From assembly GCF_003337245.1 (NCBI RefSeq), contig NZ_QPJE01000008.1:1-64000 (forward strand): 64,000 bases of DNA, in the 5' to 3' direction. The notes below the pieces were generated by a model. The model did no database searches and had not been told where the DNA came from. It was given only the letters and a program-made list of their open reading frames with translations. Position numbers and translations under genes: made by a program. The stretch comes from Halanaerobium sp. MA284_MarDTE_T2. Lineage in GTDB: Bacteria; Bacillota; Halanaerobiia; Halanaerobiales; Halanaerobiaceae. Positions 1-64,000 of the stretch are shown piece by piece; within the stretch, counting starts at the first letter, position 1; each line of letters opens with the position of its first letter.

Positions 1-929
1 ATTGTTATCGGTCTTATAAGCTCTACTTCTACTCCCGCTTCTTTTGCTTTTTTGACAGCACCTTTTGCTGGTCTGGTGGTTGAACCAAATACAAAGAGGG
101 CTGTTTTTGCTTTTTCATTTTTCTCGTTCTCCAGCATTACTATATCATCATAGTATTTATCAAGTTTGGAATTTATCCTTCTTACATTGGCATCTATTGT
201 CGATGGAGTTAAATCCGGTATTCCGTCTTCTCCGTGAATCATGCCGGATATATTGTACCTGTAGCCTCCACCTAATGGCGGCAGTACAGGTAAACCTGTC
301 TCATCTATTTTGTAGGGAAGGTATTCCTCTTCTGGTAATGCATCCTTCCTTCTGTCTACTATCTCTAGGTCTTCTTTGTCAGGTATAACTATACTTTCTC
401 TCATGTGTGCCAGAAGTTCATCCATTAAAATCACTACTGGCACCATATATTTTTCTGACAGATTAAATGCCTTTACTGTTATCTCATATGCTTCTTTTAC
501 TGAACCGGGCATTACTGCTATCCGTGGGCTGTCTCCATGTGAACCCCATTTGGCCTGCATTATATCTGCCTGATGTGGTTTGGTGGCTCCACCTGTTGAT
601 GGGCCCACCCTCTGTGCATTGTAAATTACTATCGGCAGCTCTACCATTGCTGCATAACCTAAGTTCTCCTGCATCAGGCTAAATCCAGGTCCACTTGTTG
701 CGGTCATGGATTTCTTACCTGCTGCTGATGCTCCTATTATTGCTCCTATACTCCCCAGCTCATCTTCCATCTGTATAAATCTTCCTCCATGAGAAGGCAG
801 CTTTTCTGAAAGTATTTCTATTACTTCTGTTGAAGGGGTAATTGGATATCCAGCACAGAATTTTACTCCTGCTGCCAGTGCTCCCTCGGCTACCGCCTGA
901 TTACCCTGCATTAGTACTGCTTCTTTCAT
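1..929 (-). CDS. 2-oxoacid:ferredoxin oxidoreductase, alpha subunit (partial, 3' end outside window)
   Basis: This is the N-terminal ~309 residues of the alpha subunit of a 2-oxoglutarate/2-oxoacid:ferredoxin oxidoreductase, which oxidatively decarboxylates a 2-oxoacid to an acyl-CoA and reduces ferredoxin. The translation opens MKEAVLMQGNQAVAEGAL and carries GYPITPSTE, the QMEDELGSIG stretch and TATSGPGFSLMQE, the pyrimidine-binding family signature. It is clearly paralogous to the alpha subunit at 56918-58060. The start is ATG at 929 behind a GGAGG site, a few bases after the ferredoxin stop, so it is translated with the upstream ferredoxin and TctA. The gene runs off the left edge, so beta and gamma subunits presumably follow outside. 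The exact 2-oxoacid is not visible from sequence. Confidence 0.9.
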   Translation of the reverse strand, partial: MKEAVLMQGNQAVAEGALAAGVKFCAGYPITPSTEVIEILSEKLPSHGGRFIQMEDELGSIGAIIGASAAGKKSMTATSGPGFSLMQENLGYAAMVELPIVIYNAQRVGPSTGGATKPHQADIMQAKWGSHGDSPRIAVMPGSVKEAYEITVKAFNLSEKYMVPVVILMDELLAHMRESIVIPDKEDLEIVDRRKDALPEEEYLPYKIDETGLPVLPPLGGGYRYNISGMIHGEDGIPDLTPSTIDANVRRINSKLDKYYDDIVMLENEKNEKAKTALFVFGSTTRPAKGAVKKAKEAGVEVELIRPIT

Positions 930-933
930 ATAC

Positions 934-1143
934 TTAATCCTCCTCCACTATTTCTATTGCAAAGTCCGGGCAGCGTAGTTCACACAGCATACAGTTAATA
1001 CATGCATCTGCCTCCACTACCTTTAGTTTGCCTGTAATGTCCAGTTCTAATACATCTGTCGGGCAAAAGTCCACACATATGCCGCAGCTTTTGCACCATG
1101 CCTGATTGATCTCAATCTTTGCTTTGTTTTTGCTTTTACTCAT
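934..1143 (-). CDS. 2x[4Fe-4S] ferredoxin, delta subunit of 2-oxoacid oxidoreductase
   Basis: A 69-residue ferredoxin with two CxxCxxCxxxCP motifs (Cys17/20/23/27 and Cys48/51/54/58). It matches the delta subunit that carries electrons out of four-subunit 2-oxoacid:ferredoxin oxidoreductases. It lies directly before the alpha subunit and 15 bases after tctA, with an AAGGAGC ribosome site. The charged, lysine-rich first ten residues are not part of the fold. The same delta-alpha gene order appears again at 58256-56918, which supports the assignment. Confidence 0.9.
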   Translation of the reverse strand: MSKSKNKAKIEINQAWCKSCGICVDFCPTDVLELDITGKLKVVEADACINCMLCELRCPDFAIEIVEED

Positions 1144-1158
1144 AATTTAGCTCCTTTT

Positions 1159-2673
1159 CTAATTATTATTCAGCACTTTTTTTCTGAAAGTCTTAATAAT
1201 CAACCCAAAGAGAGGTGTTGACTGCAGTGCAGAAAATAGTGCAAGTGCAAGTAAAATTGCAGAAATTGGACTTCTCAAAAAAATCATCCAGGATCCTCTA
1301 CTCATTAAAAGTGACTGGTTTAAGCTTGTATCAAACATATGACCTAAAATAAGACCTATTACCATTGGAGCAGTCGGCATATCTATTTTGTTCATAAAAT
1401 AGCCGAGTATTCCAAAAATGAACATCAATATAACATCAAAAAAACTATTATTGATTGCAAAAGAACCAACTACAGCCAGTACTACAATTAATGGCGCAAT
1501 AACTTTATTATCTATTTTAGTTACATATATTGTTGCTCTTGTAAACATTAAGCCAATTATAAACATAAATATATTAGCAAAAAATAGCCCCCATATTAAT
1601 GTATATGTTACATCAGCATGTTCTGTCATCAGAGTTGGTCCGGGTAAAATGCCGTGTACCATAAGTCCACCTATTAAAACAGCAGTAGATGAACTACCCG
1701 GTATACCAAGTGTTAGTGTTGGTATCAGGGCACCACCAACAACAGCATTATTAGCTGCCTCTGCTGAGGCAATACCTTCCGGCCTCCCCTGGCCAAATCC
1801 TGTTTTATCTTTTGCCCACCTCTTTGCTTCATTATAGGCAAACCAGCAGGCAGTGTCTCCACCAGTGCCAGGGATTAAACCAGTAATTACTCCTATTCCA
1901 GAAGATCTCAAAATTGTAACAATCAATTTTTTAAATTCTTTAAAAGTTGGTAGCATTTTATCTTCAATCGGATTAATTTCTCCGCTATTCATTGCAGACT
2001 TCTGTTCTATTAAATGTATTGCCTGTGGGATAGAAAACAAGCCAATAAGTGCTACAACAAAAGGAATCCCAGAAAACAAGTACATATTACCAAAAGTAAA
2101 TCTCGGTGTACCAGTTGTTGGATCCATACCAATTAAGGCTAACAGTAACCCAATGGAACCAGATAAAAGTCCTAAAACCGTTGAACCTCTAACAAGAGAA
2201 CCAATGATAGTCATTCCCAGTACAGCTACCGCAAATAGCTCAACAGGCCCAAATTCCAGTGCCAGTTTTCCCAAAAGTGGTGCAATAGTCAAAAGTACAA
2301 GTGCACTTATCATACCACCAATAAATGAAGAAGTTAATGATATACCAAAAGCTTTACCAGGATAACCTTTTTGAGCCATCGGATAACCATCCATAATTGT
2401 AGCTGCCGCAGCCGGTGTACCTGGTGTTTTTAAAAGTATAGCTGCAATTGATCCTCCATACATGGCTCCCATATATAGTGATGCGAGCATGCTGATACCT
2501 GAAGCAGGATCAAGTCCAAAAGTTAAAGGCAGCAGTATTGCAATAGCCATTGTAGCAGATAATCCCGGCATTGAACCAACAAATAAACCGATACTTGTGC
2601 CGAGAGCAATCAAAAGTAAATTAAAAGGCTGTATTACATTGGTAAGTCCAAATAAAATATTATCCATTATCAT
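1159..2673 (-). CDS. tctA: Tripartite tricarboxylate transporter, large permease TctA
   Basis: A large membrane subunit of 504 residues, the usual TctA length, with about 11-12 hydrophobic segments. Conserved family motifs are GSMPGLSATM near residue 33, GLIPGTGGDTAC near 265 and LTLGIPGSSSTA near 320. It moves carboxylates handed over by the TctC binding protein, driven by an ion gradient. It stands third in tctC-tctB-tctA, and the ferredoxin gene follows at once. Its Shine-Dalgarno lies in the tctB stop region (2685-2689). ATG 2673 or ATG 2667 are plausible starts, and a TTG at 2678 would give the best spacing. The substrate cannot be told from sequence; the adjacent 2-oxoacid oxidoreductase suggests a 2-oxoacid or dicarboxylate (inference). 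Confidence 0.92.
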   Translation of the reverse strand: MIMDNILFGLTNVIQPFNLLLIALGTSIGLFVGSMPGLSATMAIAILLPLTFGLDPASGISMLASLYMGAMYGGSIAAILLKTPGTPAAAATIMDGYPMAQKGYPGKAFGISLTSSFIGGMISALVLLTIAPLLGKLALEFGPVELFAVAVLGMTIIGSLVRGSTVLGLLSGSIGLLLALIGMDPTTGTPRFTFGNMYLFSGIPFVVALIGLFSIPQAIHLIEQKSAMNSGEINPIEDKMLPTFKEFKKLIVTILRSSGIGVITGLIPGTGGDTACWFAYNEAKRWAKDKTGFGQGRPEGIASAEAANNAVVGGALIPTLTLGIPGSSSTAVLIGGLMVHGILPGPTLMTEHADVTYTLIWGLFFANIFMFIIGLMFTRATIYVTKIDNKVIAPLIVVLAVVGSFAINNSFFDVILMFIFGILGYFMNKIDMPTAPMVIGLILGHMFDTSLNQSLLMSRGSWMIFLRSPISAILLALALFSALQSTPLFGLIIKTFRKKVLNNN

Positions 2674-2688
2674 TTCAATTTATACCTC

Positions 2689-3189
2689 CTACGAAAGAAT
2701 ACCCATCGGTATCGGCAAATTTAAAAATTTAACAAAAACTAAATAAACAAATAAATTAAATCCTACAGTTATAAGAATAGTATTTCTTAAACTTGTTGAT
2801 TTTAAATACATAAATGAGGCTATTATAAAAACTGGTGTAACTATAAAATAACCAAGAGTTTTTAAAGTGAAAACATAAATTCCTATCATAACTGCAAATA
2901 TAAACGCTTTTAAATAATCAATTTCTCCTACAGCATCTGTAAATTCAGAATCAATTTTTTTCTTTTTTTTCTTTTTAGGCTTATCCTTATTAACAAATTT
3001 CAAAATTTGCTCCACCAGCATTAAAATAGTGAAAAATACAATTATATAAATCAAAATAACAGGAAATCTTTTAGCCATACTGGGTAATTTACCGGTTCTA
3101 CTGTAAAAAACTCCAGCCATTGTTAAAACCACAGCAGCAGTTAAAAAATATTTCCATAATGCTTTAAACAATTTCACGCCAATTGTCAC
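2689..3189 (-). CDS. tctB: Tripartite tricarboxylate transporter, small permease TctB
   Basis: A 166-residue small membrane subunit with four hydrophobic segments, as in the TctB/DUF1468 family. Between segments two and three lies a cytoplasmic loop with a run of seven lysines (near residues 73-80), fed by an A-rich stretch that could be slippery. It sits between tctC and tctA. A perfect 36-base inverted repeat (3202-3237) separates it from tctC. Function follows from family and neighbours more than from any motif, since TctB proteins are poorly conserved. Confidence 0.85.
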   Translation of the reverse strand: MTIGVKLFKALWKYFLTAAVVLTMAGVFYSRTGKLPSMAKRFPVILIYIIVFFTILMLVEQILKFVNKDKPKKKKKKKIDSEFTDAVGEIDYLKAFIFAVMIGIYVFTLKTLGYFIVTPVFIIASFMYLKSTSLRNTILITVGFNLFVYLVFVKFLNLPIPMGILS

Positions 3190-3201
3190 CTTCCTTTTAA
3201 G

Positions 3202-3237
3202 AAAATAGAAGGGATTTTTAAAAATCCCTTCTATTTT
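3202..3237 (-). terminator. Intercistronic hairpin between tctC and tctB
   Basis: A perfect inverted repeat with 18-base arms (AAAATAGAAGGG...CCCTTCTATTTT) lies just after the tctC stop and before tctB. It may act as a leaky terminator or as a 3' stabiliser so that binding-protein mRNA exceeds permease mRNA. The U-rich stretch after it on the minus strand is short. Confidence 0.7.
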
Positions 3238-3285
3238 TATGTCTTAAATGCCTTTATTTATATTCAATATTTAATGCAGCTTTAT

Positions 3286-4257
3286 TTAATTTTGGTACTG
3301 ATCTTTAACGTTTTCCCAGATTTCACCATAAATTTCAGACTGAGTCTGTAAGTATTCCCAATATTCATCACCTGTTTTAATATCAAGATTCATAGCTCTA
3401 TCTGCTGCAGCCTTCTGGAACTCAGGATCTTTGGCCATTTCTTCTACAGCTGCTATTAATGTATTTACTGCTTCTTCTGGCATACCCTTAGGTCCACTGA
3501 TACCACGTGAAGAACCTGCAACAACATTATATCCTAATTCTTTCATTGTAGGAACATCTGGCAGTGCGTCCAATCTTTTTTCAGAATAAACAGCAAGTGC
3601 TTTTAAGTTACCTTCTTTAACCTGTGGATATGTGATACCTACGTTATTACTGCTTGCATCAATTTTTCCACCCATAGCTGCCTGCCATGAAGGTCCATCA
3701 CCTGTGAAGGGAATAAGCTGAAAGTCAAGTCCTGTTTCTCTTTCCAGAATTAGCATCGAGAAAAAGTCATCTCCACCAACACCAGAATGGCCAACAGTAA
3801 CTTCTCCAGGATTCTCTTCAGCATATGCCATTAATTCTTCCATTGTATCAAATGAACTATCTGCTGGTACAACCATAATACCAGGGTCTGTTACTATATT
3901 TGCAATAGGATCAAACATATCAATATGATATACTATTTCTTCATTCATAATATAGTTAGTCATAAGCATTGGAGTGTTTGTTACACTGATTGTATATCCA
4001 TCATTAGGAGTATCATAAGCCAGTTGAGTCCAGGCAATTGCTCCTGTAGCACCAGGCTTATACTCATTAACAAAACTTGTATCTAAAATATCCTGTAGAA
4101 ATGGTTCAATTAACTGTGCAAGTGCATCACTACCTCCACCAGGACTGAAACCCATAAGCATCTTAATTGGCTTTTCTGGATAAGCCGCCAGGGACAAACT
4201 GGAAATCACAAAAACCATGATTAATACCATTACTAAAATTCTCGATTTCTTTAACAT
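3286..4257 (-). CDS. tctC: Tripartite tricarboxylate transporter substrate-binding protein TctC
   Basis: An extracytoplasmic binding protein of 323 residues. A typical signal peptide (MLKKSRILVMVLIMVF..., cleavage near residue 24) precedes YPEKPIKMLMGFSPGGGSDALA, the TctC/BugT N-terminal signature in which PEKPI and PGG line the carboxylate pocket. It captures a carboxylate outside the membrane and delivers it to TctAB. First gene of its operon, divergent from the MFS gene at 4772. Start is ATG 4257 behind AAGGGGG. The leader carries a second, stronger Shine-Dalgarno about 70 bases upstream (4324-4333) that opens a 52-codon overlapping reading frame. Confidence 0.92.
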   Translation of the reverse strand: MLKKSRILVMVLIMVFVISSLSLAAYPEKPIKMLMGFSPGGGSDALAQLIEPFLQDILDTSFVNEYKPGATGAIAWTQLAYDTPNDGYTISVTNTPMLMTNYIMNEEIVYHIDMFDPIANIVTDPGIMVVPADSSFDTMEELMAYAEENPGEVTVGHSGVGGDDFFSMLILERETGLDFQLIPFTGDGPSWQAAMGGKIDASSNNVGITYPQVKEGNLKALAVYSEKRLDALPDVPTMKELGYNVVAGSSRGISGPKGMPEEAVNTLIAAVEEMAKDPEFQKAAADRAMNLDIKTGDEYWEYLQTQSEIYGEIWENVKDQYQN

Positions 4258-4321
4258 AAAATGAAACCCCCTTGAATTTTTTAGTGCTTTGTTCTACAAC
4301 ATCCAGCTGATATAATTTCAC
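4163..4321 (-). other. Possible leader ORF overlapping tctC
   Basis: AAGGAGGTGG at 4333-4324 (minus) is followed five bases later by GTG at 4321. This opens a 52-codon frame that enters tctC in another frame and stops at TAA 4163-4165. The predicted product begins VKLYQLDVVEQS and resembles no family I know. It is either a true leader peptide or, more likely, the Shine-Dalgarno works without translation as a ribosome-binding mRNA stabiliser. See findings. Confidence 0.3.
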
Positions 4322-4771
4322 AACCACCTCCTTCTAACTTATTACCTTATATTAATTATATTTTATATTTTTTAAACATAAAAAATTATAACACTATATA
4401 TAACTGCAGAATGAAGCTTGTATAAGCTGAATTTTATATAAAATACTCATAATAGTAATCTCCTTTTTCATTATTGTCTGAAAATTCATTAAATTATTCG
4501 CTCATACACTCAATAAAAATATATATTATTTCTTTGTCAAATGTTTTGCCAAACAAAAGGATGGCAATTAAAATAATTGATTACTTATTAGAATATTTTA
4601 TCTTATACTAATATAATAGAATATTTTGACGAAGAATGCCTTTCATATATTGTTCAATAGTAAATAATCATGCATATATTGTTGTATAAGTTTAAAAAAA
4701 TAAAGGATTATCTAATTTTTTTGCGAATTCTTACAATAATAATTTTATTTTAGAAAGGAAAGATACATAAT
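4258..4771. other. Divergent intergenic region, tctC / MFS
   Basis: A 514-base AT-rich region separates the divergent tctC and MFS genes and must hold both promoters. I see TATAAT-like hexamers on both strands but no convincing -35 partner, and no riboswitch-like structure. The only sharp signals are the strong Shine-Dalgarno at 4324-4333 (minus) and AAAGGAAAG before the MFS start. Confidence 0.5.
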
Positions 4772-5971
4772 ATGAAGAAAAAAAAGATATTTATTTTTGC
4801 TCTACATGTTCTAATGATAACACAGACTTACTTTTTTCTGCCATTAATTCCAATTTATGCTAAAGAATTTGGTATAACGCAATTTTTAATCGGCCAAATT
4901 ATATTTTTTTACAACCTCCCCAGTGGATTTACCAAAATTTATATTGGTTTTCTAATTGACAAAATAGGAAGTAAAAATGTGCTTATATTATCAAATATTA
5001 TATTTATAATTGGAGTAATATTTTATTTTTTTCCGGGGAGTTTTTTCATATTATGTACCGCTCAATTTTTAACAGGAATAAGCAGAGCTGCTTTCATGGC
5101 CAGTACAGCCTTTTATTTTTCCGAAATGGATGCAGAAGAGCGCGGGAAAAATCTGGGAATTAGAACTGCAGGAATTGGAATGGGATTTTTTATTGGCCCA
5201 GTTTTAGGAGGTTTAGCAAGTGACCTCTGGGGGTATTATGCTCTTTTTATTATACTGTTAATATCATTTCTTTTAAATGCTTTTCTTCTAAAAAATCTGC
5301 CTGAAATAAAGTTAGTTGGGCAACAAAAGTCTTTAAAACCAGAGAAAAACAGCAGCTTTATTGAAGATACTAAAATTCTGCTTAAAAATCCAGAATACCT
5401 TATAGTTATATTGAGTGGATTTACCATTTCTGCAATTATGATTTTGACAGATAATTATCTACCTCTTTATCTTAATGAAATAAGTCTTTCTATGAGGGCT
5501 GTTGGATTTATATTAAGTGTTAAAGGTCTATCTCAGATAATATTTGGGGGTATTATGGGCAGCCTATCTGATAAATATGGAAGAATGGTTTTTGTCTATG
5601 GAGGAGTAATAATTCCTGCCGTATCCATTATGCTGCTTCCTTTTTTAACAAATTTTTATCTTCTTGTTCTGTTTGTTTTTTTAATATCTATTGGCTTTAC
5701 GGTTTTGAACCCAATCTTAAATGCACTTGCAGCTGAAACTGTAAAACCGGAGAAAAGGGGCTTTTCCATAGGCATCTGGCAGTCCAGTGTAAGTTTTGCA
5801 ACCACTATATTTGCTCTTTTATTTGGCTATATGTACAGTGTTTTGAATTTGAAATTTATTTTCATTCTTGCCAGTTCGTTTCTTTTATTATGCCTTATTG
5901 GTGTCATTATTTTGCGGTACAAATTTGCGCTCGGCAGGAATAGTAAAATTACAGGAAGTGAGTTCTTATGA
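4772..5971 (+). CDS. Major facilitator superfamily transporter
   Basis: A 399-residue carrier with about 12 hydrophobic segments, the standard MFS length. Family signs are the loop 2-3 motif GFLIDKIGSKNV (variant of GxxxDRxGRR), its repeat in the second half GSLSDKYGRMVF, and the ERGKNLGIRTAG stretch after segment 4. It probably exports or imports a small molecule by ion coupling; the substrate is unknown. It starts at ATG 4772 after AAAGGAAAG and overlaps the AraC regulator gene by four bases (ATGA), so the two are co-translated and the regulator probably senses the substrate or its effect. Confidence 0.9.
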   Translation: MKKKKIFIFALHVLMITQTYFFLPLIPIYAKEFGITQFLIGQIIFFYNLPSGFTKIYIGFLIDKIGSKNVLILSNIIFIIGVIFYFFPGSFFILCTAQFLTGISRAAFMASTAFYFSEMDAEERGKNLGIRTAGIGMGFFIGPVLGGLASDLWGYYALFIILLISFLLNAFLLKNLPEIKLVGQQKSLKPEKNSSFIEDTKILLKNPEYLIVILSGFTISAIMILTDNYLPLYLNEISLSMRAVGFILSVKGLSQIIFGGIMGSLSDKYGRMVFVYGGVIIPAVSIMLLPFLTNFYLLVLFVFLISIGFTVLNPILNALAAETVKPEKRGFSIGIWQSSVSFATTIFALLFGYMYSVLNLKFIFILASSFLLLCLIGVIILRYKFALGRNSKITGSEFL

Positions 5972-6840
5972 CCAGTGATATTGATCACAGTAAATCTGAT
6001 TTTAGTTTACTTATAGAGGATTTTATTATTTCTCACAGAAAAAAGCCAGTAGTTTTAAGAGGAGACAAACATTACCATAATGCATACGAGCTTCTGCTGA
6101 CAAACAGCGGCTGTGGAAGATTTTTTATAAAAAATAGGAATTATAAAATTCAGGACAAAACTATTTTTATAATTGACGAATCAGAAATCCACAGACCAAA
6201 AATATCTGAAAAAAACCCTAGTTTCGATAGATTTATCATTCATATAAAAGAAAATTTTCTAAAAAGTTATTTTAACAATATTGAAAGTGATTTTAATCCA
6301 CTGTATATTTTTAACAAAAATATTAAATCTTTAAAATTAAACAACTCTCAATACAACAAATTAAAATATATTACAGAAAAATTAATTTTCGAATCAACCA
6401 AAAAACAGCCTGGATATCAGTCAATTATTCATGCCTATCTTTTAGAAATGTTTGTTATGATTTTTAGACTTACAGAAAAAAATAATTTTCCTGAACAAAA
6501 AGTGGATTCTTCCAACCAAAAACTCCACCAAATAATTGAATATATCAATAATAATTATAAAAGAGGTCTTACTCTAAAAGATATTGCTCAAAATTTATAT
6601 ATCAGCAAATACTATTTGAGCCACTTTTTTAAAAAGAAAACTGGATTTACAGTCATAGAATTTATCAACAGCAGACGTATAATTGAAGCACAAAAAATGC
6701 TGACCAGCACAAATTTAAATATCACTGATATTGCAATGAATGTTGGTTTCAATACTTTAAATCATTTTGAAAGAACGTTTAAAACTATTAATGGTATTAC
6801 ACCAACACAATACAGAAATATTAACAGCAATAATTTTTAG
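5968..6840 (+). CDS. AraC-family transcriptional regulator
   Basis: A 290-residue regulator. The first ~150 residues form a cupin-like sensing domain (HYHNAYELL early in the protein, typical of AraC_binding). The last ~100 residues hold the two helix-turn-helix units: TLKDIAQNLYISKYYLSHFFKKKTG and the ITDIAMNVGFNTLNHFERTFK signature, which is long and well conserved. It overlaps the MFS gene by four bases and ends at a strong terminator. Likely targets are its own operon, the TRAP-TAXI operon that follows, or the divergent tctCBA operon (inference from position). Confidence 0.92.
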   Translation: MTSDIDHSKSDFSLLIEDFIISHRKKPVVLRGDKHYHNAYELLLTNSGCGRFFIKNRNYKIQDKTIFIIDESEIHRPKISEKNPSFDRFIIHIKENFLKSYFNNIESDFNPLYIFNKNIKSLKLNNSQYNKLKYITEKLIFESTKKQPGYQSIIHAYLLEMFVMIFRLTEKNNFPEQKVDSSNQKLHQIIEYINNNYKRGLTLKDIAQNLYISKYYLSHFFKKKTGFTVIEFINSRRIIEAQKMLTSTNLNITDIAMNVGFNTLNHFERTFKTINGITPTQYRNINSNNF

Positions 6841-6864
6841 AGCAGTTTAACTGCTCTTTTTTTT
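6839..6864 (+). terminator. Rho-independent terminator after MFS-araC operon
   Basis: AGAGCAGTT...AACTGCTCT stem followed by eight T residues, beginning in the AraC stop codon. Confidence 0.88.
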
Positions 6865-6937
6865 GAACAAATTTAAAAAATAATCCATCTAATTTACAAA
6901 TTACAAATATATTATTTATATTAACAAATATTTATAC

Positions 6938-6990
6938 TTGATTTATAATAAAATTTATTATATAATTAAATAGGTTTATTTTTACCTATT
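6938..6990 (+). promoter_or_regulatory. Promoter of TRAP-TAXI operon with downstream inverted repeat
   Basis: TTGATT (6938-6943), 17-base spacer, TATAAT (6961-6966) make a good SigA promoter 64 bases before the TAXI start. An inverted repeat AAATAGGT-N7-ACCTATTT (6968-6990) covers the expected transcription start, so it may be an operator for a repressor or a 5' hairpin of the mRNA. Confidence 0.6.
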
Positions 6991-7029
6991 TTTCAATTTA
7001 TTTATATTAATAGAAGGGAGTAGATATTA

Positions 7030-7989
7030 ATGTTTAATCAAAAAGGAAAGATTTTCGTTATGCTCAGTCTTTTAACTGTCTTTAGTCTTTTTGTTTCCGG
7101 AAGTGTTATGGCCCAAACAAAATTTTTATCCATAGCTACAGGAGGAACTTCCGGTACTTATTACCCAATTGGTGGTGCAATTGCAAAGGTACTGAATGAA
7201 AACATAGAAAATGTAAATGCTTCTGCTCAGTCTACAGGTGCCTCTGTTACAAACAGCAGATTAATTTATAATCAGGAAGTTGAACTTGCCATACTGCAGA
7301 ATGATATAGCCAGTTATGCGGTTAATGGCCAGAATCAATTTGAAGGAAATACTGTTAAAAATATGACAGGTATTACCGCACTATATCCCGAAGTTATACA
7401 GATTGTAGTTCGAGCAGATGCAGGTATAGAAAAAATATCTGATCTAAAAGGAAAAAAAGTAGCGGTTGGAGCTCCCGGCAGTGGTGCTGAGGCTAATGCC
7501 AGCCAAATTCTAAACTTTTTTGGATTGAGTTATGATGATATCGAAGAAGATTACTTATCATTTGGAGAAGCTGCAAGCCGTCTTAAAGACAGGCAGATAG
7601 ATGCTGCTTTTTTAACAGCAGGTATACCCACTGCAGCAGTTATGGATGTTGCAGCCACCCAGAAAATCTCTTTACTAAATTTTAGTAAAGCAGATATAAA
7701 AGCTTTAAACGGCAAATATCCATATCTTACTGGTGTAACAGTTCCTGCAGGTACTTATAATGGTTTAGATAAAGATGTTACTACTGTTGCTTTAAAAGCA
7801 ATTTTAGTTGCAGATTCTGATCTTTCAGAAGAACTTGTTTATAATATTACTAAAGCTATTTTCGAAAATCGCGATACACTTATCAATGCACATGACAGAG
7901 CAAAAGATATTAAACTTGAAAATGCTAAAGATGGTATGACAGTTAAACTTCATCCTGGTGCAGAAAAATACTTTAATGAAGTTGAATAA
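7030..7989 (+). CDS. TRAP transporter TAXI-family substrate-binding protein
   Basis: A 319-residue binding protein with an N-terminal signal peptide (cleavage near MAQTKF, residue 28) and the TAXI signature FLSIATGGTSGTYYPIGGAIAKVL at the start of the mature protein. SATGASVTNSRL and the GAPGSGAEANA loop are family features. TAXI proteins bind carboxylates or amino acids such as glutamate; the ligand here is unknown. It is the first gene of a three-gene operon with a DUF1850 protein and a fused TRAP permease. Start ATG 7030 after AGAAGGGAG. A hairpin follows the stop codon. Confidence 0.92.
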   Translation: MFNQKGKIFVMLSLLTVFSLFVSGSVMAQTKFLSIATGGTSGTYYPIGGAIAKVLNENIENVNASAQSTGASVTNSRLIYNQEVELAILQNDIASYAVNGQNQFEGNTVKNMTGITALYPEVIQIVVRADAGIEKISDLKGKKVAVGAPGSGAEANASQILNFFGLSYDDIEEDYLSFGEAASRLKDRQIDAAFLTAGIPTAAVMDVAATQKISLLNFSKADIKALNGKYPYLTGVTVPAGTYNGLDKDVTTVALKAILVADSDLSEELVYNITKAIFENRDTLINAHDRAKDIKLENAKDGMTVKLHPGAEKYFNEVE

Positions 7990-8070
7990 TTATCTTTATA
8001 ATTTTGAAGTTGATTTATGGAATTTTAGTGACTATTTTAATTAAGCTGAATAAGTAATTTTTGAGTTGGA

Positions 8071-8102
8071 AGGGAGGTGACCGGGTTTTCTATACCCGGT
8101 CA
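8071..8102 (+). promoter_or_regulatory. Shine-Dalgarno followed by hairpin before DUF1850 gene
   Basis: GGGAGGTG (8072-8079) runs straight into a hairpin TGACCGGGT-N7-ACCCGGTCA (8078-8102), and nine bases later comes the ATG at 8112. No other Shine-Dalgarno precedes that ATG. If the hairpin folds, it brings the ribosome site to a normal distance from the start. Confidence 0.6.
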
Positions 8103-8111
8103 TAATCCATT

Positions 8112-8609
8112 ATGAAAAAATATTTTACAGCACTTATGATTATAATTTCTTTTATTTTATTGCTATATTTCAATTCCACTGTTTTAACTTTAAAAATTTA
8201 TGATCTGGACAAGAATAATCTAATTTTTTCTGAACCAGTAAAAAATACAGATTCTTTTACAATTAAATATAATCATTCTGTAGCAAGAACACCTGTTTTT
8301 GAAATTTTTATAATTCAAAATGAAAAAATATATCTAAAAAAAACCATATATCAATCGTATGGTGCCGGCTTACCTTTTTTGAATAAAAACGATTATAAAT
8401 TAAAAAATGATAAATTTATTATAGATAATATTGATCAGCAATTACCAGAAATTTTGCTTAGAGTAAGCAGTTATGCTGAACATAAATTTATATATGCAGA
8501 TAATACTTATAAACTCTATAGTTTATCTGAAGATGAAAATCTCTTAAAAATATATCTTGAAAGAGAAAAGGTCTTTTCAAAAATTCTGGAGGAGATAAAA
8601 AATGTCTGA
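8112..8609 (+). CDS. DUF1850 protein of TRAP-TAXI operon
   Basis: A 165-residue protein with one N-terminal hydrophobic anchor (residues 4-25) and the DUF1850 hallmark IKYNHSVARTPVFEIF around residues 55-70. DUF1850 genes are found almost only beside TAXI binding proteins and fused TRAP permeases; their biochemical role is not established. It sits between those two genes and overlaps the permease start by eight bases. It probably acts outside the membrane as an accessory part (inference). Confidence 0.85.
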   Translation: MKKYFTALMIIISFILLLYFNSTVLTLKIYDLDKNNLIFSEPVKNTDSFTIKYNHSVARTPVFEIFIIQNEKIYLKKTIYQSYGAGLPFLNKNDYKLKNDKFIIDNIDQQLPEILLRVSSYAEHKFIYADNTYKLYSLSEDENLLKIYLEREKVFSKILEEIKNV

Positions 8610-10542
8610 AAAACCACCATTAAAAGAAAATGAACTTTTGAAAGATTTTGATCCAACTGCTGATTATAGAAATTTCAGAGGTAAAGCAGCATTAATAATT
8701 ACCATTATAGCTGTTTCTCTCTCTCTATTCCACCTCTATACTGCGGGATTTGGAATATTACTGGCTTTAAAACAGAGATCCGTACATTTAGGATTTATAT
8801 TTACACTTATTTTTCTGCTTTATCCACCAGTAAAAGGGAAAAAAAATAATAAAATATTCCTGTTTTTTGATATCATTATGGCCGGACTCAGTATTGTTAT
8901 ATCTTCATATATATTTATAAACTATCAGGAATTAGTACGAAGAGCCGGTATGTTTACACAGCTTGATTATATTATGGCAATTACTGCAATAATTGTTGTA
9001 CTGGAAGGAACCAGAAGAGTGATCGGGCCAGAACTGCCAGTTATATCTGTTCTCTTTTTGGCATATGCTCATTATGGTCCTCAGATGCCTGGCATGCTGG
9101 CACACAGAGGATATTCCTGGTCCAGAATTGCCAGCCATATGTACTTTACAACTGAAGGTATCTTTGGCATACCACTTGGAGTATCTGCAACATATATTTT
9201 TCTGTTTTTACTGTTAGGTTCTTTTGCTAAAAGGACTGGTTTAGGAGATCTCTTTATAGATCTGGCCATGGCATTAACCGGTAAAACTACCGGAGGCCCG
9301 GCAAAAGCTGCTGTTATTTCCAGTGGTTTTATGGGCTCTATTTCTGGAAGTTCAGTTGCCAACACAGTAACAACAGGTTCTTTTACAATCCCATTAATGA
9401 AAAGAGTAGGCTATAAGCCGAGATTTGCTGCTGCAGTAGAAGCTGCTGCTTCAACCGGTGGACAAATAATGCCGCCAATAATGGGAGCCGCCGCCTTTAT
9501 TATGTCAGAATTTATTGGAGTACCATATGCCAACATAGCCAAAGCAGCAATTTTACCTGCAATTTTATATTATTTTTCTGTTGGTTTAATGGTCCATTTT
9601 GAGGCCAAAAAATTGGGTTTAAAAGGTATGAATAAAAATCAAATTCCAAAATTATTAAATGTCTTAAAAAATAGAGGCCATATGATTCTTCCTCTGGTAA
9701 TAATATTTTATTATCTTTTTAAAGGTTATACCCCATTAAGGGCAGCATATATAGGAATACTTGTCTCTTTTGCTCTTTCTTTTTTGAAAAAAGATACAAG
9801 AATGAGCCTTAAAGATCTTATAGATACATTAAAAGAAGGAGCCATTTCTGCTCTCGGGGTTGCAGCTGCATGTGCCAGTGTAGGGTTTATAGTAGGTTCT
9901 ACAACTTTAACCGGTCTGGGACTTAAATTCACCACAATAACAGTTTCACTTGCGCATGGTAATTTATTCTTAGCTTTATTTTTTACTATGGTAGCCTGTA
10001 CAATTTTAGGAACGGGTCTACCGACAACTGCAACTTATATAGTTCTGGCCACTATGGCCGCCCCTGCTTTAACTGAACTCGGTGTTCCTATACTTGCAGC
10101 ACATCTTTTTGTTCTCTATTTTGGAGTTGTTGCTGATCTGACACCTCCAGCTGCACTTGCAGCCTATGCAGGAGCAGGAATTGCAGAATCCAATCCGCTT
10201 AAAACAGGATTTACAGCAGTAAAACTAGCCTTCGCAGGCTTTGTTGTTCCATTTATTTTTGCATATTCCCCCTCTTTACTTCTAATAAATACCAATCTGG
10301 TAGGAGTAATAATTATTACAATGAGTTCTCTTATTGGAGTATTTGCACTTTCTGCTGGGGTTTTAGGCTATCTAAAAAGGAGAACAACAATTATTGAACA
10401 GCTTCTGCTCGGAATAAGTGCTGTTGGCCTGTTATTTCCAGGCTGGGAATCCGATCTTTTCGGCATTACTATATTATCAATTGTCATTTTTATGCAGTTT
10501 ACAACTGATAACACAACTTCTGAAATATTAGGGGAAAATTAA
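8602..10542 (+). CDS. TRAP transporter fused permease (TAXI type, 4TM-12TM)
   Basis: A 646-residue fused permease joining the small (DctQ-like) and large (DctM-like) membrane subunits, as is usual for TAXI systems. The large-subunit motifs GGPAKAAVISSGFMGSISGSS near residue 235, ASTGGQIMPPIMGAAAFIM near 285 and GLPTTATYIVLA near 470 are intact. It performs Na+- or H+-coupled uptake of the TAXI ligand. The start overlaps DUF1850 and has a strong GGAGGAG site. A second permease of this type ends at 63731 at the other end of the window. Confidence 0.92.
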   Translation: MSEKPPLKENELLKDFDPTADYRNFRGKAALIITIIAVSLSLFHLYTAGFGILLALKQRSVHLGFIFTLIFLLYPPVKGKKNNKIFLFFDIIMAGLSIVISSYIFINYQELVRRAGMFTQLDYIMAITAIIVVLEGTRRVIGPELPVISVLFLAYAHYGPQMPGMLAHRGYSWSRIASHMYFTTEGIFGIPLGVSATYIFLFLLLGSFAKRTGLGDLFIDLAMALTGKTTGGPAKAAVISSGFMGSISGSSVANTVTTGSFTIPLMKRVGYKPRFAAAVEAAASTGGQIMPPIMGAAAFIMSEFIGVPYANIAKAAILPAILYYFSVGLMVHFEAKKLGLKGMNKNQIPKLLNVLKNRGHMILPLVIIFYYLFKGYTPLRAAYIGILVSFALSFLKKDTRMSLKDLIDTLKEGAISALGVAAACASVGFIVGSTTLTGLGLKFTTITVSLAHGNLFLALFFTMVACTILGTGLPTTATYIVLATMAAPALTELGVPILAAHLFVLYFGVVADLTPPAALAAYAGAGIAESNPLKTGFTAVKLAFAGFVVPFIFAYSPSLLLINTNLVGVIIITMSSLIGVFALSAGVLGYLKRRTTIIEQLLLGISAVGLLFPGWESDLFGITILSIVIFMQFTTDNTTSEILGEN

Positions 10543-10556
10543 ATATATAAAATAAG

Positions 10557-10600
10557 AAAACTCCGCCTAAATATTTTTAATATCTATCAGGCGGAGTTTA
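10557..10600. terminator. Bidirectional terminator, TRAP operon / aldo-keto reductase
   Basis: AAACTCCGCCT (10558-10568) pairs with AGGCGGAGTTT (10589-10599) between convergent genes. The T-rich run is better on the minus strand (TTTTCTTATTTT). Confidence 0.85.
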
Positions 10601-10619
10601 TGATTCCAAATTAAAAAGT

Positions 10620-11567
10620 TTATGTTATTCTAATACAGAATTGGGGACAAACAGGACTGCAGTATCCACAGAGTATACATTTTTCGTGATCCACTGTAAC
10701 CTTATCATCAACAATGGAAAGTGCATAATTAGGACAGGTTTCTATGCATTTCAAACATTTTATACACAGCTTATTCAATATAGTAAGCTTTTTCTTCTCT
10801 TTTTCTATTTTCATATCCTCGGTTATTTTTTCACCGGCAAATATTTTCAGATTTAAATCCACTTCTTCTTTTGCAACCATTCCAACTGCAATAGAATCTA
10901 TAAACTCTTTATTTAAAACAAATTCAAAGGCCTCATTTATATCATCAATCAAATTACCTCCCGCAAGAGGCTTCATTGCATAAACAGCTTTGCCAGAATC
11001 ATGTGCATACTTCAATGCCAGGCTCATATCTTCTCTGCTTCCATCTACTATTCCTCTGCCTGTTATATTATAAATTGCAAAAACAACATCAATATTCTCA
11101 TTTTCTGCTGCCCTTTTTACAACTTCAACATAGTGGGTGGCAATTCCAATATTTTTTATTTTACCCTTTACTTTCAGATCAATCAGTGCACGCAGAGTTT
11201 CTTTTCTTTTAGAAAAAGGCTCTGACTCTCTGGCAGCATGGATATGAAATATGTCGAAATATTCAATTCCTAATTTTGTTAAGCCATTCTCGACATGCTC
11301 TACTACCTCCTCATACGTCTCAGCATGTGATTTAGAAGTTATTACAAAATCTTCCCGATCCAAATTTTTAATTACTGGAGCAATATAATCATAAGTTCTG
11401 TACATTTCTGCAGTATCAATAAAATTTATGCCTGAATCAAAAGCATATTTGATTACCTCTATACCATCATTTAACGGCATGTTTTTCTGTGCTGGCCCAA
11501 GTGGAAGTGCACCAAAACACATTTTGCTAACTTCCAGATCAGTACTTCTCAATAATTTTTTTTCCAT
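10620..11567 (-). CDS. Aldo/keto reductase with C-terminal 2x[4Fe-4S] ferredoxin domain
   Basis: A 315-residue fusion. Residues 1-235 form an aldo/keto reductase barrel with catalytic Asp51, Tyr56 (DTAEMY), Lys79 (TSKS) and His108 (DIFHIH), so it reduces or oxidises carbonyl/alcohol groups with NAD(P). Residues ~268-315 hold two four-cysteine clusters (CIKCLKCIETCP and CILCGYCSPVCP). Such fusions are common in anaerobes and are thought to link NADPH and ferredoxin pools, but the substrate is unknown. It is monocistronic or loosely coupled to the nuclease gene 62 bases upstream. The start is ATG 11567 after GAGGGGTGG. Confidence 0.9.
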   Translation of the reverse strand: MEKKLLRSTDLEVSKMCFGALPLGPAQKNMPLNDGIEVIKYAFDSGINFIDTAEMYRTYDYIAPVIKNLDREDFVITSKSHAETYEEVVEHVENGLTKLGIEYFDIFHIHAARESEPFSKRKETLRALIDLKVKGKIKNIGIATHYVEVVKRAAENENIDVVFAIYNITGRGIVDGSREDMSLALKYAHDSGKAVYAMKPLAGGNLIDDINEAFEFVLNKEFIDSIAVGMVAKEEVDLNLKIFAGEKITEDMKIEKEKKKLTILNKLCIKCLKCIETCPNYALSIVDDKVTVDHEKCILCGYCSPVCPQFCIRIT

Positions 11568-11629
11568 TATTCCACCCCTCTTTAATTTAATATATAAACA
11601 TGAATTTTTTTATTTCAGCCCAAATTGTA

Positions 11630-12412
11630 TCACTCAACAACTATAATATTATAAGGTTTATCAAGTACTATTTCTGGAACATTTTTATATACTTCTATTT
11701 TACCTAAGACTTTAACTTCTTTTCCTTCAAGATATTCGGCAGGGTTGTAATCGAATTTAATCAAATCTTCATTAAATATAACCACAGCGAAATCTTCATT
11801 ATAATTCTCCGAAAAATTTAGGTATGTTACTTTATCTGAGCTGTAGGTGGATTCAATTTTTCCCTTAACAATAACTATTTCATTTACATAAGAGTCAGCA
11901 TTTTGCCAGCTTATAACCTCTACCTGATCCTGATAATATTCTATTTTGGACCAGATTCCTGTTTTTTCCCTTCGTGCTCTTTTTGCTGTTTCTTTAAATT
12001 CCGCTTCATATCTCTTATTTGGTGGAATGATCATCAAATTAGCATAACCTTCCTGAAGCAGCTGCAGGTTAAACATTTCTGAATCATTTAAATAAATATA
12101 GGCCAGCAGGCGTCCATATTTATCTTCTTTTTCAGTATCAAATTCCAGCTCCACTTTTTTATCCAGAATCTTATCTTCTGCAAATTCTTTTGCTTTAAAG
12201 GCGAAATATTCTCCTTTTCCTTTTTCCCAGTCGATCTCTGGACAGTCAACACCCAGAACTCTTATTGTTTTACCACTGGAGGTTTTATATGTATCTCCAT
12301 CAATTATTTTATTTATATGAACTTCTGCCAGAGAATTCTTCTGACTTATAAAAAAATAAGACCCTAAAAGCAAAATTAATGCTGCTGTCAAAATAAATAA
12401 TTTATTTCTCAT
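11630..12412 (-). CDS. Secreted thermonuclease-like (SNase) protein with C-terminal OB-fold-like extension
   Basis: A 260-residue exported nuclease. Residues 1-29 are a signal peptide or anchor. Residues 30-160 are a staphylococcal-nuclease domain with Asp38/Asp40 (DGDT), Arg51 (IRVLGVDCPE), Glu59 and Arg101 (YGRLLAY), matching the catalytic and calcium residues of the family. Residues ~170-260 look like a second beta-rich OB-type nucleic-acid-binding fold (VNEIVIVKGKIEST... EGKEVKVLGKIEVYKN). The likely role is extracellular DNA/RNA degradation for nutrients. Start ATG 12412; the ribosome site is weak. Confidence 0.85.
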   Translation of the reverse strand: MRNKLFILTAALILLLGSYFFISQKNSLAEVHINKIIDGDTYKTSSGKTIRVLGVDCPEIDWEKGKGEYFAFKAKEFAEDKILDKKVELEFDTEKEDKYGRLLAYIYLNDSEMFNLQLLQEGYANLMIIPPNKRYEAEFKETAKRARREKTGIWSKIEYYQDQVEVISWQNADSYVNEIVIVKGKIESTYSSDKVTYLNFSENYNEDFAVVIFNEDLIKFDYNPAEYLEGKEVKVLGKIEVYKNVPEIVLDKPYNIIVVE

Positions 12413-12471
12413 AATATACCAACTTTCTTCAATACAATCTTTCCCCTTTTTTATCTAAAACAGTCAGAAAG

Positions 12472-12504
12472 CTCCATCTAAATCTGTTTTTGATTTAGGT
12501 GGAG
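12472..12504 (-). promoter_or_regulatory. Hairpin in leader of nuclease gene
   Basis: CTCCATCTAAATC (12472-12484) pairs with GATTTAGGTGGAG (12492-12504) with one G-U pair. It lies 60-90 bases upstream of the nuclease start and has no T-run, so it is a leader structure or the terminator of something lost rather than a clear terminator. Confidence 0.45.
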
Positions 12505-12515
12505 AGGTTCACACT

Positions 12516-12619
12516 CTGCTAAAAAAAGAAAAGAGAGCAGGGATATTTAATTTTTTAGTATATGAATCTTAAAGAAATCCCCGCTTTTTGCAGCTTAAAA
12601 TTTTTTTGAGAAACTCCTA
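12516..12619 (+). repeat. Diverged, internally deleted copy of repeat family A
   Basis: Aligns with the full element at 51762-52025: the left part (CAGGGATATTTAA...TATGAATCTTAAAGAAAT) and the right end (CTTTTTGCAGCTTAAAA...GAGAAACTCCT, 12583-12618) are recognisable, but the ~115-base structured middle is absent. The rest of the 12413-12825 gap holds only the leader hairpin of the nuclease and the mcp terminator. Confidence 0.65.
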
Positions 12620-12765
12620 TATTTATATTATTCTATATTAACAGCATTTATACCTTCAAAAATATATCTAATATAAACCACATTCTCTACTTAAAGTAAA
12701 TATTTGATTTTTTAATAAACCAGGAATTTAAAATAAATCTGTCCTGTAGTAGTAGGCAGTAAATT

Positions 12766-12819
12766 TTAAAAAGTCCTCAATCTTAAAAAACTCAAAAATA
12801 AAGAAAGAGGACTTTTTAT
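12766..12819 (-). terminator. Terminator of chemoreceptor gene
   Basis: AAAAAGTCCTC (12768-12778) pairs with GAGGACTTTTT (12807-12817), just after the mcp stop on the minus strand. Confidence 0.78.
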
Positions 12820-12825
12820 TTATCT

Positions 12826-14886
12826 TTAGCTGTCATTAATATTAAATTGATTTACCAGTTTGTTTAAGTTTGCTGCCATTTCGGCAAGTGTATCTGATAG
12901 GCCTGTAATTTCTTCAATAGATGCATTCTGCTCTTCGCTTGCTGCTGCGACTTCCTGAGTATTTGCAGAAGTTTCTTCAGAAATACCTGCAATTTCTTCT
13001 ATTTCACTGACAATTTCTATACTATATTTATCCACATCATCTACAACCTTAATTGATGAATTGATTCCAGAAGATACATTTGCAATTTTATCTTCAATCT
13101 CAACAAAAGATTTTTCTGCACTGTTAACTACCTTTTCTCCATTTTTGATTTCTGTAATTCCCTCGTTCATACTCGAACTTGCATTTCTAGTCTCATTTTT
13201 AACATCTTCTATCAGCTTTCTAATTTGTGCTGCTGAATCAACTGATTCTTCGGCCAGTTCTCTAATTTCGTCTGCAACAACACTAAAACCTCTTCCTGCT
13301 TCTCCAGCTCTTGCAGCCTCAATAGCTGCATTTAAAGCAAGCAGATTTGTCTGTTCAGCAATATTATTTATTATATTGAGTATTTCATCAATTTCATCTG
13401 AAATTGATTCTAGATTACTTATTCCAGCTGCAACATTCTGTATCTGACTGCGGATTTTCTGCATCTGTTTGCTTACATTACTTATTTCTATTTTTCCGCC
13501 AGCTGCAGCATTTTCCATTTCATCAGCCAGTAATTTGACATCCTGATTTGATTTTTTTAGTTTATCTATATCTTCTGCCAATTTTTTAACCCTGTTATTG
13601 ATATTTTCTACACTTTCTGCCTGTGTATCAGCACCCGTGGAAACATCGCTTATAGACTGTGCTACCTGGGTTGATACACTTCCAACTTCCTGAGAAACTT
13701 CTTTTAAATATGTAGAAGATTCTTTTACTTCATCTGAAGCTTCATTTATATTTAAAATCAGTTCTTTAAATTTGCTGACCATATTGTTAAAAGATTTACT
13801 TAATTTACCTATTTCATCATTTCTATTATTTGTATTACTGAGCATAACCTCTTTATTTAAATTTCCAGCCGCCAGTTCTCCAAAAGCTCTGATAAGTTTT
13901 TCCAGAGGTTTCAACTGCCAGTTAATTAAAAAATATGAGCTTAAAAACAGCAGTAAAATCCCAATTGCTGAAATTATGAGTATTATATTTCTAATTCTAT
14001 TTACAGGATCTTTTATTACCTCTAATGGAACATCAACAGCCATATAAATACCATACTGATCACTTATCTGCTCAAAGGTCTGCTGTATGCTACCTCCAGT
14101 GCGGGAAGATGATTTTACACCACTATTAATCTGCTGCAGAAACCATGTATTTTCAATTTTTTCTCCCATCAATCTTTTATCAATATTGCTTAATATGATT
14201 CCATCTTTATTAATAACACTAAAAGCAGATATATTTTCCACCGTTTCTATGCTTTTACTATAATAAATATCAAGACCGGTCGCAATAATATAATAACCAA
14301 TAATTTCTTCCTGATCACTGCCATTTTTAACAATTGGAGAACTGAATAATATTCTTTTTTTCCCTTCAATAGTATAAACTTTATCATTCTCAATATTTTT
14401 GTACATATCATCTGTTAATTTTTTACCAATATACTGATATAAGTTTTCCTCATCTTCTACTCTAGAATCAGCAAGTACTATTCCATCTTTGTTAACAACA
14501 TAAGAGAATTCTGATTCTTTCATAATCTGGTTGTTTTCTCGCATTAGAGAAGCTCTTTCAAGAAAAGTGCCTATAAGTCCACTCATCTGCAGATCTATAA
14601 GTTGTCCATCTCTTATGTAAAAACTACTCATATCAGCCAAATCATATATATCTTCTATCTCAGAAAAATAATCTGCTGTATATTCCGCCTGCTCAATTTT
14701 TGCTAAAATCTCCTGCCTCTGGTTCTCCCTAATCAGGCTTACTTTTTCATTTATCTGCTCAGACATTATATCCTGACTGTAATTATATGTAAAAAATGCT
14801 ACAAAGCCCATTACAACTACTATAACAGCTGTTAATATAATACTTATTTTCCATTTTAAATCAATATTTTTAAACAACCGCAACAA
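12826..14886 (-). CDS. mcp: Methyl-accepting chemotaxis protein with dCache-type sensor
   Basis: A 686-residue transmembrane chemoreceptor. Segment 1 is at residues ~12-32, followed by a ~270-residue periplasmic dCache-like sensor, segment 2 near 297-317, a HAMP domain ([21 protein letters not shown]...), and a long coiled-coil signalling domain. The hairpin tip [20 protein letters not shown] near residue 510 binds CheA/CheW. The C-terminus lacks a NWxxF-type tether. It signals ligand binding to the flagellar motor. The ribosome site AGGAG is very close to the TTG at 14886, so TTG 14883 or 14877 may be the true start. Its upstream neighbour is the insertion sequence, 131 bases away. Confidence 0.92.
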
Positions 14887-15017
14887 CTCCTACTTGATTT
14901 TTTCTGTTATTAAAAAATGAATAATTCTGCAAATAAAGTCATTTGCCTGAAGCCAACTTCCCTCCTTCCATAATTTAGTTCTTTAAAAAAATTAGTCATT
15001 ATTATATATATTTATAC

Positions 15018-15067
15018 TCAAACTTCGCACTTGTGAAAGTGCTTTTGCACCTTGAAATTTCAATATT
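15018..15067 (+). repeat. Left inverted repeat of the insertion sequence
   Basis: Pairs with 16417-16465. It contains its own small hairpin (GCACTT-GTG-AAAGTGC) absent from the right end. Confidence 0.85.
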
Positions 15068-16383
15068 ATTCAGCAAAAAAATATCGAATAGCTTCTGTTT
15101 TAAAAGCTGCAAACGCTTATAAAACTAAGGGAGTTCCTGTAAGCTCAATCTTTTTCTATCTGTTTTCTCTGATTTTTGATAACCGTTCTATGTATATGGA
15201 TATTTTAACAGGAAAAAATGAAAAAGATTTTGCCAAAGATACTGTTTATCGTTTTATGAAATCTATCAACATTAACTGGATACAGTTCACAACTCTTCTT
15301 GCTGGTAGAATCATTGATGACAGCATTGAGCATTTAACAAATAATGATCGTGTAAACGTTCTGATTATTGATGATACAACCTTTGAGCGTTCAAGATCCA
15401 AAAAAGTTGAACTGCTTGCCAAAATATATGATCATGCCAAAAAACAGTATAAATTTGGATTTAGATTACTTACTCTGGGCTGGTCAGATGGAAACACATT
15501 CCTGCCAGTTAATGGCTGCCTGCTCTCTACTAAAAACTCTAAAAATCGAATTAATGAAGCAGCTGAAGTTGACAAACGTACTGTCGGTTATTCCAGAAGA
15601 AAACTTGCTCAGACTAAAGCTACTAAAGTTATGCTTGAACTGCTTGAAGCTGCTAAAAAAGCAGCTATTCCAGCATCTTATGTACTTTTTGATACCTGGT
15701 TTTGTTCTCCATCTTCTCTGATTGCTATCAAAAATATTGGCTATGATGTAATAGCAATGGCTAAAAAGACATCTAAAGTGCATTATCTTTATAATGGGAA
15801 GATGCAGCCTTTAACAAAGATCTTCAGAGAAAATAGAAAACGTCGTGGCAGATCACGTTATCTTCTTTCTGTAGAAGTTACTGTAGTTAAAGATGGGCAG
15901 TCTATCCCTGCCCGCTTTGTCTATGTTCGCAACCGCAATAAACGAAATGAATATCTTGCTCTAATCAGCACTGACATGAAGCTAACTGAAGAAGAAATTA
16001 TCCGGATTTACGGCAAACGCTGGGAGATAGAAGTATTCTTTAAGGTTTGCAAGTCATATATAAAGCAGAGTAAAGAATGTAGATCATTATCGTATGATGC
16101 TATGACAGCTCATGCAGCAATTGTTTTTACAAGATACATGTTACTGTCAGTAGAAAACAGAAAATATGCAGATGACAGAACACTTGGGCAAATGTTTTAT
16201 CTTCTGGTTGATGAAATGGCAGATATCACCTGGATTCAGGCCATACATATGCTGATGGAAGTTTTTATTACAACAATTAAAGACAAATTATCATTAACTT
16301 CAAAACAGCTGGATCAGCTTTTAGAAGCATTTATCATGGCATTACCAGAAAATTTAATAGAATATCTACCAGTATCTGCCTAA
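15052..16383 (+). CDS. IS4-family transposase
   Basis: A complete 443-residue DDE transposase. The first catalytic Asp is in LIIDDTTFERS (near residue 107), the second in YVLFDTWFCSP (near 225), and the Glu lies in the IS4 Y-(2)-R-(3)-E-(6)-K signature YGKRWEIEVFFKVCK near residue 325. It cuts and joins the element ends. The frame opens with TTG 15052 inside the left inverted repeat and no good ribosome site is visible, which is usual for such elements and keeps expression low. All catalytic parts appear intact, so the element may be active. Confidence 0.92.
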   Translation: MKFQYYSAKKYRIASVLKAANAYKTKGVPVSSIFFYLFSLIFDNRSMYMDILTGKNEKDFAKDTVYRFMKSININWIQFTTLLAGRIIDDSIEHLTNNDRVNVLIIDDTTFERSRSKKVELLAKIYDHAKKQYKFGFRLLTLGWSDGNTFLPVNGCLLSTKNSKNRINEAAEVDKRTVGYSRRKLAQTKATKVMLELLEAAKKAAIPASYVLFDTWFCSPSSLIAIKNIGYDVIAMAKKTSKVHYLYNGKMQPLTKIFRENRKRRGRSRYLLSVEVTVVKDGQSIPARFVYVRNRNKRNEYLALISTDMKLTEEEIIRIYGKRWEIEVFFKVCKSYIKQSKECRSLSYDAMTAHAAIVFTRYMLLSVENRKYADDRTLGQMFYLLVDEMADITWIQAIHMLMEVFITTIKDKLSLTSKQLDQLLEAFIMALPENLIEYLPVSA

Positions 16384-16416
16384 AACAGTGAAAATCACAT
16401 TACTTTAATTCTGCTA

Positions 16417-16465
16417 AATATTGAAATTTCAAGGTGCAAAAGGGTTATCTATGTGCGAAGTTTGA
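16417..16465 (-). repeat. Right inverted repeat of the insertion sequence
   Basis: Reverse complement of the left end apart from its middle segment. Read on the minus strand it supplies the last codons and stop of the truncated glycerate kinase frame. Confidence 0.85.
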
Positions 16466-17162
16466 ATATATTAGCAAAATGTTTAAGATTATCATCTAAC
16501 ATTTTAATCATTTTCTTATCTGCACCTTTTTGAGGTCCATATACTTCAGCTGCACCTCGTTTCCCAACCAAAGGATTATCAACATCACAAGCTACAATAA
16601 TATTTATATTTTTTATCCTATTGTCTAAATTTGTGGTTTCAATTTGTACAATATTATTTAGATTTTTACCACATGGTTCAACCAAATTCCCATTTTCATC
16701 AAAAAAGTTAACACCCATAGCATTAGCCATTCCAGCACCACAATCATTTGTCGCACTTCCACCGATTCCGATGATGATTTTATTTATTCCACGATTAATT
16801 GCTGACATAATTAATTGTCCAGTTCCATAAGTTGTAGTTATAGCTGGATCCCTTTTATTTTCTGGAATAAGTGTAAGTCCAGATGCTTCAGTCATTTCTA
16901 TTACTGCAGTTTCTTCATCACCTAAAATGCCATAATGAGCTTCAACTTTATTTTTCAACGGTCCTAAAACTACTTCTTTTATAAATATACCATTTGTTGC
17001 ATTAACTAAAGAATTAACAGTTCCTTCCCCTCCATCTGCAAGAGGGAGAATTTCTGTTTCAATATCATCAGAGAAAAATTCTATTCCCTTTTCAATAGAA
17101 TTACACACCTTTAATGATGAAAGTGATCCTTTAAAAGAATCTGAAGCAATTAATATTTTCAA
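16466..17162 (-). pseudogene. garK: Glycerate kinase (GarK/GlxK type), 3' truncated by insertion sequence
   Basis: The first ~232 residues of a glycerate 2-kinase, which phosphorylates glycerate with ATP. It opens MKILIASDSFKGSLSS (TTG 17162, AGAGG seven bases upstream) and keeps ADGGEGTV, GIGGSATNDCGAGMA and the DNPLVGKRGAAEVYGPQKGA motif. Family members are about 370-380 residues, so roughly 140 C-terminal residues are missing. The frame runs into the right end of the insertion sequence and stops at 16449 after five foreign codons. The lost part is not found on the other side, so the gene is broken for good. It is the last gene of the long catabolic array. Confidence 0.85.
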
Positions 17163-17213
17163 AAGAATCATCCTCTAAAATAATTTTGGATTAAAAAAAT
17201 TTCATATATTTAT

Positions 17214-17894
17214 TTACTTATCTACATAATATTCCTTAGTAGGCCTACCTACTTTTCCATATATTAATTTAATCTGTATTTTATTTTTTTCAGCTAAATA
17301 CTCTAAATATTTTCTTGCTGTAATTCTGGAAACACCAAGCTCTTTAGCAATTTGATTTGCTGAATTATATTCTTTTTTATTTTTAAGATAATTATATATT
17401 TTTTTTAAAGTTATTTCTGATATACCTTTAGGTAATAATTCATTTGATTTCTTTTCTTTTTTTTGGTAGATAATTTTATCAACATTTTTTTGCGTGAAAT
17501 TTTCATTTTTATTAAACATATCTATATAATTTAGATATTGTTCAAGTGATTTTTTTAACCTTTCAAATTTGAAAGGTTTTATTAAATAGTCTATAGCTCC
17601 ATATGAAAATGCTTCATGTATTTTATCAACGTCACTAGCTGCAGTAATAAAAATAATATCACATGAAAGTTCTAATTTTCTAATTTTTTTTAATATTTCT
17701 ATACCATCATTATCTGGCAAAAATATGTCTAATAAAATTAAATCAGGTTTTTTATTCTTTATTTTTTTTGTTATTAATTTAAAATTACTATTTACTTCTC
17801 CAACAACAGTAAACCCCTTTATTTTTTTTACAAATTCTTTGTTTATTTGTAACACCATAGGGTCATCTTCAACGATCAAAACTTTTATATCCAT
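17214..17894 (-). CDS. Response regulator, CitB/DcuR family
   Basis: A 226-residue two-component response regulator. The receiver domain (residues 1-120) has acidic pocket Asp10/Asp11, phospho-acceptor Asp56 (LILLDIFLP), Thr84 and Lys106. The C-terminal ~60 residues hold a winged helix-turn-helix (SANQIAKELGVSRITARKYLEYL) typical of regulators paired with CitA/DcuS carboxylate sensors. The kinase gene is directly upstream (30-base gap). It most likely activates the TctABC array in which it lies. Confidence 0.92.
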   Translation of the reverse strand: MDIKVLIVEDDPMVLQINKEFVKKIKGFTVVGEVNSNFKLITKKIKNKKPDLILLDIFLPDNDGIEILKKIRKLELSCDIIFITAASDVDKIHEAFSYGAIDYLIKPFKFERLKKSLEQYLNYIDMFNKNENFTQKNVDKIIYQKKEKKSNELLPKGISEITLKKIYNYLKNKKEYNSANQIAKELGVSRITARKYLEYLAEKNKIQIKLIYGKVGRPTKEYYVDK

Positions 17895-17923
17895 CTAAAT
17901 AAACCTCCAGGAAAAGCTTAAAC

Positions 17924-19480
17924 TTAATAAGGGATTTTTATCTTGAACTTTGTCTCAGTTTTATTACAGTCAACTTCTATTTGACCTTCCGCTTTATTAA
18001 CAATATTAATCACATTATTTAAGCCCATACCCTTTCCGTCTTTTTTGGTAGAAAACCCTTTATCAAATATCTTATTTTTACACTTTTCTTTTATACCTGA
18101 ACCATTATCTTTTATTTCAATAATTAAATTTTTATTTTCTTGCTTCACAAGAAGTCTGACTTTTTTATCATCTTTTTCAATATTTTTTAATGCATCAAAG
18201 GAATTATCAATTAGATTACCTAATACAACTATTGCATCATGTTCATTAAAATGTTTCGGTAATTTTTCTAAAAAGCTATTTTTTAGTACATTAAATTCAA
18301 TATTATTTTCTTTAGCCTCACTATATTTTCCCAACAAAAATCCAGAAATACTAAAAATTTTTATTCTTCTAAGTATATATCCAAGGTTTTCTTCTTCAAA
18401 TTTTTGCTCATGATTAATGAAATTAATTGCATTTTCATATTTTCCTAATTGAATTAAACCAGATATAGTGTGCAGTTTATTAATATATTCATGTGTTCTT
18501 GCTCTTAATGCTGAAACAATATTTTGAAATCCAGTTAATTTTTCTGCTAACTCATTTATTTCAGTTGAATCTCTAAAAGTTGCTACTGCTCCAATTATTT
18601 TATTATTTACAATTATGGGAATCCGATTTGTTAAAATTTCTTTTCCTGAAATAAGTTGTTTTTGATCAAATTCAGGTTTTCCACTATTTACTACATCTAC
18701 TAAACGCGTTGTTTTTATTATTTTTTCAACAGGTTTATCAAGAACATCCCCATTTATATTTAATATATTTTTTGCCGAATCATTGATCATTGTTATTTTC
18801 CCTTTTTTGTTTATTGCAATAAGACCCTCTCTCATTGAATCAAGAATTGTTTCTTTTTCTTTAAGCAAAGTAGCTATTTCAATAGGTTCTAATCCAAATA
18901 TTGAATTTTTAATATTTATAGACAGATAATATGATAATATAATAATTAAAATAAAACCTATCGGCAGTGTAGTAATAAAAATTTTATAAATTTCATTAAA
19001 ATATTGCGAAAATTTTGGTTGAAAAAAACCAACAGCAACAAATCCTATTTGTTCATTTTCTGAATAAATTGGTGCAAACCCTCTGATAGAAGGTCCAGAT
19101 ATACCTACAGCCCTAGAATAATAACTTCTGCCATTTAACGCACCTTTTTCATCTCCACCGGTAAATTTTTTTCCAATCAAATTTTTGTTAATATGACTAT
19201 ACCGAATAGAATCCATATTATTAAATACAACAAAACTAACATTGGTAGTATCTACAATATTATCAGCAAGATCATCCAAATATTGAGACGGATGTTCACT
19301 AAGATAAGCTTCTATAACTTCTTTATCTCTAGACAAAATCTTAGCAATATCTTGTACGTGCTCACCTATTCTTTCTACCACATTTTTTTGTAAAGTGTTA
19401 AGCATAAAAAGTGAAATAATAAGAAGAATGAACACTCCTCCTAAACTTGTGTATAAAATTATTTTATTTCTAAGTTTCAT
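17924..19480 (-). CDS. Sensor histidine kinase, CitA/DcuS family
   Basis: A ~518-residue membrane kinase. Segment 1 (residues ~8-28) and segment 2 (~170-190) flank a periplasmic PAS-like sensor of the citrate/C4-dicarboxylate class (sCache), with SRAVGISGPSIRGFAPIY as the conserved core. A cytoplasmic PAS domain (~215-310) follows, then the phospho-acceptor region LRARTHEYINKLHTISGLIQ, N-box LIDNSFDAL and G-box DNGSGIKE...FSTKKDGKGMGL. It should sense an external carboxylate and phosphorylate the regulator downstream. I chose ATG 19480, six bases after AGGTG, over the GTG at 19489. Confidence 0.92.
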   Translation of the reverse strand: MKLRNKIILYTSLGGVFILLIISLFMLNTLQKNVVERIGEHVQDIAKILSRDKEVIEAYLSEHPSQYLDDLADNIVDTTNVSFVVFNNMDSIRYSHINKNLIGKKFTGGDEKGALNGRSYYSRAVGISGPSIRGFAPIYSENEQIGFVAVGFFQPKFSQYFNEIYKIFITTLPIGFILIIILSYYLSINIKNSIFGLEPIEIATLLKEKETILDSMREGLIAINKKGKITMINDSAKNILNINGDVLDKPVEKIIKTTRLVDVVNSGKPEFDQKQLISGKEILTNRIPIIVNNKIIGAVATFRDSTEINELAEKLTGFQNIVSALRARTHEYINKLHTISGLIQLGKYENAINFINHEQKFEEENLGYILRRIKIFSISGFLLGKYSEAKENNIEFNVLKNSFLEKLPKHFNEHDAIVVLGNLIDNSFDALKNIEKDDKKVRLLVKQENKNLIIEIKDNGSGIKEKCKNKIFDKGFSTKKDGKGMGLNNVINIVNKAEGQIEVDCNKTETKFKIKIPY

Positions 19481-19502
19481 GCTTAACACCTAACTTTAAT
19501 AA

Positions 19503-20726
19503 TTATAAATTATTAGCATAATCTTCTATTTCATCTATTTTTAATAATCTTTTCTTTTTAATAGCATTCTTTTTAATAATCTTTAATAATTTCATTTGTT
19601 TTTCTTCATTTAATTCAATATCAAGTAAGTCAAGAACTCTTTTAATATTAGCTAAACCATTATGTTTACCAAAAACAATATCTGTTTTTTTCTGACCAAC
19701 AAGCTCCGGAGAAATAGGAGAATATTCTAACATATTCTCCTTACCACAATTAAGTACCCAGGAAGTTACAATACCTGATTCTACATCAAAAATATTTTCT
19801 CCAACTATTGGACGATTAGGTCTAATATTTATTCCTGATAATTTTTGTACTAATAAAGATAATTCTTTTAATTTTGAAACATCTATATTTAAATCTTTAT
19901 TATACATTGTAAGAAGTGAAAGAATTACATCTTCAAAAGGTGCATTCCCAGCTCTTTCACCAAGCCCTGTAATAGTTGTATGAACAACGTCTACTCCTGA
20001 AGCTAAAGCTATAATAGAATTAGCCGCTCCAATTCCAAAATCATCATGAAAATGAACTTCTAAAGGTTTATTAATATTACTTTTTATTTTATTTATTAAA
20101 TAAGGTATAGAGTGAGGATTCAAACCTCCCAAAGTATCAACTAAAGCAAGTGAATCCATATGCCCTTCAGAAGAAACAGTTTTTATTAAATCTATGAACC
20201 AATCAAACTCTGCTCTGCTTCCATCAATAGGAAAAAAAACTGTATATAATCCTTTTTCTTTTGCAAAACTTGTTGCTTCAATTGAAAGTTCAACTGCTTT
20301 TTCTAAAGACCAATTATATGCATTTTCTATTATATGTTTGCTAGCAGGAATTTCTATAACAATACCATCTGCTCCACACTCATGAGCAATTTTCACATCT
20401 TCCTTCATACATCTAGCAAATGAAAATATTTTTGCGTCTCCTAAATTAGCATGTGCAATACTTTCTAAAGCCTCCCGATCGTCTTTTGATACCGCCGGCA
20501 TTCCAGCTTCAATCCTATGGACACCAATTTGAGCTAATTTTTTTGCAATTCTTACTTTTTCATTTTTAGTAAACACAATTCCCGCCTGCTGCTCTCCATC
20601 TCTTAAAGTAACATCATGTACTTGTATATTATCTGAAAAATTATAATTTGACATTACTTCTTCTGAAAAATTCCAGGGACTAGTAAACCAATTCTCTGTC
20701 TTCCAGGGTTTCTCACGTAAATTCAA
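19503..20726 (-). CDS. Isopropylmalate/homocitrate synthase-like acyltransferase
   Basis: A 407-residue member of the DRE-TIM metallolyase (HMGL-like) family, which condenses acetyl-CoA with a 2-oxoacid. VHDVTLRDGEQQAG (catalytic Arg and metal Asp), LEVHFHDDFGIG (HxH metal ligands) and TTITGLGERAGNAPFED are intact. The C-terminal LeuA regulatory domain is missing, as in homocitrate and citramalate synthases, so allosteric feedback by leucine is unlikely. A ~30-residue N-terminal extension (KPWKTENWFTSPWNF) resembles that of some anaerobe homologues. Start TTG 20726 after GAGGAG. In this array a catabolic or anaplerotic role is more likely than leucine synthesis, since no leuBCD genes are present. 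Confidence 0.8.
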   Translation of the reverse strand: MNLREKPWKTENWFTSPWNFSEEVMSNYNFSDNIQVHDVTLRDGEQQAGIVFTKNEKVRIAKKLAQIGVHRIEAGMPAVSKDDREALESIAHANLGDAKIFSFARCMKEDVKIAHECGADGIVIEIPASKHIIENAYNWSLEKAVELSIEATSFAKEKGLYTVFFPIDGSRAEFDWFIDLIKTVSSEGHMDSLALVDTLGGLNPHSIPYLINKIKSNINKPLEVHFHDDFGIGAANSIIALASGVDVVHTTITGLGERAGNAPFEDVILSLLTMYNKDLNIDVSKLKELSLLVQKLSGINIRPNRPIVGENIFDVESGIVTSWVLNCGKENMLEYSPISPELVGQKKTDIVFGKHNGLANIKRVLDLLDIELNEEKQMKLLKIIKKNAIKKKRLLKIDEIEDYANNL

Positions 20727-20771
20727 AAAAATTCTCCTCTCTATTTATTATATAATTTATTAATTAAGAAC

Positions 20772-21767
20772 TCAAATAACATTTTCTTGTTTAATCATTT
20801 TACAACACAATTTAATTGCTTCACTCATTGCTCCAGGATCTGCTTTATTTTCACCTGCAATATTATAAGCAGTTCCATGTGCGGGAGTAAGAATTGGAAA
20901 AGGTAATCCAGCATTCAAAGTAACTCCTTTATCCAGTCCTTTTAGTTTTAAAGCTATTTGACCTTGATCATGATACATAGTAATAATTATATCGTATTTT
21001 CCTCTAAAAGCATCAATAAATATTGTATCTGCAGAAAAAGAACCGAAAATTTCAAGTCCTTTTTGTCTTTTGTTTTCAATTACTGGTCGAATTATATCAA
21101 TTTCTTCTCGACCAAAGAGACCATCTTCACCTCTGTGAGGGTTAAGAGCACAAACAGCAATTTTAGGTTCTTTATTTTCTACTTTTTTAAATGTATTATA
21201 CGCTAAATCAATTACATTATTTATATTTTTAAAATTAATGAAGTTATTGACTTCACTAATTGAAACATGTGAACTAACTCTTGCTGTCCATAAACCATGC
21301 AAATAATTCATTTCACCAACTATATTTTCCCATGATAAAAGATCAACAAACAACTCTAATTCATCTCGATATAAAAATCCACCAGAATTAATTTTCTTTT
21401 TATTTAGAGGACCATAAACAATTCCATCAATATACTGATTATCAGCATAATAAAGGATTTTTTGTAATATTGGTATTACTAATTTTGAAGAATTATTATA
21501 AATTTTATTTTTAGAAAGACTATTTTCTTCGTATTTTTCAAATCTTAGAAAAGCAATATTATTATCTGAGAAATTAACATTTTCTATATTTTTGTAAGTA
21601 GAATACTTTATATCAACATCCGTAATATTAATTGCTCTCTTTATATCTTTTTCTATTCCAAAAAGCAGAATATTTTCATTATAATTATATTCCGATAATG
21701 CTTTAACAACAATTTCAGGTCCTATTCCTTCAGGATCTCCTAAAAATAAACCAATCAAATTTATCAC
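20772..21767 (-). CDS. PdxA-family 4-phospho-hydroxyacid dehydrogenase (PdxA2-like)
   Basis: A 331-residue NAD-dependent, metal-dependent dehydrogenase of the PdxA family. Visible features are GLFLGDPEGIGPEIVVKA at the N-terminus and three metal histidines in SSHVSI, NPHRGEDGLFG and MYHDQGQIALK, plus LPFPILTPAHGTAYNIAG. True PdxA oxidises 4-phosphohydroxy-threonine in vitamin B6 synthesis, but PdxA2 paralogues in sugar-acid operons oxidise phosphorylated threonate or erythronate. Its setting with a glycerate kinase, dehydrogenases and a carboxylate carrier favours the second kind. GTG 21767 nearly touches AAAGGAT, so TTG 21758 may be the start. Confidence 0.82.
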   Translation of the reverse strand: MINLIGLFLGDPEGIGPEIVVKALSEYNYNENILLFGIEKDIKRAINITDVDIKYSTYKNIENVNFSDNNIAFLRFEKYEENSLSKNKIYNNSSKLVIPILQKILYYADNQYIDGIVYGPLNKKKINSGGFLYRDELELFVDLLSWENIVGEMNYLHGLWTARVSSHVSISEVNNFINFKNINNVIDLAYNTFKKVENKEPKIAVCALNPHRGEDGLFGREEIDIIRPVIENKRQKGLEIFGSFSADTIFIDAFRGKYDIIITMYHDQGQIALKLKGLDKGVTLNAGLPFPILTPAHGTAYNIAGENKADPGAMSEAIKLCCKMIKQENVI

Positions 21768-21807
21768 ATCCTTTTGGATCAGATATCAATGATTTTAATT
21801 TTAACAT

Positions 21808-22767
21808 TTAAGGTTTTATCAATACTTTAATTAAATTATTATCATTACTGACAGCCTGAAAAGCCTTCTCGATCTCTTCCAATTTATACTCATCTGAAAT
21901 CAAGCTTTCGATATCAATTAAACCTTGCTGTACTGGTCTTAAAGCTTTAGGAGCCCAAACATATCTCTCTTCAGGAGTATGATGAACTAAACCAGTATTT
22001 CTGATATATAAACTGTGATGATGCCAGCGGTGAATATCTAATGTCACGGGCTCAGTAATCCAGCTATATAATGATATAATTCCATTGTGTTTTACTAAAT
22101 CACTAGCCATGTTCATACTTTCTTCTGTTCCTGCTGCCTCTATTACTACGTCAAAACCTTCTCCATTTGTTATATCCATTAATTTTTGATTAATATTTTC
22201 GTCATTAAAATTAAAAACAATATCTGTGCCTAGTTTTTTTGCTAAAGAAAGTTTTCCTTTTACAACATCTACACCCACAACCTTATTAGCCCCTTTCAAC
22301 TTTGAACCTTGAGCTAAAATTTGACCGGCAAATCCTAAACCTAGAACTAAAACATTATCTCCTAAATTTACACCCGAATTTAAAGATGAATATAATGCAC
22401 ATGCAATAGGCTCTCCCAATGCTGCATAACGCATATTCATTCCTTCTGGAACAGGTTGAAGATATTTTTCTTTAATCACAAAATAATCAGAAAAAGTATG
22501 ATAATGTCCAAAAGAAATAACTTTATCACCAGGTCTATATTTACTTACTCCTTTTCCAATATTTATTACTTCACCTCCACCTTCATGACCTAAAAGAAGG
22601 GGATAATCTTCTTCAGGTGGTAATTCTCCCTTATAAAACATTTTATCAGTGCCACATATTGAAGCCTGTTCAGTTTTTACTAATACATCATTTTTCTCTA
22701 TATTCAATTCTTTTTCTACCAAATATATTTCGCCTTCATTAGCGAGTTTAGCAACTCTTGTTTTCAT
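21808..22767 (-). CDS. Zinc-type medium-chain alcohol dehydrogenase
   Basis: A 319-residue MDR dehydrogenase. The catalytic zinc site is seen in ASICGTDKMFYKG and LLGHEGGGEV, with GEPIAC as the third region. The Rossmann nucleotide site is VLVLGLGFAGQILAQ near residue 140. The structural-zinc lobe with four cysteines is missing; the loop after GDKVISFG is short. It probably oxidises a polyol or hydroxyacid with NAD. The gene overlaps the cupin gene by one base, which points to coupled translation. The substrate is unknown. Confidence 0.85.
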   Translation of the reverse strand: MKTRVAKLANEGEIYLVEKELNIEKNDVLVKTEQASICGTDKMFYKGELPPEEDYPLLLGHEGGGEVINIGKGVSKYRPGDKVISFGHYHTFSDYFVIKEKYLQPVPEGMNMRYAALGEPIACALYSSLNSGVNLGDNVLVLGLGFAGQILAQGSKLKGANKVVGVDVVKGKLSLAKKLGTDIVFNFNDENINQKLMDITNGEGFDVVIEAAGTEESMNMASDLVKHNGIISLYSWITEPVTLDIHRWHHHSLYIRNTGLVHHTPEERYVWAPKALRPVQQGLIDIESLISDEYKLEEIEKAFQAVSNDNNLIKVLIKP

Positions 22768-23123
22768 TATTTTTCACCTTGTTTATTTATTGGAATCAAA
22801 CATAAAAATTCAAAGTTCTCATCATAAGGATTTTTAAATTGATGAGTTTCATTAGCTTTTACATAAGCAGACATCTCTGGCCCAATTTCATGCTCATCAC
22901 CATCAGAAACCATTATGCCTCTACCTTTTATAAAATAATTTTCATGTTCCCAATTATGCTTATGTAAGGGGGTATTGCCACCAGGTTCCACAATAAAATA
23001 TCTCATTATAAAATTTACATCACCATCTTCAGGTCCCACTAAAACTTTTTTATAAGTTTTTTTTACGCCTTCTTGACCTGATAAATCCACTTTTTTTACA
23101 TCAGAATTCTTTTTTATAATCAT
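22767..23123 (-). CDS. Small cupin-domain protein
   Basis: A 118-residue single-domain cupin. The metal-binding pattern PLHKHNWEHENYFIKGRG (two His, one Glu) and the second motif near ANETHQFKNP fill most of the protein. It could be an isomerase, a lyase, or a metal-bound sensor or chaperone of a pathway intermediate; sequence does not decide. The stop overlaps the dehydrogenase start, so the two likely work on the same compound. A 32-base palindrome separates it from the upstream gene pair. Confidence 0.75.
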   Translation of the reverse strand: MIIKKNSDVKKVDLSGQEGVKKTYKKVLVGPEDGDVNFIMRYFIVEPGGNTPLHKHNWEHENYFIKGRGIMVSDGDEHEIGPEMSAYVKANETHQFKNPYDENFEFLCLIPINKQGEK

Positions 23124-23154
23124 TAATTCTCAACTCCTATTTTAAAATATAAAT

Positions 23155-23186
23155 ATATCTTCCGGTTGAATTCAACCGGAAGATAT
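23155..23186 (-). terminator. Perfect palindrome inside the catabolic array
   Basis: Sixteen-base arms (ATATCTTCCGGTTGAA / TTCAACCGGAAGATAT) lie between the ferredoxin/partner pair and the cupin gene. The T-run after it is weak, so it may attenuate transcription or mark an mRNA processing site. Confidence 0.6.
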
Positions 23187-23199
23187 TATCCTATATTAT

Positions 23200-23817
23200 T
23201 TACAACATTTCTTCAATCAATCTTTTTGTCCTTACTGGATTTATTACTCCACAGTGACATTGTTTGGTTATTTCATTAACAGCTTTATCAATATTTAATT
23301 TATTATTTTTTACCTTCTGAGCTAAATCTTGAACTAAATTAAAAGATACCATTCCATGTCCACACATAGTAGATATTTGTAAAACTTCTTCCCGTGGTAA
23401 TCTGTTAGTATTACCCCATATTCCTAATGAATTATTTACAGTGTGAAATTCTGTTCCACTTTCTTTACAAATTTTTTCAACACTATCAATTAATCCTGAC
23501 ACTACTATAGATAAACCTAAATCTTTATCCTTTAACTCTTTTAATACTTTAACAACTTCTTTCCTTTCATCAAAAACTGCATGAACTATAGAATTATCCT
23601 GAAATTCTTCTTCAATTTTTTTAACACCAACTGAATACATATTACCAGTTTTCATATCACCTAAATTTTTATAATTATATTGCTTTACCACTTTAAAAAA
23701 ATCTGCAAACAAAGATGCTGTACCTTTTGCATTTACTTCTTGTGCAGATATAGCAAAAACTACATAATCATCTTCAAGACTTTCATATGGACCTCGGCGA
23801 TGCAATGTATGAGTCAT
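23200..23817 (-). CDS. Unknown partner protein, copy 1 (conserved TMCGHGM and CHCG motifs)
   Basis: A 205-residue soluble protein with no family I can name safely. It starts MTHTLHRRGPYESL and has conserved blocks NSIVHAVF, NSLGIWGNTNRLPREE, ISTMCGHGMVSFNL and QCHCGVINPVR. The invariant Cys and His in the last two look like metal or Fe-S ligands. It is about 50% identical by eye to the protein at 30322-30948. Both overlap their ferredoxin-domain neighbour by one base, so the two polypeptides probably form one enzyme. A split relative of a ferredoxin-containing reductase, such as the 6-hydroxynicotinate reductase type, is possible, but this is from memory and weak. Confidence 0.7.
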   Translation of the reverse strand: MTHTLHRRGPYESLEDDYVVFAISAQEVNAKGTASLFADFFKVVKQYNYKNLGDMKTGNMYSVGVKKIEEEFQDNSIVHAVFDERKEVVKVLKELKDKDLGLSIVVSGLIDSVEKICKESGTEFHTVNNSLGIWGNTNRLPREEVLQISTMCGHGMVSFNLVQDLAQKVKNNKLNIDKAVNEITKQCHCGVINPVRTKRLIEEML

Positions 23818-24548
23818 TAGTTAACCTCCTTGAAATCATATTTTGGTTTGCCCAATCCAACATTTATTTTCCCATTTGGATATACTTCGTATCCTTTTTC
23901 TTTAACTATATCTCTAGCTGGTATTTTATTATTTTCAACAACTTTTGATATTAAATCAATACTAAATACTGTTTCAATTTCTTTTTCTACATCTTTTAGA
24001 TCTTCTAATAAATTTTCAAGCTGATCAAGAGGTAAAGTGAATTCAATAATTGCAGATAATGTCTTCTCATTTAAATACTTTTCTGTAATTGCTCCAGTAT
24101 TTTTATCTTTCATTACTGTTGTTACCGGGTTACAATCTGCAAATTCAACATCATATTTTGCACAAGTTCTTGCTACTTTTTCAACTTCATAAAATCTTGT
24201 TCCTGTATTGGGACGACCCATCTCAATTCCTACTCCAGCATAACCAGGTTTAAATGTACCTGTTACATCATTAGTTTTCATTTCCTCTGTTCCTCGCCCT
24301 AAAACATTTGTGGACTTATGAGTTTTTAATGGATCACTAAAAGTATTTCTGAATTCCCTTAATTCATCTTCTAACGGATCCTGAATGAAAGCAGATGTTG
24401 GACAAACATTTGCATGATAACATATATTACATTCTACACATTCATCAATATCTATTTTAACTGCATCATCTACTTTTATAATTGCACCAACTGAACAATA
24501 AGGTATACATGTTTCACATTTTATGCATTTGTTTTGATCTATTTTCAT
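23817..24548 (-). CDS. Ferredoxin-domain protein with GRGTEEMKTN domain, copy 1
   Basis: A 243-residue protein. Residues 1-55 hold a 2x[4Fe-4S] ferredoxin: Cys8/11/14/18 and Cys37/40/43/49, the second with five residues before the last Cys instead of three. Residues ~80-240 form a domain I do not recognise, marked by VLGRGTEEMKTNDVTG, GVGIEMGRPNTGTRFYEVEK and a C-terminal GKINVGLGKP. It overlaps the partner gene by one base. It should pass electrons from a low-potential donor to a site formed with the partner (inference). Paralogue at 30948-31673. Confidence 0.75.
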   Translation of the reverse strand: MKIDQNKCIKCETCIPYCSVGAIIKVDDAVKIDIDECVECNICYHANVCPTSAFIQDPLEDELREFRNTFSDPLKTHKSTNVLGRGTEEMKTNDVTGTFKPGYAGVGIEMGRPNTGTRFYEVEKVARTCAKYDVEFADCNPVTTVMKDKNTGAITEKYLNEKTLSAIIEFTLPLDQLENLLEDLKDVEKEIETVFSIDLISKVVENNKIPARDIVKEKGYEVYPNGKINVGLGKPKYDFKEVN

Positions 24549-24562
24549 TTTCTTTTTCCTCC

Positions 24563-25414
24563 TTAAAATTCTTTTAGCATTTTTATGTAATTTTCTTTGG
24601 TTTCTTCTTTTATATGATAAACATGACCTTCTTCAGGAAATTTCTCTTCTTTAACATCTTTAATATATTCCTTAAAAGCATTTATTTCTATTTCTGCTAC
24701 ATTTGCATACTTTTTAACAAACTTAGGTGTAAATGCCTGAAACATTCCCAGCATATCTCCACAGATTAGAAGCTGTCCATCACAGGGTAAACCTGCCCCG
24801 ATTGAATATATTGGAATATCTAGTTTCTTTGTTAAAAATTCAGTTAATTCCGGTGGAATTGCTTCAACAAGAATTGAAAAAGCTCCAGCTTCTTGAATAG
24901 CAAGGGCATCTTTAATTAATTCTCGTCCACTTTCTGGGTTCAATCCCTGAGCTTTGAAGCCACCTAATTGACCGGAACTTTGTGGTGTTAATCCAATATG
25001 ACCCATAACTAAAATTCCAGCATCAGTAATTGCCTTTATCTGATCAGCAACCCTTCTTCCTCCCTCTAGTTTTACGGCATCAACATCAGACTCCTTTAAA
25101 AACCTAACAGCGTTGTTCACCGCTTCAGTGGAAGAGCTTTGGTATGATCCAAATGGCATATCTCCTATAATAAAAGTTTTTTCAGCACCTCTTCTTACAT
25201 CCTGACAGTGGGCTATACAGTCATCCATTGTTACAGGTACTGTACCTTTATAGCCTTTAACTACCATTCCCAGTGAATCTCCAACTAAGATCATATCCAT
25301 ACCTGCTTTTTCTGCAAATTGGGCTGTTGGAAAATCATAGGCTGTGATCCAGGCTACCTTTTCTCCTTTTTCTTTCATCTTCATTAAGTCAAGAACACTT
25401 TTCTTTTTACCCAT
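24563..25414 (-). CDS. panB: Ketopantoate hydroxymethyltransferase-like enzyme (PanB family)
   Basis: About 283 residues, the full length of PanB. Metal and active-site motifs are intact: ITAYDFPTA, LVGDSLGMV, IGDMPFGSYQ, VKLEGG, MGHIGLTPQ and the catalytic Glu in LVEAIPPEL. PanB adds a hydroxymethyl group from methylene-tetrahydrofolate to 2-oxoisovalerate and the reaction is reversible. No panC or panD is nearby; the neighbours are catabolic dehydrogenases and a carboxylate carrier. A catabolic retro-aldol on a hydroxymethyl 2-oxoacid is therefore possible (inference). Start ATG 25414 after AAGGTG, rather than GTG 25423. Confidence 0.85.
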   Translation of the reverse strand: MGKKKSVLDLMKMKEKGEKVAWITAYDFPTAQFAEKAGMDMILVGDSLGMVVKGYKGTVPVTMDDCIAHCQDVRRGAEKTFIIGDMPFGSYQSSSTEAVNNAVRFLKESDVDAVKLEGGRRVADQIKAITDAGILVMGHIGLTPQSSGQLGGFKAQGLNPESGRELIKDALAIQEAGAFSILVEAIPPELTEFLTKKLDIPIYSIGAGLPCDGQLLICGDMLGMFQAFTPKFVKKYANVAEIEINAFKEYIKDVKEEKFPEEGHVYHIKEETKENYIKMLKEF

Positions 25415-25444
25415 TTTTATCACCTTTCCAAACAGTTTTTTATT

Positions 25445-26608
25445 TTATAACGCCATATTAAAAATATTAACAATATCAGCCTTATTTAATTCCATATATC
25501 CACCCACTGGAGCAATATTATCTGCCATCTCTTCAAACTTTTCTTTTCCAATATTAAAATATGATAAAGAAAGTGGTGCTCCTATTTCTTTAAACCATTT
25601 TCTTAAAAGTTTAATACCCTCTGTGGCAGTATACTTCTCTCCTAGTTTATTCACATCAAGTCCAAAAATCCTATTTCCGAATTGTACAAACTTAGATATA
25701 TCATTTTTCATAACATAATCAAGCCAATTTGGAAGTAGAATGGATAAACCTGCACCATGTGGTATGTCATAATAAGCACTCAATTCATGTTCTAATTTGT
25801 GACAGGGATGAGTTGTTCTTTCATCTTCAACTCCCATTGCTAAAAGTCCATTTAAAGCCATCGTAGAACAAAGAAGAATATTTGCTCTTGAATCATAATC
25901 TTTAGGATTTTTTAGTACTTTTTTGCTCTCTTCCATTAAAGTTAAAATTATTCCTTCTGCCCATCTGTCTTGAAGTGGTACCTCCTTTACATGTGTAAAA
26001 TACTGTTCCAATACGTGAGCTGTGATATCAATTATTCCATAAATTGTATGTTTTTGAGGAACACTAAAAGTTATTGTTGGGTCAAGTACAGAAAATTTAG
26101 GAAACAAAACATCACTATGTATTGAAAGCTTTCTGTTTTCAATTTTATTTGAAATTACAGCCCCGTTATTCATTTCAGAACCTGTAGCAGCAAGTGTTAA
26201 TACAGTTGCTATGGGCAAAGCAGCAACAGGATCATTATTTTTATCAAACATTTCCCATGGATCACCATCATATTTTACTGCAGCAGCTACTGTTTTAGCA
26301 GTATCTATAGTGCTACCTCCTCCAACCGCAAGAACTATATCAATTTTTTTTTCTTTTGCAATCTTTGTACCTTTTCTAACAAGGTCTATTCTTGGATTAG
26401 GTTCTACCCCTTCTAAATTATAGATTTTAATATCATTTTTTTCTAAAATTTTAACGACTTTTTTATACAAACCAATTCTTTTCACACTTCCTTGCCCGGT
26501 GACTAATAAAACTTTTTTTCCATACTTTAAAATTTCGCTTCCTAAAACATTCAATTTATCACTGCCAAAAAAAATTTTTGTAGGATTATAAAATTTAAAA
26601 TTTTTCAT
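25445..26608 (-). CDS. Iron-type alcohol dehydrogenase (butanol dehydrogenase-like)
   Basis: A 387-residue group III dehydrogenase. The nucleotide site is AVGGGSTIDTAK near residue 95. Metal ligands are the Asp and His in IIDITAHVLEQY and the two His in THPCHKLEHELSAYYDIPHGAGL. YqhD/BdhA relatives reduce aldehydes with NADPH. In this array it may oxidise a hydroxyacid or dispose of an aldehyde. It lies between panB (30-base gap) and the DUF2148 gene (11-base gap) in the same direction. Confidence 0.9.
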   Translation of the reverse strand: MKNFKFYNPTKIFFGSDKLNVLGSEILKYGKKVLLVTGQGSVKRIGLYKKVVKILEKNDIKIYNLEGVEPNPRIDLVRKGTKIAKEKKIDIVLAVGGGSTIDTAKTVAAAVKYDGDPWEMFDKNNDPVAALPIATVLTLAATGSEMNNGAVISNKIENRKLSIHSDVLFPKFSVLDPTITFSVPQKHTIYGIIDITAHVLEQYFTHVKEVPLQDRWAEGIILTLMEESKKVLKNPKDYDSRANILLCSTMALNGLLAMGVEDERTTHPCHKLEHELSAYYDIPHGAGLSILLPNWLDYVMKNDISKFVQFGNRIFGLDVNKLGEKYTATEGIKLLRKWFKEIGAPLSLSYFNIGKEKFEEMADNIAPVGGYMELNKADIVNIFNMAL

Positions 26609-26619
26609 ATAACCATCCT

Positions 26620-27135
26620 TTATCTATCAAAATATATATTCTTACCTGTTATAGAAATTGGAATACCTACAACAATTTCTCCATCAATAATCTTCTCTTT
26701 TTTTGCCACAGCTCCTATTCTATACATTATTCTGTTATCAACATTAAACAAAGCTGCTGTCTTCACTGCTGAACCTAATGCAATCCCTAAATCTATTAAT
26801 CTCCAGGCACAAACAGGACCATCAAATTCTTCTCCTTTTCTCATTTCTAAATCATTACAATTATTATAACCACATGCTCCACAATTCAGGCCTAATGCTT
26901 TAGCTTCATTTAATGATATAATTAAAACAGCAGAACTTTTTTTTACATTTTCACCATCTCTATCAAAGTTTTTCTTTTTGTTTTCTTTTCCATATTTAAT
27001 CATAGCATCAGCAAGTTTTTTTATTTCTTGTTCTTCTAATATTTTTGTTTTCAGATAGTTACTTCCACCTGCTTTAGGTGCTGTTATAGCAGAAATATTC
27101 ATGAATTGTGCAACTGTTTGAGTTACTTGTTTCAT
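26620..27135 (-). CDS. DUF2148 ferredoxin-like protein
   Basis: A 171-residue protein of the DUF2148 (COG4739) type, recognised from LNCGACGYNNCNDLE near residue 88 and DGPVCAWRLIDLGIALGSA near 115. The cysteine group could bind an Fe-S cluster. No biochemical function is established for the family, which is common in anaerobes. I chose ATG 27135, behind GAGGAGG, over an upstream in-frame codon. It sits between tctA and the iron dehydrogenase, so it belongs to the pathway rather than to general metabolism (inference). Confidence 0.8.
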   Translation of the reverse strand: MKQVTQTVAQFMNISAITAPKAGGSNYLKTKILEEQEIKKLADAMIKYGKENKKKNFDRDGENVKKSSAVLIISLNEAKALGLNCGACGYNNCNDLEMRKGEEFDGPVCAWRLIDLGIALGSAVKTAALFNVDNRIMYRIGAVAKKEKIIDGEIVVGIPISITGKNIYFDR

Positions 27136-27146
27136 CTTTTTCCTCC

Positions 27147-28658
27147 TCAACCTTCAGATTTGATATTTTTAGTAATCTGATAATCTTTAAAAGCACTATA
27201 CATTGACCAAATGAATAATATGAGGCTTAAAATTAACAATGTAGCCGAAATTGGTCTAGTAAAAAATATTGTGAAACTTCCATATGACATACTTAAAGCT
27301 CTTCTCATACTGGGCTCTGCAATTCCTCCGAGAACAAGTCCCAAAATAATAGGAGCCAATGGATAATCTTGTTCTTCTAAGAAATATGCTATTATTCCAA
27401 ATATTAACATAACCCAAATATCGAATACATTTGTTCTATTGGCATAAGCCCCTATAGTACACAGTAAAATAATTATACTAATTACTACTGTATAAGGGAC
27501 TTTAAAAATTTGAGTGAACACTCTAACAAATCCTTTATTCAAAAGAAGTATAAAAACATTCACAATAAATAAACCAGCAAAAATAGTATAAACTAATTTA
27601 GGTTGTTGTTGGAAGAGCAATGGTCCTGGTTGCATTCCATGTAATATAAATGCTCCTAACATAACTGCTGTTGTAGCACTACCTGGTATTCCCAAAGATA
27701 ATAGTGGTATCATTGCTCCTGCAGAAGCAGCATTATTTGCAACTTCTGGAGCAGCTACACCTTCTGGAACTCCTGTTCCAAAGTCTTTTCCATTTTTTGA
27801 AAATCTTTGGGCAAAACTATATCCAAATAAACTTGCAGTTGTTGCTCCAGCTCCAGGAAGAATTCCTATAAAAGTTCCCAAAAGAGAGTTTATACTCAAT
27901 ATTTTTTTAAATTTTACAAAAAAATGAAAAGGAGGTAATAAAGTTCCTGAGTATTGTGCTTCACTGTTCATTTCAGATAATTTTGCTCCTTTTCTAATTT
28001 GCCTTAACATTTCAGAAATTGCAAAAGTACCTAAAATAATTGGCACTAAATCAATACCACCTAAAAATTCAGATATTCCAAATGTAAATCTTGGCATCAT
28101 TTTTACAGGATCTAAACCTACAGTGGCTAATAAAAGACCTATACACATAGTTATAAAAGCTTTTACTAAATTTTTGCTTCCAAGAGAAGACACTAAAGTA
28201 AGACCAAAAATTGCTAATGAAAAATACTCGGCTTCTGAAAAATTTAAAGCCCATTTTGCAAGCTGTGGAGCTAAAAAAGTTAATATAATTGTTCCTACAA
28301 TTCCACCAGTTGCTGATGCAAACACGGCAGTTGATATTGCTTCGTTCATCCTACCTTTTTGAGTCATTTTATATCCATCTAAAGAAGTTACAACTGCTTC
28401 AGGAGCTCCTGGAGTTCTAAACATAATTGCACTAATAGATCCAGCATAAACAGCCGCTGAATAAACTGCAGTTAGTATCAAAAAAGCTTTTACAGGCCCA
28501 ATCCCATATGTTATTGGCACAAGAAGTACAACAGTCATTACACCACTCATGCCTGGAACTGCTCCACTAACTAAACCAAGCACTACTGAACTTATAATTA
28601 ATATTAAGTTTACTGGAGAAAGTGCTGTTCCAAATCCCATCAATAAATTATTTATCAT
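27147..28658 (-). CDS. tctA: Tripartite tricarboxylate transporter, large permease TctA (second system)
   Basis: A ~503-residue TctA with about 11-12 hydrophobic segments and the motifs GAVPGMSGVM, GILPGAGATTA and LSLGIPGSATTA. It is clearly diverged from the TctA at 1159-2673, so it probably carries another carboxylate. It forms tctC-tctB-tctA with the next two genes and precedes DUF2148. Start ATG 28658 follows AGGGGG by seven bases; the longer frame from 28676 is unlikely. Confidence 0.92.
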   Translation of the reverse strand: MINNLLMGFGTALSPVNLILIISSVVLGLVSGAVPGMSGVMTVVLLVPITYGIGPVKAFLILTAVYSAAVYAGSISAIMFRTPGAPEAVVTSLDGYKMTQKGRMNEAISTAVFASATGGIVGTIILTFLAPQLAKWALNFSEAEYFSLAIFGLTLVSSLGSKNLVKAFITMCIGLLLATVGLDPVKMMPRFTFGISEFLGGIDLVPIILGTFAISEMLRQIRKGAKLSEMNSEAQYSGTLLPPFHFFVKFKKILSINSLLGTFIGILPGAGATTASLFGYSFAQRFSKNGKDFGTGVPEGVAAPEVANNAASAGAMIPLLSLGIPGSATTAVMLGAFILHGMQPGPLLFQQQPKLVYTIFAGLFIVNVFILLLNKGFVRVFTQIFKVPYTVVISIIILLCTIGAYANRTNVFDIWVMLIFGIIAYFLEEQDYPLAPIILGLVLGGIAEPSMRRALSMSYGSFTIFFTRPISATLLILSLILFIWSMYSAFKDYQITKNIKSEG

Positions 28659-28685
28659 AGGTAATCCCCCTAACAAATTTATTAA

Positions 28686-29198
28686 TCAATAAAAAATATA
28701 GCTAACTTTTCTAAATATACTTTGTCCTCTGGGCAATAATAGATTAAGATAATTTGGAAATATATATGCCAATAAAACAACTATAACAATAGCAATAACA
28801 GGAGCTAATATTTTTTTTCTATATCCTAAATTCCAGAACATTGAAACTAATAACAGGGGGGTTAACAATATAAATCCTAAAGTTCTTAAAAACATAGAAT
28901 AAATAGATAATATAATTAAACTTATAAAAAATTTTTTACTGTTATTTTTTATTTCTTCAATATCTTTTTCTTCTTTATATGCCTCAGTTTCTTCCATTAT
29001 TTTATCTCTTTTTTTAAATAAAGAACCAAGATTAATTAAACTTAACACTAGCATAAAACTAATTATTATTCTTGGCCAAAAAGCTGGTCCTACTCCTTTA
29101 GATTGATTTACATCAAACGTATTGACATAAAAAAGCAAAAATATTGAAATAAAAAATATAATTAAAGCTATAATAATTTCCTTTTTGAAAGTTCTCAT
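28686..29198 (-). CDS. tctB: Tripartite tricarboxylate transporter, small permease TctB (second system)
   Basis: A 170-residue TctB with four hydrophobic segments and a charged cytoplasmic loop (KKRDKIMEETEAYKEEKDIEE) after the second. The N-terminal VNQSKGVGPAFWPRIIIS region (DxxxxxGPxFxP) is characteristic of the family. Start ATG 29198 after AGAGGG. A perfect 30-base palindrome separates it from tctC. Confidence 0.85.
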   Translation of the reverse strand: MRTFKKEIIIALIIFFISIFLLFYVNTFDVNQSKGVGPAFWPRIIISFMLVLSLINLGSLFKKRDKIMEETEAYKEEKDIEEIKNNSKKFFISLIILSIYSMFLRTLGFILLTPLLLVSMFWNLGYRKKILAPVIAIVIVVLLAYIFPNYLNLLLPRGQSIFRKVSYIFY

Positions 29199-29219
29199 TA
29201 ACAACCCTCTCTTTTCATT

Positions 29220-29249
29220 CTAGGCACTAGTTTTAAAACTAGTGCCTAG
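29220..29249 (-). terminator. Intercistronic palindrome between second tctC and tctB
   Basis: Perfect inverted repeat CTAGGCACTAGTTTT / AAAACTAGTGCCTAG after the tctC stop. Same place as the unrelated hairpin in the first tct operon (3202-3237). Confidence 0.7.
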
Positions 29250-29277
29250 GTAATAACATTTACTTAATATAAATATA

Positions 29278-30228
29278 CTAGTCAAGCAAATGCTTGAGAT
29301 TTTTCATAGTTTCAACATCTTTCTTGAAAAATTCTTCGAATTCTTCTGTACTCATATATCCATTTCTTAAATCTAAAAAGTTCTTACTTTCGAATTCTTT
29401 ATAATGATCACTACTCATAGCTTTTTTATACATATCATGAATCTTTTTAACTATATGGTCTGGAGTACCCGCTTTAACAAAGATACCACGCCAAATTCCT
29501 AATGTTGCATCCCAACCTTTTTCAACAGAAGTTGGAACATCTGGATAACCTGCAACTCTCTCTCCATCTTTCAAAAATACCAATGGTCTTACTTCCCCAG
29601 CATCTAATAAACCTTTTATTTCCTGCATCTCAGCCTGAAATGCATGTAAGTTTCCTGCCAAGCCATCTTTTTGTTCACTACCGGCAGAATCATAATTCAC
29701 AGTGGTAATGTCAATTCCTGCTGCTTCTGCAAAATTTTCAATAAATAATTGTGTTATAGAACCAACAGTACCGATTTTCACTTCACCTGGATTATCTTTA
29801 GCATAGTTTACTAATTCATCTATTGTTTTAAATTGACCATCTTTTCTTGTAACAATTATTGAAACATCTGATTGAGCTCTCATCACAGGTTGCCAATCTT
29901 CAACATCATATTCAACAGTGCCCATTGCTATATTTAAAGAAAGAGAAGATGGAGCAAATAAAATTGTATATCCATCAGCAGGTTGGTTTTGAACATAAGC
30001 AGATGCCAAAGCACCATTAGCTCCAGGTTTATTGCTTATAACTAAAGGAACATCAATATAATCTTTTGCAGGAGTAGAAAGTGAACGAGCAGCATTATCA
30101 GTACCTCCACCTGCACCATAACCTACTATAACATTAATTGTTCTCTCAGGATATTCAGCCAAAACTGCACTCGAAAAAAGACTCATAATTAAAAACCCAA
30201 GAACAAAAATAGTTGTTAATTTTTTCAT
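29278..30228 (-). CDS. tctC: Tripartite tricarboxylate transporter substrate-binding protein TctC (second system)
   Basis: A 316-residue binding protein with signal peptide (cleavage near residue 24) followed by YPERTINVIVGYGAGGGTDNAAR and a PGANGALA loop, the BugT/TctC carboxylate-binding elements. It collects the array's substrate outside the membrane. The start ATG 30228 has its own site GAAAGGGG. A further strong GGGAGGTGAT lies about 75 bases upstream (30299-30308) with no start codon behind it. Confidence 0.92.
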   Translation of the reverse strand: MKKLTTIFVLGFLIMSLFSSAVLAEYPERTINVIVGYGAGGGTDNAARSLSTPAKDYIDVPLVISNKPGANGALASAYVQNQPADGYTILFAPSSLSLNIAMGTVEYDVEDWQPVMRAQSDVSIIVTRKDGQFKTIDELVNYAKDNPGEVKIGTVGSITQLFIENFAEAAGIDITTVNYDSAGSEQKDGLAGNLHAFQAEMQEIKGLLDAGEVRPLVFLKDGERVAGYPDVPTSVEKGWDATLGIWRGIFVKAGTPDHIVKKIHDMYKKAMSSDHYKEFESKNFLDLRNGYMSTEEFEEFFKKDVETMKNLKHLLD

Positions 30229-30298
30229 AAAAATCCCCTTTCGCTAAATTAATAGCTAATAATTTAATGTCAAACCAACTGAACTAAAATAATTTTAT

Positions 30299-30308
30299 AT
30301 CACCTCCC
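30299..30308 (-). promoter_or_regulatory. Orphan Shine-Dalgarno in tctC leader
   Basis: GGGAGGTGAT on the minus strand, followed by ATAAAATTATTTTAG with no ATG, GTG or TTG at a working distance. See findings on possible mRNA-stabilising ribosome sites. Confidence 0.5.
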
Positions 30309-30321
30309 AATTTAAATTTAA

Positions 30322-30948
30322 TTAATTCTCAGACACAATTCTCTCAATTATCTTAGCTGCTCTTTCTGGATTAAAAACTCCACAATGACAATTAGGTGCA
30401 ATCTTTTTTGCTGCTTGTTCTGGAGTCATTGTTCCTTTTTTAACATTACTGATTACTAATTGGGTCAAATTAGAAGAAATCATACCATGTCCACACATAG
30501 TAGTTATTTCTAATATTTCTTCATCTGGAAGAAGATTAGTATTCCCCCATATGCCAAGAGAATGTTCTATAGTATGTCTTTCAATACCAACTTTTTTAGC
30601 TATTTCATCAACTGCATCTAATACACCAGTAGCAATAACAGACATACCCAAATCTGCTTCTTTTACTTCTTCCATTGCCTTTTCCATAGTTTCTTCGTCA
30701 GTAAAAACTGCATGAACTACCGAACTCTCAGTAATATTTTCTCTTATTCCCTTCTCTCCAACACCATATTTATTTCCAGTTCCACAATCACCAAAGTTAA
30801 CGGGATCATATTTTATAACAATATCAAAAAACTTTGTTAATTTGGGTATACTCCCTTTTTCATTAAAACCCTGAGCTGGAATTGCAAATAATACAAAATC
30901 ATTTATTAAACTTTCATAGGGACCACGGCGATGTAATGTATGAGTCAT
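30322..30948 (-). CDS. Unknown partner protein, copy 2 (conserved TMCGHGM and CHCG motifs)
   Basis: A 208-residue paralogue of 23200-23817. Shared blocks are MTHTLHRRGPYESL, SSVVHAVF, HSLGIWGNTNLLPDEE, ITTMCGHGMISSNL and NCHCGVFNPERA. Conservation is strongest around Cys and His residues that could bind metal. It overlaps its ferredoxin partner by one base and precedes tctC. Two diverged copies in one array suggest two related steps or two subunit types rather than simple redundancy (inference). I do not recognise the family. Confidence 0.72.
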   Translation of the reverse strand: MTHTLHRRGPYESLINDFVLFAIPAQGFNEKGSIPKLTKFFDIVIKYDPVNFGDCGTGNKYGVGEKGIRENITESSVVHAVFTDEETMEKAMEEVKEADLGMSVIATGVLDAVDEIAKKVGIERHTIEHSLGIWGNTNLLPDEEILEITTMCGHGMISSNLTQLVISNVKKGTMTPEQAAKKIAPNCHCGVFNPERAAKIIERIVSEN

Positions 30949-31673
30949 TATTTTCCCTCCTTAGCTTTTGGTCTACCTAAACCAAGATTTGTTTTCCCAT
31001 TTATAGAAGGGTCAAATCCTAAATCTCTAGCAATTTCTGCAGCAGGCAAAGTATTATCATTCTCTAATTTCCCTGCTAAATCAAGACTAAATACTGTTTC
31101 TAATTCTTTAGAAACTTCTTTAATTGCATTTAAAGCTTCTGGTACTCTTTCCCTATCGATATCAAATTCAACAATAGCTGATAAAACTCTTTCATTTAAA
31201 TACTTTTCTTGAATTTCTCCAGTTTCTTCATTCTTCATTAAAGGTTTTAATGGATTACATGGTTCTAATTTATTAATACCAATCGATGCTAATTTTTTAG
31301 TAACTTTTTCTACATCATAAAATCTTGTTGCAATTCCTGGACGGCCCAATTCAACTGCTATACCTACATGCCCTTTTTTAAATCTACCTGTCACTTCATT
31401 CGTTTTCATTTCTTCAGTTCCTCTTCCTAATACGGCAGTCGATTCATGAGGCACAAGTGGATTGGAAAATGCTTTTCTTAATTTTCTTAATTCATCCATT
31501 TCTCCTTCATAAAATGCATCTACCGGACAGCCAGCATGTTTCTCACAAATTCCACACTCAACACATTCATCTTCTACTATGTAACAAGTTTCTTCTCCTT
31601 CTTTTATAGCTTCTACTGGACAATACGGTATACACTGATTACATAATATACATTTACTTTCATCAATTTTCAT
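30948..31673 (-). CDS. Ferredoxin-domain protein with GRGTEEMKTN domain, copy 2
   Basis: A 241-residue paralogue of 23817-24548 and probably the first gene of the long array. The N-terminal ferredoxin has Cys8/11/14/18 and Cys37/40/43/49. The remaining ~190 residues carry VLGRGTEEMKTNEVTGRF, VGIAVELGRPGIATRFYDVEK and GKTNLGLGRPK. Together with its partner it would make about 450 residues, the size of a single reductase chain. Function unknown. Start ATG 31673 behind GGAGG. Confidence 0.75.
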   Translation of the reverse strand: MKIDESKCILCNQCIPYCPVEAIKEGEETCYIVEDECVECGICEKHAGCPVDAFYEGEMDELRKLRKAFSNPLVPHESTAVLGRGTEEMKTNEVTGRFKKGHVGIAVELGRPGIATRFYDVEKVTKKLASIGINKLEPCNPLKPLMKNEETGEIQEKYLNERVLSAIVEFDIDRERVPEALNAIKEVSKELETVFSLDLAGKLENDNTLPAAEIARDLGFDPSINGKTNLGLGRPKAKEGK

Positions 31674-32235
31674 TAATAAATTTCCTCCTTTTTAAACTTT
31701 AATTTTTGACTTATTTCATATTATGGTATAATCTTTTGATCCCCCCTATTATCAATCCCCTTATTATTAAAAATAGCTATTATTTTAATACCAGCTGTAA
31801 CTAAAAACATAAAAACTTTTATCACGATCTCTTAATTTATTATTCTTTAACAAATTTTTGTTTCCTAGATAAGAAAATAAAGAAAATAAAGTAAATTGTG
31901 TAATATCATATTATTAAAAATATTATGTCTTTTTATATTATAAGTTATATTAAGCTTTTTTTGTGTTGTAAATGTAAATAATATGTATTAAAGTTGAAAA
32001 AGGCCCCAGTACTGGGGCCTTGATTTATAATCTGTTTCATTACATATTAATATTTAAATCTTATTTAAATCTATTGATCATAGAATTTGTTCATAAAATT
32101 ATTCTGCAGTTACATTATTATTATCGGCAGTCATAAAAAAAGATAACCAGATTCAGAAGTACTGTGACTTCATCAGCTGGCTTTAGATAACATATGCTCT
32201 TTATATTGATATTATTTAACTTAATTTAAATTTTT
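31674..32235. other. Intergenic region upstream of the catabolic array
   Basis: A 562-base AT-rich gap. It should hold the promoter of the array. I see TATAAT-like hexamers but no convincing promoter and no SigL-type GG/GC pair. The one clear structure is the terminator at 32000-32021. Nothing coding is visible. Confidence 0.5.
32000..32021 (-). terminator. Terminator downstream of yaiI
   Basis: Perfect palindrome AAGGCCCCAGT / ACTGGGGCCTT followed on the minus strand by TTTTTC. Confidence 0.8.
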
Positions 32236-32703
32236 TCAAATATTTTCGTCATTATTTGACAGATTATTTTTTTCAATTAAAAACTTTAATTTCTCCGCAA
32301 ATCTTAAATCATCTGCTTCAGATCTTTTTTTATGGGAATTATGGCGTCCTGTTTTACGCCTCCATTTAAAGTTCTGATGCCTCTGCATTAAAAGATAATC
32401 TATATTATTATCAGAAAAAATTTTACCGGAAAAACTTATTACCTGGGCACCTTTTCCCAGAACAACTGCTGCCAGACCATAATCACCGGTAACTACAATA
32501 TCATTTTCCCGACAGAAATTAAATATTTCCATATCGGCAGACTGATATTTCTGATCAACTACAAATATCTTGCCATAATCAACCGTAAGATGGTGATTTA
32601 AATCAGTAAAAATATCAAGCTCAATTCCATATTCCTCGGCAATATTTTCTACTATTCCAACAACAGGACATCCATCACCATCTACTAAAATTCTCATTTT
32701 CAA
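32236..32703 (-). CDS. yaiI: YaiI/YqxD family protein (DUF188)
   Basis: A 155-residue PIN-like protein of the YaiI/YqxD family, with ILVDGDGCPVVGIVE at the start, VVTGDYGLAAVVLGKGA in the middle and a basic tail ending in the family RRKTGRHNSHKKRSEADD box. Family members are thought to be RNA-related nucleases, but function is not established. It overlaps the KdsC-like gene by four bases. Confidence 0.85.
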   Translation of the reverse strand: MKMRILVDGDGCPVVGIVENIAEEYGIELDIFTDLNHHLTVDYGKIFVVDQKYQSADMEIFNFCRENDIVVTGDYGLAAVVLGKGAQVISFSGKIFSDNNIDYLLMQRHQNFKWRRKTGRHNSHKKRSEADDLRFAEKLKFLIEKNNLSNNDENI

Positions 32704-33203
32704 TCTTTGTACCTATCAAGAATTTTATCCAGCTGACCGGTTTTTCTAAATAAATGCTGTAAAATTTGTCTTACAGCACCATTACCACCATTATAATCAG
32801 AGATATAATCTGCTATTTCTTTTACAGCTTCTGCTGCATCAGCCGGACAGCCGGCAAAAGCTGCTTTTTTCATGACTTTAAAATCATTTAAATCATCACC
32901 CAAATAAGCTATATTTTCGAAAGTTATTTCTTTGTCCTGCATTATTTCCTGCAGTTTACCTTCTTTATCCTTTATATCCTGATAAAGTTCTTTTATTCCA
33001 AGTTCTGCCGCCCTTCTTTCAACTATCTTTGATTTCCGTCCAGTTATAATTATTATATCAATTCCAGTTCTTAGAGCTCCAGCAACCATAAGACCGTCCT
33101 TTACATTAAAAGTTTTCATCTCATTATCAAAGTTATCCAGATAAACCTTTCCATCTGTCAGTGTTCCATCTACATCAAGAAAAATAGTATTTATTTTTTC
33201 CAT
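32700..33203 (-). CDS. kdsC: HAD-IIIA phosphatase, KdsC-like (KDO-8-phosphate phosphatase)
   Basis: A 167-residue HAD phosphatase without cap domain. Motif I is IFLDVDGTLTDG, motif II IIITGRKS, and motif III LGDDLNDFKVMKKA, with the AAELGIKELYQDIKDK stretch typical of KdsC. KdsC removes phosphate from KDO-8-phosphate in lipopolysaccharide synthesis, which supports an outer membrane in this organism. A related sugar-phosphate phosphatase role cannot be excluded, since no other kds genes are in view. Confidence 0.85.
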   Translation of the reverse strand: MEKINTIFLDVDGTLTDGKVYLDNFDNEMKTFNVKDGLMVAGALRTGIDIIIITGRKSKIVERRAAELGIKELYQDIKDKEGKLQEIMQDKEITFENIAYLGDDLNDFKVMKKAAFAGCPADAAEAVKEIADYISDYNGGNGAVRQILQHLFRKTGQLDKILDRYKD

Positions 33204-33367
33204 TATACCAGCTCCATCTTAAAATATTTCTGCCTCAGCTTCTCTTTGTACCGCCAGGTGGTACTCTTTCTGTTATCCATAAATAACAGCACCTCATCTT
33301 ATAAATTTAATCAATTATTGAGATTCATTATCAGTTATTATATATCTTTTAACATTTACTGTAAAGT

Positions 33368-33398
33368 AAAAACTCCACCATTATGGTGAAGTTTTTAA
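33368..33398 (-). terminator. Terminator of the ABC transporter operon
   Basis: AAAAACTCCACCAT / ATGGTGAAGTTTTT hairpin (one mismatch) downstream of the last ATPase gene. Confidence 0.8.
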
Positions 33399-33432
33399 AT
33401 TAAAAATATTTAGATAGTAAAGATATATCAAC

Positions 33433-34395
33433 CTATTTTATACAGGCTGAATAATGACCCGATTCCTTTTCTTCAAGCTCCACCTCTGTTCTAAGGCATT
33501 TCTCATCGGCCAGAGGACAGCGGGAACTGAAACTGCACCCTTCCGGCAGATTAATCATACTGGGGATTTCTCCTTCAAGCTTTATTTTAATATCTTCTTG
33601 TTCTGGATCTGGCTCAGGAATAGCAGACAGCAGTGCCTCTGTATAAGGATGGAGTGGATTACTAAATATCTGGTCAACTGTTCCCAGCTCAATTATTTTC
33701 CCCATATACATTACCGCTATCCTGTCAGCTATATATTCAATAACTCCTAGATCATGTGTTATAAAAAGCATAGTAAGGTCAAGTTTTTTCTGAAGATCCT
33801 GAAGCAGGTTTAATATCTGGGCCTGAACAGAAACATCGAGTGCAGAGGTCGGTTCATCAAGGAGCAAAAAATCCGGATTTAAAGCTATTGCTCTCGCAAT
33901 ACCGATGCGCTGTTTCTGGCCACCGCTAAATTCATGTGGATAACGGTAAAGATGTTCTTTTTTTAAACCTACAATATCCAGCAGCTCCAGTATTCTCTGC
34001 TTTAAAATTTTATTTTCTATATCAATATCATGAATTCTAAAAGGTTCTTCAAGAAGTTTTTTTATTGTTCTTCTGGGACTTAGAGAAGAATGTGGATCCT
34101 GAAAAACAATGGCCATATTTTTACGGAGTTCTTTTATCTCATTTTTGGAAAATTTATTTATATTTTTATCTGCAAATATTATTTCTCCACCATCCGGTTC
34201 AAGCAGAAGCATCAGAGTTCTGGCCAGAGTAGATTTTCCACAGCCCGATTCTCCCACAACTCCAAAAGTTTCTCCTTTTTTTATGAAAAAACTCAGATCA
34301 TTAACTGCTTTAATAACTGTTCTTTCTTTGTTAATTAATCCTTTTTCTTTTACAAAATATTTTTTTAAATTTTTTACTTCAATTAATTTATCCAT
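33433..34395 (-). CDS. dppF: Dipeptide/oligopeptide ABC transporter ATPase (DppF/OppF type)
   Basis: About 320 residues. Walker A GESGCGKSTLA, signature LSGGQ as FSGGQKQRIGIARA, Walker B FLLLDEPTSALDVS and H-loop FITHDLGV are all present. The C-terminal oligopeptide-ABC domain has the SSRCPLADEKC cysteine cluster that can bind Fe-S in DppD/DppF-type ATPases. It energises uptake with the paired ATPase at 34410. I chose ATG 34395 after GGAGG; the frame extends back to 34428 without a ribosome site. Last gene of the lysine-riboswitch operon. Confidence 0.92.
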   Translation of the reverse strand: MDKLIEVKNLKKYFVKEKGLINKERTVIKAVNDLSFFIKKGETFGVVGESGCGKSTLARTLMLLLEPDGGEIIFADKNINKFSKNEIKELRKNMAIVFQDPHSSLSPRRTIKKLLEEPFRIHDIDIENKILKQRILELLDIVGLKKEHLYRYPHEFSGGQKQRIGIARAIALNPDFLLLDEPTSALDVSVQAQILNLLQDLQKKLDLTMLFITHDLGVIEYIADRIAVMYMGKIIELGTVDQIFSNPLHPYTEALLSAIPEPDPEQEDIKIKLEGEIPSMINLPEGCSFSSRCPLADEKCLRTEVELEEKESGHYSACIK

Positions 34396-34409
34396 TAAAA
34401 ATCCTCCAG

Positions 34410-35402
34410 TTAAAATTGCAGATGACATTTCACATAGTGATTTTCATCTATGTATTTTCTCGGCGGTATAGTAGAACTGCATACATCCATTTTATATTCA
34501 CAGCGTGGATGAAATCTGCAGCCAGATGGTGGTGTTATCAGATTGGGAACTTTTCCTTTAATAATTTTAAGTTTTTCTCCCCTGCTCTCCCTGCGAGGTA
34601 TTGCTTTAAGCAGCCCCTCGGTGTAAGGATGAGATGGGTTCTTAAATAATTTTTTAACAGGAGCATATTCAACAATATTACCAGCATACATAACAGCCAC
34701 CCTGTCACATACACGTGCCACAACACCAAGATCATGTGTTATCAGCAGCATCGAAGACGACATCTCATCTCTAAGATTTTTAATCAATTTAAGAATTTGT
34801 GCCTGTATAGTAACATCTAGTGCTGTTGTTGGTTCATCAGCAATAAGCAGCTGTGGATGACAGGAAAGTGCAGTAGCTATCATTACTCTCTGCTGCATAC
34901 CTCCACTTAATTCATGCGGATATTTTCCCATAATGTGTTCCGGATCAGGAAGACCTACTTTTTTAAACATTTCCAGCGCTATTTTTTTCGCCATTCTGCT
35001 GCTTTTCCTCTGGTGCTTTTTTATAACCTGTTTTATCTGGGTACCAACATCAAACACGGGATTGAGAGAATTCATAGGATCCTGAAAAATCATAGATATC
35101 TGATTACCTCTAATATCCTGCATTTCTTTTTCTGTTTTTTTGATCAGATTTTCTCCATTAAAATTAATTTCTCCGGAGAGAATTTTACCCGGTGGATCAG
35201 GAATAAGTTTCATAATAGAAAGAGCAGTCACAGATTTACCGCTCCCGGTTTCTCCCACAAGACCCAGTGTTTCCCCCTTATTTACTACAAAAGAAACATC
35301 TTCAAGTGCTTTCACTTCCCCTTCATAAGTGAAAAAAGATGTCTTCAAATTTTTAACTTCAAGTAAAATCTCATTTTCATCCAAATTATTTTCCTTTTCC
35401 AT
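34410..35402 (-). CDS. dppD: Dipeptide/oligopeptide ABC transporter ATPase (DppD/OppD type)
   Basis: About 330 residues, with Walker A GETGSGKSVTA, signature ELSGGMQQRVMIA, Walker B LLIADEPTTALDVT and the RFHPRCEYKMDVC cysteine cluster near the C-terminus. Start ATG 35402 has GGAGG seven bases upstream, and the gene begins just after dppC ends. It forms the heterodimeric motor with DppF. Confidence 0.92.
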   Translation of the reverse strand: MEKENNLDENEILLEVKNLKTSFFTYEGEVKALEDVSFVVNKGETLGLVGETGSGKSVTALSIMKLIPDPPGKILSGEINFNGENLIKKTEKEMQDIRGNQISMIFQDPMNSLNPVFDVGTQIKQVIKKHQRKSSRMAKKIALEMFKKVGLPDPEHIMGKYPHELSGGMQQRVMIATALSCHPQLLIADEPTTALDVTIQAQILKLIKNLRDEMSSSMLLITHDLGVVARVCDRVAVMYAGNIVEYAPVKKLFKNPSHPYTEGLLKAIPRRESRGEKLKIIKGKVPNLITPPSGCRFHPRCEYKMDVCSSTIPPRKYIDENHYVKCHLQF

Positions 35403-35406
35403 TTTA

Positions 35407-36300
35407 CTACCTCCTGAGCCTGGGATCAAGCACATCCCTCAGACCGTCACCTAAAATATTAAACCCTACCACCACAAATAGTATGGCAAGTCCTGGAAAT
35501 GCAGCAACCCACCATTCAGAAACAATATATTGGCGGCCATCACTGACCATAGCTCCCCATTCTGGGAGTGGAGGCTGAGCACCAAACCCTATAAAGCTCA
35601 GTCCTGCTGCTGCAAGTATAACTGTACCCAAATCCATAGTTGCCCTAACTATTATAGGGGAAAGGCAGTTTGGTAAAATATGAATAAATAATATGCGGAT
35701 ATCACTGCCCCCCATAGAGCGAATTGCCTCAATAAACTGAGAGTTTTTAATCGATAAAACCTGGCTCCTCACCAATCGTGCATAAACCGGCCAGCGCACA
35801 AGTGCAATTGCAATAATAGTATTTCTTAAATTGGGTCCTAATGCTGCTGCAATTGCCATCGCTAAAATAAGTGGTGGAAAAGATAAGAACATATCGGCTA
35901 TTCTCATCAGTATATTATCACCTGCACCACCAATATAACCACTTACAGCTCCGACAATAATACCTATGGCTGCTCCAATTGAGACAACTATAATTCCTAT
36001 CAGCACAGAAATCCTGCTGCCATATATAATTCTGCTCAAAATATCTCTTCCCATATCATCGGTTCCCAGAGGATGCTGAAAGCTGGGAGCTTCAAGTCTG
36101 GCCGACATTTCCTGATAATAAGGATCATGTGGAGCCAGAAAGGGAGCAAAAACAGCTATCAATAGAAAACAGGCTATTATAAATGCTCCAATCATAGAAA
36201 GTGGACTTTTTGAAATTAAATGTAATGTATATTTAAATTCTTTAATTTTAGATTCATGTTTTTTTAACCAGCTATCTATAAGTGTATCTGTTGTTTCCAT
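35407..36300 (-). CDS. dppC: Dipeptide/oligopeptide ABC transporter permease (DppC/OppC type)
   Basis: A 297-residue permease with an N-terminal OppC_N segment (SKSPLSMIGAFIIACFLLIAVF), HPLGTDDMGRDILSRIIYGSR, and six hydrophobic segments. The EAA loop that contacts the ATPases is AIRSMGGSDIRILFIHILPN near residue 190. Ends LRDVLDPRLRR, the family C-terminus. Confidence 0.92.
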   Translation of the reverse strand: METTDTLIDSWLKKHESKIKEFKYTLHLISKSPLSMIGAFIIACFLLIAVFAPFLAPHDPYYQEMSARLEAPSFQHPLGTDDMGRDILSRIIYGSRISVLIGIIVVSIGAAIGIIVGAVSGYIGGAGDNILMRIADMFLSFPPLILAMAIAAALGPNLRNTIIAIALVRWPVYARLVRSQVLSIKNSQFIEAIRSMGGSDIRILFIHILPNCLSPIIVRATMDLGTVILAAAGLSFIGFGAQPPLPEWGAMVSDGRQYIVSEWWVAAFPGLAILFVVVGFNILGDGLRDVLDPRLRR

Positions 36301-36321
36301 GTCTGCTGCCTCCTTATTTAA

Positions 36322-37341
36322 TTAATTTATCTCATCATATTTAATTCTTGGATCAAAAAATCCATATAATAAATCTACAAAAAGATTTGCAAGTGAATAT
36401 ACCAGTGCTATTAAAAGAGTAACACCCATTACAGCTGGAAAATCAAGAAAAAGCATGGATTCGACAACATAACGTCCGATACCAGGCCAGGAAAAGATTG
36501 TTTCTGTCAGCACAGCACCAGACAAAAGACTGCCATAAGACAGTCCAATAATAGTTAATGTAGGTATAAAAGCATTTTTAAATGCAAGCTTAAATATAAT
36601 CAATTTTTCTGACAATCCAAAAGAATATGAACTTCTAATATAATCCTGATTCATAACTTCCAGCATACTGGAACGCATCATTCTTGCAATCTGTGCTGTA
36701 GAAAGATATCCAAGACAAAAAGCTGGAAGAATTATGTGTTGCAAACTGCTCCAGAATGCATCAAAATTTCCGGTTATTAAGCTGTCTACAAGATAGAGAC
36801 CTGTAATATCTCTGGGCGGCATAATAAACATTGCAATTCTGCCTGAACTCGGTAAAAAGTGAAGATGATTATAAAATAAGGCCATAAGTAAAAGTCCAAG
36901 CCAGAAAACAGGCATAGAAACACCCAGCAGTGAAAAAATTCTCGCTCCCTGATCAAGCCAGCTGTCTTTTTTTACAGCAGATAATATTCCCAGGGGAATT
37001 CCTAAAATAATGGATAGAATAATAGCAAAAGTGGATAATTCAAAAGTGGCAGGAAAAAAATTTTTTAAATCTGCAGTCACATCCCTCTTGGTTCTTATAG
37101 ATTCACCAAGATCAAAATTAATAAGTCCTTTCATATATATAAAATACTGTTCATGAATTGGTTTATTTAAACCCAGATCCTCTCTCATCTTTTCTATCTG
37201 CTCATCTGTTCCCCGTCCACCGAGCATTGTAAGCACAGGATCTCCAGGCACAACATGAGAAAGGGTAAATGTTATTATTGAAATTCCAATCAGCATCAAA
37301 ACTGTATAAAACAGCCTTTTAAGTAAAAAAACTTTCACCAA
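36322..37341 (-). CDS. dppB: Dipeptide/oligopeptide ABC transporter permease (DppB/OppB type)
   Basis: A 339-residue permease with six hydrophobic segments, the N-terminal VVPGDPVLTMLG block, ARMMRSSMLEVMNQDYIRS and the LLSGAVLTETIFSWPGIGRY signature. Together with DppC it forms the channel. Twenty-one bases separate it from dppC. Confidence 0.92.
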   Translation of the reverse strand: MVKVFLLKRLFYTVLMLIGISIITFTLSHVVPGDPVLTMLGGRGTDEQIEKMREDLGLNKPIHEQYFIYMKGLINFDLGESIRTKRDVTADLKNFFPATFELSTFAIILSIILGIPLGILSAVKKDSWLDQGARIFSLLGVSMPVFWLGLLLMALFYNHLHFLPSSGRIAMFIMPPRDITGLYLVDSLITGNFDAFWSSLQHIILPAFCLGYLSTAQIARMMRSSMLEVMNQDYIRSSYSFGLSEKLIIFKLAFKNAFIPTLTIIGLSYGSLLSGAVLTETIFSWPGIGRYVVESMLFLDFPAVMGVTLLIALVYSLANLFVDLLYGFFDPRIKYDEIN

Positions 37342-37400
37342 AATACCTCCTTGACGACAATTAAATTCGCTGCCCTCAAAAAGAGAGCAGCGATACAGTT

Positions 37401-38939
37401 TTACTTATAAGCACTGGTGAAATCAAAGATTCTTACTGGATTGTACTCATAACCTTTAACTTCATTTCGCAGTACTACAATATTCTGAGGCTGATAAAGC
37501 ATTGCCCATGGTCCTTCTTCAGCCAGCATTCTATCAATTTTATGATATAACTCTTTTCTTTTTTCTGGATCATTAATTTCTGCAGCTTCTTCTATTAAAT
37601 CATCAAGCTCTTTACTGCTGTATGCTACCCTCTGAGTAAGTGAACCTTCACTGTGTCCAAAAGGATGAATAAAGTTATGTGGATCAGGATAATCAGAACC
37701 CCATCCGCTCAGCATAAGTTCAAGCTGCTGATTTCTGAACAATTCATAAAAAGCAGCCGCATTTAACTGTCTAACTTCTGCATTAATTCCTACTGCAGAC
37801 AGATCATTTTGAACACTACTTATTACCTGCTTCCACATTGTTGAAGAAATACCGGTCAATTCAATATCAAACCCATCCGGATATCCGGCTTCAGCCAGCA
37901 GCTGTTTTGCTTTTTCCGGATTATATTCATATACCCCCATATCTTCCTGATAACCAAGCAGTGGTTTTACTATAGCCCCTTCTAATTTATTACCTGCACC
38001 TCTAACAAGGTGTTCAATCATTGCATTATAGTCAATAGCATGTTTTATAGCCTGACGTACTTTGAGATTATTTAGAGGTTCTTTGCTTACATTCATCCCC
38101 AGATAATAGGCTCTTAAATCAACACCTTTTATAACATTTAAATCTTCATTAGCCTCAAGATCAGCAAGCTGGTCTGGTGTGAGTTTATACGCCATATCTA
38201 TATCTCCATTTTCCAGCATCATTTTCTGTGTAACGCTTTCAGAAACGTTTTTTATTATAACCTGACGGAAATTAGGCTTTTCACCCCAGTAATTTTCATT
38301 TCTCTCCAGCACAATGGAATCTCCCCTGTTCCAGGTGACAAGTTTGTATGGTCCTGAAGCAGCCTCTCCGGACTGACCGTTTAACCATCCTTCCCCCCAG
38401 TCACCATCTTCTTCATGTGCCATGACAACTTCTGGATCTACTATTCCTGCACATGTATTACTCAGAACACTTGCAAAATATGAGGCAGGAAATTTCAGCC
38501 CTATTTCCAGTGTATACTCATCAACAACAGTTATGCTCTCAGGGGACATAACTTCATTTAACATCCAGGAAGGGCCCTTACCCATTTCCATAGATCTCTG
38601 CAGAGAAAACTGAACGGCTTCTGCATTAATTGGGTTTCCACTTGCAAACTCTGCATCTTCTCTGAGTTTAATAGTCCACTTTAATCCATCTTCAGAAATC
38701 TGATATGATTCTGCCAGATGTGGAACAACCTCTCCTTCATCAATTACAAAAAGATTATCATACACATTTTGTATTGTATTACAGGAAGTAAACTCATAGG
38801 CAACCGCAGGATCTAAAGAGGCAGCATCAAAATTATCAGCAACTACAAGAACATCATCAGGTATAGCTGCAGCACCAACAAAAGCCGTATTAAAAACAAA
38901 AACAGACATTAAGAGTAGTAAAATTAATATTTTTTTCAT
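37401..38939 (-). CDS. dppA: Dipeptide/oligopeptide ABC transporter substrate-binding protein (DppA/OppA type)
   Basis: A 512-residue SBP_bac_5 protein. A signal peptide (residues 1-24, ending VGAAA) precedes LVVADNFDAASLDPAVAYEFTSCN. The family core NPINAEAVQFSLQR and PLNNLKVRQAIKHAIDY is present. No lipobox cysteine is visible, so in an outer-membraned cell it would be periplasmic. The family binds peptides, nickel or sugars; the lysine riboswitch 240 bases upstream suggests lysine or lysine-containing peptides (inference). First gene of dppABCDF. Confidence 0.92.
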   Translation of the reverse strand: MKKILILLLLMSVFVFNTAFVGAAAIPDDVLVVADNFDAASLDPAVAYEFTSCNTIQNVYDNLFVIDEGEVVPHLAESYQISEDGLKWTIKLREDAEFASGNPINAEAVQFSLQRSMEMGKGPSWMLNEVMSPESITVVDEYTLEIGLKFPASYFASVLSNTCAGIVDPEVVMAHEEDGDWGEGWLNGQSGEAASGPYKLVTWNRGDSIVLERNENYWGEKPNFRQVIIKNVSESVTQKMMLENGDIDMAYKLTPDQLADLEANEDLNVIKGVDLRAYYLGMNVSKEPLNNLKVRQAIKHAIDYNAMIEHLVRGAGNKLEGAIVKPLLGYQEDMGVYEYNPEKAKQLLAEAGYPDGFDIELTGISSTMWKQVISSVQNDLSAVGINAEVRQLNAAAFYELFRNQQLELMLSGWGSDYPDPHNFIHPFGHSEGSLTQRVAYSSKELDDLIEEAAEINDPEKRKELYHKIDRMLAEEGPWAMLYQPQNIVVLRNEVKGYEYNPVRIFDFTSAYK

Positions 38940-39067
38940 TTATTTTAAGCCTCCTATTTATTATTCTACTACACACTCCAACCGAATAAAAGGAAATTCA
39001 CCTCCAACTTTATATTTTTGAAAATTTTCAAGTCAAAATTGCTTCCAGCAAAAACTGCAGGTAAAAA

Positions 39068-39180
39068 TAAAATGTCCTTCGGACTTCTTTATTACAGTAA
39101 GGTTAAATTTTGTTGATGTCGGAAATTATGAATCTATAAATTTTATCCACAATAAATCAACTGGTATAATTTCTTAGATA
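39068..39180 (+). repeat. Repeat family B, copy 1
   Basis: About 110 bases that recur at 49076-49190 in the same orientation with ~88% identity by eye. Both contain AAAATGTCC, ACTTCTTTATTACAG, GGTTAAATTTTGTTGATG, TTTTATCCACAATAAA and GGTATAATTTC. The last part looks like a promoter -10 on the plus strand. This copy lies between the riboswitch terminator and dppA, so the dpp message would cross it in antisense. Confidence 0.75.
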
Positions 39181-39182
39181 TT

Positions 39183-39212
39183 AAAAAACCCGGTGGATTG
39201 CCACCGAGTTTG
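39183..39212 (-). terminator. Riboswitch-controlled terminator
   Basis: AAACTCGGTGG / CCACCGGGTTT hairpin with TTTTTT on the minus strand, at the 3' end of the lysine riboswitch and before dppA. Confidence 0.9.
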
Positions 39213-39244
39213 ATTTTCCAGTAGAAATCACCTGCATTTTATTA

Positions 39245-39447
39245 AGAGAGGTAGCACATCACCAACTGAATAAATATGGTGACAGTACTGCATATCTTAT
39301 ATACAGTCCCAGCACTCTGTTTCGGACAAAACAGAAAGCTTCGGCAGATCCACCTTTCATTTTAGACCACTGTCCAGTGTTATGCCCAAAATTACTGATC
39401 AGTCTCTGCACCTCTACCCCATCTTATTAAGATGAGGCAACCTCTTA
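39245..39447 (-). ncRNA. Lysine riboswitch (L-box)
   Basis: Read on the minus strand this shows the lysine aptamer core in order: GGTAGAGGTGC (39404-39414 region), CAGTAATTTT, GAAAGGTGGATCTGCCGAAGC, GTGCTGGGACTG, GTACTGTCACCAT, and closing TGGTGATGTGCTACCTC that pairs with the 5' AGAGGT strand. The order and spacing match the L-box class. It follows a strong promoter and ends in a terminator, so lysine binding should stop transcription of dppABCDF. Confidence 0.93.
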
Positions 39448-39468
39448 TATTCTCTTTTAGTTAATTAA

Positions 39469-39497
39469 ATTATAACTGAGATAATTTTTTTTGTCAA
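39469..39497 (-). promoter_or_regulatory. SigA promoter of riboswitch/dpp operon
   Basis: Consensus TTGACA (39497-39492) and TATAAT (39474-39469) with a 17-base spacer on the minus strand, starting transcription about 15 bases before the aptamer. Confidence 0.88.
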
Positions 39498-39512
39498 ATT
39501 GACTTACACTAG

Positions 39513-39544
39513 GAGTTTCCCCAAAATTTATTTTCAAGCTGCTC
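39513..39544 (-). repeat. Solitary end of repeat family A
   Basis: AGGAGTTTCCCCAAAA and the next 16 bases are identical to the reverse complement of the right end of the element at 51762-52025. No second end is found nearby. It sits ~15 bases upstream of the dpp promoter, between it and msrB. Confidence 0.75.
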
Positions 39545-39688
39545 TAATTTTTGAATTAAATCGTAAACTCTGTTATAATATTTCTAATATTCTTTATTTT
39601 AACACCACTGCCGAAAATACTGTCTGAACGGTATTCTCTTTATTTTTTAAAAATCATTTGCGGAATTTCTGTATTTATTTAAATATAA

Positions 39689-40351
39689 TTATTCAAAAAG
39701 AGATTCAAACTCCTGATAACCTTCTTCAGCCAGGTTTTCTGCTGGGATAAATCTTAGAGCTGCTGAATTAATACAGTAGCGCAAACCTGTTGGCTCAGGG
39801 CCATCCGAAAATACGTGACCTAAATGAGAATCTGCACCTTTACTTCTGACCTCAATTCTAGTCATCCAGAGTGAGTTATCTTCAACTTCAACAATATTTT
39901 CCTCGACCAGCGGTTTAGTAAAGCTCGGCCATCCGGATCCGGATTTAAATTTATCTGTTGAAGAAAAAAGAGGTTCTCCTGAAACAACATCTACGTAAAT
40001 ACCAGGCTTTTTATTATCCCAGTATTTATTATTGAATGCAGGTTCTGTAGCATTAAGCTGAGTTACCTTATACTGCAGGTCTGTCAGCCTTGCTCTCAAT
40101 TCCTGGTCACTTTCTTCTTCATTAATTACTACACTGTCAGCATCTTCAGTCTTACAGAAAGTCACACATTCTGCCGAGTCAATATTATTTTTTTCTAATA
40201 GCCTTTCCTGCAGCTCGGTAGTCAAACCAAGCTCACCTATATTTTTAATAATATTATCCCGCTCTCCATTACCGGTAATATAGCCGCTCACTTTTGTTAC
40301 CGCTGGAGAATTTATAAACTCCTGTATTATCATCTGATTCAAATAATCCAT
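39689..40351 (-). CDS. msrB: Peptide-methionine (R)-S-oxide reductase MsrB with N-terminal extension
   Basis: A 220-residue protein. Residues ~92-220 are a full MsrB domain, which repairs oxidised methionine: [26 protein letters not shown] and the catalytic Cys in [11 protein letters not shown]. The zinc CxxC pairs of many MsrBs are absent. Residues 1-90 are an extra segment of unknown origin, with [22 protein letters not shown] and two cysteines (ECVTFC) that might act as resolving thiols. Start ATG 40351 after AGGAGGTAG. Monocistronic. Confidence 0.88.
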
Positions 40352-40542
40352 CTAATCTACCTCCTGTATATAAAATAATATATATCCTACCTTGCTACTT
40401 ATATAATAGTATTAATTACTGTTAAATAATAGTAAGTAGATTACTCAGGATTAAATTTGATTTTAGCTTAAAAAATAGATATGATTAAAACAATGTTCAT
40501 AATTTAACTAAAATAAATACATAATAAGGAAGTTGATTAAAT

Positions 40543-41922
40543 ATGACTAAAGAAAAAAATAAAAAACCAACTACAAAAACGGCAGTTACTGCACTATTGA
40601 CAGTTATTGCAGTGATTTTAATTTCAATTCGTACAGCTCTTGTTTTACAGTCAGCTTTAGTTTTAGGAGCAATGACCGCCGCTTTATTTGCCCTTTATCT
40701 CGGTTTAAGCTGGAAAGAAATTGAAAGTGGAATGATTAGCGGTATTAAAAATGCTCTGGGGGCTTCAATAATTTTAATTATCATCGGCATGGTAATTGGA
40801 AGCTGGGTTTTATCAGGAACAATCCAGACAATGGTCTATTATGGATTGGAGATTTTGAGTCCGAGTTTCTTTTTACCGGCCGCCTTTCTGCTCTCAGCTC
40901 TTACCTCTATTTTAATCGGAAGTTCTTTTGGAACAATTGCCACCATGGGGATTGTCCTGCTTGGAGTTGCTGAGGGACTGGGAGTTCCTAAAGCAATTAC
41001 TGTAGGAGCAATAGTCTCTGGTGCTATGCTGGGTGATAAAATTTCTCCCATGTCGGATTCAACAAACTTAACTGCCGCCATGAGCAGTACAGATTTATTT
41101 GAACATATTAAATCAATGCTTTACATATCAGTTCCGGCAGCTTTTATAAGTTTAATCCTCTACTCTATTATTGGATCTTCCTATCTTGATGTTGGAGCTA
41201 ACTTAAGTCAAATTTCAATGATTATGGAAAATTTAAGCAGCAATTTTAATATTTCTTTGTGGACTTTAATTCCACCAGCTTTAATGCTTCTGCTTTCACT
41301 CTTTAAAATGCCTGCTATTGCCTCACTTTCGATCAGCTTTATCACAGCTTCCATTTTTGCATTTTTAACTCAGGGGGCTTCTTTTGCTGAAATTTTAAAT
41401 GCAGCTGCCAGCGGCTATCAGGCAGATACCGGGATGGAACTTTTGGACAGCCTCTTAACTCAGGGGGGAATAAATAATATGATGAGTACAGTTGCTATCA
41501 TTATGGCGGGTACTGCGATGGGAGGTATTTTAGAAAAAGCAAGAATTTTAGAAGTGATACTGGAATCAATGCTAAAAATAGTTAAAAAACCGAGGGATTT
41601 AATTTTAATTTCTCTAACTTCAGCTTATGTAATGCTCTTAGCAACTGGAGAAATGTTTGTTTCAATTGTAATTCCAGGACGTACTTTGGCTCCTGCTTAT
41701 CAGGAAATGAATATCAATACCAATGTGCTTTCCCGCTCCTTAGAAACTGCTTCCACACTGGGCTGCTCAATTTTGCCATGGGGTGTTGTTTCAGTCTATA
41801 TCCAGAATGTAATGGACATCGGCTTCAGCTATATTCCTTATACATTTTTGGCCTTTCTGGCGCCGATGATTGCTGTGCTCTATGCAGTGAGCGGTACTTT
41901 TATCTTTAAAAGCAGAAAATAA
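40543..41922 (+). CDS. nhaC: NhaC-family Na+/H+ antiporter or amino-acid antiporter
   Basis: A 459-residue membrane carrier with about 11-12 hydrophobic segments. NhaC hallmarks are GSSFGTIATMGIVLLGVAEG near residue 127, GAMLGDKISPMSDSTNLTA near 162 and ETASTLGCSILPWGV near 400. The family exchanges Na+ for H+, but members in Firmicutes also move malate/lactate or lysine. Its place ~1 kb from a lysine-riboswitch operon makes a lysine role conceivable, though no riboswitch precedes this gene. Start ATG 40543 after AAGGAAG. Confidence 0.85.
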   Translation: MTKEKNKKPTTKTAVTALLTVIAVILISIRTALVLQSALVLGAMTAALFALYLGLSWKEIESGMISGIKNALGASIILIIIGMVIGSWVLSGTIQTMVYYGLEILSPSFFLPAAFLLSALTSILIGSSFGTIATMGIVLLGVAEGLGVPKAITVGAIVSGAMLGDKISPMSDSTNLTAAMSSTDLFEHIKSMLYISVPAAFISLILYSIIGSSYLDVGANLSQISMIMENLSSNFNISLWTLIPPALMLLLSLFKMPAIASLSISFITASIFAFLTQGASFAEILNAAASGYQADTGMELLDSLLTQGGINNMMSTVAIIMAGTAMGGILEKARILEVILESMLKIVKKPRDLILISLTSAYVMLLATGEMFVSIVIPGRTLAPAYQEMNINTNVLSRSLETASTLGCSILPWGVVSVYIQNVMDIGFSYIPYTFLAFLAPMIAVLYAVSGTFIFKSRK

Positions 41923-41928
41923 TAAATA

Positions 41929-41972
41929 GAAAGCTGGTGGAAAAATGATATGTTCTCCGCCAGCTTTTTTTA
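41929..41972 (+). terminator. Terminator of nhaC
   Basis: AAAGCTGGTGGA / TCCGCCAGCTTT stem followed by TTTTTT. Confidence 0.85.
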
Positions 41973-42116
41973 GTCATATTTTTATATTTTAATGAAAATT
42001 ATTGAAACACAACTTTCTCTTCTAATTCAGTTTTTTTACACTCATATACTTCAATAATTAAGATTCTTCAATCATCTCTTCTGTTTTCTGATAGTGAGAA
42101 CCCTTCCAGTAAATTA

Positions 42117-42153
42117 TGCTGCAAAAAAAGGAAGATACAGGAATATTGAAATT
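42117..42153 (+). repeat. Partial left end of repeat family A
   Basis: TGCTGCAAAAAAAGGAAGATACAGGAATATTGAAATTTT matches the left part of the element at 51762-52025, but the outer ~25 bases have diverged. It ends at the sufU stop codon. Confidence 0.7.
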
Positions 42154-42594
42154 TTAATCCCTCTCTGCATTATTTTTTAATGCTTCTTTAAGGGTATGCC
42201 AGGAAAGTACAGCACATTTTACTCTTGCCGGCATATTAGCTATATTTTTTAAAGCTGCTGCATCTTTTAATTTTTTGAGATCAGATGGATTATCTATTTC
42301 TTTTTTAATCATATTAAGAAATATTTCCACCAGTTCAAGTGCTTCTTCTATCTTTTTACCTTTAATAAGATCTATCATAATTGAAGTTGATGCCTGAGAG
42401 ATGGCACAGCCGCTCCCTTTAAAAGCAGCATCCTCTATCATGTCATCATCCAGCTTAAGTTCCAGTGTGATATCATCACCACAGTTTGGATTATGACCAT
42501 GTTCTTCAATATCTGCATCATCCATTTCTCTCTTATTGGGGCTGTTCTTACTGTGTTCCATTATCAACTCTGTATAAACTGAATTAAGATCCAT
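42154..42594 (-). CDS. sufU: SUF scaffold/sulfur-transfer protein SufU
   Basis: About 146 residues, with the three conserved cysteines of SufU/IscU: NCGDD (near 39), GSGCAISQAS (near 66) and VKCAVLSW (near 127), plus the ~18-residue insertion before the last Cys that marks SufU. It takes sulfur from SufS by zinc-thiol exchange. The start is ATG 42594 (or TTG 42600), overlapping sufS. Last gene of sufCBDSU. Confidence 0.93.
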   Translation of the reverse strand: MDLNSVYTELIMEHSKNSPNKREMDDADIEEHGHNPNCGDDITLELKLDDDMIEDAAFKGSGCAISQASTSIMIDLIKGKKIEEALELVEIFLNMIKKEIDNPSDLKKLKDAAALKNIANMPARVKCAVLSWHTLKEALKNNAERD

Positions 42595-43846
42595 AGTCAA
42601 ACATCTCCCTCACTTTTTTGATACTATTTATAAACACATCAATGTCTTCCCTATCATTATAAAGGTAAAAACTGATCCTTGCTGAGGAATTAATATCAAG
42701 ATATTTCATCAGAGGTTGAGCACAGTGGTGTCCTGATCTCAGAGCCACTCCTTCACTATCTACAATTGTAGCCAGATCATGTGAATGAACACCTTTAATA
42801 TTAAATGATATAATCCCACCCCGCATCACTGTGTTTTGAGGACCATATATCTCAATGTAAGGAAGTTCTTTCATTTTTTTTAGAGCATAATCAGTTAAAT
42901 CCCTTTCATATTCTGCAATATTATTCAGACCAATACTGCTTAGATAATCAACTGCAGCAGATAAACCCACCACCCCTTCTACATTTTGCGTCCCGGCTTC
43001 TAACCTTTCTGGAAGAGGTGCAAAGGTAGTCTGCTGTTCTTCCACATATTCTATCATTCCACCACCCAGTATAAATGGAGGCATTTCAGTTAATATCTCT
43101 TTTTTTCCATAAAGAACACCAATTCCCATAGGAGCCAGCATCTTATGACCGGAAAAAGCATAGAAATCTACATCAAGATCCTGCACATCCACTTCCATAT
43201 GGGGAACTGCCTGAGCTCCATCAGCCAGCACATAAATGCCATTTTGATGAGCTATTTCGGCAATTTTTTTAACTGGATTTATAACACCGGTAACATTTGA
43301 CATATGTGTAATAGAAATCAACCTTGTAGAATCAGTAATTTTATTTTTTAGCTCTTCCAGTGATATTCTTCCTTCATTATCAACATATAGGTATTTTAAT
43401 TTCAGATTTTTTTTCCTGGCCAGCCTCTGCCAGGGAATAATATTGCTGTGGTGTTCAGCAATTGAAAGAATAATCTCATCTCCCTCCTGTAGAAACTTTT
43501 CTCCAAATGAATTTGCAATAAGATTTATCGATTCAGTAGTATTTCGTGTAAATACTATTTCCTTTAAAGAATCAGCATTTATAAACTCTCTAACTTTTTC
43601 TCTGCCATCTTCATACTGTTCTGTAGCTTTAACACTTAAAAAATGAGCTCCCCTGTGTGGATTTGCATTATAATTTTTATTGTAGTAATCAACTTCATCC
43701 AGTACCGCCAGTGGTTTTTGAGTTGTGGCGGCATTATCTAAATAGTGAAGTTTTTTCCCATTTACATCTTTTTTCAGAATGGGGAAATCATTTATAATTT
43801 TTTCCACTTCAAATTTTTCAGATTTCAAGTCTGTGTTTAACTTCAT
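42584..43846 (-). CDS. sufS: Cysteine desulfurase SufS
   Basis: A 420-residue PLP enzyme that takes sulfur from cysteine. YLDNAATTQKP, the ITHMSNVTGV and VLADGAQAVPH blocks, the PLP lysine in FYAFSGHKMLAPMGIG and the active Cys in LRSGHHCAQPLM are intact. It overlaps sufD by about 29 bases and has AGGAAG as ribosome site. Works with SufU. Confidence 0.95.
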   Translation of the reverse strand: MKLNTDLKSEKFEVEKIINDFPILKKDVNGKKLHYLDNAATTQKPLAVLDEVDYYNKNYNANPHRGAHFLSVKATEQYEDGREKVREFINADSLKEIVFTRNTTESINLIANSFGEKFLQEGDEIILSIAEHHSNIIPWQRLARKKNLKLKYLYVDNEGRISLEELKNKITDSTRLISITHMSNVTGVINPVKKIAEIAHQNGIYVLADGAQAVPHMEVDVQDLDVDFYAFSGHKMLAPMGIGVLYGKKEILTEMPPFILGGGMIEYVEEQQTTFAPLPERLEAGTQNVEGVVGLSAAVDYLSSIGLNNIAEYERDLTDYALKKMKELPYIEIYGPQNTVMRGGIISFNIKGVHSHDLATIVDSEGVALRSGHHCAQPLMKYLDINSSARISFYLYNDREDIDVFINSIKKVREMFDYGS

Positions 43847-45008
43847 TTATAACACTTCCTTTAAGATCATTTAAAGGTATCTTTTCGAAGATCGGATTAA
43901 ATGCTGCCTCTATTATCAGCTTCTTAGCTTGCTTCTCATCCATTCCTCTGCTCATGAGATAAAACAATCGGTCTTCATCAAGCTGACCAGCACTAACAGC
44001 ATGTTCTCCCTCAACATTATCCTCTTCAGTAAATAAAGCGGGAATAGAATCAGATTTAACTGTCGGATCCAGCATCAAAATCTCTTCTCTTTCAGAACCA
44101 TCTGCAAGAGAGGCACCCTTTTTAAAATATAAGTCTCCCCTAAATACCTTTTCTGATCTATCTTTTAGTACTCCCTTTGTCTCTATCTGACTACTGCTGT
44201 GTCTTCCAGAATGATTCATCCTGTATGACAGATCCATCTTCCTATCACCATCACCAAAATAAATGGAACTTATGCTGGCAGAACTTCCATCAGCAAGAAG
44301 ATTGTTTTCACTGCTTGTAATAGTACTTTTTGCACCTATTTCAATCGGAATAAAATTCAATTTACCATTGTTTTCTACAGCAGAAATATTGGTATCAAAA
44401 TTGGTAGATTTATCATTCAATCTCTGTACCTTAATTATATTTAAAACAGCACCTTCTTTAACAACAATCCTCGTCAGTCCATTATGAAATGCTTCTGTAT
44501 TTTTATCAATTAAGCGGTAATCAAAAACGACAGTTAGATTGGAATTTTCTTCAGCTACAATTAAATTATTGTCAATTAAAAAGCTGTTTTTTTCATCAAA
44601 TTCGTAGATAGCTTCAACAGGTATTGAAAATTTTTCTCCAGCAGGAGCTTTTATAAAAAGCCCGGCATTATAAAGAGATTCAGCCAGAAGAGTATATTTT
44701 TTGTCTATTCCGGAATTTAATTCTGAATCTGAAAAAAAATTAAGATATTCAATAATTTCTTCTTCATTATTGAGGCTGTCTGTCAGCTTTTTTACGATAA
44801 TACTGCTGTCAATAGTGTTGTGTTTTAAATAATTTTTATTATAGGGCTGGTATTCTGGTATTTTATTATCTGTCAGCTTTATTCTTTTAAATTCAGGTAT
44901 CTCTACCTCCTGATAATCTTCAAATTTTTCCCGCCTTATTCTGCTCAGCAGCTCTGACTGTCCTGTTGTTAAATTATCAATAAATTTTTTCTCTAATTTC
45001 TTTTCCAT
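43818..45008 (-). CDS. sufD: Fe-S assembly protein SufD
   Basis: About 396 residues with the SufBD beta-helix core and the C-terminal EGEHAVSAGQLDEDRLFYLMSRGMDEKQAKKL stretch shared with SufB. It forms the SufBC2D scaffold. I chose ATG 45008 with AGGTG; the GTG at 45017 is next to the sufB stop. Confidence 0.93.
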   Translation of the reverse strand: MEKKLEKKFIDNLTTGQSELLSRIRREKFEDYQEVEIPEFKRIKLTDNKIPEYQPYNKNYLKHNTIDSSIIVKKLTDSLNNEEEIIEYLNFFSDSELNSGIDKKYTLLAESLYNAGLFIKAPAGEKFSIPVEAIYEFDEKNSFLIDNNLIVAEENSNLTVVFDYRLIDKNTEAFHNGLTRIVVKEGAVLNIIKVQRLNDKSTNFDTNISAVENNGKLNFIPIEIGAKSTITSSENNLLADGSSASISSIYFGDGDRKMDLSYRMNHSGRHSSSQIETKGVLKDRSEKVFRGDLYFKKGASLADGSEREEILMLDPTVKSDSIPALFTEEDNVEGEHAVSAGQLDEDRLFYLMSRGMDEKQAKKLIIEAAFNPIFEKIPLNDLKGSVINEVKHRLEI

Positions 45009-45017
45009 ATCTATCAC

Positions 45018-46421
45018 CTATCCTATTGTTCCTTCTAATTCAAGGTTAATTAAGTTGTTAAGTTCAACGGCATATTCTAAAGGCAGTTCTTTAGCAATCG
45101 GTTCAACAAATCCCCGCACAATCATTGCTTTAGCCTCTTCTTCACTTATTCCTCTGCTCATCAGATAAAATATCGATTCTTCACTTATCCTGCCCACCTT
45201 AGCCTCATGTCCAATGTCTATATCATCAGTATTGAGATCCATTATCGGCAGTGTATCAGAGTGTGATTTATTATCAAGCATAAGAGATTCACAGGAAACA
45301 GCTGCTTTTGAATGGTGGGCTTTTTCCGTAACTTTAAGCAGCCCTCTGTAGTAGGCATGACCCCCATCTTTGGCAATAGAACGTGAATTAACATTTGAAG
45401 TTGTATTTGGTGCAGCATGTATCACCTGTGCACCGGTATCTAAATACTGACCTTCTGCTGCAAATGTTATACCTGTAAATTCAGCTCTGGCTCTTTCTCC
45501 TTTAAGTATACTCATTGGATAAAGCATAGAAACTTTTGAACCAAATGAACCGGATACCCACTCAATAACTCCATCTTTTTCTACAACTGCTCTTTTGGTA
45601 TTCAAATTGTACATATTCCTGGACCAGTTTTCTATAGTGCTGTACCTTAATTTTGCACCTTCCCCTACAAATAGTTCCACCGCACCTGCATGCAGGTTAT
45701 TTACCGAATATTTTGGAGCAGAACATCCCTCAATGAAATGTGCCTCTGCACCTTCTTCGAGAATAATAAGTGTATGCTCAAATTGGCCGGCACCTGGAGC
45801 ATTCAGCCTAAAATATGACTGTAGAGGAATCTCCACATTTACCCCGGCCGGGACATATACAAATGATCCTCCAGACCATACAGCACCATGCAGTGCAGAA
45901 AATTTGTGATCACCAGGAGTGATCAGCTTCATAAAATGTTCTTTAACAATATCTTCGTGTTTTTTTACAGCATTTTCCATATCCATGTAAATTACACCCT
46001 GATCTGTAAGCTCTTTCTTTAAATTATGGTAGACAACTTCTGAATCATACTGAGCTCCAACACCGGCCAGAGATTTTTTTTCTGCCTCCGGTATTCCCAG
46101 AGAATCAAAAGTATTTTTAATATCTTCAGGTACCTGATCCCAGTCACTCTGGAGATCAGCCTCAGGACGAATATAGGTTATTATATTATCAATATCAAGA
46201 TCAGAAATATCTGCTCCCCATTCAGGTATTTTTTTATCCTTATATATCTCTAGAGATTTTAATCTAAAATCAGTCATCCATTCTGGTTCATTTTTTTCAC
46301 GAGAAATTTCTTTTATTACTTCAGGTGTTAAACCTTTCTGTGATTTAAACTTGTAGTTTACTTTATCTTTTTTATCAAAAATCTCTCTATTAACATCTTC
46401 TACATGAGTTTTTTTGCTCAT
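45018..46421 (-). CDS. sufB: Fe-S assembly scaffold SufB
   Basis: A 467-residue SufB, the usual length, with GAQYDSEVVYHNLK, SGGSFVYVPAGVNVEIPLQSYFR, the HFIEGCSAP cysteine and the GRISEESIFYLMSRGISEEEA end. It is the main scaffold on which clusters are built with SufC and SufD. Strong AGGAGGGG site. Confidence 0.96.
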   Translation of the reverse strand: MSKKTHVEDVNREIFDKKDKVNYKFKSQKGLTPEVIKEISREKNEPEWMTDFRLKSLEIYKDKKIPEWGADISDLDIDNIITYIRPEADLQSDWDQVPEDIKNTFDSLGIPEAEKKSLAGVGAQYDSEVVYHNLKKELTDQGVIYMDMENAVKKHEDIVKEHFMKLITPGDHKFSALHGAVWSGGSFVYVPAGVNVEIPLQSYFRLNAPGAGQFEHTLIILEEGAEAHFIEGCSAPKYSVNNLHAGAVELFVGEGAKLRYSTIENWSRNMYNLNTKRAVVEKDGVIEWVSGSFGSKVSMLYPMSILKGERARAEFTGITFAAEGQYLDTGAQVIHAAPNTTSNVNSRSIAKDGGHAYYRGLLKVTEKAHHSKAAVSCESLMLDNKSHSDTLPIMDLNTDDIDIGHEAKVGRISEESIFYLMSRGISEEEAKAMIVRGFVEPIAKELPLEYAVELNNLINLELEGTIG

Positions 46422-46434
46422 TCTAAAACCCCTC

Positions 46435-47190
46435 CTAACAGCAGAGTTCTTCTTCTTTTAATTCTTTATAACCCTTTTCTTCGATTTCACGGGCCAGTTT
46501 AATATCACCAGTTTTTACTATCTTTCCATCTATAAGAACATGTACAAAATCTGGTTTCACATAATCTAATATCTGATTGTGATGGGTAATAATTATCACG
46601 GCATTATTATCAGATGACAGCGTTTTTATTCCTTCTGCTACAGTTTTTGTAGCATCAATATCAAGTCCAGAATCTGTTTCATCAAGTACTGCCAGTTTAG
46701 GTTCTAAAACAGCCATCTGCAGGATTTCATTTTTCTTTTTTTCTCCTCCAGAAAAACCTTTGTTTAAATACCTTTCCGCATATTCCTTATCTATATCAAG
46801 TAATTCCATTTTTTCTTCAAGCAGAAATTTAAATTCAAAAATACTCTGATTTTCACCGGTCACGGCCGATTTTGCAGTTCTGAGAAAATTCTCTACTGTT
46901 ACACCTGGAATTTCCTGAGGGTATTGAAAAGACAAAAATATTCCTCTTTTAGCTCTTTTATCAACAGCAAGATCATTGATAACATCTCCTTCAAACTTAA
47001 TTTTACCCTGAGTGATTTTATATTCAGGATGTCCCATCAATACATTTGCCAGTGTTGATTTCCCTGCACCATTAGGCCCCATTATTACATGGGTTTCCCC
47101 CTTATTTACCTCTAAATTAATTCCTTTTAAGATTTCCTGATCTTCAACTATAGCTTTCAAATTATTAATTTCGAGAAGTTTTTTATTCAT
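46435..47190 (-). CDS. sufC: Fe-S assembly ATPase SufC
   Basis: A 251-residue ABC-type ATPase: Walker A GPNGAGKSTLA, signature GFSGGEKKKNEI, Walker B LAVLDETDSGLDID, H-loop ITHH. It drives the SufBC2D complex in the cytoplasm. First gene of the suf operon; starts ATG 47190 after AAGGGG. The C-terminus ends in two cysteines (EELCC). Confidence 0.96.
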   Translation of the reverse strand: MNKKLLEINNLKAIVEDQEILKGINLEVNKGETHVIMGPNGAGKSTLANVLMGHPEYKITQGKIKFEGDVINDLAVDKRAKRGIFLSFQYPQEIPGVTVENFLRTAKSAVTGENQSIFEFKFLLEEKMELLDIDKEYAERYLNKGFSGGEKKKNEILQMAVLEPKLAVLDETDSGLDIDATKTVAEGIKTLSSDNNAVIIITHHNQILDYVKPDFVHVLIDGKIVKTGDIKLAREIEEKGYKELKEEELCC

Positions 47191-47242
47191 AATATCGATT
47201 CCCCTTATTCATAGTTTTTTACTCAAGTTTATTACTGTGTAT

Positions 47243-47271
47243 ATCATACTATATTACTCGGGATTAGTCAA
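47243..47271 (-). promoter_or_regulatory. Promoter of the suf operon, possible Rrf2-type operator
   Basis: TTGACT (47271-47266), 17-base spacer, TATGAT (47248-47243) on the minus strand. The spacer and -35 contain TTGACTAATCCCGAGTAAT, which resembles operators of IscR/Rrf2 regulators of suf operons. No such regulator is in the window. Confidence 0.6.
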
Positions 47272-47283
47272 GTTTTTAGTTAA

Positions 47284-47331
47284 CAAAAAAATAGCTATTT
47301 TGAAGTGAATGTACTCTCTCCAAAATAGCTT
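47284..47331 (-). terminator. Terminator after the DUF427-like fragment
   Basis: AGCTATTTT / AAAATAGCT stem with a 20-base loop, followed on the minus strand by TTTTTTT. It overlaps the stop of the small frame at 47330-47422. Confidence 0.6.
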
Positions 47332-47422
47332 AATAAAACAGCGGAAAATAATGATTCCCTTCAACAAATTCAGTGTTTTCACTTTCAGCAATTTTATGCT
47401 CATTCCAAAAAACTTTGATCAT
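47330..47422 (-). pseudogene. Small DUF427-like gene fragment (30 codons)
   Basis: ATG 47422 with AGAAGGG six bases upstream opens MIKVFWNEHKIAESENTE and then FVEGNHYFPLFY, stop. This matches the N-terminus of DUF427 proteins (WNG...AES...VEGNxYFP), which are normally ~90 residues or more. The rest is missing, so it is a decayed remnant or a very short product. An ATG at 47440 is also in frame. Confidence 0.5.
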
Positions 47423-47612
47423 TCTAAACCCTTCTTTCATTAAAATATAAACTATGGTTCTCCCACAAAAAAGGTATTTGCGTCTCTAACTCATTTTTCG
47501 ATTAAACTATCATTTTATTATTTTATATTATTTATAAAAATACTTTATAAATTAACATCTTTATGTTATAATATAAATCGATGTGAAAACAATAACATAA
47601 GAGGTGATATTT

Positions 47613-48074
47613 GTGGAAAAAGAAAGAAAAGAAAAATTGCTTGCTGAAACAAGAAAAACAGCTGAAGATTATTTTAGGAGGGGAGATTATTTCTGTTCAG
47701 AATCAGTTATTACTACAATTAATGATGCTTTAGGACAGCCTTTTGACCCCTCAATTGTAAAAATGGCTTCAGGTTTTCCAATTGGAATTGGAAAGTCAAA
47801 ATGTTTATGTGGAGCAGTAAGTGGAGGTGTTATGGCACTCGGACTTGCTTATGGCCGCGAAAACCCTGGTGATCCAATGCCAGATTCATTTCCAAATAGT
47901 GCTGATCTGCATGATTATATAATCGAAAACTATGGTTCAACCTGCTGCAGAGTTTTAACAAGAGAATTTGATGATTTTAATTCACAAGAAAGAGCCAATC
48001 ACTGTATTCAAATAACCGGAGAAGTTGCTGCCTGGGTAATGAAAAATTTTATTGAAAATGAAATAATAAAATAA
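47613..48074 (+). CDS. C_GCAxxG_C_C family protein
   Basis: A 153-residue probable redox protein of the C_GCAxxG_C_C family. Conserved cysteines lie in DYFCSESV, GKSKCLCGAVSGG (the CxCGAxxGG core) and GSTCCRVL. Family members often sit beside carboxylate or electron-transfer genes and may bind a metal or cluster; function is not known. The start is GTG 47613, five to six bases after AGAGGTGAT; an upstream GTG at 47604 lies within that site. The next gene, a TDT carrier, follows after 16 bases. Confidence 0.85.
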   Translation: MEKERKEKLLAETRKTAEDYFRRGDYFCSESVITTINDALGQPFDPSIVKMASGFPIGIGKSKCLCGAVSGGVMALGLAYGRENPGDPMPDSFPNSADLHDYIIENYGSTCCRVLTREFDDFNSQERANHCIQITGEVAAWVMKNFIENEIIK

Positions 48075-48090
48075 ACGGGGTGTTTACAAA

Positions 48091-49011
48091 ATGAAAAATA
48101 TAATTAAGAATACACCTATCGCTATATCAGGATTAATGCTGGGACTTGCCGGATTGGGAAATTTAATTGCTCCTTATGGAAGTATTTATAAAACAGCTGC
48201 TGGTATTTTATCAGCAGCAATAGCTTTACTTCTCATAAGCAGATTTATTTTTTTCTATCCAGATTGTTTAAAAGACTTAGAAAACTCAATTATTGCAAGT
48301 GTTGCTTTAACTTTTCCGATGGGAATAATGATCTTATCTACATATATAAAAAATATTTCCCATCAGGCCGCACTATTCAGCTGGTATACAGCTGTAGTAC
48401 TACATGCTCTATTAATTTTACTGTTTTCTTTTAAATTTATTATCAATTTTGATATCAAAAAAGTATTTCCAAGTTATTTTATAGTTTATGTGGGTATTGT
48501 AGTTGGAACTGTTACTGCTCCAGCTTTTAACAGGATTCAGCTGGGACAGATTCTTTTTTATTTTGGTTTTATATGCTATATGATTTTATTACCTGTTGTA
48601 AGTTACCGGGTTTTTAAAATAAAACAGATAGCAAAGCCAGCATTACCCACTCTAGCAATTTTCACTGCACCTGCCGGACTGTGCCTGGCTGGATATATGA
48701 GTTCTTTTTCTGAAAAAAATACATTTATTTTCAGTCTGCTTTTGGCTTTAACATTAATTTCTGCAGCAGCAGTTATATCTTATTTACCAAAAATGATTTC
48801 TATAGGATTTTATCCGAGTTTTTCTGCTTTTACATTTCCTTTTGTTATAACAGGAATAGGGCTAAAAATGAGCAGTATTTATTTGAAAGAAAAATTTAAT
48901 TTCAGCTTTTTAAAATATCCAGCTTTAATTGTTGAATTGCTAGCAGTTATACTGGTTATTTATGTTTTTTTACATTATTTTAAATTTTTATTAAATAAAG
49001 CTAAATATTAA
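48091..49011 (+). CDS. TDT-family (TehA-like) C4-dicarboxylate/anion channel
   Basis: A 306-residue membrane protein with about ten hydrophobic segments, as in the TehA/Mae1/SLAC1 family. Recognisable parts are PIAISGLMLGLAGLGNL at the start, TFPMGIMILSTY, GTVTAPAF and FTAPAGLCLAGYMSSF in the middle. The family moves malate, sulfite, chloride or acts in tellurite resistance. It is probably co-transcribed with the C_GCAxxG_C_C gene. Confidence 0.85.
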   Translation: MKNIIKNTPIAISGLMLGLAGLGNLIAPYGSIYKTAAGILSAAIALLLISRFIFFYPDCLKDLENSIIASVALTFPMGIMILSTYIKNISHQAALFSWYTAVVLHALLILLFSFKFIINFDIKKVFPSYFIVYVGIVVGTVTAPAFNRIQLGQILFYFGFICYMILLPVVSYRVFKIKQIAKPALPTLAIFTAPAGLCLAGYMSSFSEKNTFIFSLLLALTLISAAAVISYLPKMISIGFYPSFSAFTFPFVITGIGLKMSSIYLKEKFNFSFLKYPALIVELLAVILVIYVFLHYFKFLLNKAKY

Positions 49012-49471
49012 TATATATTATTTCACCAGCACTGCAAAATATTTAGATACAAGCTATAATTCCATGCCAAAAAAACAAAATGTCCTTTTAACTTCTTTAT
49101 TACAGCAAGGTTAAATTTTGTTGATGCCGGAAATTACGAATCCATAATTTTATCCACAATAAACAATCTGGTATAATTTCCTGATATTATATAATGTTGA
49201 TAGATAAGAAAAAAGCTAAAAAATTTATGATATTATCATAAATGAATTGAAAAATAGAATTAATAATAAAAATTAACTAAAGCTTTACTGCCATATTTAA
49301 TTTTCCGCAGTAGAGCTTTTTTGTTTAAATTCAATTACAATTCATCTTAAAATAATGTTATTTAACCTTGAATTTTTACAGTTCAGTTTCAGAATATTGT
49401 TTATACTTTAATAAAAGATTAAAATTAAATTAGAAAATAGACGAAAAAATTAAAGGTTGGAGGCAATTAAT
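49012..49471. other. Intergenic region with repeat family B
   Basis: A 460-base AT-rich gap. Besides the repeat at 49076-49190 it has a weak AAGCTTTACTGCC...GGCAGTAGAGCTTTTTTG-like hairpin (49279-49323), which could end transcription of the TDT gene or of the repeat. No coding frame. Confidence 0.5.
49076..49190 (+). repeat. Repeat family B, copy 2
   Basis: Second copy of the ~110-base sequence at 39068-39180, with the same internal landmarks and the same orientation. Differences are scattered single bases and two short gaps. Confidence 0.75.
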
Positions 49472-50002
49472 GTGAAAACTAAAAATTATTTTACAGCCTA
49501 TGAATATCTCAATCAGCTCAAATTAATGTATAAATCCTATTTTGATTTAGAAGAAAATAAGGAAATTGCCAATAAAAAATTTGATCTATATGCATTTGCC
49601 CAGATAAAAAATGAAAAATATTTTGCCAGTAGAAAACTTAAAATTTGGGAATACACTCAATATGACCACTGTTTAATTGATATCAATAATAGAAATAAAT
49701 TAATTCCAGATAAAAATTTTCTGAAAAATACCATTGAAAAAATTGTCGATCCCCATCGCAATCATATGCAGAGTTATATAACATTTGTAAATATAAGAGA
49801 AAACTCTTTTACTGAAAAAGAAATAAATGAAATCAATAACTTTTCCTATTCCAAAAGTTTTCTTTTAGGCTTTAAAGGCTGGTGTGATGTTTGCTTAATA
49901 GCAGTTGACCTTTCAAATAATAAAGTATATACAAATCAGAAAGGTAAAAAAGTAGCTGATAATTATCAGCCCGAAAGATTCATTAAAGCAAAATCTTCAT
50001 AA
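49472..50002 (+). CDS. Hypothetical protein, lysine/asparagine-rich
   Basis: A ~176-residue soluble protein with no signal peptide or membrane segment. I recognise no family. It is rich in Lys, Asn, Tyr and Phe, with KFDLYAFAQIKNEKYFASRK near residue 40, VDPHRNHMQSYITFV near 98 and a GFKGWCDVCLIAVDL hydrophobic core near 138. The start is GTG 49472, eight bases after GGAGG; a TTG at 49457 lies inside that site. It stands alone before the CstA-family gene. Confidence 0.75.
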   Translation: MKTKNYFTAYEYLNQLKLMYKSYFDLEENKEIANKKFDLYAFAQIKNEKYFASRKLKIWEYTQYDHCLIDINNRNKLIPDKNFLKNTIEKIVDPHRNHMQSYITFVNIRENSFTEKEINEINNFSYSKSFLLGFKGWCDVCLIAVDLSNNKVYTNQKGKKVADNYQPERFIKAKSS

Positions 50003-50051
50003 ATAACTTTATATTCCTTGAAGGGGGGTCTGAGAGTAGTTAAACTGGTTA

Positions 50052-50096
50052 AGTTAATAATATTCTAACATTTATACTCATAAAATATTATTAACT
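50052..50096 (+). promoter_or_regulatory. Inverted repeat in cstA leader
   Basis: AGTTAATAATATT (50052-50064) and AATATTATTAACT (50084-50096) form a perfect 13-base inverted repeat about 25 bases before the cstA start. It could be an operator or a weak AT stem. Confidence 0.4.
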
Positions 50097-50127
50097 AAAA
50101 ACAAAATTATTAAAGGGGGAAATGAAA

Positions 50128-51750
50128 TTGAGTATTTCTATTATATTAATTTTAATTGCTCTAGTATTATTTATTTTAGCATTTTTTACTTATGGTAGTT
50201 TTCTCAAAAAAGAATGGGGATTAGATAATAGTAAGGATACTCCTGCTCATACTATGAATGATGGAGTAGATTATGTACCTGCTGAAGCTCCTGTATTATT
50301 GGGGCACCACTTTGCATCTATTGCTGGTGCAGCACCAATCATTGGACCAATAGCTGCTTCTGTATTTGGCTGGATGCCTGTACTTGCCTGGCTCGTTATT
50401 GGTGGTATCTTCTTCGGTGGAGTTCATGATATGGGTTCACTATTTACTTCAGTAAGAAATGGCGGACGTTCAATTGGAGAAGTTATAAACAAAAATATAG
50501 GTTCTACTGGCAAAAGATTATTCAGTATTTTTGCCTGGTTAACACTCATTCTTGTAATTAGTGCTTTTATGTCCATAGTTGCTGAAACTTTTACTTCTAC
50601 ACCTTCAGCTGCTACAGCCTCTATTCTTTTTATTGCATTAGCTATATTATTTGGTATAGTGAGAACTCGCTCCAACTTATCACTTGGTTCTTTAACATTA
50701 ATTGGAGTTATCTTATTATTTATTGCTGTTGCAATTGGGCTTAATTTTCCAATTCAAATTGGCTATAATACCTGGTTAATTATCTTAAGCATTTATATAT
50801 TTATTGCTTCAGTAACTCCAGTCTGGATTTTACTTCAGCCTAGAGATTATCTAAATTCATTCCTATTATATGCACTTTTAATTGGAGGATTTGTGGGAAT
50901 TATAATTGGAGGTCCATCTTTTAAATTACAAGCATTTACATCTTTTCAAACTTCCAGTGGATATTTATTCCCGGTTTTATTTGTAACTGTTGCCTGTGGT
51001 GCTATTTCTGGATTCCACTCCTTAGTAGCTTCAGGTACAACTTCCAAACAGTTAAATAAGGAAACAGATTCACAAATGATTGGTTATGGTGGTATGTTAA
51101 TTGAGTCCTTCCTGGCAGTTATTGCCCTTATTACCGCTGCTATGCTTACAAAAGGACAGTATTCTGAACTTCTTGCAAATGGTGGCCCGGTTAATGTATT
51201 TGCCAATGGTATTGGTAATTTAACTGCTAATTTTGGTATTCCTTTTAAAGTTGGTATGAACTTTGCTGCTCTGGGTGTATCAGCATTTGCTATGACTACT
51301 CTTGATACAGCCACAAGGTTAGCCCGCTTTATTTTTCAGGAATATTTTATAGAAGCTGAAAGTGTAGAAGAATCAGACAATCCATTAAGTAATATGTATG
51401 TTGCTACTTTAATTACAGTAGTTTTATCTGCAGCCCTTACATATTCTGGTGGCTGGTCAACAATCTGGCCAATCTTTGGCTCAGCCAACCAGCTATTAGC
51501 TGCACTGGCACTACTTTCACTATCTGTCTGGCTTGCCCAAAATGACAAGAAAAATTTCTACACAGTTATTCCAATGGTGTTTATGTTTGCTGTAACTTTA
51601 ACTGCTCTTGTTTTCCTTGTTTATCAAAATCTTGCAGCTGGAAGTATGATTATAGCTGTACTTGGTGTGCTTCTTTTCGTACTTGCAATAGTACTGGTAA
51701 AACAGTCTTACAAACATCTTACAAAAGATACTGGGAAGTTGAATATTTAA
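50128..51750 (+). CDS. cstA: CstA-family carbon starvation / pyruvate-peptide transporter
   Basis: About 540 residues with some 15 hydrophobic segments. CstA signs are GVDYVPAEAPVLLGHHFASIAGAAPIIGP near residue 48, GGVHDMGSLF, FHSLVASGTTSKQL and the C-terminal IWPIFGSANQLLAALALL. CstA/YjiY proteins import peptides or pyruvate. AGGGGG at 50114-50119 is eight bases from TTG 50128 and only two from ATG 50122, so TTG is the likelier start. Confidence 0.9.
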   Translation: MSISIILILIALVLFILAFFTYGSFLKKEWGLDNSKDTPAHTMNDGVDYVPAEAPVLLGHHFASIAGAAPIIGPIAASVFGWMPVLAWLVIGGIFFGGVHDMGSLFTSVRNGGRSIGEVINKNIGSTGKRLFSIFAWLTLILVISAFMSIVAETFTSTPSAATASILFIALAILFGIVRTRSNLSLGSLTLIGVILLFIAVAIGLNFPIQIGYNTWLIILSIYIFIASVTPVWILLQPRDYLNSFLLYALLIGGFVGIIIGGPSFKLQAFTSFQTSSGYLFPVLFVTVACGAISGFHSLVASGTTSKQLNKETDSQMIGYGGMLIESFLAVIALITAAMLTKGQYSELLANGGPVNVFANGIGNLTANFGIPFKVGMNFAALGVSAFAMTTLDTATRLARFIFQEYFIEAESVEESDNPLSNMYVATLITVVLSAALTYSGGWSTIWPIFGSANQLLAALALLSLSVWLAQNDKKNFYTVIPMVFMFAVTLTALVFLVYQNLAAGSMIIAVLGVLLFVLAIVLVKQSYKHLTKDTGKLNI

Positions 51751-51761
51751 CCCAAAGTTAA

Positions 51762-52025
51762 CTGGACTTTCCCCATTTTTTATATACTGCTGCAAAAAGG
51801 GGAGATGCAGGAATATTGAAATTTTTAGTCAATGAATCTTAACGAAATGAAGGAAGAAATAGGGTTGAACTGCAGGATGGAGTGAGCTAATCATGAGTCA
51901 GGAGGACTCATTGATTAGTGTGCCCTATTTCACACCCGAATTGAGTTTTAGCTAAATCTAAAAATTTCGTTGATGACTAAAGCCCCCTTTTTGCAGCTTG
52001 AAAATAAATTTTGGGGAAACTCCTA
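51762..52025 (+). repeat. Repeat family A, full MITE-like structured element
   Basis: A 264-base non-coding element with ~40-base imperfect terminal inverted repeats (GGACTTTCCCC... and ...GGGGAAACTCC) and an 8-base flanking direct repeat AAAGTTAA (51754-51761 and 52026-52033). Nested stems give one long rod: 51789-51802/51984-51997, 51826-51831/51974-51979, 51841-51848/51964-51971, 51856-51864/51923-51931, and an inner hairpin 51887-51918 with loop AGGAG. It is either a miniature inverted-repeat transposable element or a structured RNA gene. Confidence 0.75.
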
Positions 52026-52061
52026 AAAGTTAAGAATTGCACCTTACAACTTGTATAATGT

Positions 52062-52101
52062 AAAAAGGCTGGTCTGATAATTTACTCAGATCAGCCTTTA
52101 C
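52062..52101 (-). terminator. Terminator of AI-2E family permease gene
   Basis: AAAGGCTGGTCTGA (52064-52077) pairs with TCAGATCAGCCTTT (52086-52099). Its T-runs suit both directions. Confidence 0.78.
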
Positions 52102-52135
52102 TTTTTATTATTTTTAATATATTATTTATGAAATA

Positions 52136-53200
52136 TTATTCTTCTATTTCTGTCAGATATTTTCTTTTAAAAATTAACCTCAATATTACATAAATAGGTA
52201 CAGCAGTTAAAGCTCCAATAAAACCAAAAAGATATACTGCTGCCAGTACAACAAAAAGAACTACTAATGGATGTATTTCCAGCCGTTTCCCCTGAACAAA
52301 TGGACGTATCAGATTTCCTTCTAGATATTGAGCTATTAAAAGTACAATACCTACACCAAAAATCATTACAAAACCTTTGGAAAGTGCTACAAAAAAAGCC
52401 GGTAAACTGCCTATAATTGGCCCTATAATCGGCACAAGAGAAGTTATCATTGCTATTAAAGCCAGTGTAATGGCATTAGGCAGACCAATTATTAAAAATC
52501 CAACCAACATTACAACTCCCAATAATAATGCAACAACCAGCTGTGAGCTTATAAAAGTGGATAATACCTGATCTATCTCTATTAATAAAGTTTTGGTGCT
52601 TTCTTTTTTCTCTTTAGGCATAATTCTCATTAAATTTTTATAAATTTTTTCATCATCTTTTAGAAGGTAAAAAAGGACAAATGGAATTAAAACAATTATC
52701 ATTCCAACATTAGTTATAGAAGCAAATATACCCATATAATTATAAGTGGATATTTTTTGAATAATCCTGTTTGCATAATTAATTACTCTTTCCTGAAGAT
52801 TTAGCTCCTGTAAGTAATCTGTTTCTGCAGTCAGAAAGCCGCGCAATTTTTCTAAATTGTTTAAAATAATTTCATAACTTGAAGAATAATATCTGCTCAG
52901 TTCTTTTACTTCATTATAAATAATACTGCCGCCAAAATAAAAAATGAGTATAAGAAGTAAAATAACCGCCAGCAGAGTTATAATAATAGATATTGCTTTG
53001 CTTTTTATCCATCTATTTAAAAATCGCACTGAAGGACGCAGAAGATAATATAAAAATCCACCAAATAATAGTGGCAGTAAAACAAAAGATAAAACCGATG
53101 TAAGCGGCTTCATCACATATGGTATCTGACCTGCTAAAAAAATAATTAAAAGCACCAGTATAACTGCATAAGCATTCCTAAAAAATTTGTTTTCTGTCAT
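52136..53200 (-). CDS. AI-2E family transporter (PerM/YdiK-like permease)
   Basis: A 354-residue membrane protein of the AI-2E/UPF0118 family with about 7-8 hydrophobic segments. Marks are LPLLFGGFLYYLLRP near 45, the LVPIIGPIIGSLPAFFVAL motif near 250 and the C-terminal LEIHPLVVLFVVLAAVYLFGFIGALTAVPI block. Members export autoinducer-2 or exchange Na+/H+; which applies is unknown. Single gene, 52 bases before ComFB's stop side, same strand. Confidence 0.88.
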   Translation of the reverse strand: MTENKFFRNAYAVILVLLIIFLAGQIPYVMKPLTSVLSFVLLPLLFGGFLYYLLRPSVRFLNRWIKSKAISIIITLLAVILLLILIFYFGGSIIYNEVKELSRYYSSSYEIILNNLEKLRGFLTAETDYLQELNLQERVINYANRIIQKISTYNYMGIFASITNVGMIIVLIPFVLFYLLKDDEKIYKNLMRIMPKEKKESTKTLLIEIDQVLSTFISSQLVVALLLGVVMLVGFLIIGLPNAITLALIAMITSLVPIIGPIIGSLPAFFVALSKGFVMIFGVGIVLLIAQYLEGNLIRPFVQGKRLEIHPLVVLFVVLAAVYLFGFIGALTAVPIYVILRLIFKRKYLTEIEE

Positions 53201-53252
53201 TAGAATTTCTCCTCAAAATTTTCTGTAATCTATTTTCTGCTGTCAGACAAAT

Positions 53253-53570
53253 TTACTCTTTTGGATTATTATGATGGCAATCTTTGGCAACAACATTTAT
53301 TGCCCTTGTTACAGTTGCCAGCAAATCTACAGAATTCTGCTGTTCTAATTCTGCTGTTTTTGTAAAAACCTCACCTTTTTTTGTTGCAACATATTTTGCC
53401 GGCAGCCGATTAAGAGCATAAGTTGCCATATCAATAAGACATTCCTCACAGGTACAAATATTCTGAAACTTTTCTCTTTTAAGAAGTTCAGACATGCTGT
53501 TTAAGACTATATCCTCTGTGTGATTATGCAGTTTCTTCCTTATATTTTCTATATACTTTTCTGCACTCAT
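53253..53570 (-). CDS. ComFB family protein
   Basis: A 105-residue protein of the late-competence ComFB type. The NICTCEECLIDMATYALNRLPAKYV block (CxCxxC) is the family core and likely binds zinc. In Bacillus the protein lies in the comF operon, yet its function is unsettled; in cyanobacteria relatives bind cyclic di-nucleotides. No other competence genes are near. Start ATG 53570 after GAGGG. Confidence 0.82.
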   Translation of the reverse strand: MSAEKYIENIRKKLHNHTEDIVLNSMSELLKREKFQNICTCEECLIDMATYALNRLPAKYVATKKGEVFTKTAELEQQNSVDLLATVTRAINVVAKDCHHNNPKE

Positions 53571-53769
53571 AAAATATATCCCTCTCCTTTTATATTTTAG
53601 TTATTGTTATTTTTATATTTCTTTATAAAACAGCAAATACCTGCTTTTAAAAAATACAGCTCCTATAATCCATTCTAACTATAATCTGCTAAAATTTATC
53701 AGAATTTATACGCTGAATTATAGTGAGATTTAGAGATTTATCATAAACTGCAGCAATTTTTAAATCAGC

Positions 53770-53800
53770 AAAAAAAAGAGGAGGGAAAACCCTCCTCTCA
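53770..53800 (-). terminator. Terminator of the kor-mcm operon
   Basis: GAGGAGGG-AAAA-CCCTCCTC stem followed on the minus strand by seven T residues, about 70 bases after the mutase stop. The rest of 53571-53867 shows nothing else. Confidence 0.9.
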
Positions 53801-53867
53801 TTATAAACCAGGATATTAAATTAACTGCCATATTTATTTTATATTATTTATACTATTTTATATAATC

Positions 53868-55532
53868 TTACAGCTGTTTAGCTTGATATTCTCCAAATTC
53901 ATCTCTTAGAACATCACTTATTTCATTTAAGCTGGCATATGCTTTTACTGCTTCAATGATTGGATACATTAAATTTTCTCCATTTTGAGCTGCTTTTCTT
54001 ACTTTTTCTAGGCTTTTTTCTACTGCTTTATTGTCGCGTTCTGCTTTTACTTTTTTGAGCCTTTCTAACTGTTCCTGTTCAACTTTGGGGTCAACTTTTA
54101 GTAGATCTACTTTTTCATTTTCTGTTTCGGTAAATTCGTTTACTCCTACCACAATTCTTCTTTTTTCGTCGATTTTTTTCTGTGTGTTATAGGCACTATC
54201 CTGAATTTCTTGCTGTACATAACCGGCTTCTATGGCTTTAGCCATTCCACCTAACTGATCAATTTTTTCGATATATTCTTTAGCTTCTTTAACAAATCTA
54301 TCTGTCATATTTTCTATATAATATGAACCAGCAAGTGGATCAATTGTATCACTTACACCACTCTCATGTGCAATTATCTGCTGTGTTCTTAATGCCATTT
54401 TAACTGAATGTTCTGTCGGCAGACTTAAAGCTTCATCATATGAATTAGTATGCAGTGATTGTGTTCCTCCTAATGCTGCAGCAAGTGCCTGTAGAGTTAC
54501 TCTTATAATATTATTCATAGGCTGCTGTGCTGTTAATGCAGCTCCTGCAGTTTGTGTATGAAATCTCAGCATTTTTGATTTATCCTTTTTGGCTTCAAAA
54601 CGTTCTTCCATAATTTCAGCCCAAAGTCTTCTGGCTGCTCTAAATTTAGCAACCTCTTCCAGGATGTTCATCTGTGCATTAAAGAAGAACGATAATCTTG
54701 GTGCAAAATCATCGACATCCATTCCTATATCTACTGCAGCTTCCACATATTCTATTCCATCTGCAAGTGTAAATGCAAGCTCCTGTACTGCATCTGAACC
54801 AGCCTCGCGAATATGATATCCACTGATACTAATTGTATTCCAGCGCGGCATATTTTCAGAACAGTATTCGAAAATATCTGTAATTAATCTCAGAGAAGGT
54901 GCTGGGGGATAAATATATGTGCCTCGGGCAATATATTCTTTTAAGATATCATTCTGAATTGTTCCAGCCAGTTTTTCAGGACTTACACCCTGTTTCTCTG
55001 CAACTGCTATATACATTGCCAGCAAAACAGCAGCTGGGGCATTGATTGTCATAGAAGTACTTACTTTATCTAATGGAATTTCAGTAAACATTGTTTCCAT
55101 ATCTTCTAATGTATCTATTGCCACTCCAACTTTACCAACCTCTCCCTGTGCAAGAGGATTGTCAGAATCATAACCAATCTGTGTCGGCAGGTCAAAGGCA
55201 ATACTTAAACCTGTCTGCCCCTGTTCTATAAGATAGTGAAACCTCTCATTTGTTTCCTTGGCAGTACCAAATCCGGAATACTGACGCATTGTCCAGAGTC
55301 TGCTTCTGTACATTGTTGGATAAACTCCACGTGTAAATGGATATTTACCCGGGAAGCCAATATCTTCTACTGGATCGATACCTCTGGTATCAAGTGGTGT
55401 ATATAGTGGATCCAGCTCCACACCAGAATCAGACTTAAATTCTTCTTTTCTCTGTCCAAAACGATCTACTGTTTTTTGAAACTTTTCTTCACGCCACTTT
55501 TTATCTTCTGCTTTTAATTTTTTTTCATCCAT
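53868..55532 (-). CDS. mcmA: Methylmalonyl-CoA mutase, large (catalytic) subunit
   Basis: A 554-residue catalytic TIM-barrel subunit of a split mutase; the B12 domain is the separate protein at 63227. It interconverts succinyl-CoA and (R)-methylmalonyl-CoA. Active-site features are [17 protein letters not shown] (Tyr and Arg of the substrate channel), [47 protein letters not shown] and [15 protein letters not shown]. It follows the kor genes directly, so succinyl-CoA from Kor is its natural substrate. Confidence 0.95.
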
Positions 55533-55548
55533 AAATATTGACTCCTTT

Positions 55549-56091
55549 TTATTGTTTCAATTTTTGGCCCAGTTCAAAGGCCTTCATGTTCATTTCCACA
55601 GTCTTTTCTGGAACACGGTTTTTGATCGCTTCTTTTATATTTTTTGATGGAATTGTATTCCCAATAATTTCAGAAATTACTCCAAGTACAACAATGTTTG
55701 CTGTTAAAGTTAATCCGACATCTTCAGTTGCAGTTTTCATTATCGGCAGTGAAAGAATATTATCCTTCACTTCTTCTGCTGCTTCCGAGATATCTATTCT
55801 TTGATCTACGATCATTACTCCATCTTCTTTTAGTTCAGACCCGTATTTATCAAAGGCAGCCTGTGTCAGACATAGCAGGCAGTCTGGTGTAATTACCTTT
55901 GGATAATCAATAATCCCATTATTTAATACTACCTCTGCTCTGCTGGCACCACCTCGGGATTCTGGCCCATAAGACTGAGTTTGAGTTACATTTAAACCAT
56001 CAACTTTTAATGCAGCTTCAGCCAGAATAATTCCAGCAAGGATCATACCCTGTCCACCAGCTCCACTTAATCTGATTTCATATCTGGACAT
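55549..56091 (-). CDS. korC: 2-oxoacid:ferredoxin oxidoreductase, gamma subunit
   Basis: A 180-residue gamma subunit with [22 protein letters not shown] at the N-terminus and [20 protein letters not shown]. It completes the Kor complex (delta-alpha-beta-gamma, 58256-55549). It overlaps the beta subunit gene by one base, and the mutase follows after 16 bases. Confidence 0.93.
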
Positions 56092-56918
56092 TATTCATCC
56101 TCCTTTGCAAAACTGTCTATTATCTGCTGATAACGTGCAGTATATTCTGATTCAGGATCATCTTTGCGGTGAATAACACCCAGTGGAAAGATTCCTTCCT
56201 TTTCTTCTTCGGGCATTTTCTCCCATTTTGATGCAGGTACTGTATGTTCTTTCTGCCAGTCCAGCATTTCTGTCGGGCCACCAATATTATTTTTACGTCC
56301 ATAATTTACAGGACACTGATCTAAAGTTTCAATAAAAGAAAATCCTTTATGTTCCAGACCTTCTTTGTACAATTTGGTCATCTGACGTGGATTATATGTT
56401 GCACCACGGGCAACAAAAGTTGCACCTGCTGATCTTGTTAAATCTACCAGATCAAAGTCCTGATCAATATTTCCATATGGTGAAGTTGTTGCAACTGCAC
56501 CTGTAGGAGTCATCGGGGAATACTGACCACCTGTCATACCATAGATTTGATTGTTGAAAAGAATTACTGTCAAATCAATATTTCTCCGACAGCCGTGAAT
56601 TAAATGATTACCACCTATAGCAGATCCATCGCCATCTCCGGTAAGCACAATTACATTCAGTTCAGGATTGGCAAGCTTAATACCTGTTGCAAAGGCAATT
56701 GCTCTACCGTGTGTTGTGTGTAAAGTATCAAATTTGAGATAACCTGGTGCTCTACCTGAACATCCAATTCCTGATACTACAACTGTTTTATCTGGATCTA
56801 TGTCTGTCTGATCTATTGCTCTGACTAAACTGTTCAAAATAGTTCCATGACCACATCCTGGACACCAGATATGCGGCAGCTTGTCTTCTCTTAAATATTT
56901 ATAGATATCTACAGCCAT
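56091..56918 (-). CDS. korB: 2-oxoacid:ferredoxin oxidoreductase, beta subunit (thiamine-diphosphate binding)
   Basis: A 275-residue beta subunit. IWCPGCGHG at residue 17 and the thiamine-diphosphate motif LTGDGDGSAIGGNHLIH...NNQIYGMTGGQYSP (GDG...NN) are intact. KorB decarboxylates the 2-oxoacid. The ATSPYGN loop fits the KorB rather than pyruvate type. Overlaps its neighbours by one base on each side. Confidence 0.94.
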   Translation of the reverse strand: MAVDIYKYLREDKLPHIWCPGCGHGTILNSLVRAIDQTDIDPDKTVVVSGIGCSGRAPGYLKFDTLHTTHGRAIAFATGIKLANPELNVIVLTGDGDGSAIGGNHLIHGCRRNIDLTVILFNNQIYGMTGGQYSPMTPTGAVATTSPYGNIDQDFDLVDLTRSAGATFVARGATYNPRQMTKLYKEGLEHKGFSFIETLDQCPVNYGRKNNIGGPTEMLDWQKEHTVPASKWEKMPEEEKEGIFPLGVIHRKDDPESEYTARYQQIIDSFAKEDE

Positions 56919-58060
56919 TATTTTACCCCCTCAATCTCGGCCAGTACGTGCTCTGGTTTAATTAATGTTCCATCATAGCGGTTAATACCGACAACTTCCG
57001 CCTGACCTTTAGCAGCTCTTTCTACTTCTCTTATAAGCTGGCCCTGATTTAATTCAGGTACAATAATTTTATTGGCTTTTTCAGCCAGTTTACTGACTTT
57101 TTCTTCAGCAAATGGCCAAATCGTTTTAAGTTTAATCCACCCGGCATTTAAACCGTTTTCTCTTGCCTCATTGACTGCACTAACTGCAGAACGAGCAGTT
57201 GAACCATAACTTAAAACCACAATATTGTCGTCTTCTCTAATATCTTCATCATAAAGAATAATTTCATCCAGATTATTTTCTATTTTTGCTGTCATACGGT
57301 CCATCAATTTTTTGGCATCTTCTGTAGTTCCTCTTGGGAATCCTGTTTTATCATGAAAAAGTCCTGTTGTATGATAGCGAAATCCTGTACCATAATCTGG
57401 CATAGGTGGAACTAAATCATCTGTCCACTCATAAGGATTGAAGTTTTCTTTATCTGCATCTGCAGGAGGTCTTTTTCTATCCCAAACCTCTATCTCATCA
57501 GCATCTGGTAGTATTACCTTTTCTCTCATATGTCCTACTATTTCGTCTAATAATAGAATAACCGGCTGACGATACTTTTCTGCAAAATTAAATGCTTTAA
57601 CAGTCAAATCAAACGCTTCTTTTACCGAACTTGGAGAAAGTGCAATAATAGGGTGATCACCATGTGTACCCCACTTTGCCTGCATAACATCTCCCTGAGA
57701 TGGAGAGGTTGGAAGTCCTGTTGAAGGACCGACTCTCTGAACATCTACAACTACAACCGGTGCTTCAATCATAATTCCAAGACCTAAATTTTCCTGTTTT
57801 AATGAAAATCCTGGCCCACTTGTTGCTGTAATAGATTTCTTTCCACTCAGCGACCCACCTATTGCACAGGCCATACCTGCCAGTTCATCTTCCATCTGTA
57901 TAAATTTACCACCTACTTTAGGCAGTTCTCTTGCAAATCCTTCTGCTATTTCAGAGGCTGGTGTAATAGGATATCCTGCAAAAAATTCAGCACCTGCAGC
58001 CATTCCACCTTCAACTACTGCTAAATCTCCCTGAAGTAATACTGCTTCTTTTTTACTCAT
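56918..58060 (-). CDS. korA: 2-oxoacid:ferredoxin oxidoreductase, alpha subunit
   Basis: A 380-residue alpha subunit with GYPITPASEIAEGFA, QMEDELAGMACAIGGS and TATSGPGFSLKQE. It is about 50% identical by eye to the partial subunit at 1-929. As mcm genes adjoin, the likely reaction is 2-oxoglutarate to succinyl-CoA. It overlaps korD by eight bases. Confidence 0.93.
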   Translation of the reverse strand: MSKKEAVLLQGDLAVVEGGMAAGAEFFAGYPITPASEIAEGFARELPKVGGKFIQMEDELAGMACAIGGSLSGKKSITATSGPGFSLKQENLGLGIMIEAPVVVVDVQRVGPSTGLPTSPSQGDVMQAKWGTHGDHPIIALSPSSVKEAFDLTVKAFNFAEKYRQPVILLLDEIVGHMREKVILPDADEIEVWDRKRPPADADKENFNPYEWTDDLVPPMPDYGTGFRYHTTGLFHDKTGFPRGTTEDAKKLMDRMTAKIENNLDEIILYDEDIREDDNIVVLSYGSTARSAVSAVNEARENGLNAGWIKLKTIWPFAEEKVSKLAEKANKIIVPELNQGQLIREVERAAKGQAEVVGINRYDGTLIKPEHVLAEIEGVK

Positions 58061-58256
58061 TAACCTTCACCACCTTTAATACAAAATCCGGACAGCTTAA
58101 TTCACAATTTTCGCAGCCAATACATTTATCAATATCATCAATTTCCACTCTATCCTGACCCAGTTTTAGTACATCTGTCGGACACACATGTACACATATT
58201 CCACATCTTTTACACCAGCCAGAATTGGCAAGTGTTACTTTATCTCCCTTAGCCAT
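58053..58256 (-). CDS. korD: 2x[4Fe-4S] ferredoxin, delta subunit of 2-oxoacid oxidoreductase
   Basis: A 67-residue ferredoxin with Cys15/18/21/25 and Cys45/48/51/55. It takes electrons from KorABC. Start ATG 58256, eight bases after GGAG. The 134-base AT-rich gap upstream of it probably holds an internal promoter, since no terminator is seen there. Confidence 0.92.
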   Translation of the reverse strand: MAKGDKVTLANSGWCKRCGICVHVCPTDVLKLGQDRVEIDDIDKCIGCENCELSCPDFVLKVVKVNE

Positions 58257-58393
58257 CAACTCACTCCTTTTACTTAGTAAAGTTTTTTTAGATTAAATAT
58301 TAATATTTTATATGTAACTTTTGGGTTATATCTGCAAATTAACTTTTTAGCTGATATTATTTTTTTAAACTTAATATCACTATATTTATTTTT

Positions 58394-59506
58394 TTAACCC
58401 AGTACAGAAATAAGTGTTCCTGCAGCTATTGCAGAACCAATTACTCCAGCAAAGTTAGGGCCCATTGCATGCATAAGTAAATAATTTGATGGATTTTCTT
58501 CCTTGCCCACCTTCTGAACAACTCTGGCCGCCATCGGTACAGCTGATACTCCGGCAGCTCCAATCAGCGGATTTACCTTACCTCCACTCAATTTATAAAA
58601 CAGCTTACCTAAAAGAACACCTGCAGCTGTTCCAATACTAAAAGCTATCAGCCCTAAAACAAGTATTCCTATTGTCTGGGGATTTAAAAATGCTTCTGCA
58701 CTTGCTGTAGCACCAACTGTTATACCTAGAAAAATAGTTACAATATTCATCAGTGAGTTCTGGGTTGTCTTTAAAAGCCTGTCAACAACTCCTACCTCAC
58801 GCATTAAGTTTCCAAACATCAGACTTCCCAGCAGCGGCAGTGCGGACGGAACTAATAATCCTCCCAGAACTGTTACGCCAACTGGAAAGAAAATCTTTTC
58901 TTTTTTGCTCACCGGACGCAGCTGCTCCATTTTTACCATCCGCTCTTCTCTGGTGGTAAGCAGCCTCATTATAGGTGGCTGAATAATCGGCACCAGTGCC
59001 ATATAAGAATAGGCTGCAACTGCTATCGGACCCAAAAGATGAGGTGCCAGCTGACTTGCTGAAAAAATTGCAGTAGGCCCATCGGCTCCACCTATGATTC
59101 CTATTGCACCTGATTCTGCCGGTGAAAAGCCGAGAAATAAAGCACCAAAAACTGTGGCAAATATACCAAACTGTGCTGCTGCTCCCAACAGTGCATTTTT
59201 TGGTTGAGCAATCAGTGGGCCAAAATCTGTCCAGGCACCAACCCCCATAAAGATAAGTGGTGGATATATTCCAAACTTTACTCCATAGTAGATATAATAA
59301 AGCAGACCACCTTCTTCCATCAGACCGCCTAACGGCAGATTAGCAAGCAGCATGCCAAAACTTATAGGAACCAGAAGAAGAGGTTCATATTTTTTGACAA
59401 CAGCAAGATAAAGCAGAATCATGGAGATTATAACCATTATAATTTGTGCTAGAGATAAATTGTAATATCCTGTAGATTGGATGAACATCGTTATTTTATC
59501 TAACAT
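58394..59506 (-). CDS. mmdB: Sodium-pumping decarboxylase, beta subunit (OadB/MmdB/GcdB family)
   Basis: A 370-residue integral membrane subunit with about 10-11 hydrophobic segments. The Na+-channel motifs [20 protein letters not shown] near residue 135 and the C-terminal [39 protein letters not shown] are intact. It decarboxylates carboxybiotin and exports Na+. Neighbours make methylmalonyl-CoA decarboxylase the best reading. Follows the biotin carrier by 12 bases. Confidence 0.94.
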
Positions 59507-59518
59507 CTTTGCTGCCTC

Positions 59519-59920
59519 CTACTCCAGTTTTAACAGTACTTGATCTGCTTCTACACTGTCACCTTTTTTAACAAGTATTTCTTTTACTGTTCCTGCTGAT
59601 GATGCAGTAACATCGTTTTCCATCTTCATAGCTTCTAACACCATTACTGTCTGTCCTACTTCTATTTCGTCACCTTCAGCAACTAATACTTTAAATATAT
59701 TGCCCGGCATCGGTGCTTCAATAACATTGGAGCCACCGCTACTGCTTTTCTTTTTTGGCTTTACAGCTGTTTTTTTCTTTGCTGCAGGTGCTGTTTTTCT
59801 AGCAGGAGCTGTATTCTGTACTGCTGGAGATGCTGCAGTAGAACTGTTTTCCTCTGCATCTAACTCTTCTACACTAACAATAAATTCTTCCCCATCTACC
59901 TCTATCTTAAATTTTCTCAT
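59519..59920 (-). CDS. mmdC: Biotin carrier protein of the decarboxylase
   Basis: A 133-residue carrier. A flexible Ala/Pro/Lys-rich linker (residues ~28-65) joins a short N-terminal part to the biotinyl domain, whose lysine lies in VLEAMKMEND near residue 99. It shuttles CO2 from the carboxyltransferase to the membrane subunit. Confidence 0.94.
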   Translation of the reverse strand: MRKFKIEVDGEEFIVSVEELDAEENSSTAASPAVQNTAPARKTAPAAKKKTAVKPKKKSSSGGSNVIEAPMPGNIFKVLVAEGDEIEVGQTVMVLEAMKMENDVTASSAGTVKEILVKKGDSVEADQVLLKLE

Positions 59921-59931
59921 TAATATACCCC

Positions 59932-60252
59932 CTATCTTTTCCAGGAACTATTCGCTTTTTTGATTGATATTATTCTGTATCTTTTCTCTTCATCCAGAAG
60001 CTGATAAACTGCTGCTGCAGCGGCGGCAATTTTTCTTTTTCTTGCAAGCCCGTTCTCCCCATCATCTATCTCTGATTCATCTATTTCTGCTTCAGCTGAA
60101 TTGCCTATACTGCTGTCATCTTTTTTAAGAACTTTTTTATCACCAAAAAATTTACCTAGCAGGTACATAAATACTGATAAAAGATATAGTGATATAAAGA
60201 CTGTCCCCATTCCTATTATCATCAGCTGAACTCCATAAACATATTTATTCAT
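59932..60252 (-). CDS. oadG: Decarboxylase gamma/delta subunit (OadG family)
   Basis: A 106-residue single-pass membrane protein. The N-terminal segment (VQLMIIGMGTVFISLYLLSVFMYLL) contains the OadG GMGxVFxxL motif; an acidic stretch and an AAAAAAVYQLL helix follow. It anchors the complex and may bind zinc in relatives. Confidence 0.85.
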   Translation of the reverse strand: MNKYVYGVQLMIIGMGTVFISLYLLSVFMYLLGKFFGDKKVLKKDDSSIGNSAEAEIDESEIDDGENGLARKRKIAAAAAAVYQLLDEEKRYRIISIKKANSSWKR

Positions 60253-60269
60253 TTTTTATGTCACCCACT

Positions 60270-61820
60270 TTATAATGGAATATTTCCATGCCTTTTATCA
60301 GGATAATCTTCTCTTTTATTTATCAGCATTTCCAATCCATTTATTATTTTAGCTCTGGTCTCTTTCATTTCTATAACATCATTTATCATACCTCTACCTG
60401 CAGCTACATATGGATTAGCAAAATTGGAGCGGTATTCATTTATCTTATCCTGACGAACTTTTTCTGGATCATCTGCAGCAGCAATTTCTTTTCTGTAAAT
60501 TATGTTTGCTGCTCCCTCTGGTCCCATTACAGCTATTTCTGCTATCGGCCATGCATATATCAAATCAGCTCTAACTGAACGGCTCCCCATGGCAATATAA
60601 GCTCCACCATATGCTTTCCTCATTATGAGAGTTATTTTTGGTACTGTTGCTTCTGAATATGCATAAAGAATTTTTGCTCCATGTCTTATTATTCCACCAT
60701 ATTCCTGTTCTGTTCCCGGTAAATATCCTGGTACATCAACTAGACTTATAATGGGAATATTGAAGCTGTCACAAAATCTGATAAATCTCGATATTTTATC
60801 CGAAGCATCGATATCCAGACATCCAGCCAGATGCTGAGGCTGGTTTGCAGCAATACCCACACTTCTTCCATTTAAACGTGCAAAGCCAATTACTGCATTT
60901 GGAGCATAATATGGCTGTACTTCAAAAAACGAACTTTTATCTACGATAATATCTATTACATTTCTTACATCATATGACTTTTTGTTATTATCTTTTACTA
61001 GCTCTTTCAGCTCTTCCACCGAACGTCCTGGGTCATCATCTGTCTCAAATACAGGCGGCTCTTCTTTGTAATTATCAGGTATATATGAAAGCAGCTTTCT
61101 TATTTTGGAAAGAACTTCTTCTTCAGAGTTTTCAATAAAATGTGCAACACCACTTGTCTGGTTGTGGGTCATTGCTCCACCCAGGTCTTCAGCTGAAACT
61201 TCTTCCCCTGTAACAGATTTAATTACCCCCGGCCCAGTTATAAACATATGGCTTGTCTGGTCTACCATAAAGATAAAATCTGTGATGGCTGGAGAATATA
61301 CTGCTCCACCTGCACATGGACCTAAAATAGCAGAAATCTGTGGAATACGTCCTGAAGCCTGTGTGTTGCGGTAAAACACCTCTCCATATCCGTCCAGGGC
61401 ATCTACACCTTCATTGATTCTGGCTCCACCTGAATCATTTAATCCTATTACTGGTGCACCATTTTTCATGGCCAGGTCCATAACAGTCTGAATTTTTTTG
61501 GAATGAGCTTCACCCAGCGAACCACCCATTACAGTAAAATCCTGGGCAAAAACATAAACAAGGCGCTCATCGATTGTACCATATCCTACTACAACACCCT
61601 CACCTGGCACATCTTTTTCGTCCATTCCCAGGGAAGTACTTCTGTTTTCTATAAACATATCAAGCTCATTAAAACTGCCGTCATCAAGCAGATATTCTAT
61701 TCTTTCTCTGGCGGTTTTTTTACCTTTTTTGTGCTGTTTTTCTATTCTTTTTTCACCACCACCAAGTTTTATTTTTTCTTTTTTCTGCCTCAGCTCTTTT
61801 TCTTTCTCATTAACTGACAT
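60270..61820 (-). CDS. mmdA: Methylmalonyl-CoA decarboxylase alpha / propionyl-CoA carboxyltransferase
   Basis: A 516-residue carboxyltransferase. It shows two crotonase-like halves with GMDEKDVPGEGVVVGYGTI, GGARINEGVDAL, GPCAGGAVYSPAITDF and PGYLPGTEQEYGGIIRHGAKILYA. It transfers carboxylate from methylmalonyl-CoA to biotin. With no biotin carboxylase in view and a membrane beta subunit beside it, decarboxylation with Na+ pumping is favoured over ATP-driven carboxylation. It overlaps the epimerase gene by one base. Confidence 0.94.
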   Translation of the reverse strand: MSVNEKEKELRQKKEKIKLGGGEKRIEKQHKKGKKTARERIEYLLDDGSFNELDMFIENRSTSLGMDEKDVPGEGVVVGYGTIDERLVYVFAQDFTVMGGSLGEAHSKKIQTVMDLAMKNGAPVIGLNDSGGARINEGVDALDGYGEVFYRNTQASGRIPQISAILGPCAGGAVYSPAITDFIFMVDQTSHMFITGPGVIKSVTGEEVSAEDLGGAMTHNQTSGVAHFIENSEEEVLSKIRKLLSYIPDNYKEEPPVFETDDDPGRSVEELKELVKDNNKKSYDVRNVIDIIVDKSSFFEVQPYYAPNAVIGFARLNGRSVGIAANQPQHLAGCLDIDASDKISRFIRFCDSFNIPIISLVDVPGYLPGTEQEYGGIIRHGAKILYAYSEATVPKITLIMRKAYGGAYIAMGSRSVRADLIYAWPIAEIAVMGPEGAANIIYRKEIAAADDPEKVRQDKINEYRSNFANPYVAAGRGMINDVIEMKETRAKIINGLEMLINKREDYPDKRHGNIPL

Positions 61821-62239
61821 TACTTGTCCTCCTCATCCAGTGGTTCACATAATTCAAGCAAAACTCCATTTGTTGTTTTGGGATGAACAAAAATGATTTT
61901 CATATTATCTGCACCTTTGGTAGGTTTATCACCAATAAATCTGGCCCCTTTTTCTTTCATATCTCCAATTTTAGCTTCAATATCTTCCACTAAAACGGCC
62001 ATATGATGAATACCTTCACTTCTTTTATCAATGAATTTTGCAATTGGGCTTTCACTATTTAGAGGTTCAAGTAATTCTATTTTTGTTTCTCCCAGCTGAA
62101 AGAAAGCAATATTAACTCCCTGGTCTTCAACTGTTTCTACAGCCATTTTTTTAAGACCAAGTATATTTTCATAAAAATTCATTGTTTTTTCCAGATCTTT
62201 CACAGCAATACCAATGTGTTCTATTTTTTTGGTATTCAA
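61820..62239 (-). CDS. mce: Methylmalonyl-CoA epimerase
   Basis: A 139-residue vicinal-oxygen-chelate protein. Metal ligands appear in IEHIGIAVKDLEKTM, KIELLEPL, GIHHMAVLVEDIEA and VLLELCEP. It interconverts (R)- and (S)-methylmalonyl-CoA, linking the mutase to the decarboxylase. Translationally coupled to mmdA. Confidence 0.94.
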   Translation of the reverse strand: MNTKKIEHIGIAVKDLEKTMNFYENILGLKKMAVETVEDQGVNIAFFQLGETKIELLEPLNSESPIAKFIDKRSEGIHHMAVLVEDIEAKIGDMKEKGARFIGDKPTKGADNMKIIFVHPKTTNGVLLELCEPLDEEDK

Positions 62240-62254
62240 TTTAATACCTCCTTT

Positions 62255-63226
62255 TTATTCGGGAAGTCTATTTTTTAAAAGCTCTTCAGCCGCCGTATAA
62301 GGATCTTCAGACAGGTCTCTAATTGCCTTTAATTTTTCACTGAAGTGTTCGGAATTTTCGATAGGTTTAATGATCTTAGCCAGAACCCTCTCTTCCATTA
62401 AGTTGATCAATTGGCGCCTCATAACTTCATGACGATTTTCTTTTAACTGTCCATCATTTTGAAGATATTCTTTATGATCATTAATCTTTTCAACAAGTTC
62501 AGCTATCCCTTTATTTTCAGTAGCAGTTGTTTTTACAATTGGAATCGTCCATTTTTCTCCCTCTTTATGAGTTAATCTCACCATCTGTTCTAAAGTAAGC
62601 TCCATTTTTATGACAGAAGGGCGGTCAGATTTATTAAGCACAAAAATATCTCCTACTTCCATTAATCCGGCCTTAAATGTCTGAATATCATCTCCTGCTT
62701 CAGGAACTGTCACAACTAAAGTAGTATCTGCAAGATCAACAATATCTACCTCATTCTGACCTACCCCAACTGTTTCTATCAATATGTAATCATAACCTGC
62801 ATAAGACAGAAGCAGTACTGTATCATATATAGCTGGATTTAATCCCCCAAGAGTTCCTCGTGTACCCATACTTCTTATAAAAACTCCTTTATCTGCAGCT
62901 ACATTATCCATACGGATTCTGTCACCTAAAAGAGCTCCACCACTAAATTGGCTTGTAGGATCTATAGCTATAATGGCAACTTTTAATCCCTGTTTCCGCC
63001 AGTGTAAAACTATTTTATCTGTCAGTGTGCTCTTTCCAGAACCTGGAGGTCCGGTAATACCAACAAGATAGGAGATTTCTGCACTTCCATAAAGTTCCTT
63101 GAGAAGGGCAAAACCTTTATCTCTATCATTTTCTATAAGAGAGATGGCACGTGCAATATGTTTTTCTTCTCCAGCTTTTATACCTTCAATCATCTCCTGT
63201 AAAGACTGCATCATATTATCCTCCAA
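62255..63226 (-). CDS. meaB: Methylmalonyl-CoA mutase-associated GTPase MeaB
   Basis: A 323-residue G3E-type GTPase (ArgK/MeaB). Walker A GPPGSGKSTLTD, switch region DPTSQFSGGALLGDRIRM, ETVGVGQNEVDIVDLAD and base motif NKSD are intact. It protects and reloads the mutase with intact cofactor. The start is one base from the mcmB stop. Confidence 0.95.
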   Translation of the reverse strand: MEDNMMQSLQEMIEGIKAGEEKHIARAISLIENDRDKGFALLKELYGSAEISYLVGITGPPGSGKSTLTDKIVLHWRKQGLKVAIIAIDPTSQFSGGALLGDRIRMDNVAADKGVFIRSMGTRGTLGGLNPAIYDTVLLLSYAGYDYILIETVGVGQNEVDIVDLADTTLVVTVPEAGDDIQTFKAGLMEVGDIFVLNKSDRPSVIKMELTLEQMVRLTHKEGEKWTIPIVKTTATENKGIAELVEKINDHKEYLQNDGQLKENRHEVMRRQLINLMEERVLAKIIKPIENSEHFSEKLKAIRDLSEDPYTAAEELLKNRLPE

Positions 63227-63622
63227 TTATTTTGCTCTTTCTTCAATAAAGTCAACAATTTTCTGAATAGGGGTTCCTGGTGTAAAGATACCATCAATAC
63301 CCAGTTCTGTAAGATATTCATGATCTTCTTCTGGAATAATGCCGCCAGCAATAACAAGTACATCTTCAAAATTTTCTTTTTTGAGAAGCTCCATTACACT
63401 CTTAAATAGATGGTTATGTGCTCCAGAGAGAATACTCATTCCAATTACATCCACATCTTCCTGAATCGCAGCTCTAACAATATCTTCAGGAGTGTTTCTG
63501 AGTCCGGTATAAACAACTTCCATACCAGCTTCAATCAGCCCCCGGGCAATTACTTTTGCACCTCTGTCATGTCCATCCAGACCTGGTTTTGCAATAAGTA
63601 CTTTAATCTTTTCTTTAGCCAT
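63227..63622 (-). CDS. mcmB: Methylmalonyl-CoA mutase, small (cobalamin-binding) subunit
   Basis: A 131-residue B12-binding Rossmann domain with DGHDRGAKVIARGL (the DxHxxG His that ligates cobalt), VIGMSILSGAH and VIAGGIIPEED. It works with the large subunit at 53868, ~8 kb away at the other end of the cluster. First gene of the pathway run; start ATG 63622 after GGAGG. Confidence 0.95.
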   Translation of the reverse strand: MAKEKIKVLIAKPGLDGHDRGAKVIARGLIEAGMEVVYTGLRNTPEDIVRAAIQEDVDVIGMSILSGAHNHLFKSVMELLKKENFEDVLVIAGGIIPEEDHEYLTELGIDGIFTPGTPIQKIVDFIEERAK

Positions 63623-63730
63623 AATGATCCTCCTTTCCCTCTTTGAATAATTGTATACAATGATATTTATAAAAAAACACAGCTAAGGAGTAAAATCAGC
63701 TTCTGCCAAATTCACTCCCTTTAAACTATT

Positions 63731-64000
63731 TTATCCTGTAACTTCCTCAATCTTATTATAAGGAAAAAACTTCTGAAATGCAATAACTCCTGCAAAAATA
63801 GCAAATCCCAGTAAATCAGTTGGCCCACCTGGTTTAATAAGAAGCAGAGCAGAACCCAGCATAAATATCCTCTGGAGTATATTGCTTTTTCGCAAAAACC
63901 AGCCTTCATTTGCAGATGCAAGTGCAATAACTCCAACAAGTGCTGTTAAAGTAACAGTAATTATTCCCATTGGTGTGCTGTTTAATCCCAATAAAGCAGG
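63731..64000 (-). CDS. TRAP transporter fused permease, C-terminal end (partial)
   Basis: The last ~89 residues of a large membrane protein cut by the right edge. The sequence PALLGLNSTPMGII...ALVGVIALASANEGWFLRKSNILQRIFMLG resembles the end of the fused TRAP-TAXI permease at 8602-10542 in order and spacing (final hydrophobic segments, then a charged tail). It is followed by 108 bases with a weak stem (GGAGT...ACTCC and a T-run) before mcmB, which may be its terminator. Confidence 0.8.
   Translation of the reverse strand, partial: PALLGLNSTPMGIITVTLTALVGVIALASANEGWFLRKSNILQRIFMLGSALLLIKPGGPTDLLGFAIFAGVIAFQKFFPYNKIEEVTG

Follow-up and report, generated by a model that had tools for sequence, protein, structure and literature searches.

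We read the 15-kb gene array described here, with a probability of about 0.5, as a composite catabolic array of one or two transcripts, which would serve a short hydroxylated carboxylate imported by TctABC and sensed by a CitA/CitB pair. Gene content, conservation, subfamily identity and co-occurrence are observed; each reaction, the kind of substrate and the way in which the flow runs are inferred. Import and fermentation of a small organic acid by this array is very probable. As judged from sequence comparison, the window (the whole 64-kb stretch of DNA analysed) holds a conserved core, i.e., sensor/regulator, ferredoxin/partner pair, tctCBA, Zn dehydrogenase and glycerate kinase, together with additions. 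Look-alikes of biosynthetic enzymes have apparently been turned to breakdown in this array.

Layout of the array

From position 31673 down to 16449, the minus strand carries 17 ORFs in the same direction, 16 of them intact, which confirms the unidirectional run of sixteen intact genes and one broken gene reported in an earlier note. The upper end given there (31673) stands; the lower end (16466) falls within the truncated last gene, 17 bases short of the true end at 16449. Gaps are mostly short, as had been stated: 13 of 16 are below 50 bases or are overlaps, and the remaining three measure 93, 73 and 76 bases. The gene families named in the note are borne out by Pfam/NCBIfam assignments for 15 of the 17 genes, and the two partner proteins match nothing in these collections. 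The host is a salt-loving anaerobe. The features are as follows.

30948..31673, minus: Fd1, subunit A of the first pair, 2[4Fe-4S] ferredoxin domain (Fer4 matches) plus conserved GRGTEExKTN domain
30322..30948, minus: Part1, subunit B of the first pair, MTHxLHR...MCGH...CxCG, without Pfam match
29278..30228, minus: TctC, substrate-binding protein (PF03401)
28686..29204, minus: TctB, small membrane subunit (PF07331)
27147..28676, minus: TctA, large membrane subunit (PF01970, 2e-145)
26620..27150, minus: DUF2148 ferredoxin-domain protein (PF09918)
25445..26608, minus: iron-containing alcohol dehydrogenase, FeADH (PF00465/PF25137)
24563..25423, minus: PanB-II, proposed catabolic retro-aldolase/hydroxymethyltransferase (PF02548, Pantoate_transf; clade support 99/98)
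23817..24548, minus: Fd2, ferredoxin subunit of the second pair (51% identical to Fd1; AlphaFold pLDDT 89)
23200..23817, minus: Part2, partner subunit of the second pair (50% identical to Part1; AlphaFold pLDDT 92.8)
23155..23186, minus: 14-bp perfect hairpin, possible terminator, attenuator or operator (z -5.5)
22767..23123, minus: cupin (PF07883, cupin_2)
21808..22767, minus: Zn-dependent dehydrogenase, kept beside the Fd/partner pair (45-52% identical relatives in 9 loci)
20772..21767, minus: PdxA variant (PdxA'), proposed decarboxylating 3-hydroxyacid dehydrogenase (PF04166; signature substitutions)
19503..20726, minus: IPMS-II, IPMS-like condensing/lyase enzyme (PF00682 + PF22617, HMGL-like/HCS_D2)
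17924..19489, minus: CitA/DpiB-type sensor kinase (sCache_3_2, SPOB_a), conserved in the core
17214..17894, minus: CitB/DpiA-type response regulator (DpiA-like), conserved in the core
16449..17171, minus: glycerate kinase, broken at residue 234 (PF02595)
15042..16442, no strand assigned: insertion sequence that cut the glycerate kinase gene (42-nt inverted repeats; transposase with DDE domains at 15052-16383, plus strand)

The three genes of the TTT carrier are adjacent. The glycerate kinase ORF ends at residue 234 of about 380, where it adjoins the insertion sequence with its inverted repeats at 15042-15083 and 16401-16442. No remainder of the gene was found within the 64-kb window, and contig 15 carries a second, intact copy. 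The hairpin, a strong one, follows the second partner gene and precedes the cupin gene, so that transcription of all 15 kb as one unit is not assured; the hairpin may split the array into a part from cupin to glycerate kinase and the rest. A search for its palindrome as a regulator site gave no other copy in the window.

The ferredoxin/partner pair and its neighbourhoods

Fd and partner are a conserved two-gene unit: the genes lie side by side in 77 of the best 80 loci, and the distances of the two proteins co-vary (r 0.86, Mantel 0/2000). Across 71 relatives, Fd has eight invariant cysteines and 17 further invariant residues, and the partner has 20 invariant positions including C152, C187 and C189, all of which both pairs of the window retain. 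The partner family finds no match in Pfam, NCBIfam or PHROGs, and for its 71 members nothing consistent came from Pfam, NCBIfam or solved sequences. Against solved structures, the partner model matches PII/ACT-like proteins best, yet weakly (Z 5.4). The AlphaFold models of both subunits return only weak matches, to ferredoxins and generic alpha/beta folds, and allow no family assignment. Profile comparison showed no relationship between Fd and partner, and Fd2 had no match in plasmid records. As an identity of the pair, 6-hydroxynicotinate reductase (Hnr) was a mere lead and was set aside.

We counted at least 228 occurrences of the partner gene, spread over clostridia, syntrophs, Chloroflexi, sulphate reducers and archaea; all neighbourhood counts refer to the best 80 of these loci. 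Beside the pair we find tctA in 19 loci, TRAP carriers in 11, a Zn dehydrogenase of the window's type in 9 and a sensor/regulator of its type in 8. Linkage of the partner gene with tctA exceeds chance: about 4 of 80 loci would be expected to carry tctA in the fetched flanks, even at the high density of the host genome (6 per 2.47 Mb) that was used for this estimate (binomial 8e-9). Two of the six tctA genes in the host genome adjoin Fd/partner pairs, and so does tctCBA in both of the two relatives that possess the pair. In other phyla, sensor/regulator, Fd/partner and Zn dehydrogenase are joined by tctCBA (L019, L022, L028) or by TRAP (L044, L047, L050). L019 also has a glycerate kinase, and L023 has the Zn dehydrogenase with an unrelated MOFRL glycerate kinase, so the route to glycerate is a recurrent one that pairs with two different kinases. 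Tandem divergent pairs within one cluster are found in the window, L048, L060 and L065.

Other pairs stand beside quite different genes, such as a hydantoinase/ECF transporter (L021, L025), LarA/GlcD or a PEP-mutase-type lyase, so Fd/partner is not necessarily tied to a single substrate. Within the best 80 loci, none of DUF2148, iron dehydrogenase and cupin was seen again beside the pair. The whole gene set is thus not one conserved unit; conserved synteny, which had been proposed as a check, holds in unrelated anaerobes for the GRGTEExKTN pair with TctABC, Zn dehydrogenase and CitA/CitB, and DUF2148 has no part in it in those 80 loci.

PanB-, IPMS- and PdxA-like subfamilies

The calls of PanB-, IPMS- and PdxA-like genes stand at the level of families and can be refined, as each protein belongs to a distinct subfamily and two are cut off from the pathways that their names suggest. 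The window PanB scores above the NCBIfam cut-off for PanB, and the catalytic and metal residues are kept in all 18 PanB-II sequences compared. In the tree, PanB-II forms a clade apart from the canonical sequences (support 99/98). PanC is absent from all ten genomes that have PanB-II only (the host and nine others) and present in nearly all genomes with canonical PanB; gene absences in the host, whose genome is 99.8% complete, rest on family searches. By such a search, the host has no aconitase-family protein, hence no LeuC. IPMS-II scores 345 bits against a curated NCBIfam threshold of 517 and falls under every IPMS/NifV/CimA cut-off. Its relatives (50-64% identical) occur in five genomes, one of them directly after PanB-II (L176).

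PdxA' shares signature pocket substitutions with proteins beside Fd/partner in L045 and L089, spanning three phyla. Its closest solved relatives are PdxA2 / D-threonate 4-phosphate dehydrogenases. In PdxA/PdxA2, which act on phosphorylated substrates, a GHTE histidine and the motif VNITxGLPxIRTSxDHGT are found; in all three proteins these are changed, with Glu for the histidine, AHGT for DHGT, and other residues for the N and R of VNITxGLPxIRTS.

Neighbours of PanB-II include DoeA-like and EutB proteins, the sugar-acid dehydratases IlvD, UxaA and MR/MLE, and homoserine dehydrogenase with a pterin-binding methyltransferase. These suggest 4-substituted 2-oxobutanoates as substrates, and point to their cleavage to pyruvate and methylene-THF. 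The aldol-type step anticipated in the earlier note gains support, as a predicted PanB reaction. A search for literature that links PanB to ectoine or to 4-hydroxy-2-oxobutanoate found nothing relevant.

Proposed pathway, alternatives and known systems

In the proposed scheme, TctABC would import a short hydroxylated carboxylate that the CitA/CitB pair senses, and the Fd/partner pair(s), Zn dehydrogenase and glycerate kinase would form the core of the pathway. Fd/partner is most likely a two-subunit iron-sulphur enzyme that acts early on the imported acid; Fd would deliver electrons, and the three invariant cysteines of the partner may hold a site-differentiated cluster. PanB-II, working in the cleaving direction, would convert a 4-hydroxy- (or 4-amino-) 2-oxobutanoate-type acid to pyruvate and methylene-THF. 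PdxA', Zn dehydrogenase and glycerate kinase could constitute a branch towards phosphoglycerate, in which the intact second kinase of the genome has probably taken over the kinase step. We found no described pathway with this gene set, in good agreement with the earlier description of a TTT-linked catabolic array that matches none. We also considered the sulfolactate, nicotinate and pantothenate pathways and discarded them, as we saw none of their key enzymes in the array. Only tentatively do we go further and regard Fd/partner as a new class of two-subunit iron-sulphur enzymes in strict anaerobes, with PanB-II and IPMS-II on an undescribed fermentative route by which C4 acids (tetronates, homoserine, ectoine-derived diaminobutyrate) would yield a 4-substituted 2-oxobutanoate and then pyruvate and methylene-THF.

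It is possible, if somewhat doubtful, that only the core is one pathway, and that FeADH/PanB-II/DUF2148 and PdxA'/IPMS/cupin act on different substrates, having been added through duplication and transfer. The window PanB-II groups with the copy in the host's own ectoine operon and its close relatives (82% identical), as expected after recent duplication; the accessory genes do not recur together, and the hairpin lies between the two halves. However, PanB-II clusters independently with Fd/partner in L054 and L082/L173, it adjoins IPMS-II in L176, and PdxA' adjoins Fd/partner in L045 and L089. Rather unlikely, too, is a role of Fd/partner as an electron-transfer or redox-sensing module for an FAD oxidoreductase/CODH-like/CooF-like unit and other oxidoreductases instead of an enzyme on the imported acid. 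Redox proteins are its commonest neighbours in the best 80 loci (CooF-like 31, FAD oxidoreductase 28, CODH-like 25), and weak model matches suggest ACT/PII-like alpha/beta folds in both subunits. Against this, neither pair of the window has any of these three neighbours, and the tandem divergent pairs, the linkage to substrate transporters and the many invariant His, Arg, Cys and Asn residues look like a substrate-specific enzyme.

Fermentation of pantoate or pantothenate by a branched-chain route appears improbable; here ketopantoate would be split by PanB to give 2-oxoisovalerate, and branched acids would be the substrates of the IPMS-like enzyme and PdxA. This route would suit the PanB cut-off and catalytic residues, and ketol-acid reductoisomerase, which reduces ketopantoate, adjoins tctA in L019; but a pantothenase, LeuC or other leucine-pathway hydro-lyase was not found, and other PanB-II neighbourhoods fit C4 acids. 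That panB and leuA of ordinary pantothenate and leucine synthesis lie by chance in a transport operon is suggested by the family names alone and is hardly credible, as PanB-II and IPMS-II are separate subfamilies and the reading is refuted unless PanC and LeuC, missing along with all aconitase-family proteins, reside in the remaining 0.2% of the genome.

Together, the partner and the GRGTEExKTN ferredoxin protein are a unit that is widespread among anaerobes and has neither a name nor a described function, and its link to acid carriers offers a direct way to find that function. Wherever PanB is found, it is given an annotation of vitamin synthesis; a catabolic subfamily, if true, would mean that many genome annotations need correction and that pantothenate auxotrophy is to be expected in places where synthesis is at present taken for granted, and it would add a methylene-THF-yielding step to compatible-solute and sugar-acid fermentation in salt and sediment habitats.

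Like other TctABC/TTT-linked carboxylate catabolism with CitA/CitB-type regulators, the array combines catabolic genes with a tripartite carrier, an sCache sensor kinase and a DpiA-like regulator; in place of the enzymes described for citrate, tricarballylate or tartrate, it has Fd/partner, PanB-II, PdxA' and IPMS-II. Frequent neighbours of Fd/partner, namely the FAD oxidoreductase, CooF-like and CODH-like genes, share the make-up of Ni-CODH/CooF/FNOR modules (Inoue et al. 2019, PMC6344411). That Ni-CODH survey retained only sequences without deletions in the B-/C-cluster motifs, whereas the CODH-like protein beside Fd/partner keeps only the four B-cluster cysteines invariant and has no conserved C-cluster ligands. 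Hydroxyectoine utilisation (EutB/DoeA) is related in that the second PanB-II of the host, on contig 26, heads such an operon, but there the aerobic tail of the pathway gives way to PanB-II, a glutamate-dehydrogenase-like enzyme and an unknown 316-aa protein. With PanB (ketopantoate hydroxymethyltransferase), PanB-II shares the fold and the metal and catalytic residues D45, D84, K112, E114, H136 and E181 (E. coli numbering); it differs in its separate clade, its separation from PanC, its catabolic neighbours and the changed positions V144S, V152A, C182A and I200Y.

The array and its boundaries

ORF calling in the window yielded 17 ORFs on the minus strand from 31673 to 16449, in agreement with the array described in the earlier note. 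It comprises two ferredoxin/partner (Fd/partner) pairs, tctCBA, DUF2148, an iron and a zinc dehydrogenase, PanB, cupin, PdxA and isopropylmalate synthase (IPMS)-like genes, a sensor/regulator couple and glycerate kinase. Pfam and NCBIfam searches returned the families that the note had assigned, 13 of the 16 intergenic gaps are indeed below 50 bases or overlapping, and the broken gene it had reported is the last one, a glycerate kinase that stops at residue 234 of approximately 380. The break abuts an insertion sequence; the remainder of the gene was looked for across the window and not found, while an intact second copy is located on contig 15 of the same genome. A hairpin overlooked in the earlier note separates the second partner gene from the cupin gene, and the array may therefore form two transcripts, with or without read-through.

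Features of the window
31673-16449, minus strand: array of 17 genes
15042-16442: insertion sequence with 42-nt terminal inverted repeats, truncating glycerate kinase
23155-23186: perfect 14-bp palindrome (hairpin) in the gap between second partner gene and cupin gene, z -5.5, unique in the window
1-4257: another tctABC set adjoining a 2-oxoacid:ferredoxin oxidoreductase-like gene
39244-39424: lysine riboswitch (114 bits), lying upstream of an operon predicted to encode a peptide-type ABC transporter (33433-38939)
53868-63622: genes reading as methylmalonyl-CoA mutase and decarboxylase, with 2-oxoacid oxidoreductase; in genome G015 (locus L008) a similar decarboxylase set adjoins an Fd/partner pair

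The genome (2.47 Mb, 99.8% complete) has its nearest relatives within one family and order of anaerobes, and the organism is presumably a halanaerobial fermenter.

The Fd/partner pair and its neighbours

The Fd protein combines an 8-Cys ferredoxin with a fused domain that carries the motif GRGTEExKTN; the next gene encodes the partner, which starts with MTHxLHR. None of 71 partner members has a consistent Pfam or NCBIfam match, and searches of PHROGs and of solved structures gave no match or relative. Invariant residues include T2, H3, H6, R7, N29, H125, C152, H154, C187, C189, N193 and R196 in the partner and, besides the ferredoxin cysteines, R85, E89, K91, R112, S165, E169 and K227 in Fd. 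The three invariant cysteines of the partner would fit an open-site cluster. AlphaFold models of the second pair are confident (pLDDT 92.8 for the partner, 89.0 for Fd), and both match only ferredoxins and widespread alpha/beta folds of the ferredoxin-like type, PII/ACT-like proteins among them (best partner match Z 5.4); similarities of this kind do not prove kinship.

Scanning one genome for each species gave at least 228 partner relatives. Neighbours were counted by tblastn over the 80 best-scoring loci, and the counts are for this reason skewed towards close relatives. These loci belong to clostridia, Peptococcaceae, Desulfosporosinus, Syntrophaceae, Dehalococcoidia, Synergistaceae, gut Dialister and Sutterella, and archaea. 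Fd was found in 77 of them, and Fd and partner distances co-vary (r 0.86, Mantel 0/2000, 58 pairs), which is partly explained by common phylogeny. Carriers beside the pair are TctA (19), TctC (19) and TRAP DctM (11), where approximately 4 tctA would be expected by chance at the tctA density of the source genome (binomial 8e-9). Redox neighbours are CooF-like (31), FAD oxidoreductase (28) and CODH-like genes (25), followed by AOR (10), AGT (9), GlcD (8) and LarA (6). Zinc dehydrogenases 45-52% identical to that of the window occur in nine loci, and three more loci have a distant one; the CitA type and the CitB type count nine each, with one distant member in each count (L062, L025). A third pair of the source genome (contig 27) lies by a further tctCBA, together with genes for FAD oxidoreductase, CODH-like and CooF-like proteins, and the two relatives that possess a pair likewise carry it adjoining tctCBA.

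Sensor, regulator, pair and zinc dehydrogenase accompany tctCBA at L019 and, lacking glycerate kinase, at L022 and L028, but a TRAP carrier in Desulfosporosinus (L044, L047, L050); at L023 the zinc dehydrogenase occurs alongside a glycerate kinase of the MOFRL type. Thus, the core recurs, as does its outlet to glycerate, with varied carriers and varied kinases.

Other settings of the pair were also observed. The CODH-like protein (390-620 aa; L006, 15243-16514, and the 25 loci counted above), which accompanies FAD oxidoreductase and CooF-like ferredoxin beside Fd/partner, has only B-cluster cysteines invariant and is unlikely to be a CO dehydrogenase. In Dialister and Sutterella from the gut (L057, 4113-5009; L064, 10633-11529) a PEP-mutase/isocitrate-lyase family protein follows the pair and an NlpA/MetQ-like binding protein lies upstream, which is the smallest setting for testing the pair. 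Hydantoinase-like amidohydrolase and ECF-type transporter genes at L021 (3901-10624, additionally with two proteins resembling FdrA and DUF1116) and L025 hint that some lineages use nitrogen-ring or carbamoyl substrates.

PanB-II, IPMS-II and PdxA'

The PanB of the window shares 65-82% identity with proteins of related genomes versus 44-53% with the canonical PanB of that set. In a tree this subfamily, PanB-II, is a clade with 99/98 support, and a deltaproteobacterial protein adjoining an Fd/partner pair falls within it. PanC occurs in nearly all canonical-PanB genomes and was searched for and absent in 10 of 10 PanB-II-only genomes, the source genome included; G048 holds canonical PanB, PanC and two PanB-II. 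Outside the order, PanB-II occurs in 8 of 19 Fd/partner genomes, mostly alongside a canonical copy. Every catalytic residue is kept and positions 144, 152, 182 and 200 are changed, numbered on an E. coli PanB row that is consistent with the computed alignment.

Most halanaerobial genomes have a PanB-II operon with DoeA-like hydrolases, EutB, RidA, a glutamate-dehydrogenase (GDH)-like enzyme and a 316-aa protein of unknown function, and Desulfosporosinus has its k1/GDH-like/M20 part. On contig 26 of the source genome (L112, 8703-18001), a second PanB-II heads such a hydroxyectoine-type operon (two DoeA-like genes, EutB, RidA, GDH-like, 316-aa protein, TRAP), a type that most of the order's PanB-II genomes keep; it suggests an anaerobic ectoine route through 4-amino-2-oxobutanoate.

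PanB-II neighbours at further loci
L122: IlvD, GntP
L125: 4-hydroxy-2-oxovalerate aldolase, acetaldehyde dehydrogenase
L177: UxaA, IlvD
L176: MR/MLE enolase, IPMS-II
L175: homoserine dehydrogenase, pterin-binding methyltransferase, TctA, TctC
L123, L172: octopine-type dehydrogenase, MttB

By the established chemistry of these families, dehydration of the IlvD/MR/UxaA type turns tetronates into 4-hydroxy-2-oxobutanoate, which homoserine can also yield; the precursor of 4-amino-2-oxobutanoate is diaminobutyrate or 3-hydroxy-diaminobutyrate. Acting in reverse on either oxo acid, PanB would give pyruvate and methylene-THF, which fits several independent neighbourhoods.

The IPMS-like enzyme scores far below all curated IPMS, homocitrate and citramalate cut-offs. 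Relatives of this IPMS-II at 50-64% identity were found in 5 of 38 genomes searched; at L176 one immediately follows PanB-II and shares the N-terminal stretch PWKTxxWFxSPWN with the window protein. Others have as neighbours either GlcD with a hydantoinase-like gene or AOR with DapA; one of 43% identity adjoins AOR and TctABC. A family search of the source genome found no aconitase-family protein, hence no LeuC. The nearest solved relatives of the PdxA protein are PdxA2 and D-threonate 4-phosphate dehydrogenase. In the window and in relatives by Fd/partner at L045 and L089 (PdxA'), Glu replaces the GHTE histidine, and N and R of VNITxGLPxIRTS are missing, the reference row being taken from the alignment with the nearest solved relatives; this suggests a different, perhaps unphosphorylated, substrate.

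A putative carboxylate route and its rivals

Starting from the observed gene content, conservation, subfamily status and linkage of the array, we infer its reactions, their order and the substrate. Most likely, TctABC would bring in a short hydroxylated acid on which Fd/partner would act early, with electrons passing via the ferredoxin domain; the dehydrogenases and PdxA' would yield 2-oxo acids, PanB-II would split a 4-substituted one into pyruvate and methylene-THF, and zinc dehydrogenase and a glycerate kinase would channel the remainder to phosphoglycerate.

One main rival regards the array as the conserved core plus unrelated additions assembled together. The earlier note had suggested looking for conserved synteny of the GRGTEExKTN protein, PanB and DUF2148 with TctABC in other anaerobes: the first, with its partner, does travel with TctABC, and PanB-II joins the pair in one cluster in the window, in Deltaproteobacteria (L054) and in Chloroflexi (L082/L173), while DUF2148, like the iron dehydrogenase and the cupin, did not recur by the pair in the 80 loci. 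The L054 and L082/L173 clusters also have in common a 421-aa protein, an aldehyde dehydrogenase, a PCC-domain protein and an ABC carrier; the 421-aa protein, which has no Pfam match, adjoins PanB-II (L054, 4698-5963; L173, 9302-10576) and is 63% identical between both phyla. The other main rival is a purely electron-carrying role of the pair.

A full-text literature search, with most subscription papers beyond its reach, returned nothing that describes the pair, a catabolic PanB or this gene set. The closest match to the window's arrangement is L019, which reads zinc dehydrogenase, glycerate kinase, regulator, sensor / Fd, partner, TctC, TctB, TctA.

Follow-up and report, generated by a model that had tools for sequence, protein, structure and literature searches.

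Lysine riboswitches (L-boxes) have been described ahead of genes for LysP/GabP, LysW, YvsH, LysXY, some unclassified transporters and oligoendopeptidase F (PMC5584792). Family-5 or peptide importers are not among the targets in the main text of that source, and the founding 2003 L-box survey lies outside our comparison. What, then, does an L-box control when it stands in front of a complete peptide-type ABC operon, and what does that transporter carry? We addressed this question in a 64,000-nucleotide stretch of Halanaerobium sp. MA284_MarDTE_T2 (the window; contig NZ_QPJE01000008.1, positions 1 to 64,000), whose relevant features are listed in Table 1. Our answer, which we consider likely, is that the L-box attenuates a five-gene family-5 ABC importer for the scavenging of lysine or of a compound that contains it; the switch itself is predicted by folding, and we infer lysine as the effector, repression as its effect, a single transcript and the cargo.

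Table 1 Features of the leader and the operon in the window.
Feature	Position	Strand	Basis or detail
Sigma-70-type promoter, TTGACA-N17-TATAAT	39469..39497	-	Exact, 12/12 match
5' strand of predicted extended P1 helix of the leader	39412..39445	-	Minimum-energy fold
Lysine riboswitch (L-box) aptamer, RF00168	39244..39424	-	Rfam covariance match
P1 3' strand, UGCUACC	39250..39256	-	Predicted anti-terminator strand; pairs with 39199-39205 when P1 is absent
GGUGGCA, terminator 5' arm/loop and anti-terminator partner	39199..39205	-	Folding of nascent RNA
Intrinsic terminator	39186..39211	-	11-bp stem, then TTTAAT
Family-5 substrate-binding protein (SBP), 512 aa, N-terminal signal-like segment	37401..38939	-	PF00496, 322.8 bits
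Hairpin between SBP and permease genes, role putative	37367..37393	-	
DppB/OppB-type permease	36322..37341	-	PF00528, PF19300
DppC/OppC-type permease	35407..36300	-	PF00528, PF12911
DppD/OppD-type ATPase	34410..35435	-	PF00005 and PF08352 (oligo_HPY)
DppF/OppF-type ATPase, last gene of presumed operon	33433..34428	-	PF00005 and PF08352

The initial annotation had placed a consensus promoter, full L-box aptamer motifs and a terminator ahead of the operon, and all three were recovered with its coordinates correct. The promoter is the only exact TTGACA-N17-TATAAT sequence in the whole window, compared to 0.04 expected from shuffles. An Rfam scan of the window returned RF00168 as the sole match at the gathering threshold (30 bits), with a score of 114.4 bits (E = 8.3e-30) and coverage of the entire model (positions 1-182 of 182). 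The aptamer agrees at 56 of the 58 columns that are invariant across 29 other L-boxes of the order, with one departure in a loop region and the other a U-to-C change in the P1 3' strand; the riboswitch is typical of its class. Both the terminator (-15.9 kcal/mol) and the whole leader (-93.9 kcal/mol), which folds with both a long, extended P1 helix and the terminator, have a z of -6.1, the former against dinucleotide shuffles.

These elements are predicted to operate as usual lysine-OFF transcription attenuation. At high lysine the aptamer would hold the extended P1 helix, the terminator would form and the operon would be off; at low lysine the P1 3' strand would pair with GGUGGCA of the terminator 5' arm, and this anti-terminator would let polymerase read through so that the importer is made. 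Folding of nascent RNA without the P1 5' strand yields this UGCUACC-GGUGGCA pairing, which overlaps the 5' arm of the terminator. Because the full terminator is stabler than the forced anti-terminator in the isolated 3' segment (-26.9 versus -18.9), read-through would be a kinetic outcome; terminator-favouring energies would be expected of a kinetic switch, but are no proof of one. The leaders of the other three L-box SBP operons described below all have a terminator, and folding found an equally clear anti-terminator in none of them. A full aptamer, an extended P1, a downstream intrinsic terminator and attenuation (predicted here) are likewise features of the B. subtilis lysC-type L-box (RF00168); the window L-box differs in preceding a family-5 SBP ABC importer instead of lysine biosynthesis genes or a listed lysine carrier.

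The SBP, permease and ATPase genes of the operon match family models above their cut-offs and make up a peptide/nickel (family 5) importer set. Neither LysW nor a hydrolase is encoded in the operon, and an amino-acid-type (family 3) binding protein was not found in it, the SBP matching PF00496 only. Hairpins such as the one between the SBP and permease genes are common at this place in ABC operons. The five-gene peptide-type set that the initial annotation had linked to the leader as 'dppABCDF' is thus present, while the Dpp name holds at the family level only: against the DppA equivalog model (NF043070; cut-off 1005) the SBP reaches 175.7 bits, and its best equivalog match, GsiB, is also below cut-off (215 versus 594 bits). 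We use 'Dpp' as a family label that should imply no specificity. Sequence seldom reveals what a family-5 SBP importer carries, and many such systems bear only the annotation 'peptide ABC transporter'.

Downstream of the last ATPase gene, a strong promoter-like site (11/12; 33337-33365, reverse strand) precedes a HAD hydrolase/DUF188 gene pair, which is therefore probably outside the operon. At the other end, a reverse-strand gene that ends just upstream of the promoter (39689-40351) codes for a methionine sulfoxide reductase of the MsrB type (TIGR00357) that carries ~80 additional residues at its N-terminus. The forward strand upstream of the operon carries an NhaC-type antiporter gene (40543-41922) without an L-box; its identification as LysW was rejected given this absence and a score of 397 against TIGR00931 (NhaC sensu stricto; cut-off 370).

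E. coli DppA holds the amino end of a dipeptide with Asp436 and the carboxyl end with Arg383 (PMC12136057). Asp416 of the window SBP aligns at the position of DppA Asp436 and OppA Asp445, and a Gly beside a gap aligns at the Arg383 position, leaving no clear equivalent. The AlphaFold model of the protein (pLDDT 91) has 5u4o and GsiB (1uqw) as its nearest folds, with DppA close behind and OppA also among the neighbours. Ligands of these relatives include peptides, glutathione, nickel chelates, opines and one amino-acid-like molecule (aminoserine in 8upi), so the fold does not settle between peptide and free lysine, and we dropped a reading of pocket specificity from it even though the model is good. 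Taken as known systems, E. coli DppABCDF and GsiABCD share with the window system these folds, the equivalent of DppA Asp436 and the SBP-B-C-D-F gene order of dpp; the window system differs in its sub-threshold equivalog scores, the lack of a clearly aligned Arg383 and its riboswitch control.

Exactly two L-boxes above the cut-off occur in the genome assembly. The other, on contig 1 (C1:99003-99194), also precedes a family-5 SBP operon, composed of SBP, permease B, permease C, an Amidohydro_3 enzyme and LysW on the reverse strand; the intergenic gaps range from -4 to 42 nt, and ATPase genes are absent (L031, G000:C1:90000-104000). Speculatively, both transporters may be served by ATPases encoded elsewhere, such as the window operon's. 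The same five genes follow an L-box in a genome of a sister genus (G019), and in a further genome (G022) an L-box precedes SBP-B-C at one locus and LysW at a second. The SBPs of these three operons are 50-72% identical to one another and 27-30% identical to the window SBP (27% for that of contig 1) and form a separate clade; given this low identity, two unlike family-5 SBPs stand under L-boxes in the order.

Across the order, a family-5 SBP lies behind 4 of the 31 L-boxes above the cut-off; 15 other L-boxes precede LysW alone, with upstream neighbours common to several genomes, 11 precede a 410-aa LysA and one is at a contig end. Close relatives have an L-box followed by LysW alone at the syntenic slot of the second L-box operon. 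Among the other genomes compared, none yielded an orthologue of the window operon headed by an L-box, which leaves this operon as a single case. The nearest relative of its SBP outside the genome (44% identical, from an Armatimonadetes MAG) is without an L-box, and none was found at the best-matching relative locus (L069) or at ten other loci, mostly from Firmicutes. In a tree of 30 L-boxes the window aptamer grouped with transporter-type ones, with negligible support and on a long branch, and the tree was set aside. Relative to the literature compared, the new part is the regulon content, namely an L-box with a family-5 SBP importer twice in one genome and also in two relatives.

Orthologues of the second-operon SBP (48-52% identical) occur in two genomes that have no L-box, with the SBP-B-C arrangement kept. 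One of these gene sets (L264, G026:C27:1-6622) is preceded by genes for a piperideine-6-carboxylate dehydrogenase and a saccharopine-dehydrogenase-fold protein and is followed by a Glu/Leu-dehydrogenase-like gene. The first of these enzymes scores 585.6 bits against NF050084 on a contig-truncated piece of 361 aa (the cut-off of 730 is for the full length), and its nearest solved relatives include alpha-aminoadipic semialdehyde dehydrogenases; judged from these genes, the cluster is probably one for lysine degradation. The other set (G029) is followed by genes for an M20 peptidase and for an Amidohydro_3 enzyme sharing 43% identity with the one in the L-box operon. Three further distant SBP relatives (G226, G314 and G384) lie in stretches without an L-box.

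Outside the order, we surveyed 152 L-box loci, comprising the better-scoring L-boxes of a phylum sample and those of the class, each with 1.8-4.7 kb (median 4.7 kb) downstream; L-box orientation was confirmed by HMM for 151. A family-5 SBP was found downstream of none of the 152, using an HMM that recovers 33 of 33 controls, while LysW was present at 26 loci and LysA of the tested type at 55. Relatives of the second-operon Amidohydro_3 enzyme (PF07969) are the first or second gene at three loci, compared to ~0.09 expected from a rough extrapolation of gene density in the order's genomes rather than in the sampled groups. The gene stands behind an amino-acid permease gene at one locus (L214). 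At the next (L320), a second amidohydrolase gene, a deacetylase gene and one of the formamidase family come after it, and at the last (L299), where the match is more distant (32% identity), a sodium:alanine-type symporter gene does. These associations suggest that the Amidohydro_3 enzyme is possibly an unrecognised member of the lysine regulon.

The terminator and the SBP start codon are 247 nt apart, and this long gap holds a 9/12 promoter-like site (39036-39007) from which the importer could be transcribed on its own, with the L-box RNA ending at the terminator. However, such sites are no more frequent in the window than by chance (35 found versus 34.6 expected in shuffled sequence), L-boxes as a rule regulate in cis, and the pairing of L-box and SBP is seen at three other loci; we consider independent transcription very improbable. 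Were the riboswitch to act as described, the importer might still be a general di- or oligopeptide permease whose SBP has no lysine preference, lysine serving only as a starvation signal. The peptide-amine Asp of the window SBP, the DppA, OppA and GsiB folds among its neighbours and the full Dpp-type five-gene set would all fit such a permease. Against this, other SBP/Dpp operons of the genome (for example on contig C5, with an SBP 39% identical) are without an L-box, one of the genome's two L-boxes serves a different SBP, and in the second group of L-box SBPs, which is associated with genes of lysine catabolism, the peptide-amine Asp is replaced by His, Glu or Ser. A general permease is accordingly an explanation that we rate as rather unlikely.

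We favour a lysine-related cargo, with good confidence. The initial annotation had proposed import of lysine or lysine-bearing peptides, and this gains support from the second family-5 SBP operon, which also contains LysW and is driven by the genome's other L-box, from its full or partial recurrence in two relatives and from the lysine-degradation or amide-hydrolase genes beside orthologous SBPs. Whether the lysine would be amide-bonded or free is close to evenly balanced. That an amide-bonded derivative, such as an N-acyl-lysine or a short lysyl peptide, is imported and then hydrolysed, free lysine not being the cargo, is plausible at somewhat under even chances: an Amidohydro_3 enzyme is encoded in the second L-box operon and again behind the three distant L-boxes, and G029 pairs its SBP with both an M20 peptidase and an amidohydrolase. 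However, the window operon has no hydrolase gene, the role of the Amidohydro_3 enzyme is only putative, its expected frequency was extrapolated from the order and the L299 match is distant. More tentatively still, a wider, hitherto undescribed L-box scavenging regulon may exist, in which at least two unrelated family-5 SBP importers and, separately, Amidohydro_3 enzymes behind distant L-boxes would between them import amide-bonded lysine (N-acyl-lysine or lysyl peptides) and cleave it to supply the cell with lysine. The genome encodes LysA (TIGR01048, 443.8; cut-off 297.9) without an L-box, so the need for lysine is not absolute, and the idea that lysine auxotrophy explains a regulon of transport genes only is unsupported.

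L-box-controlled putative lysine uptake is a feature that the window operon shares with LysW (NhaC family), which sits in the genome's second L-box operon; LysW is a secondary carrier, whereas the window operon encodes a primary ABC importer. LysXY is likewise an ABC importer downstream of an L-box, and it is described as an ABC-type amino acid transporter (COG0834; PMC5584792), in contrast to the PF00496 SBP, peptide/nickel-type permeases and oligo_HPY ATPases of the window system. A riboswitch of known ligand ahead of two unlike family-5 importers, with lysine-catabolic neighbours in relatives, provides a testable substrate; if the reading is true, the lysine regulon gains a transporter class and possibly an amidohydrolase.

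Lysine riboswitches are mostly single (PMC12452182). A tandem pair was observed in one genome (G434), where L-boxes at C38:140190-140354 and 140437-140596, separated by 82 bases, stand ahead of what looks like an aspartokinase-semialdehyde dehydrogenase-DapA run. Two genomes of one genus (G058 and G102, g44) each have five L-boxes genome-wide, far above the usual number.
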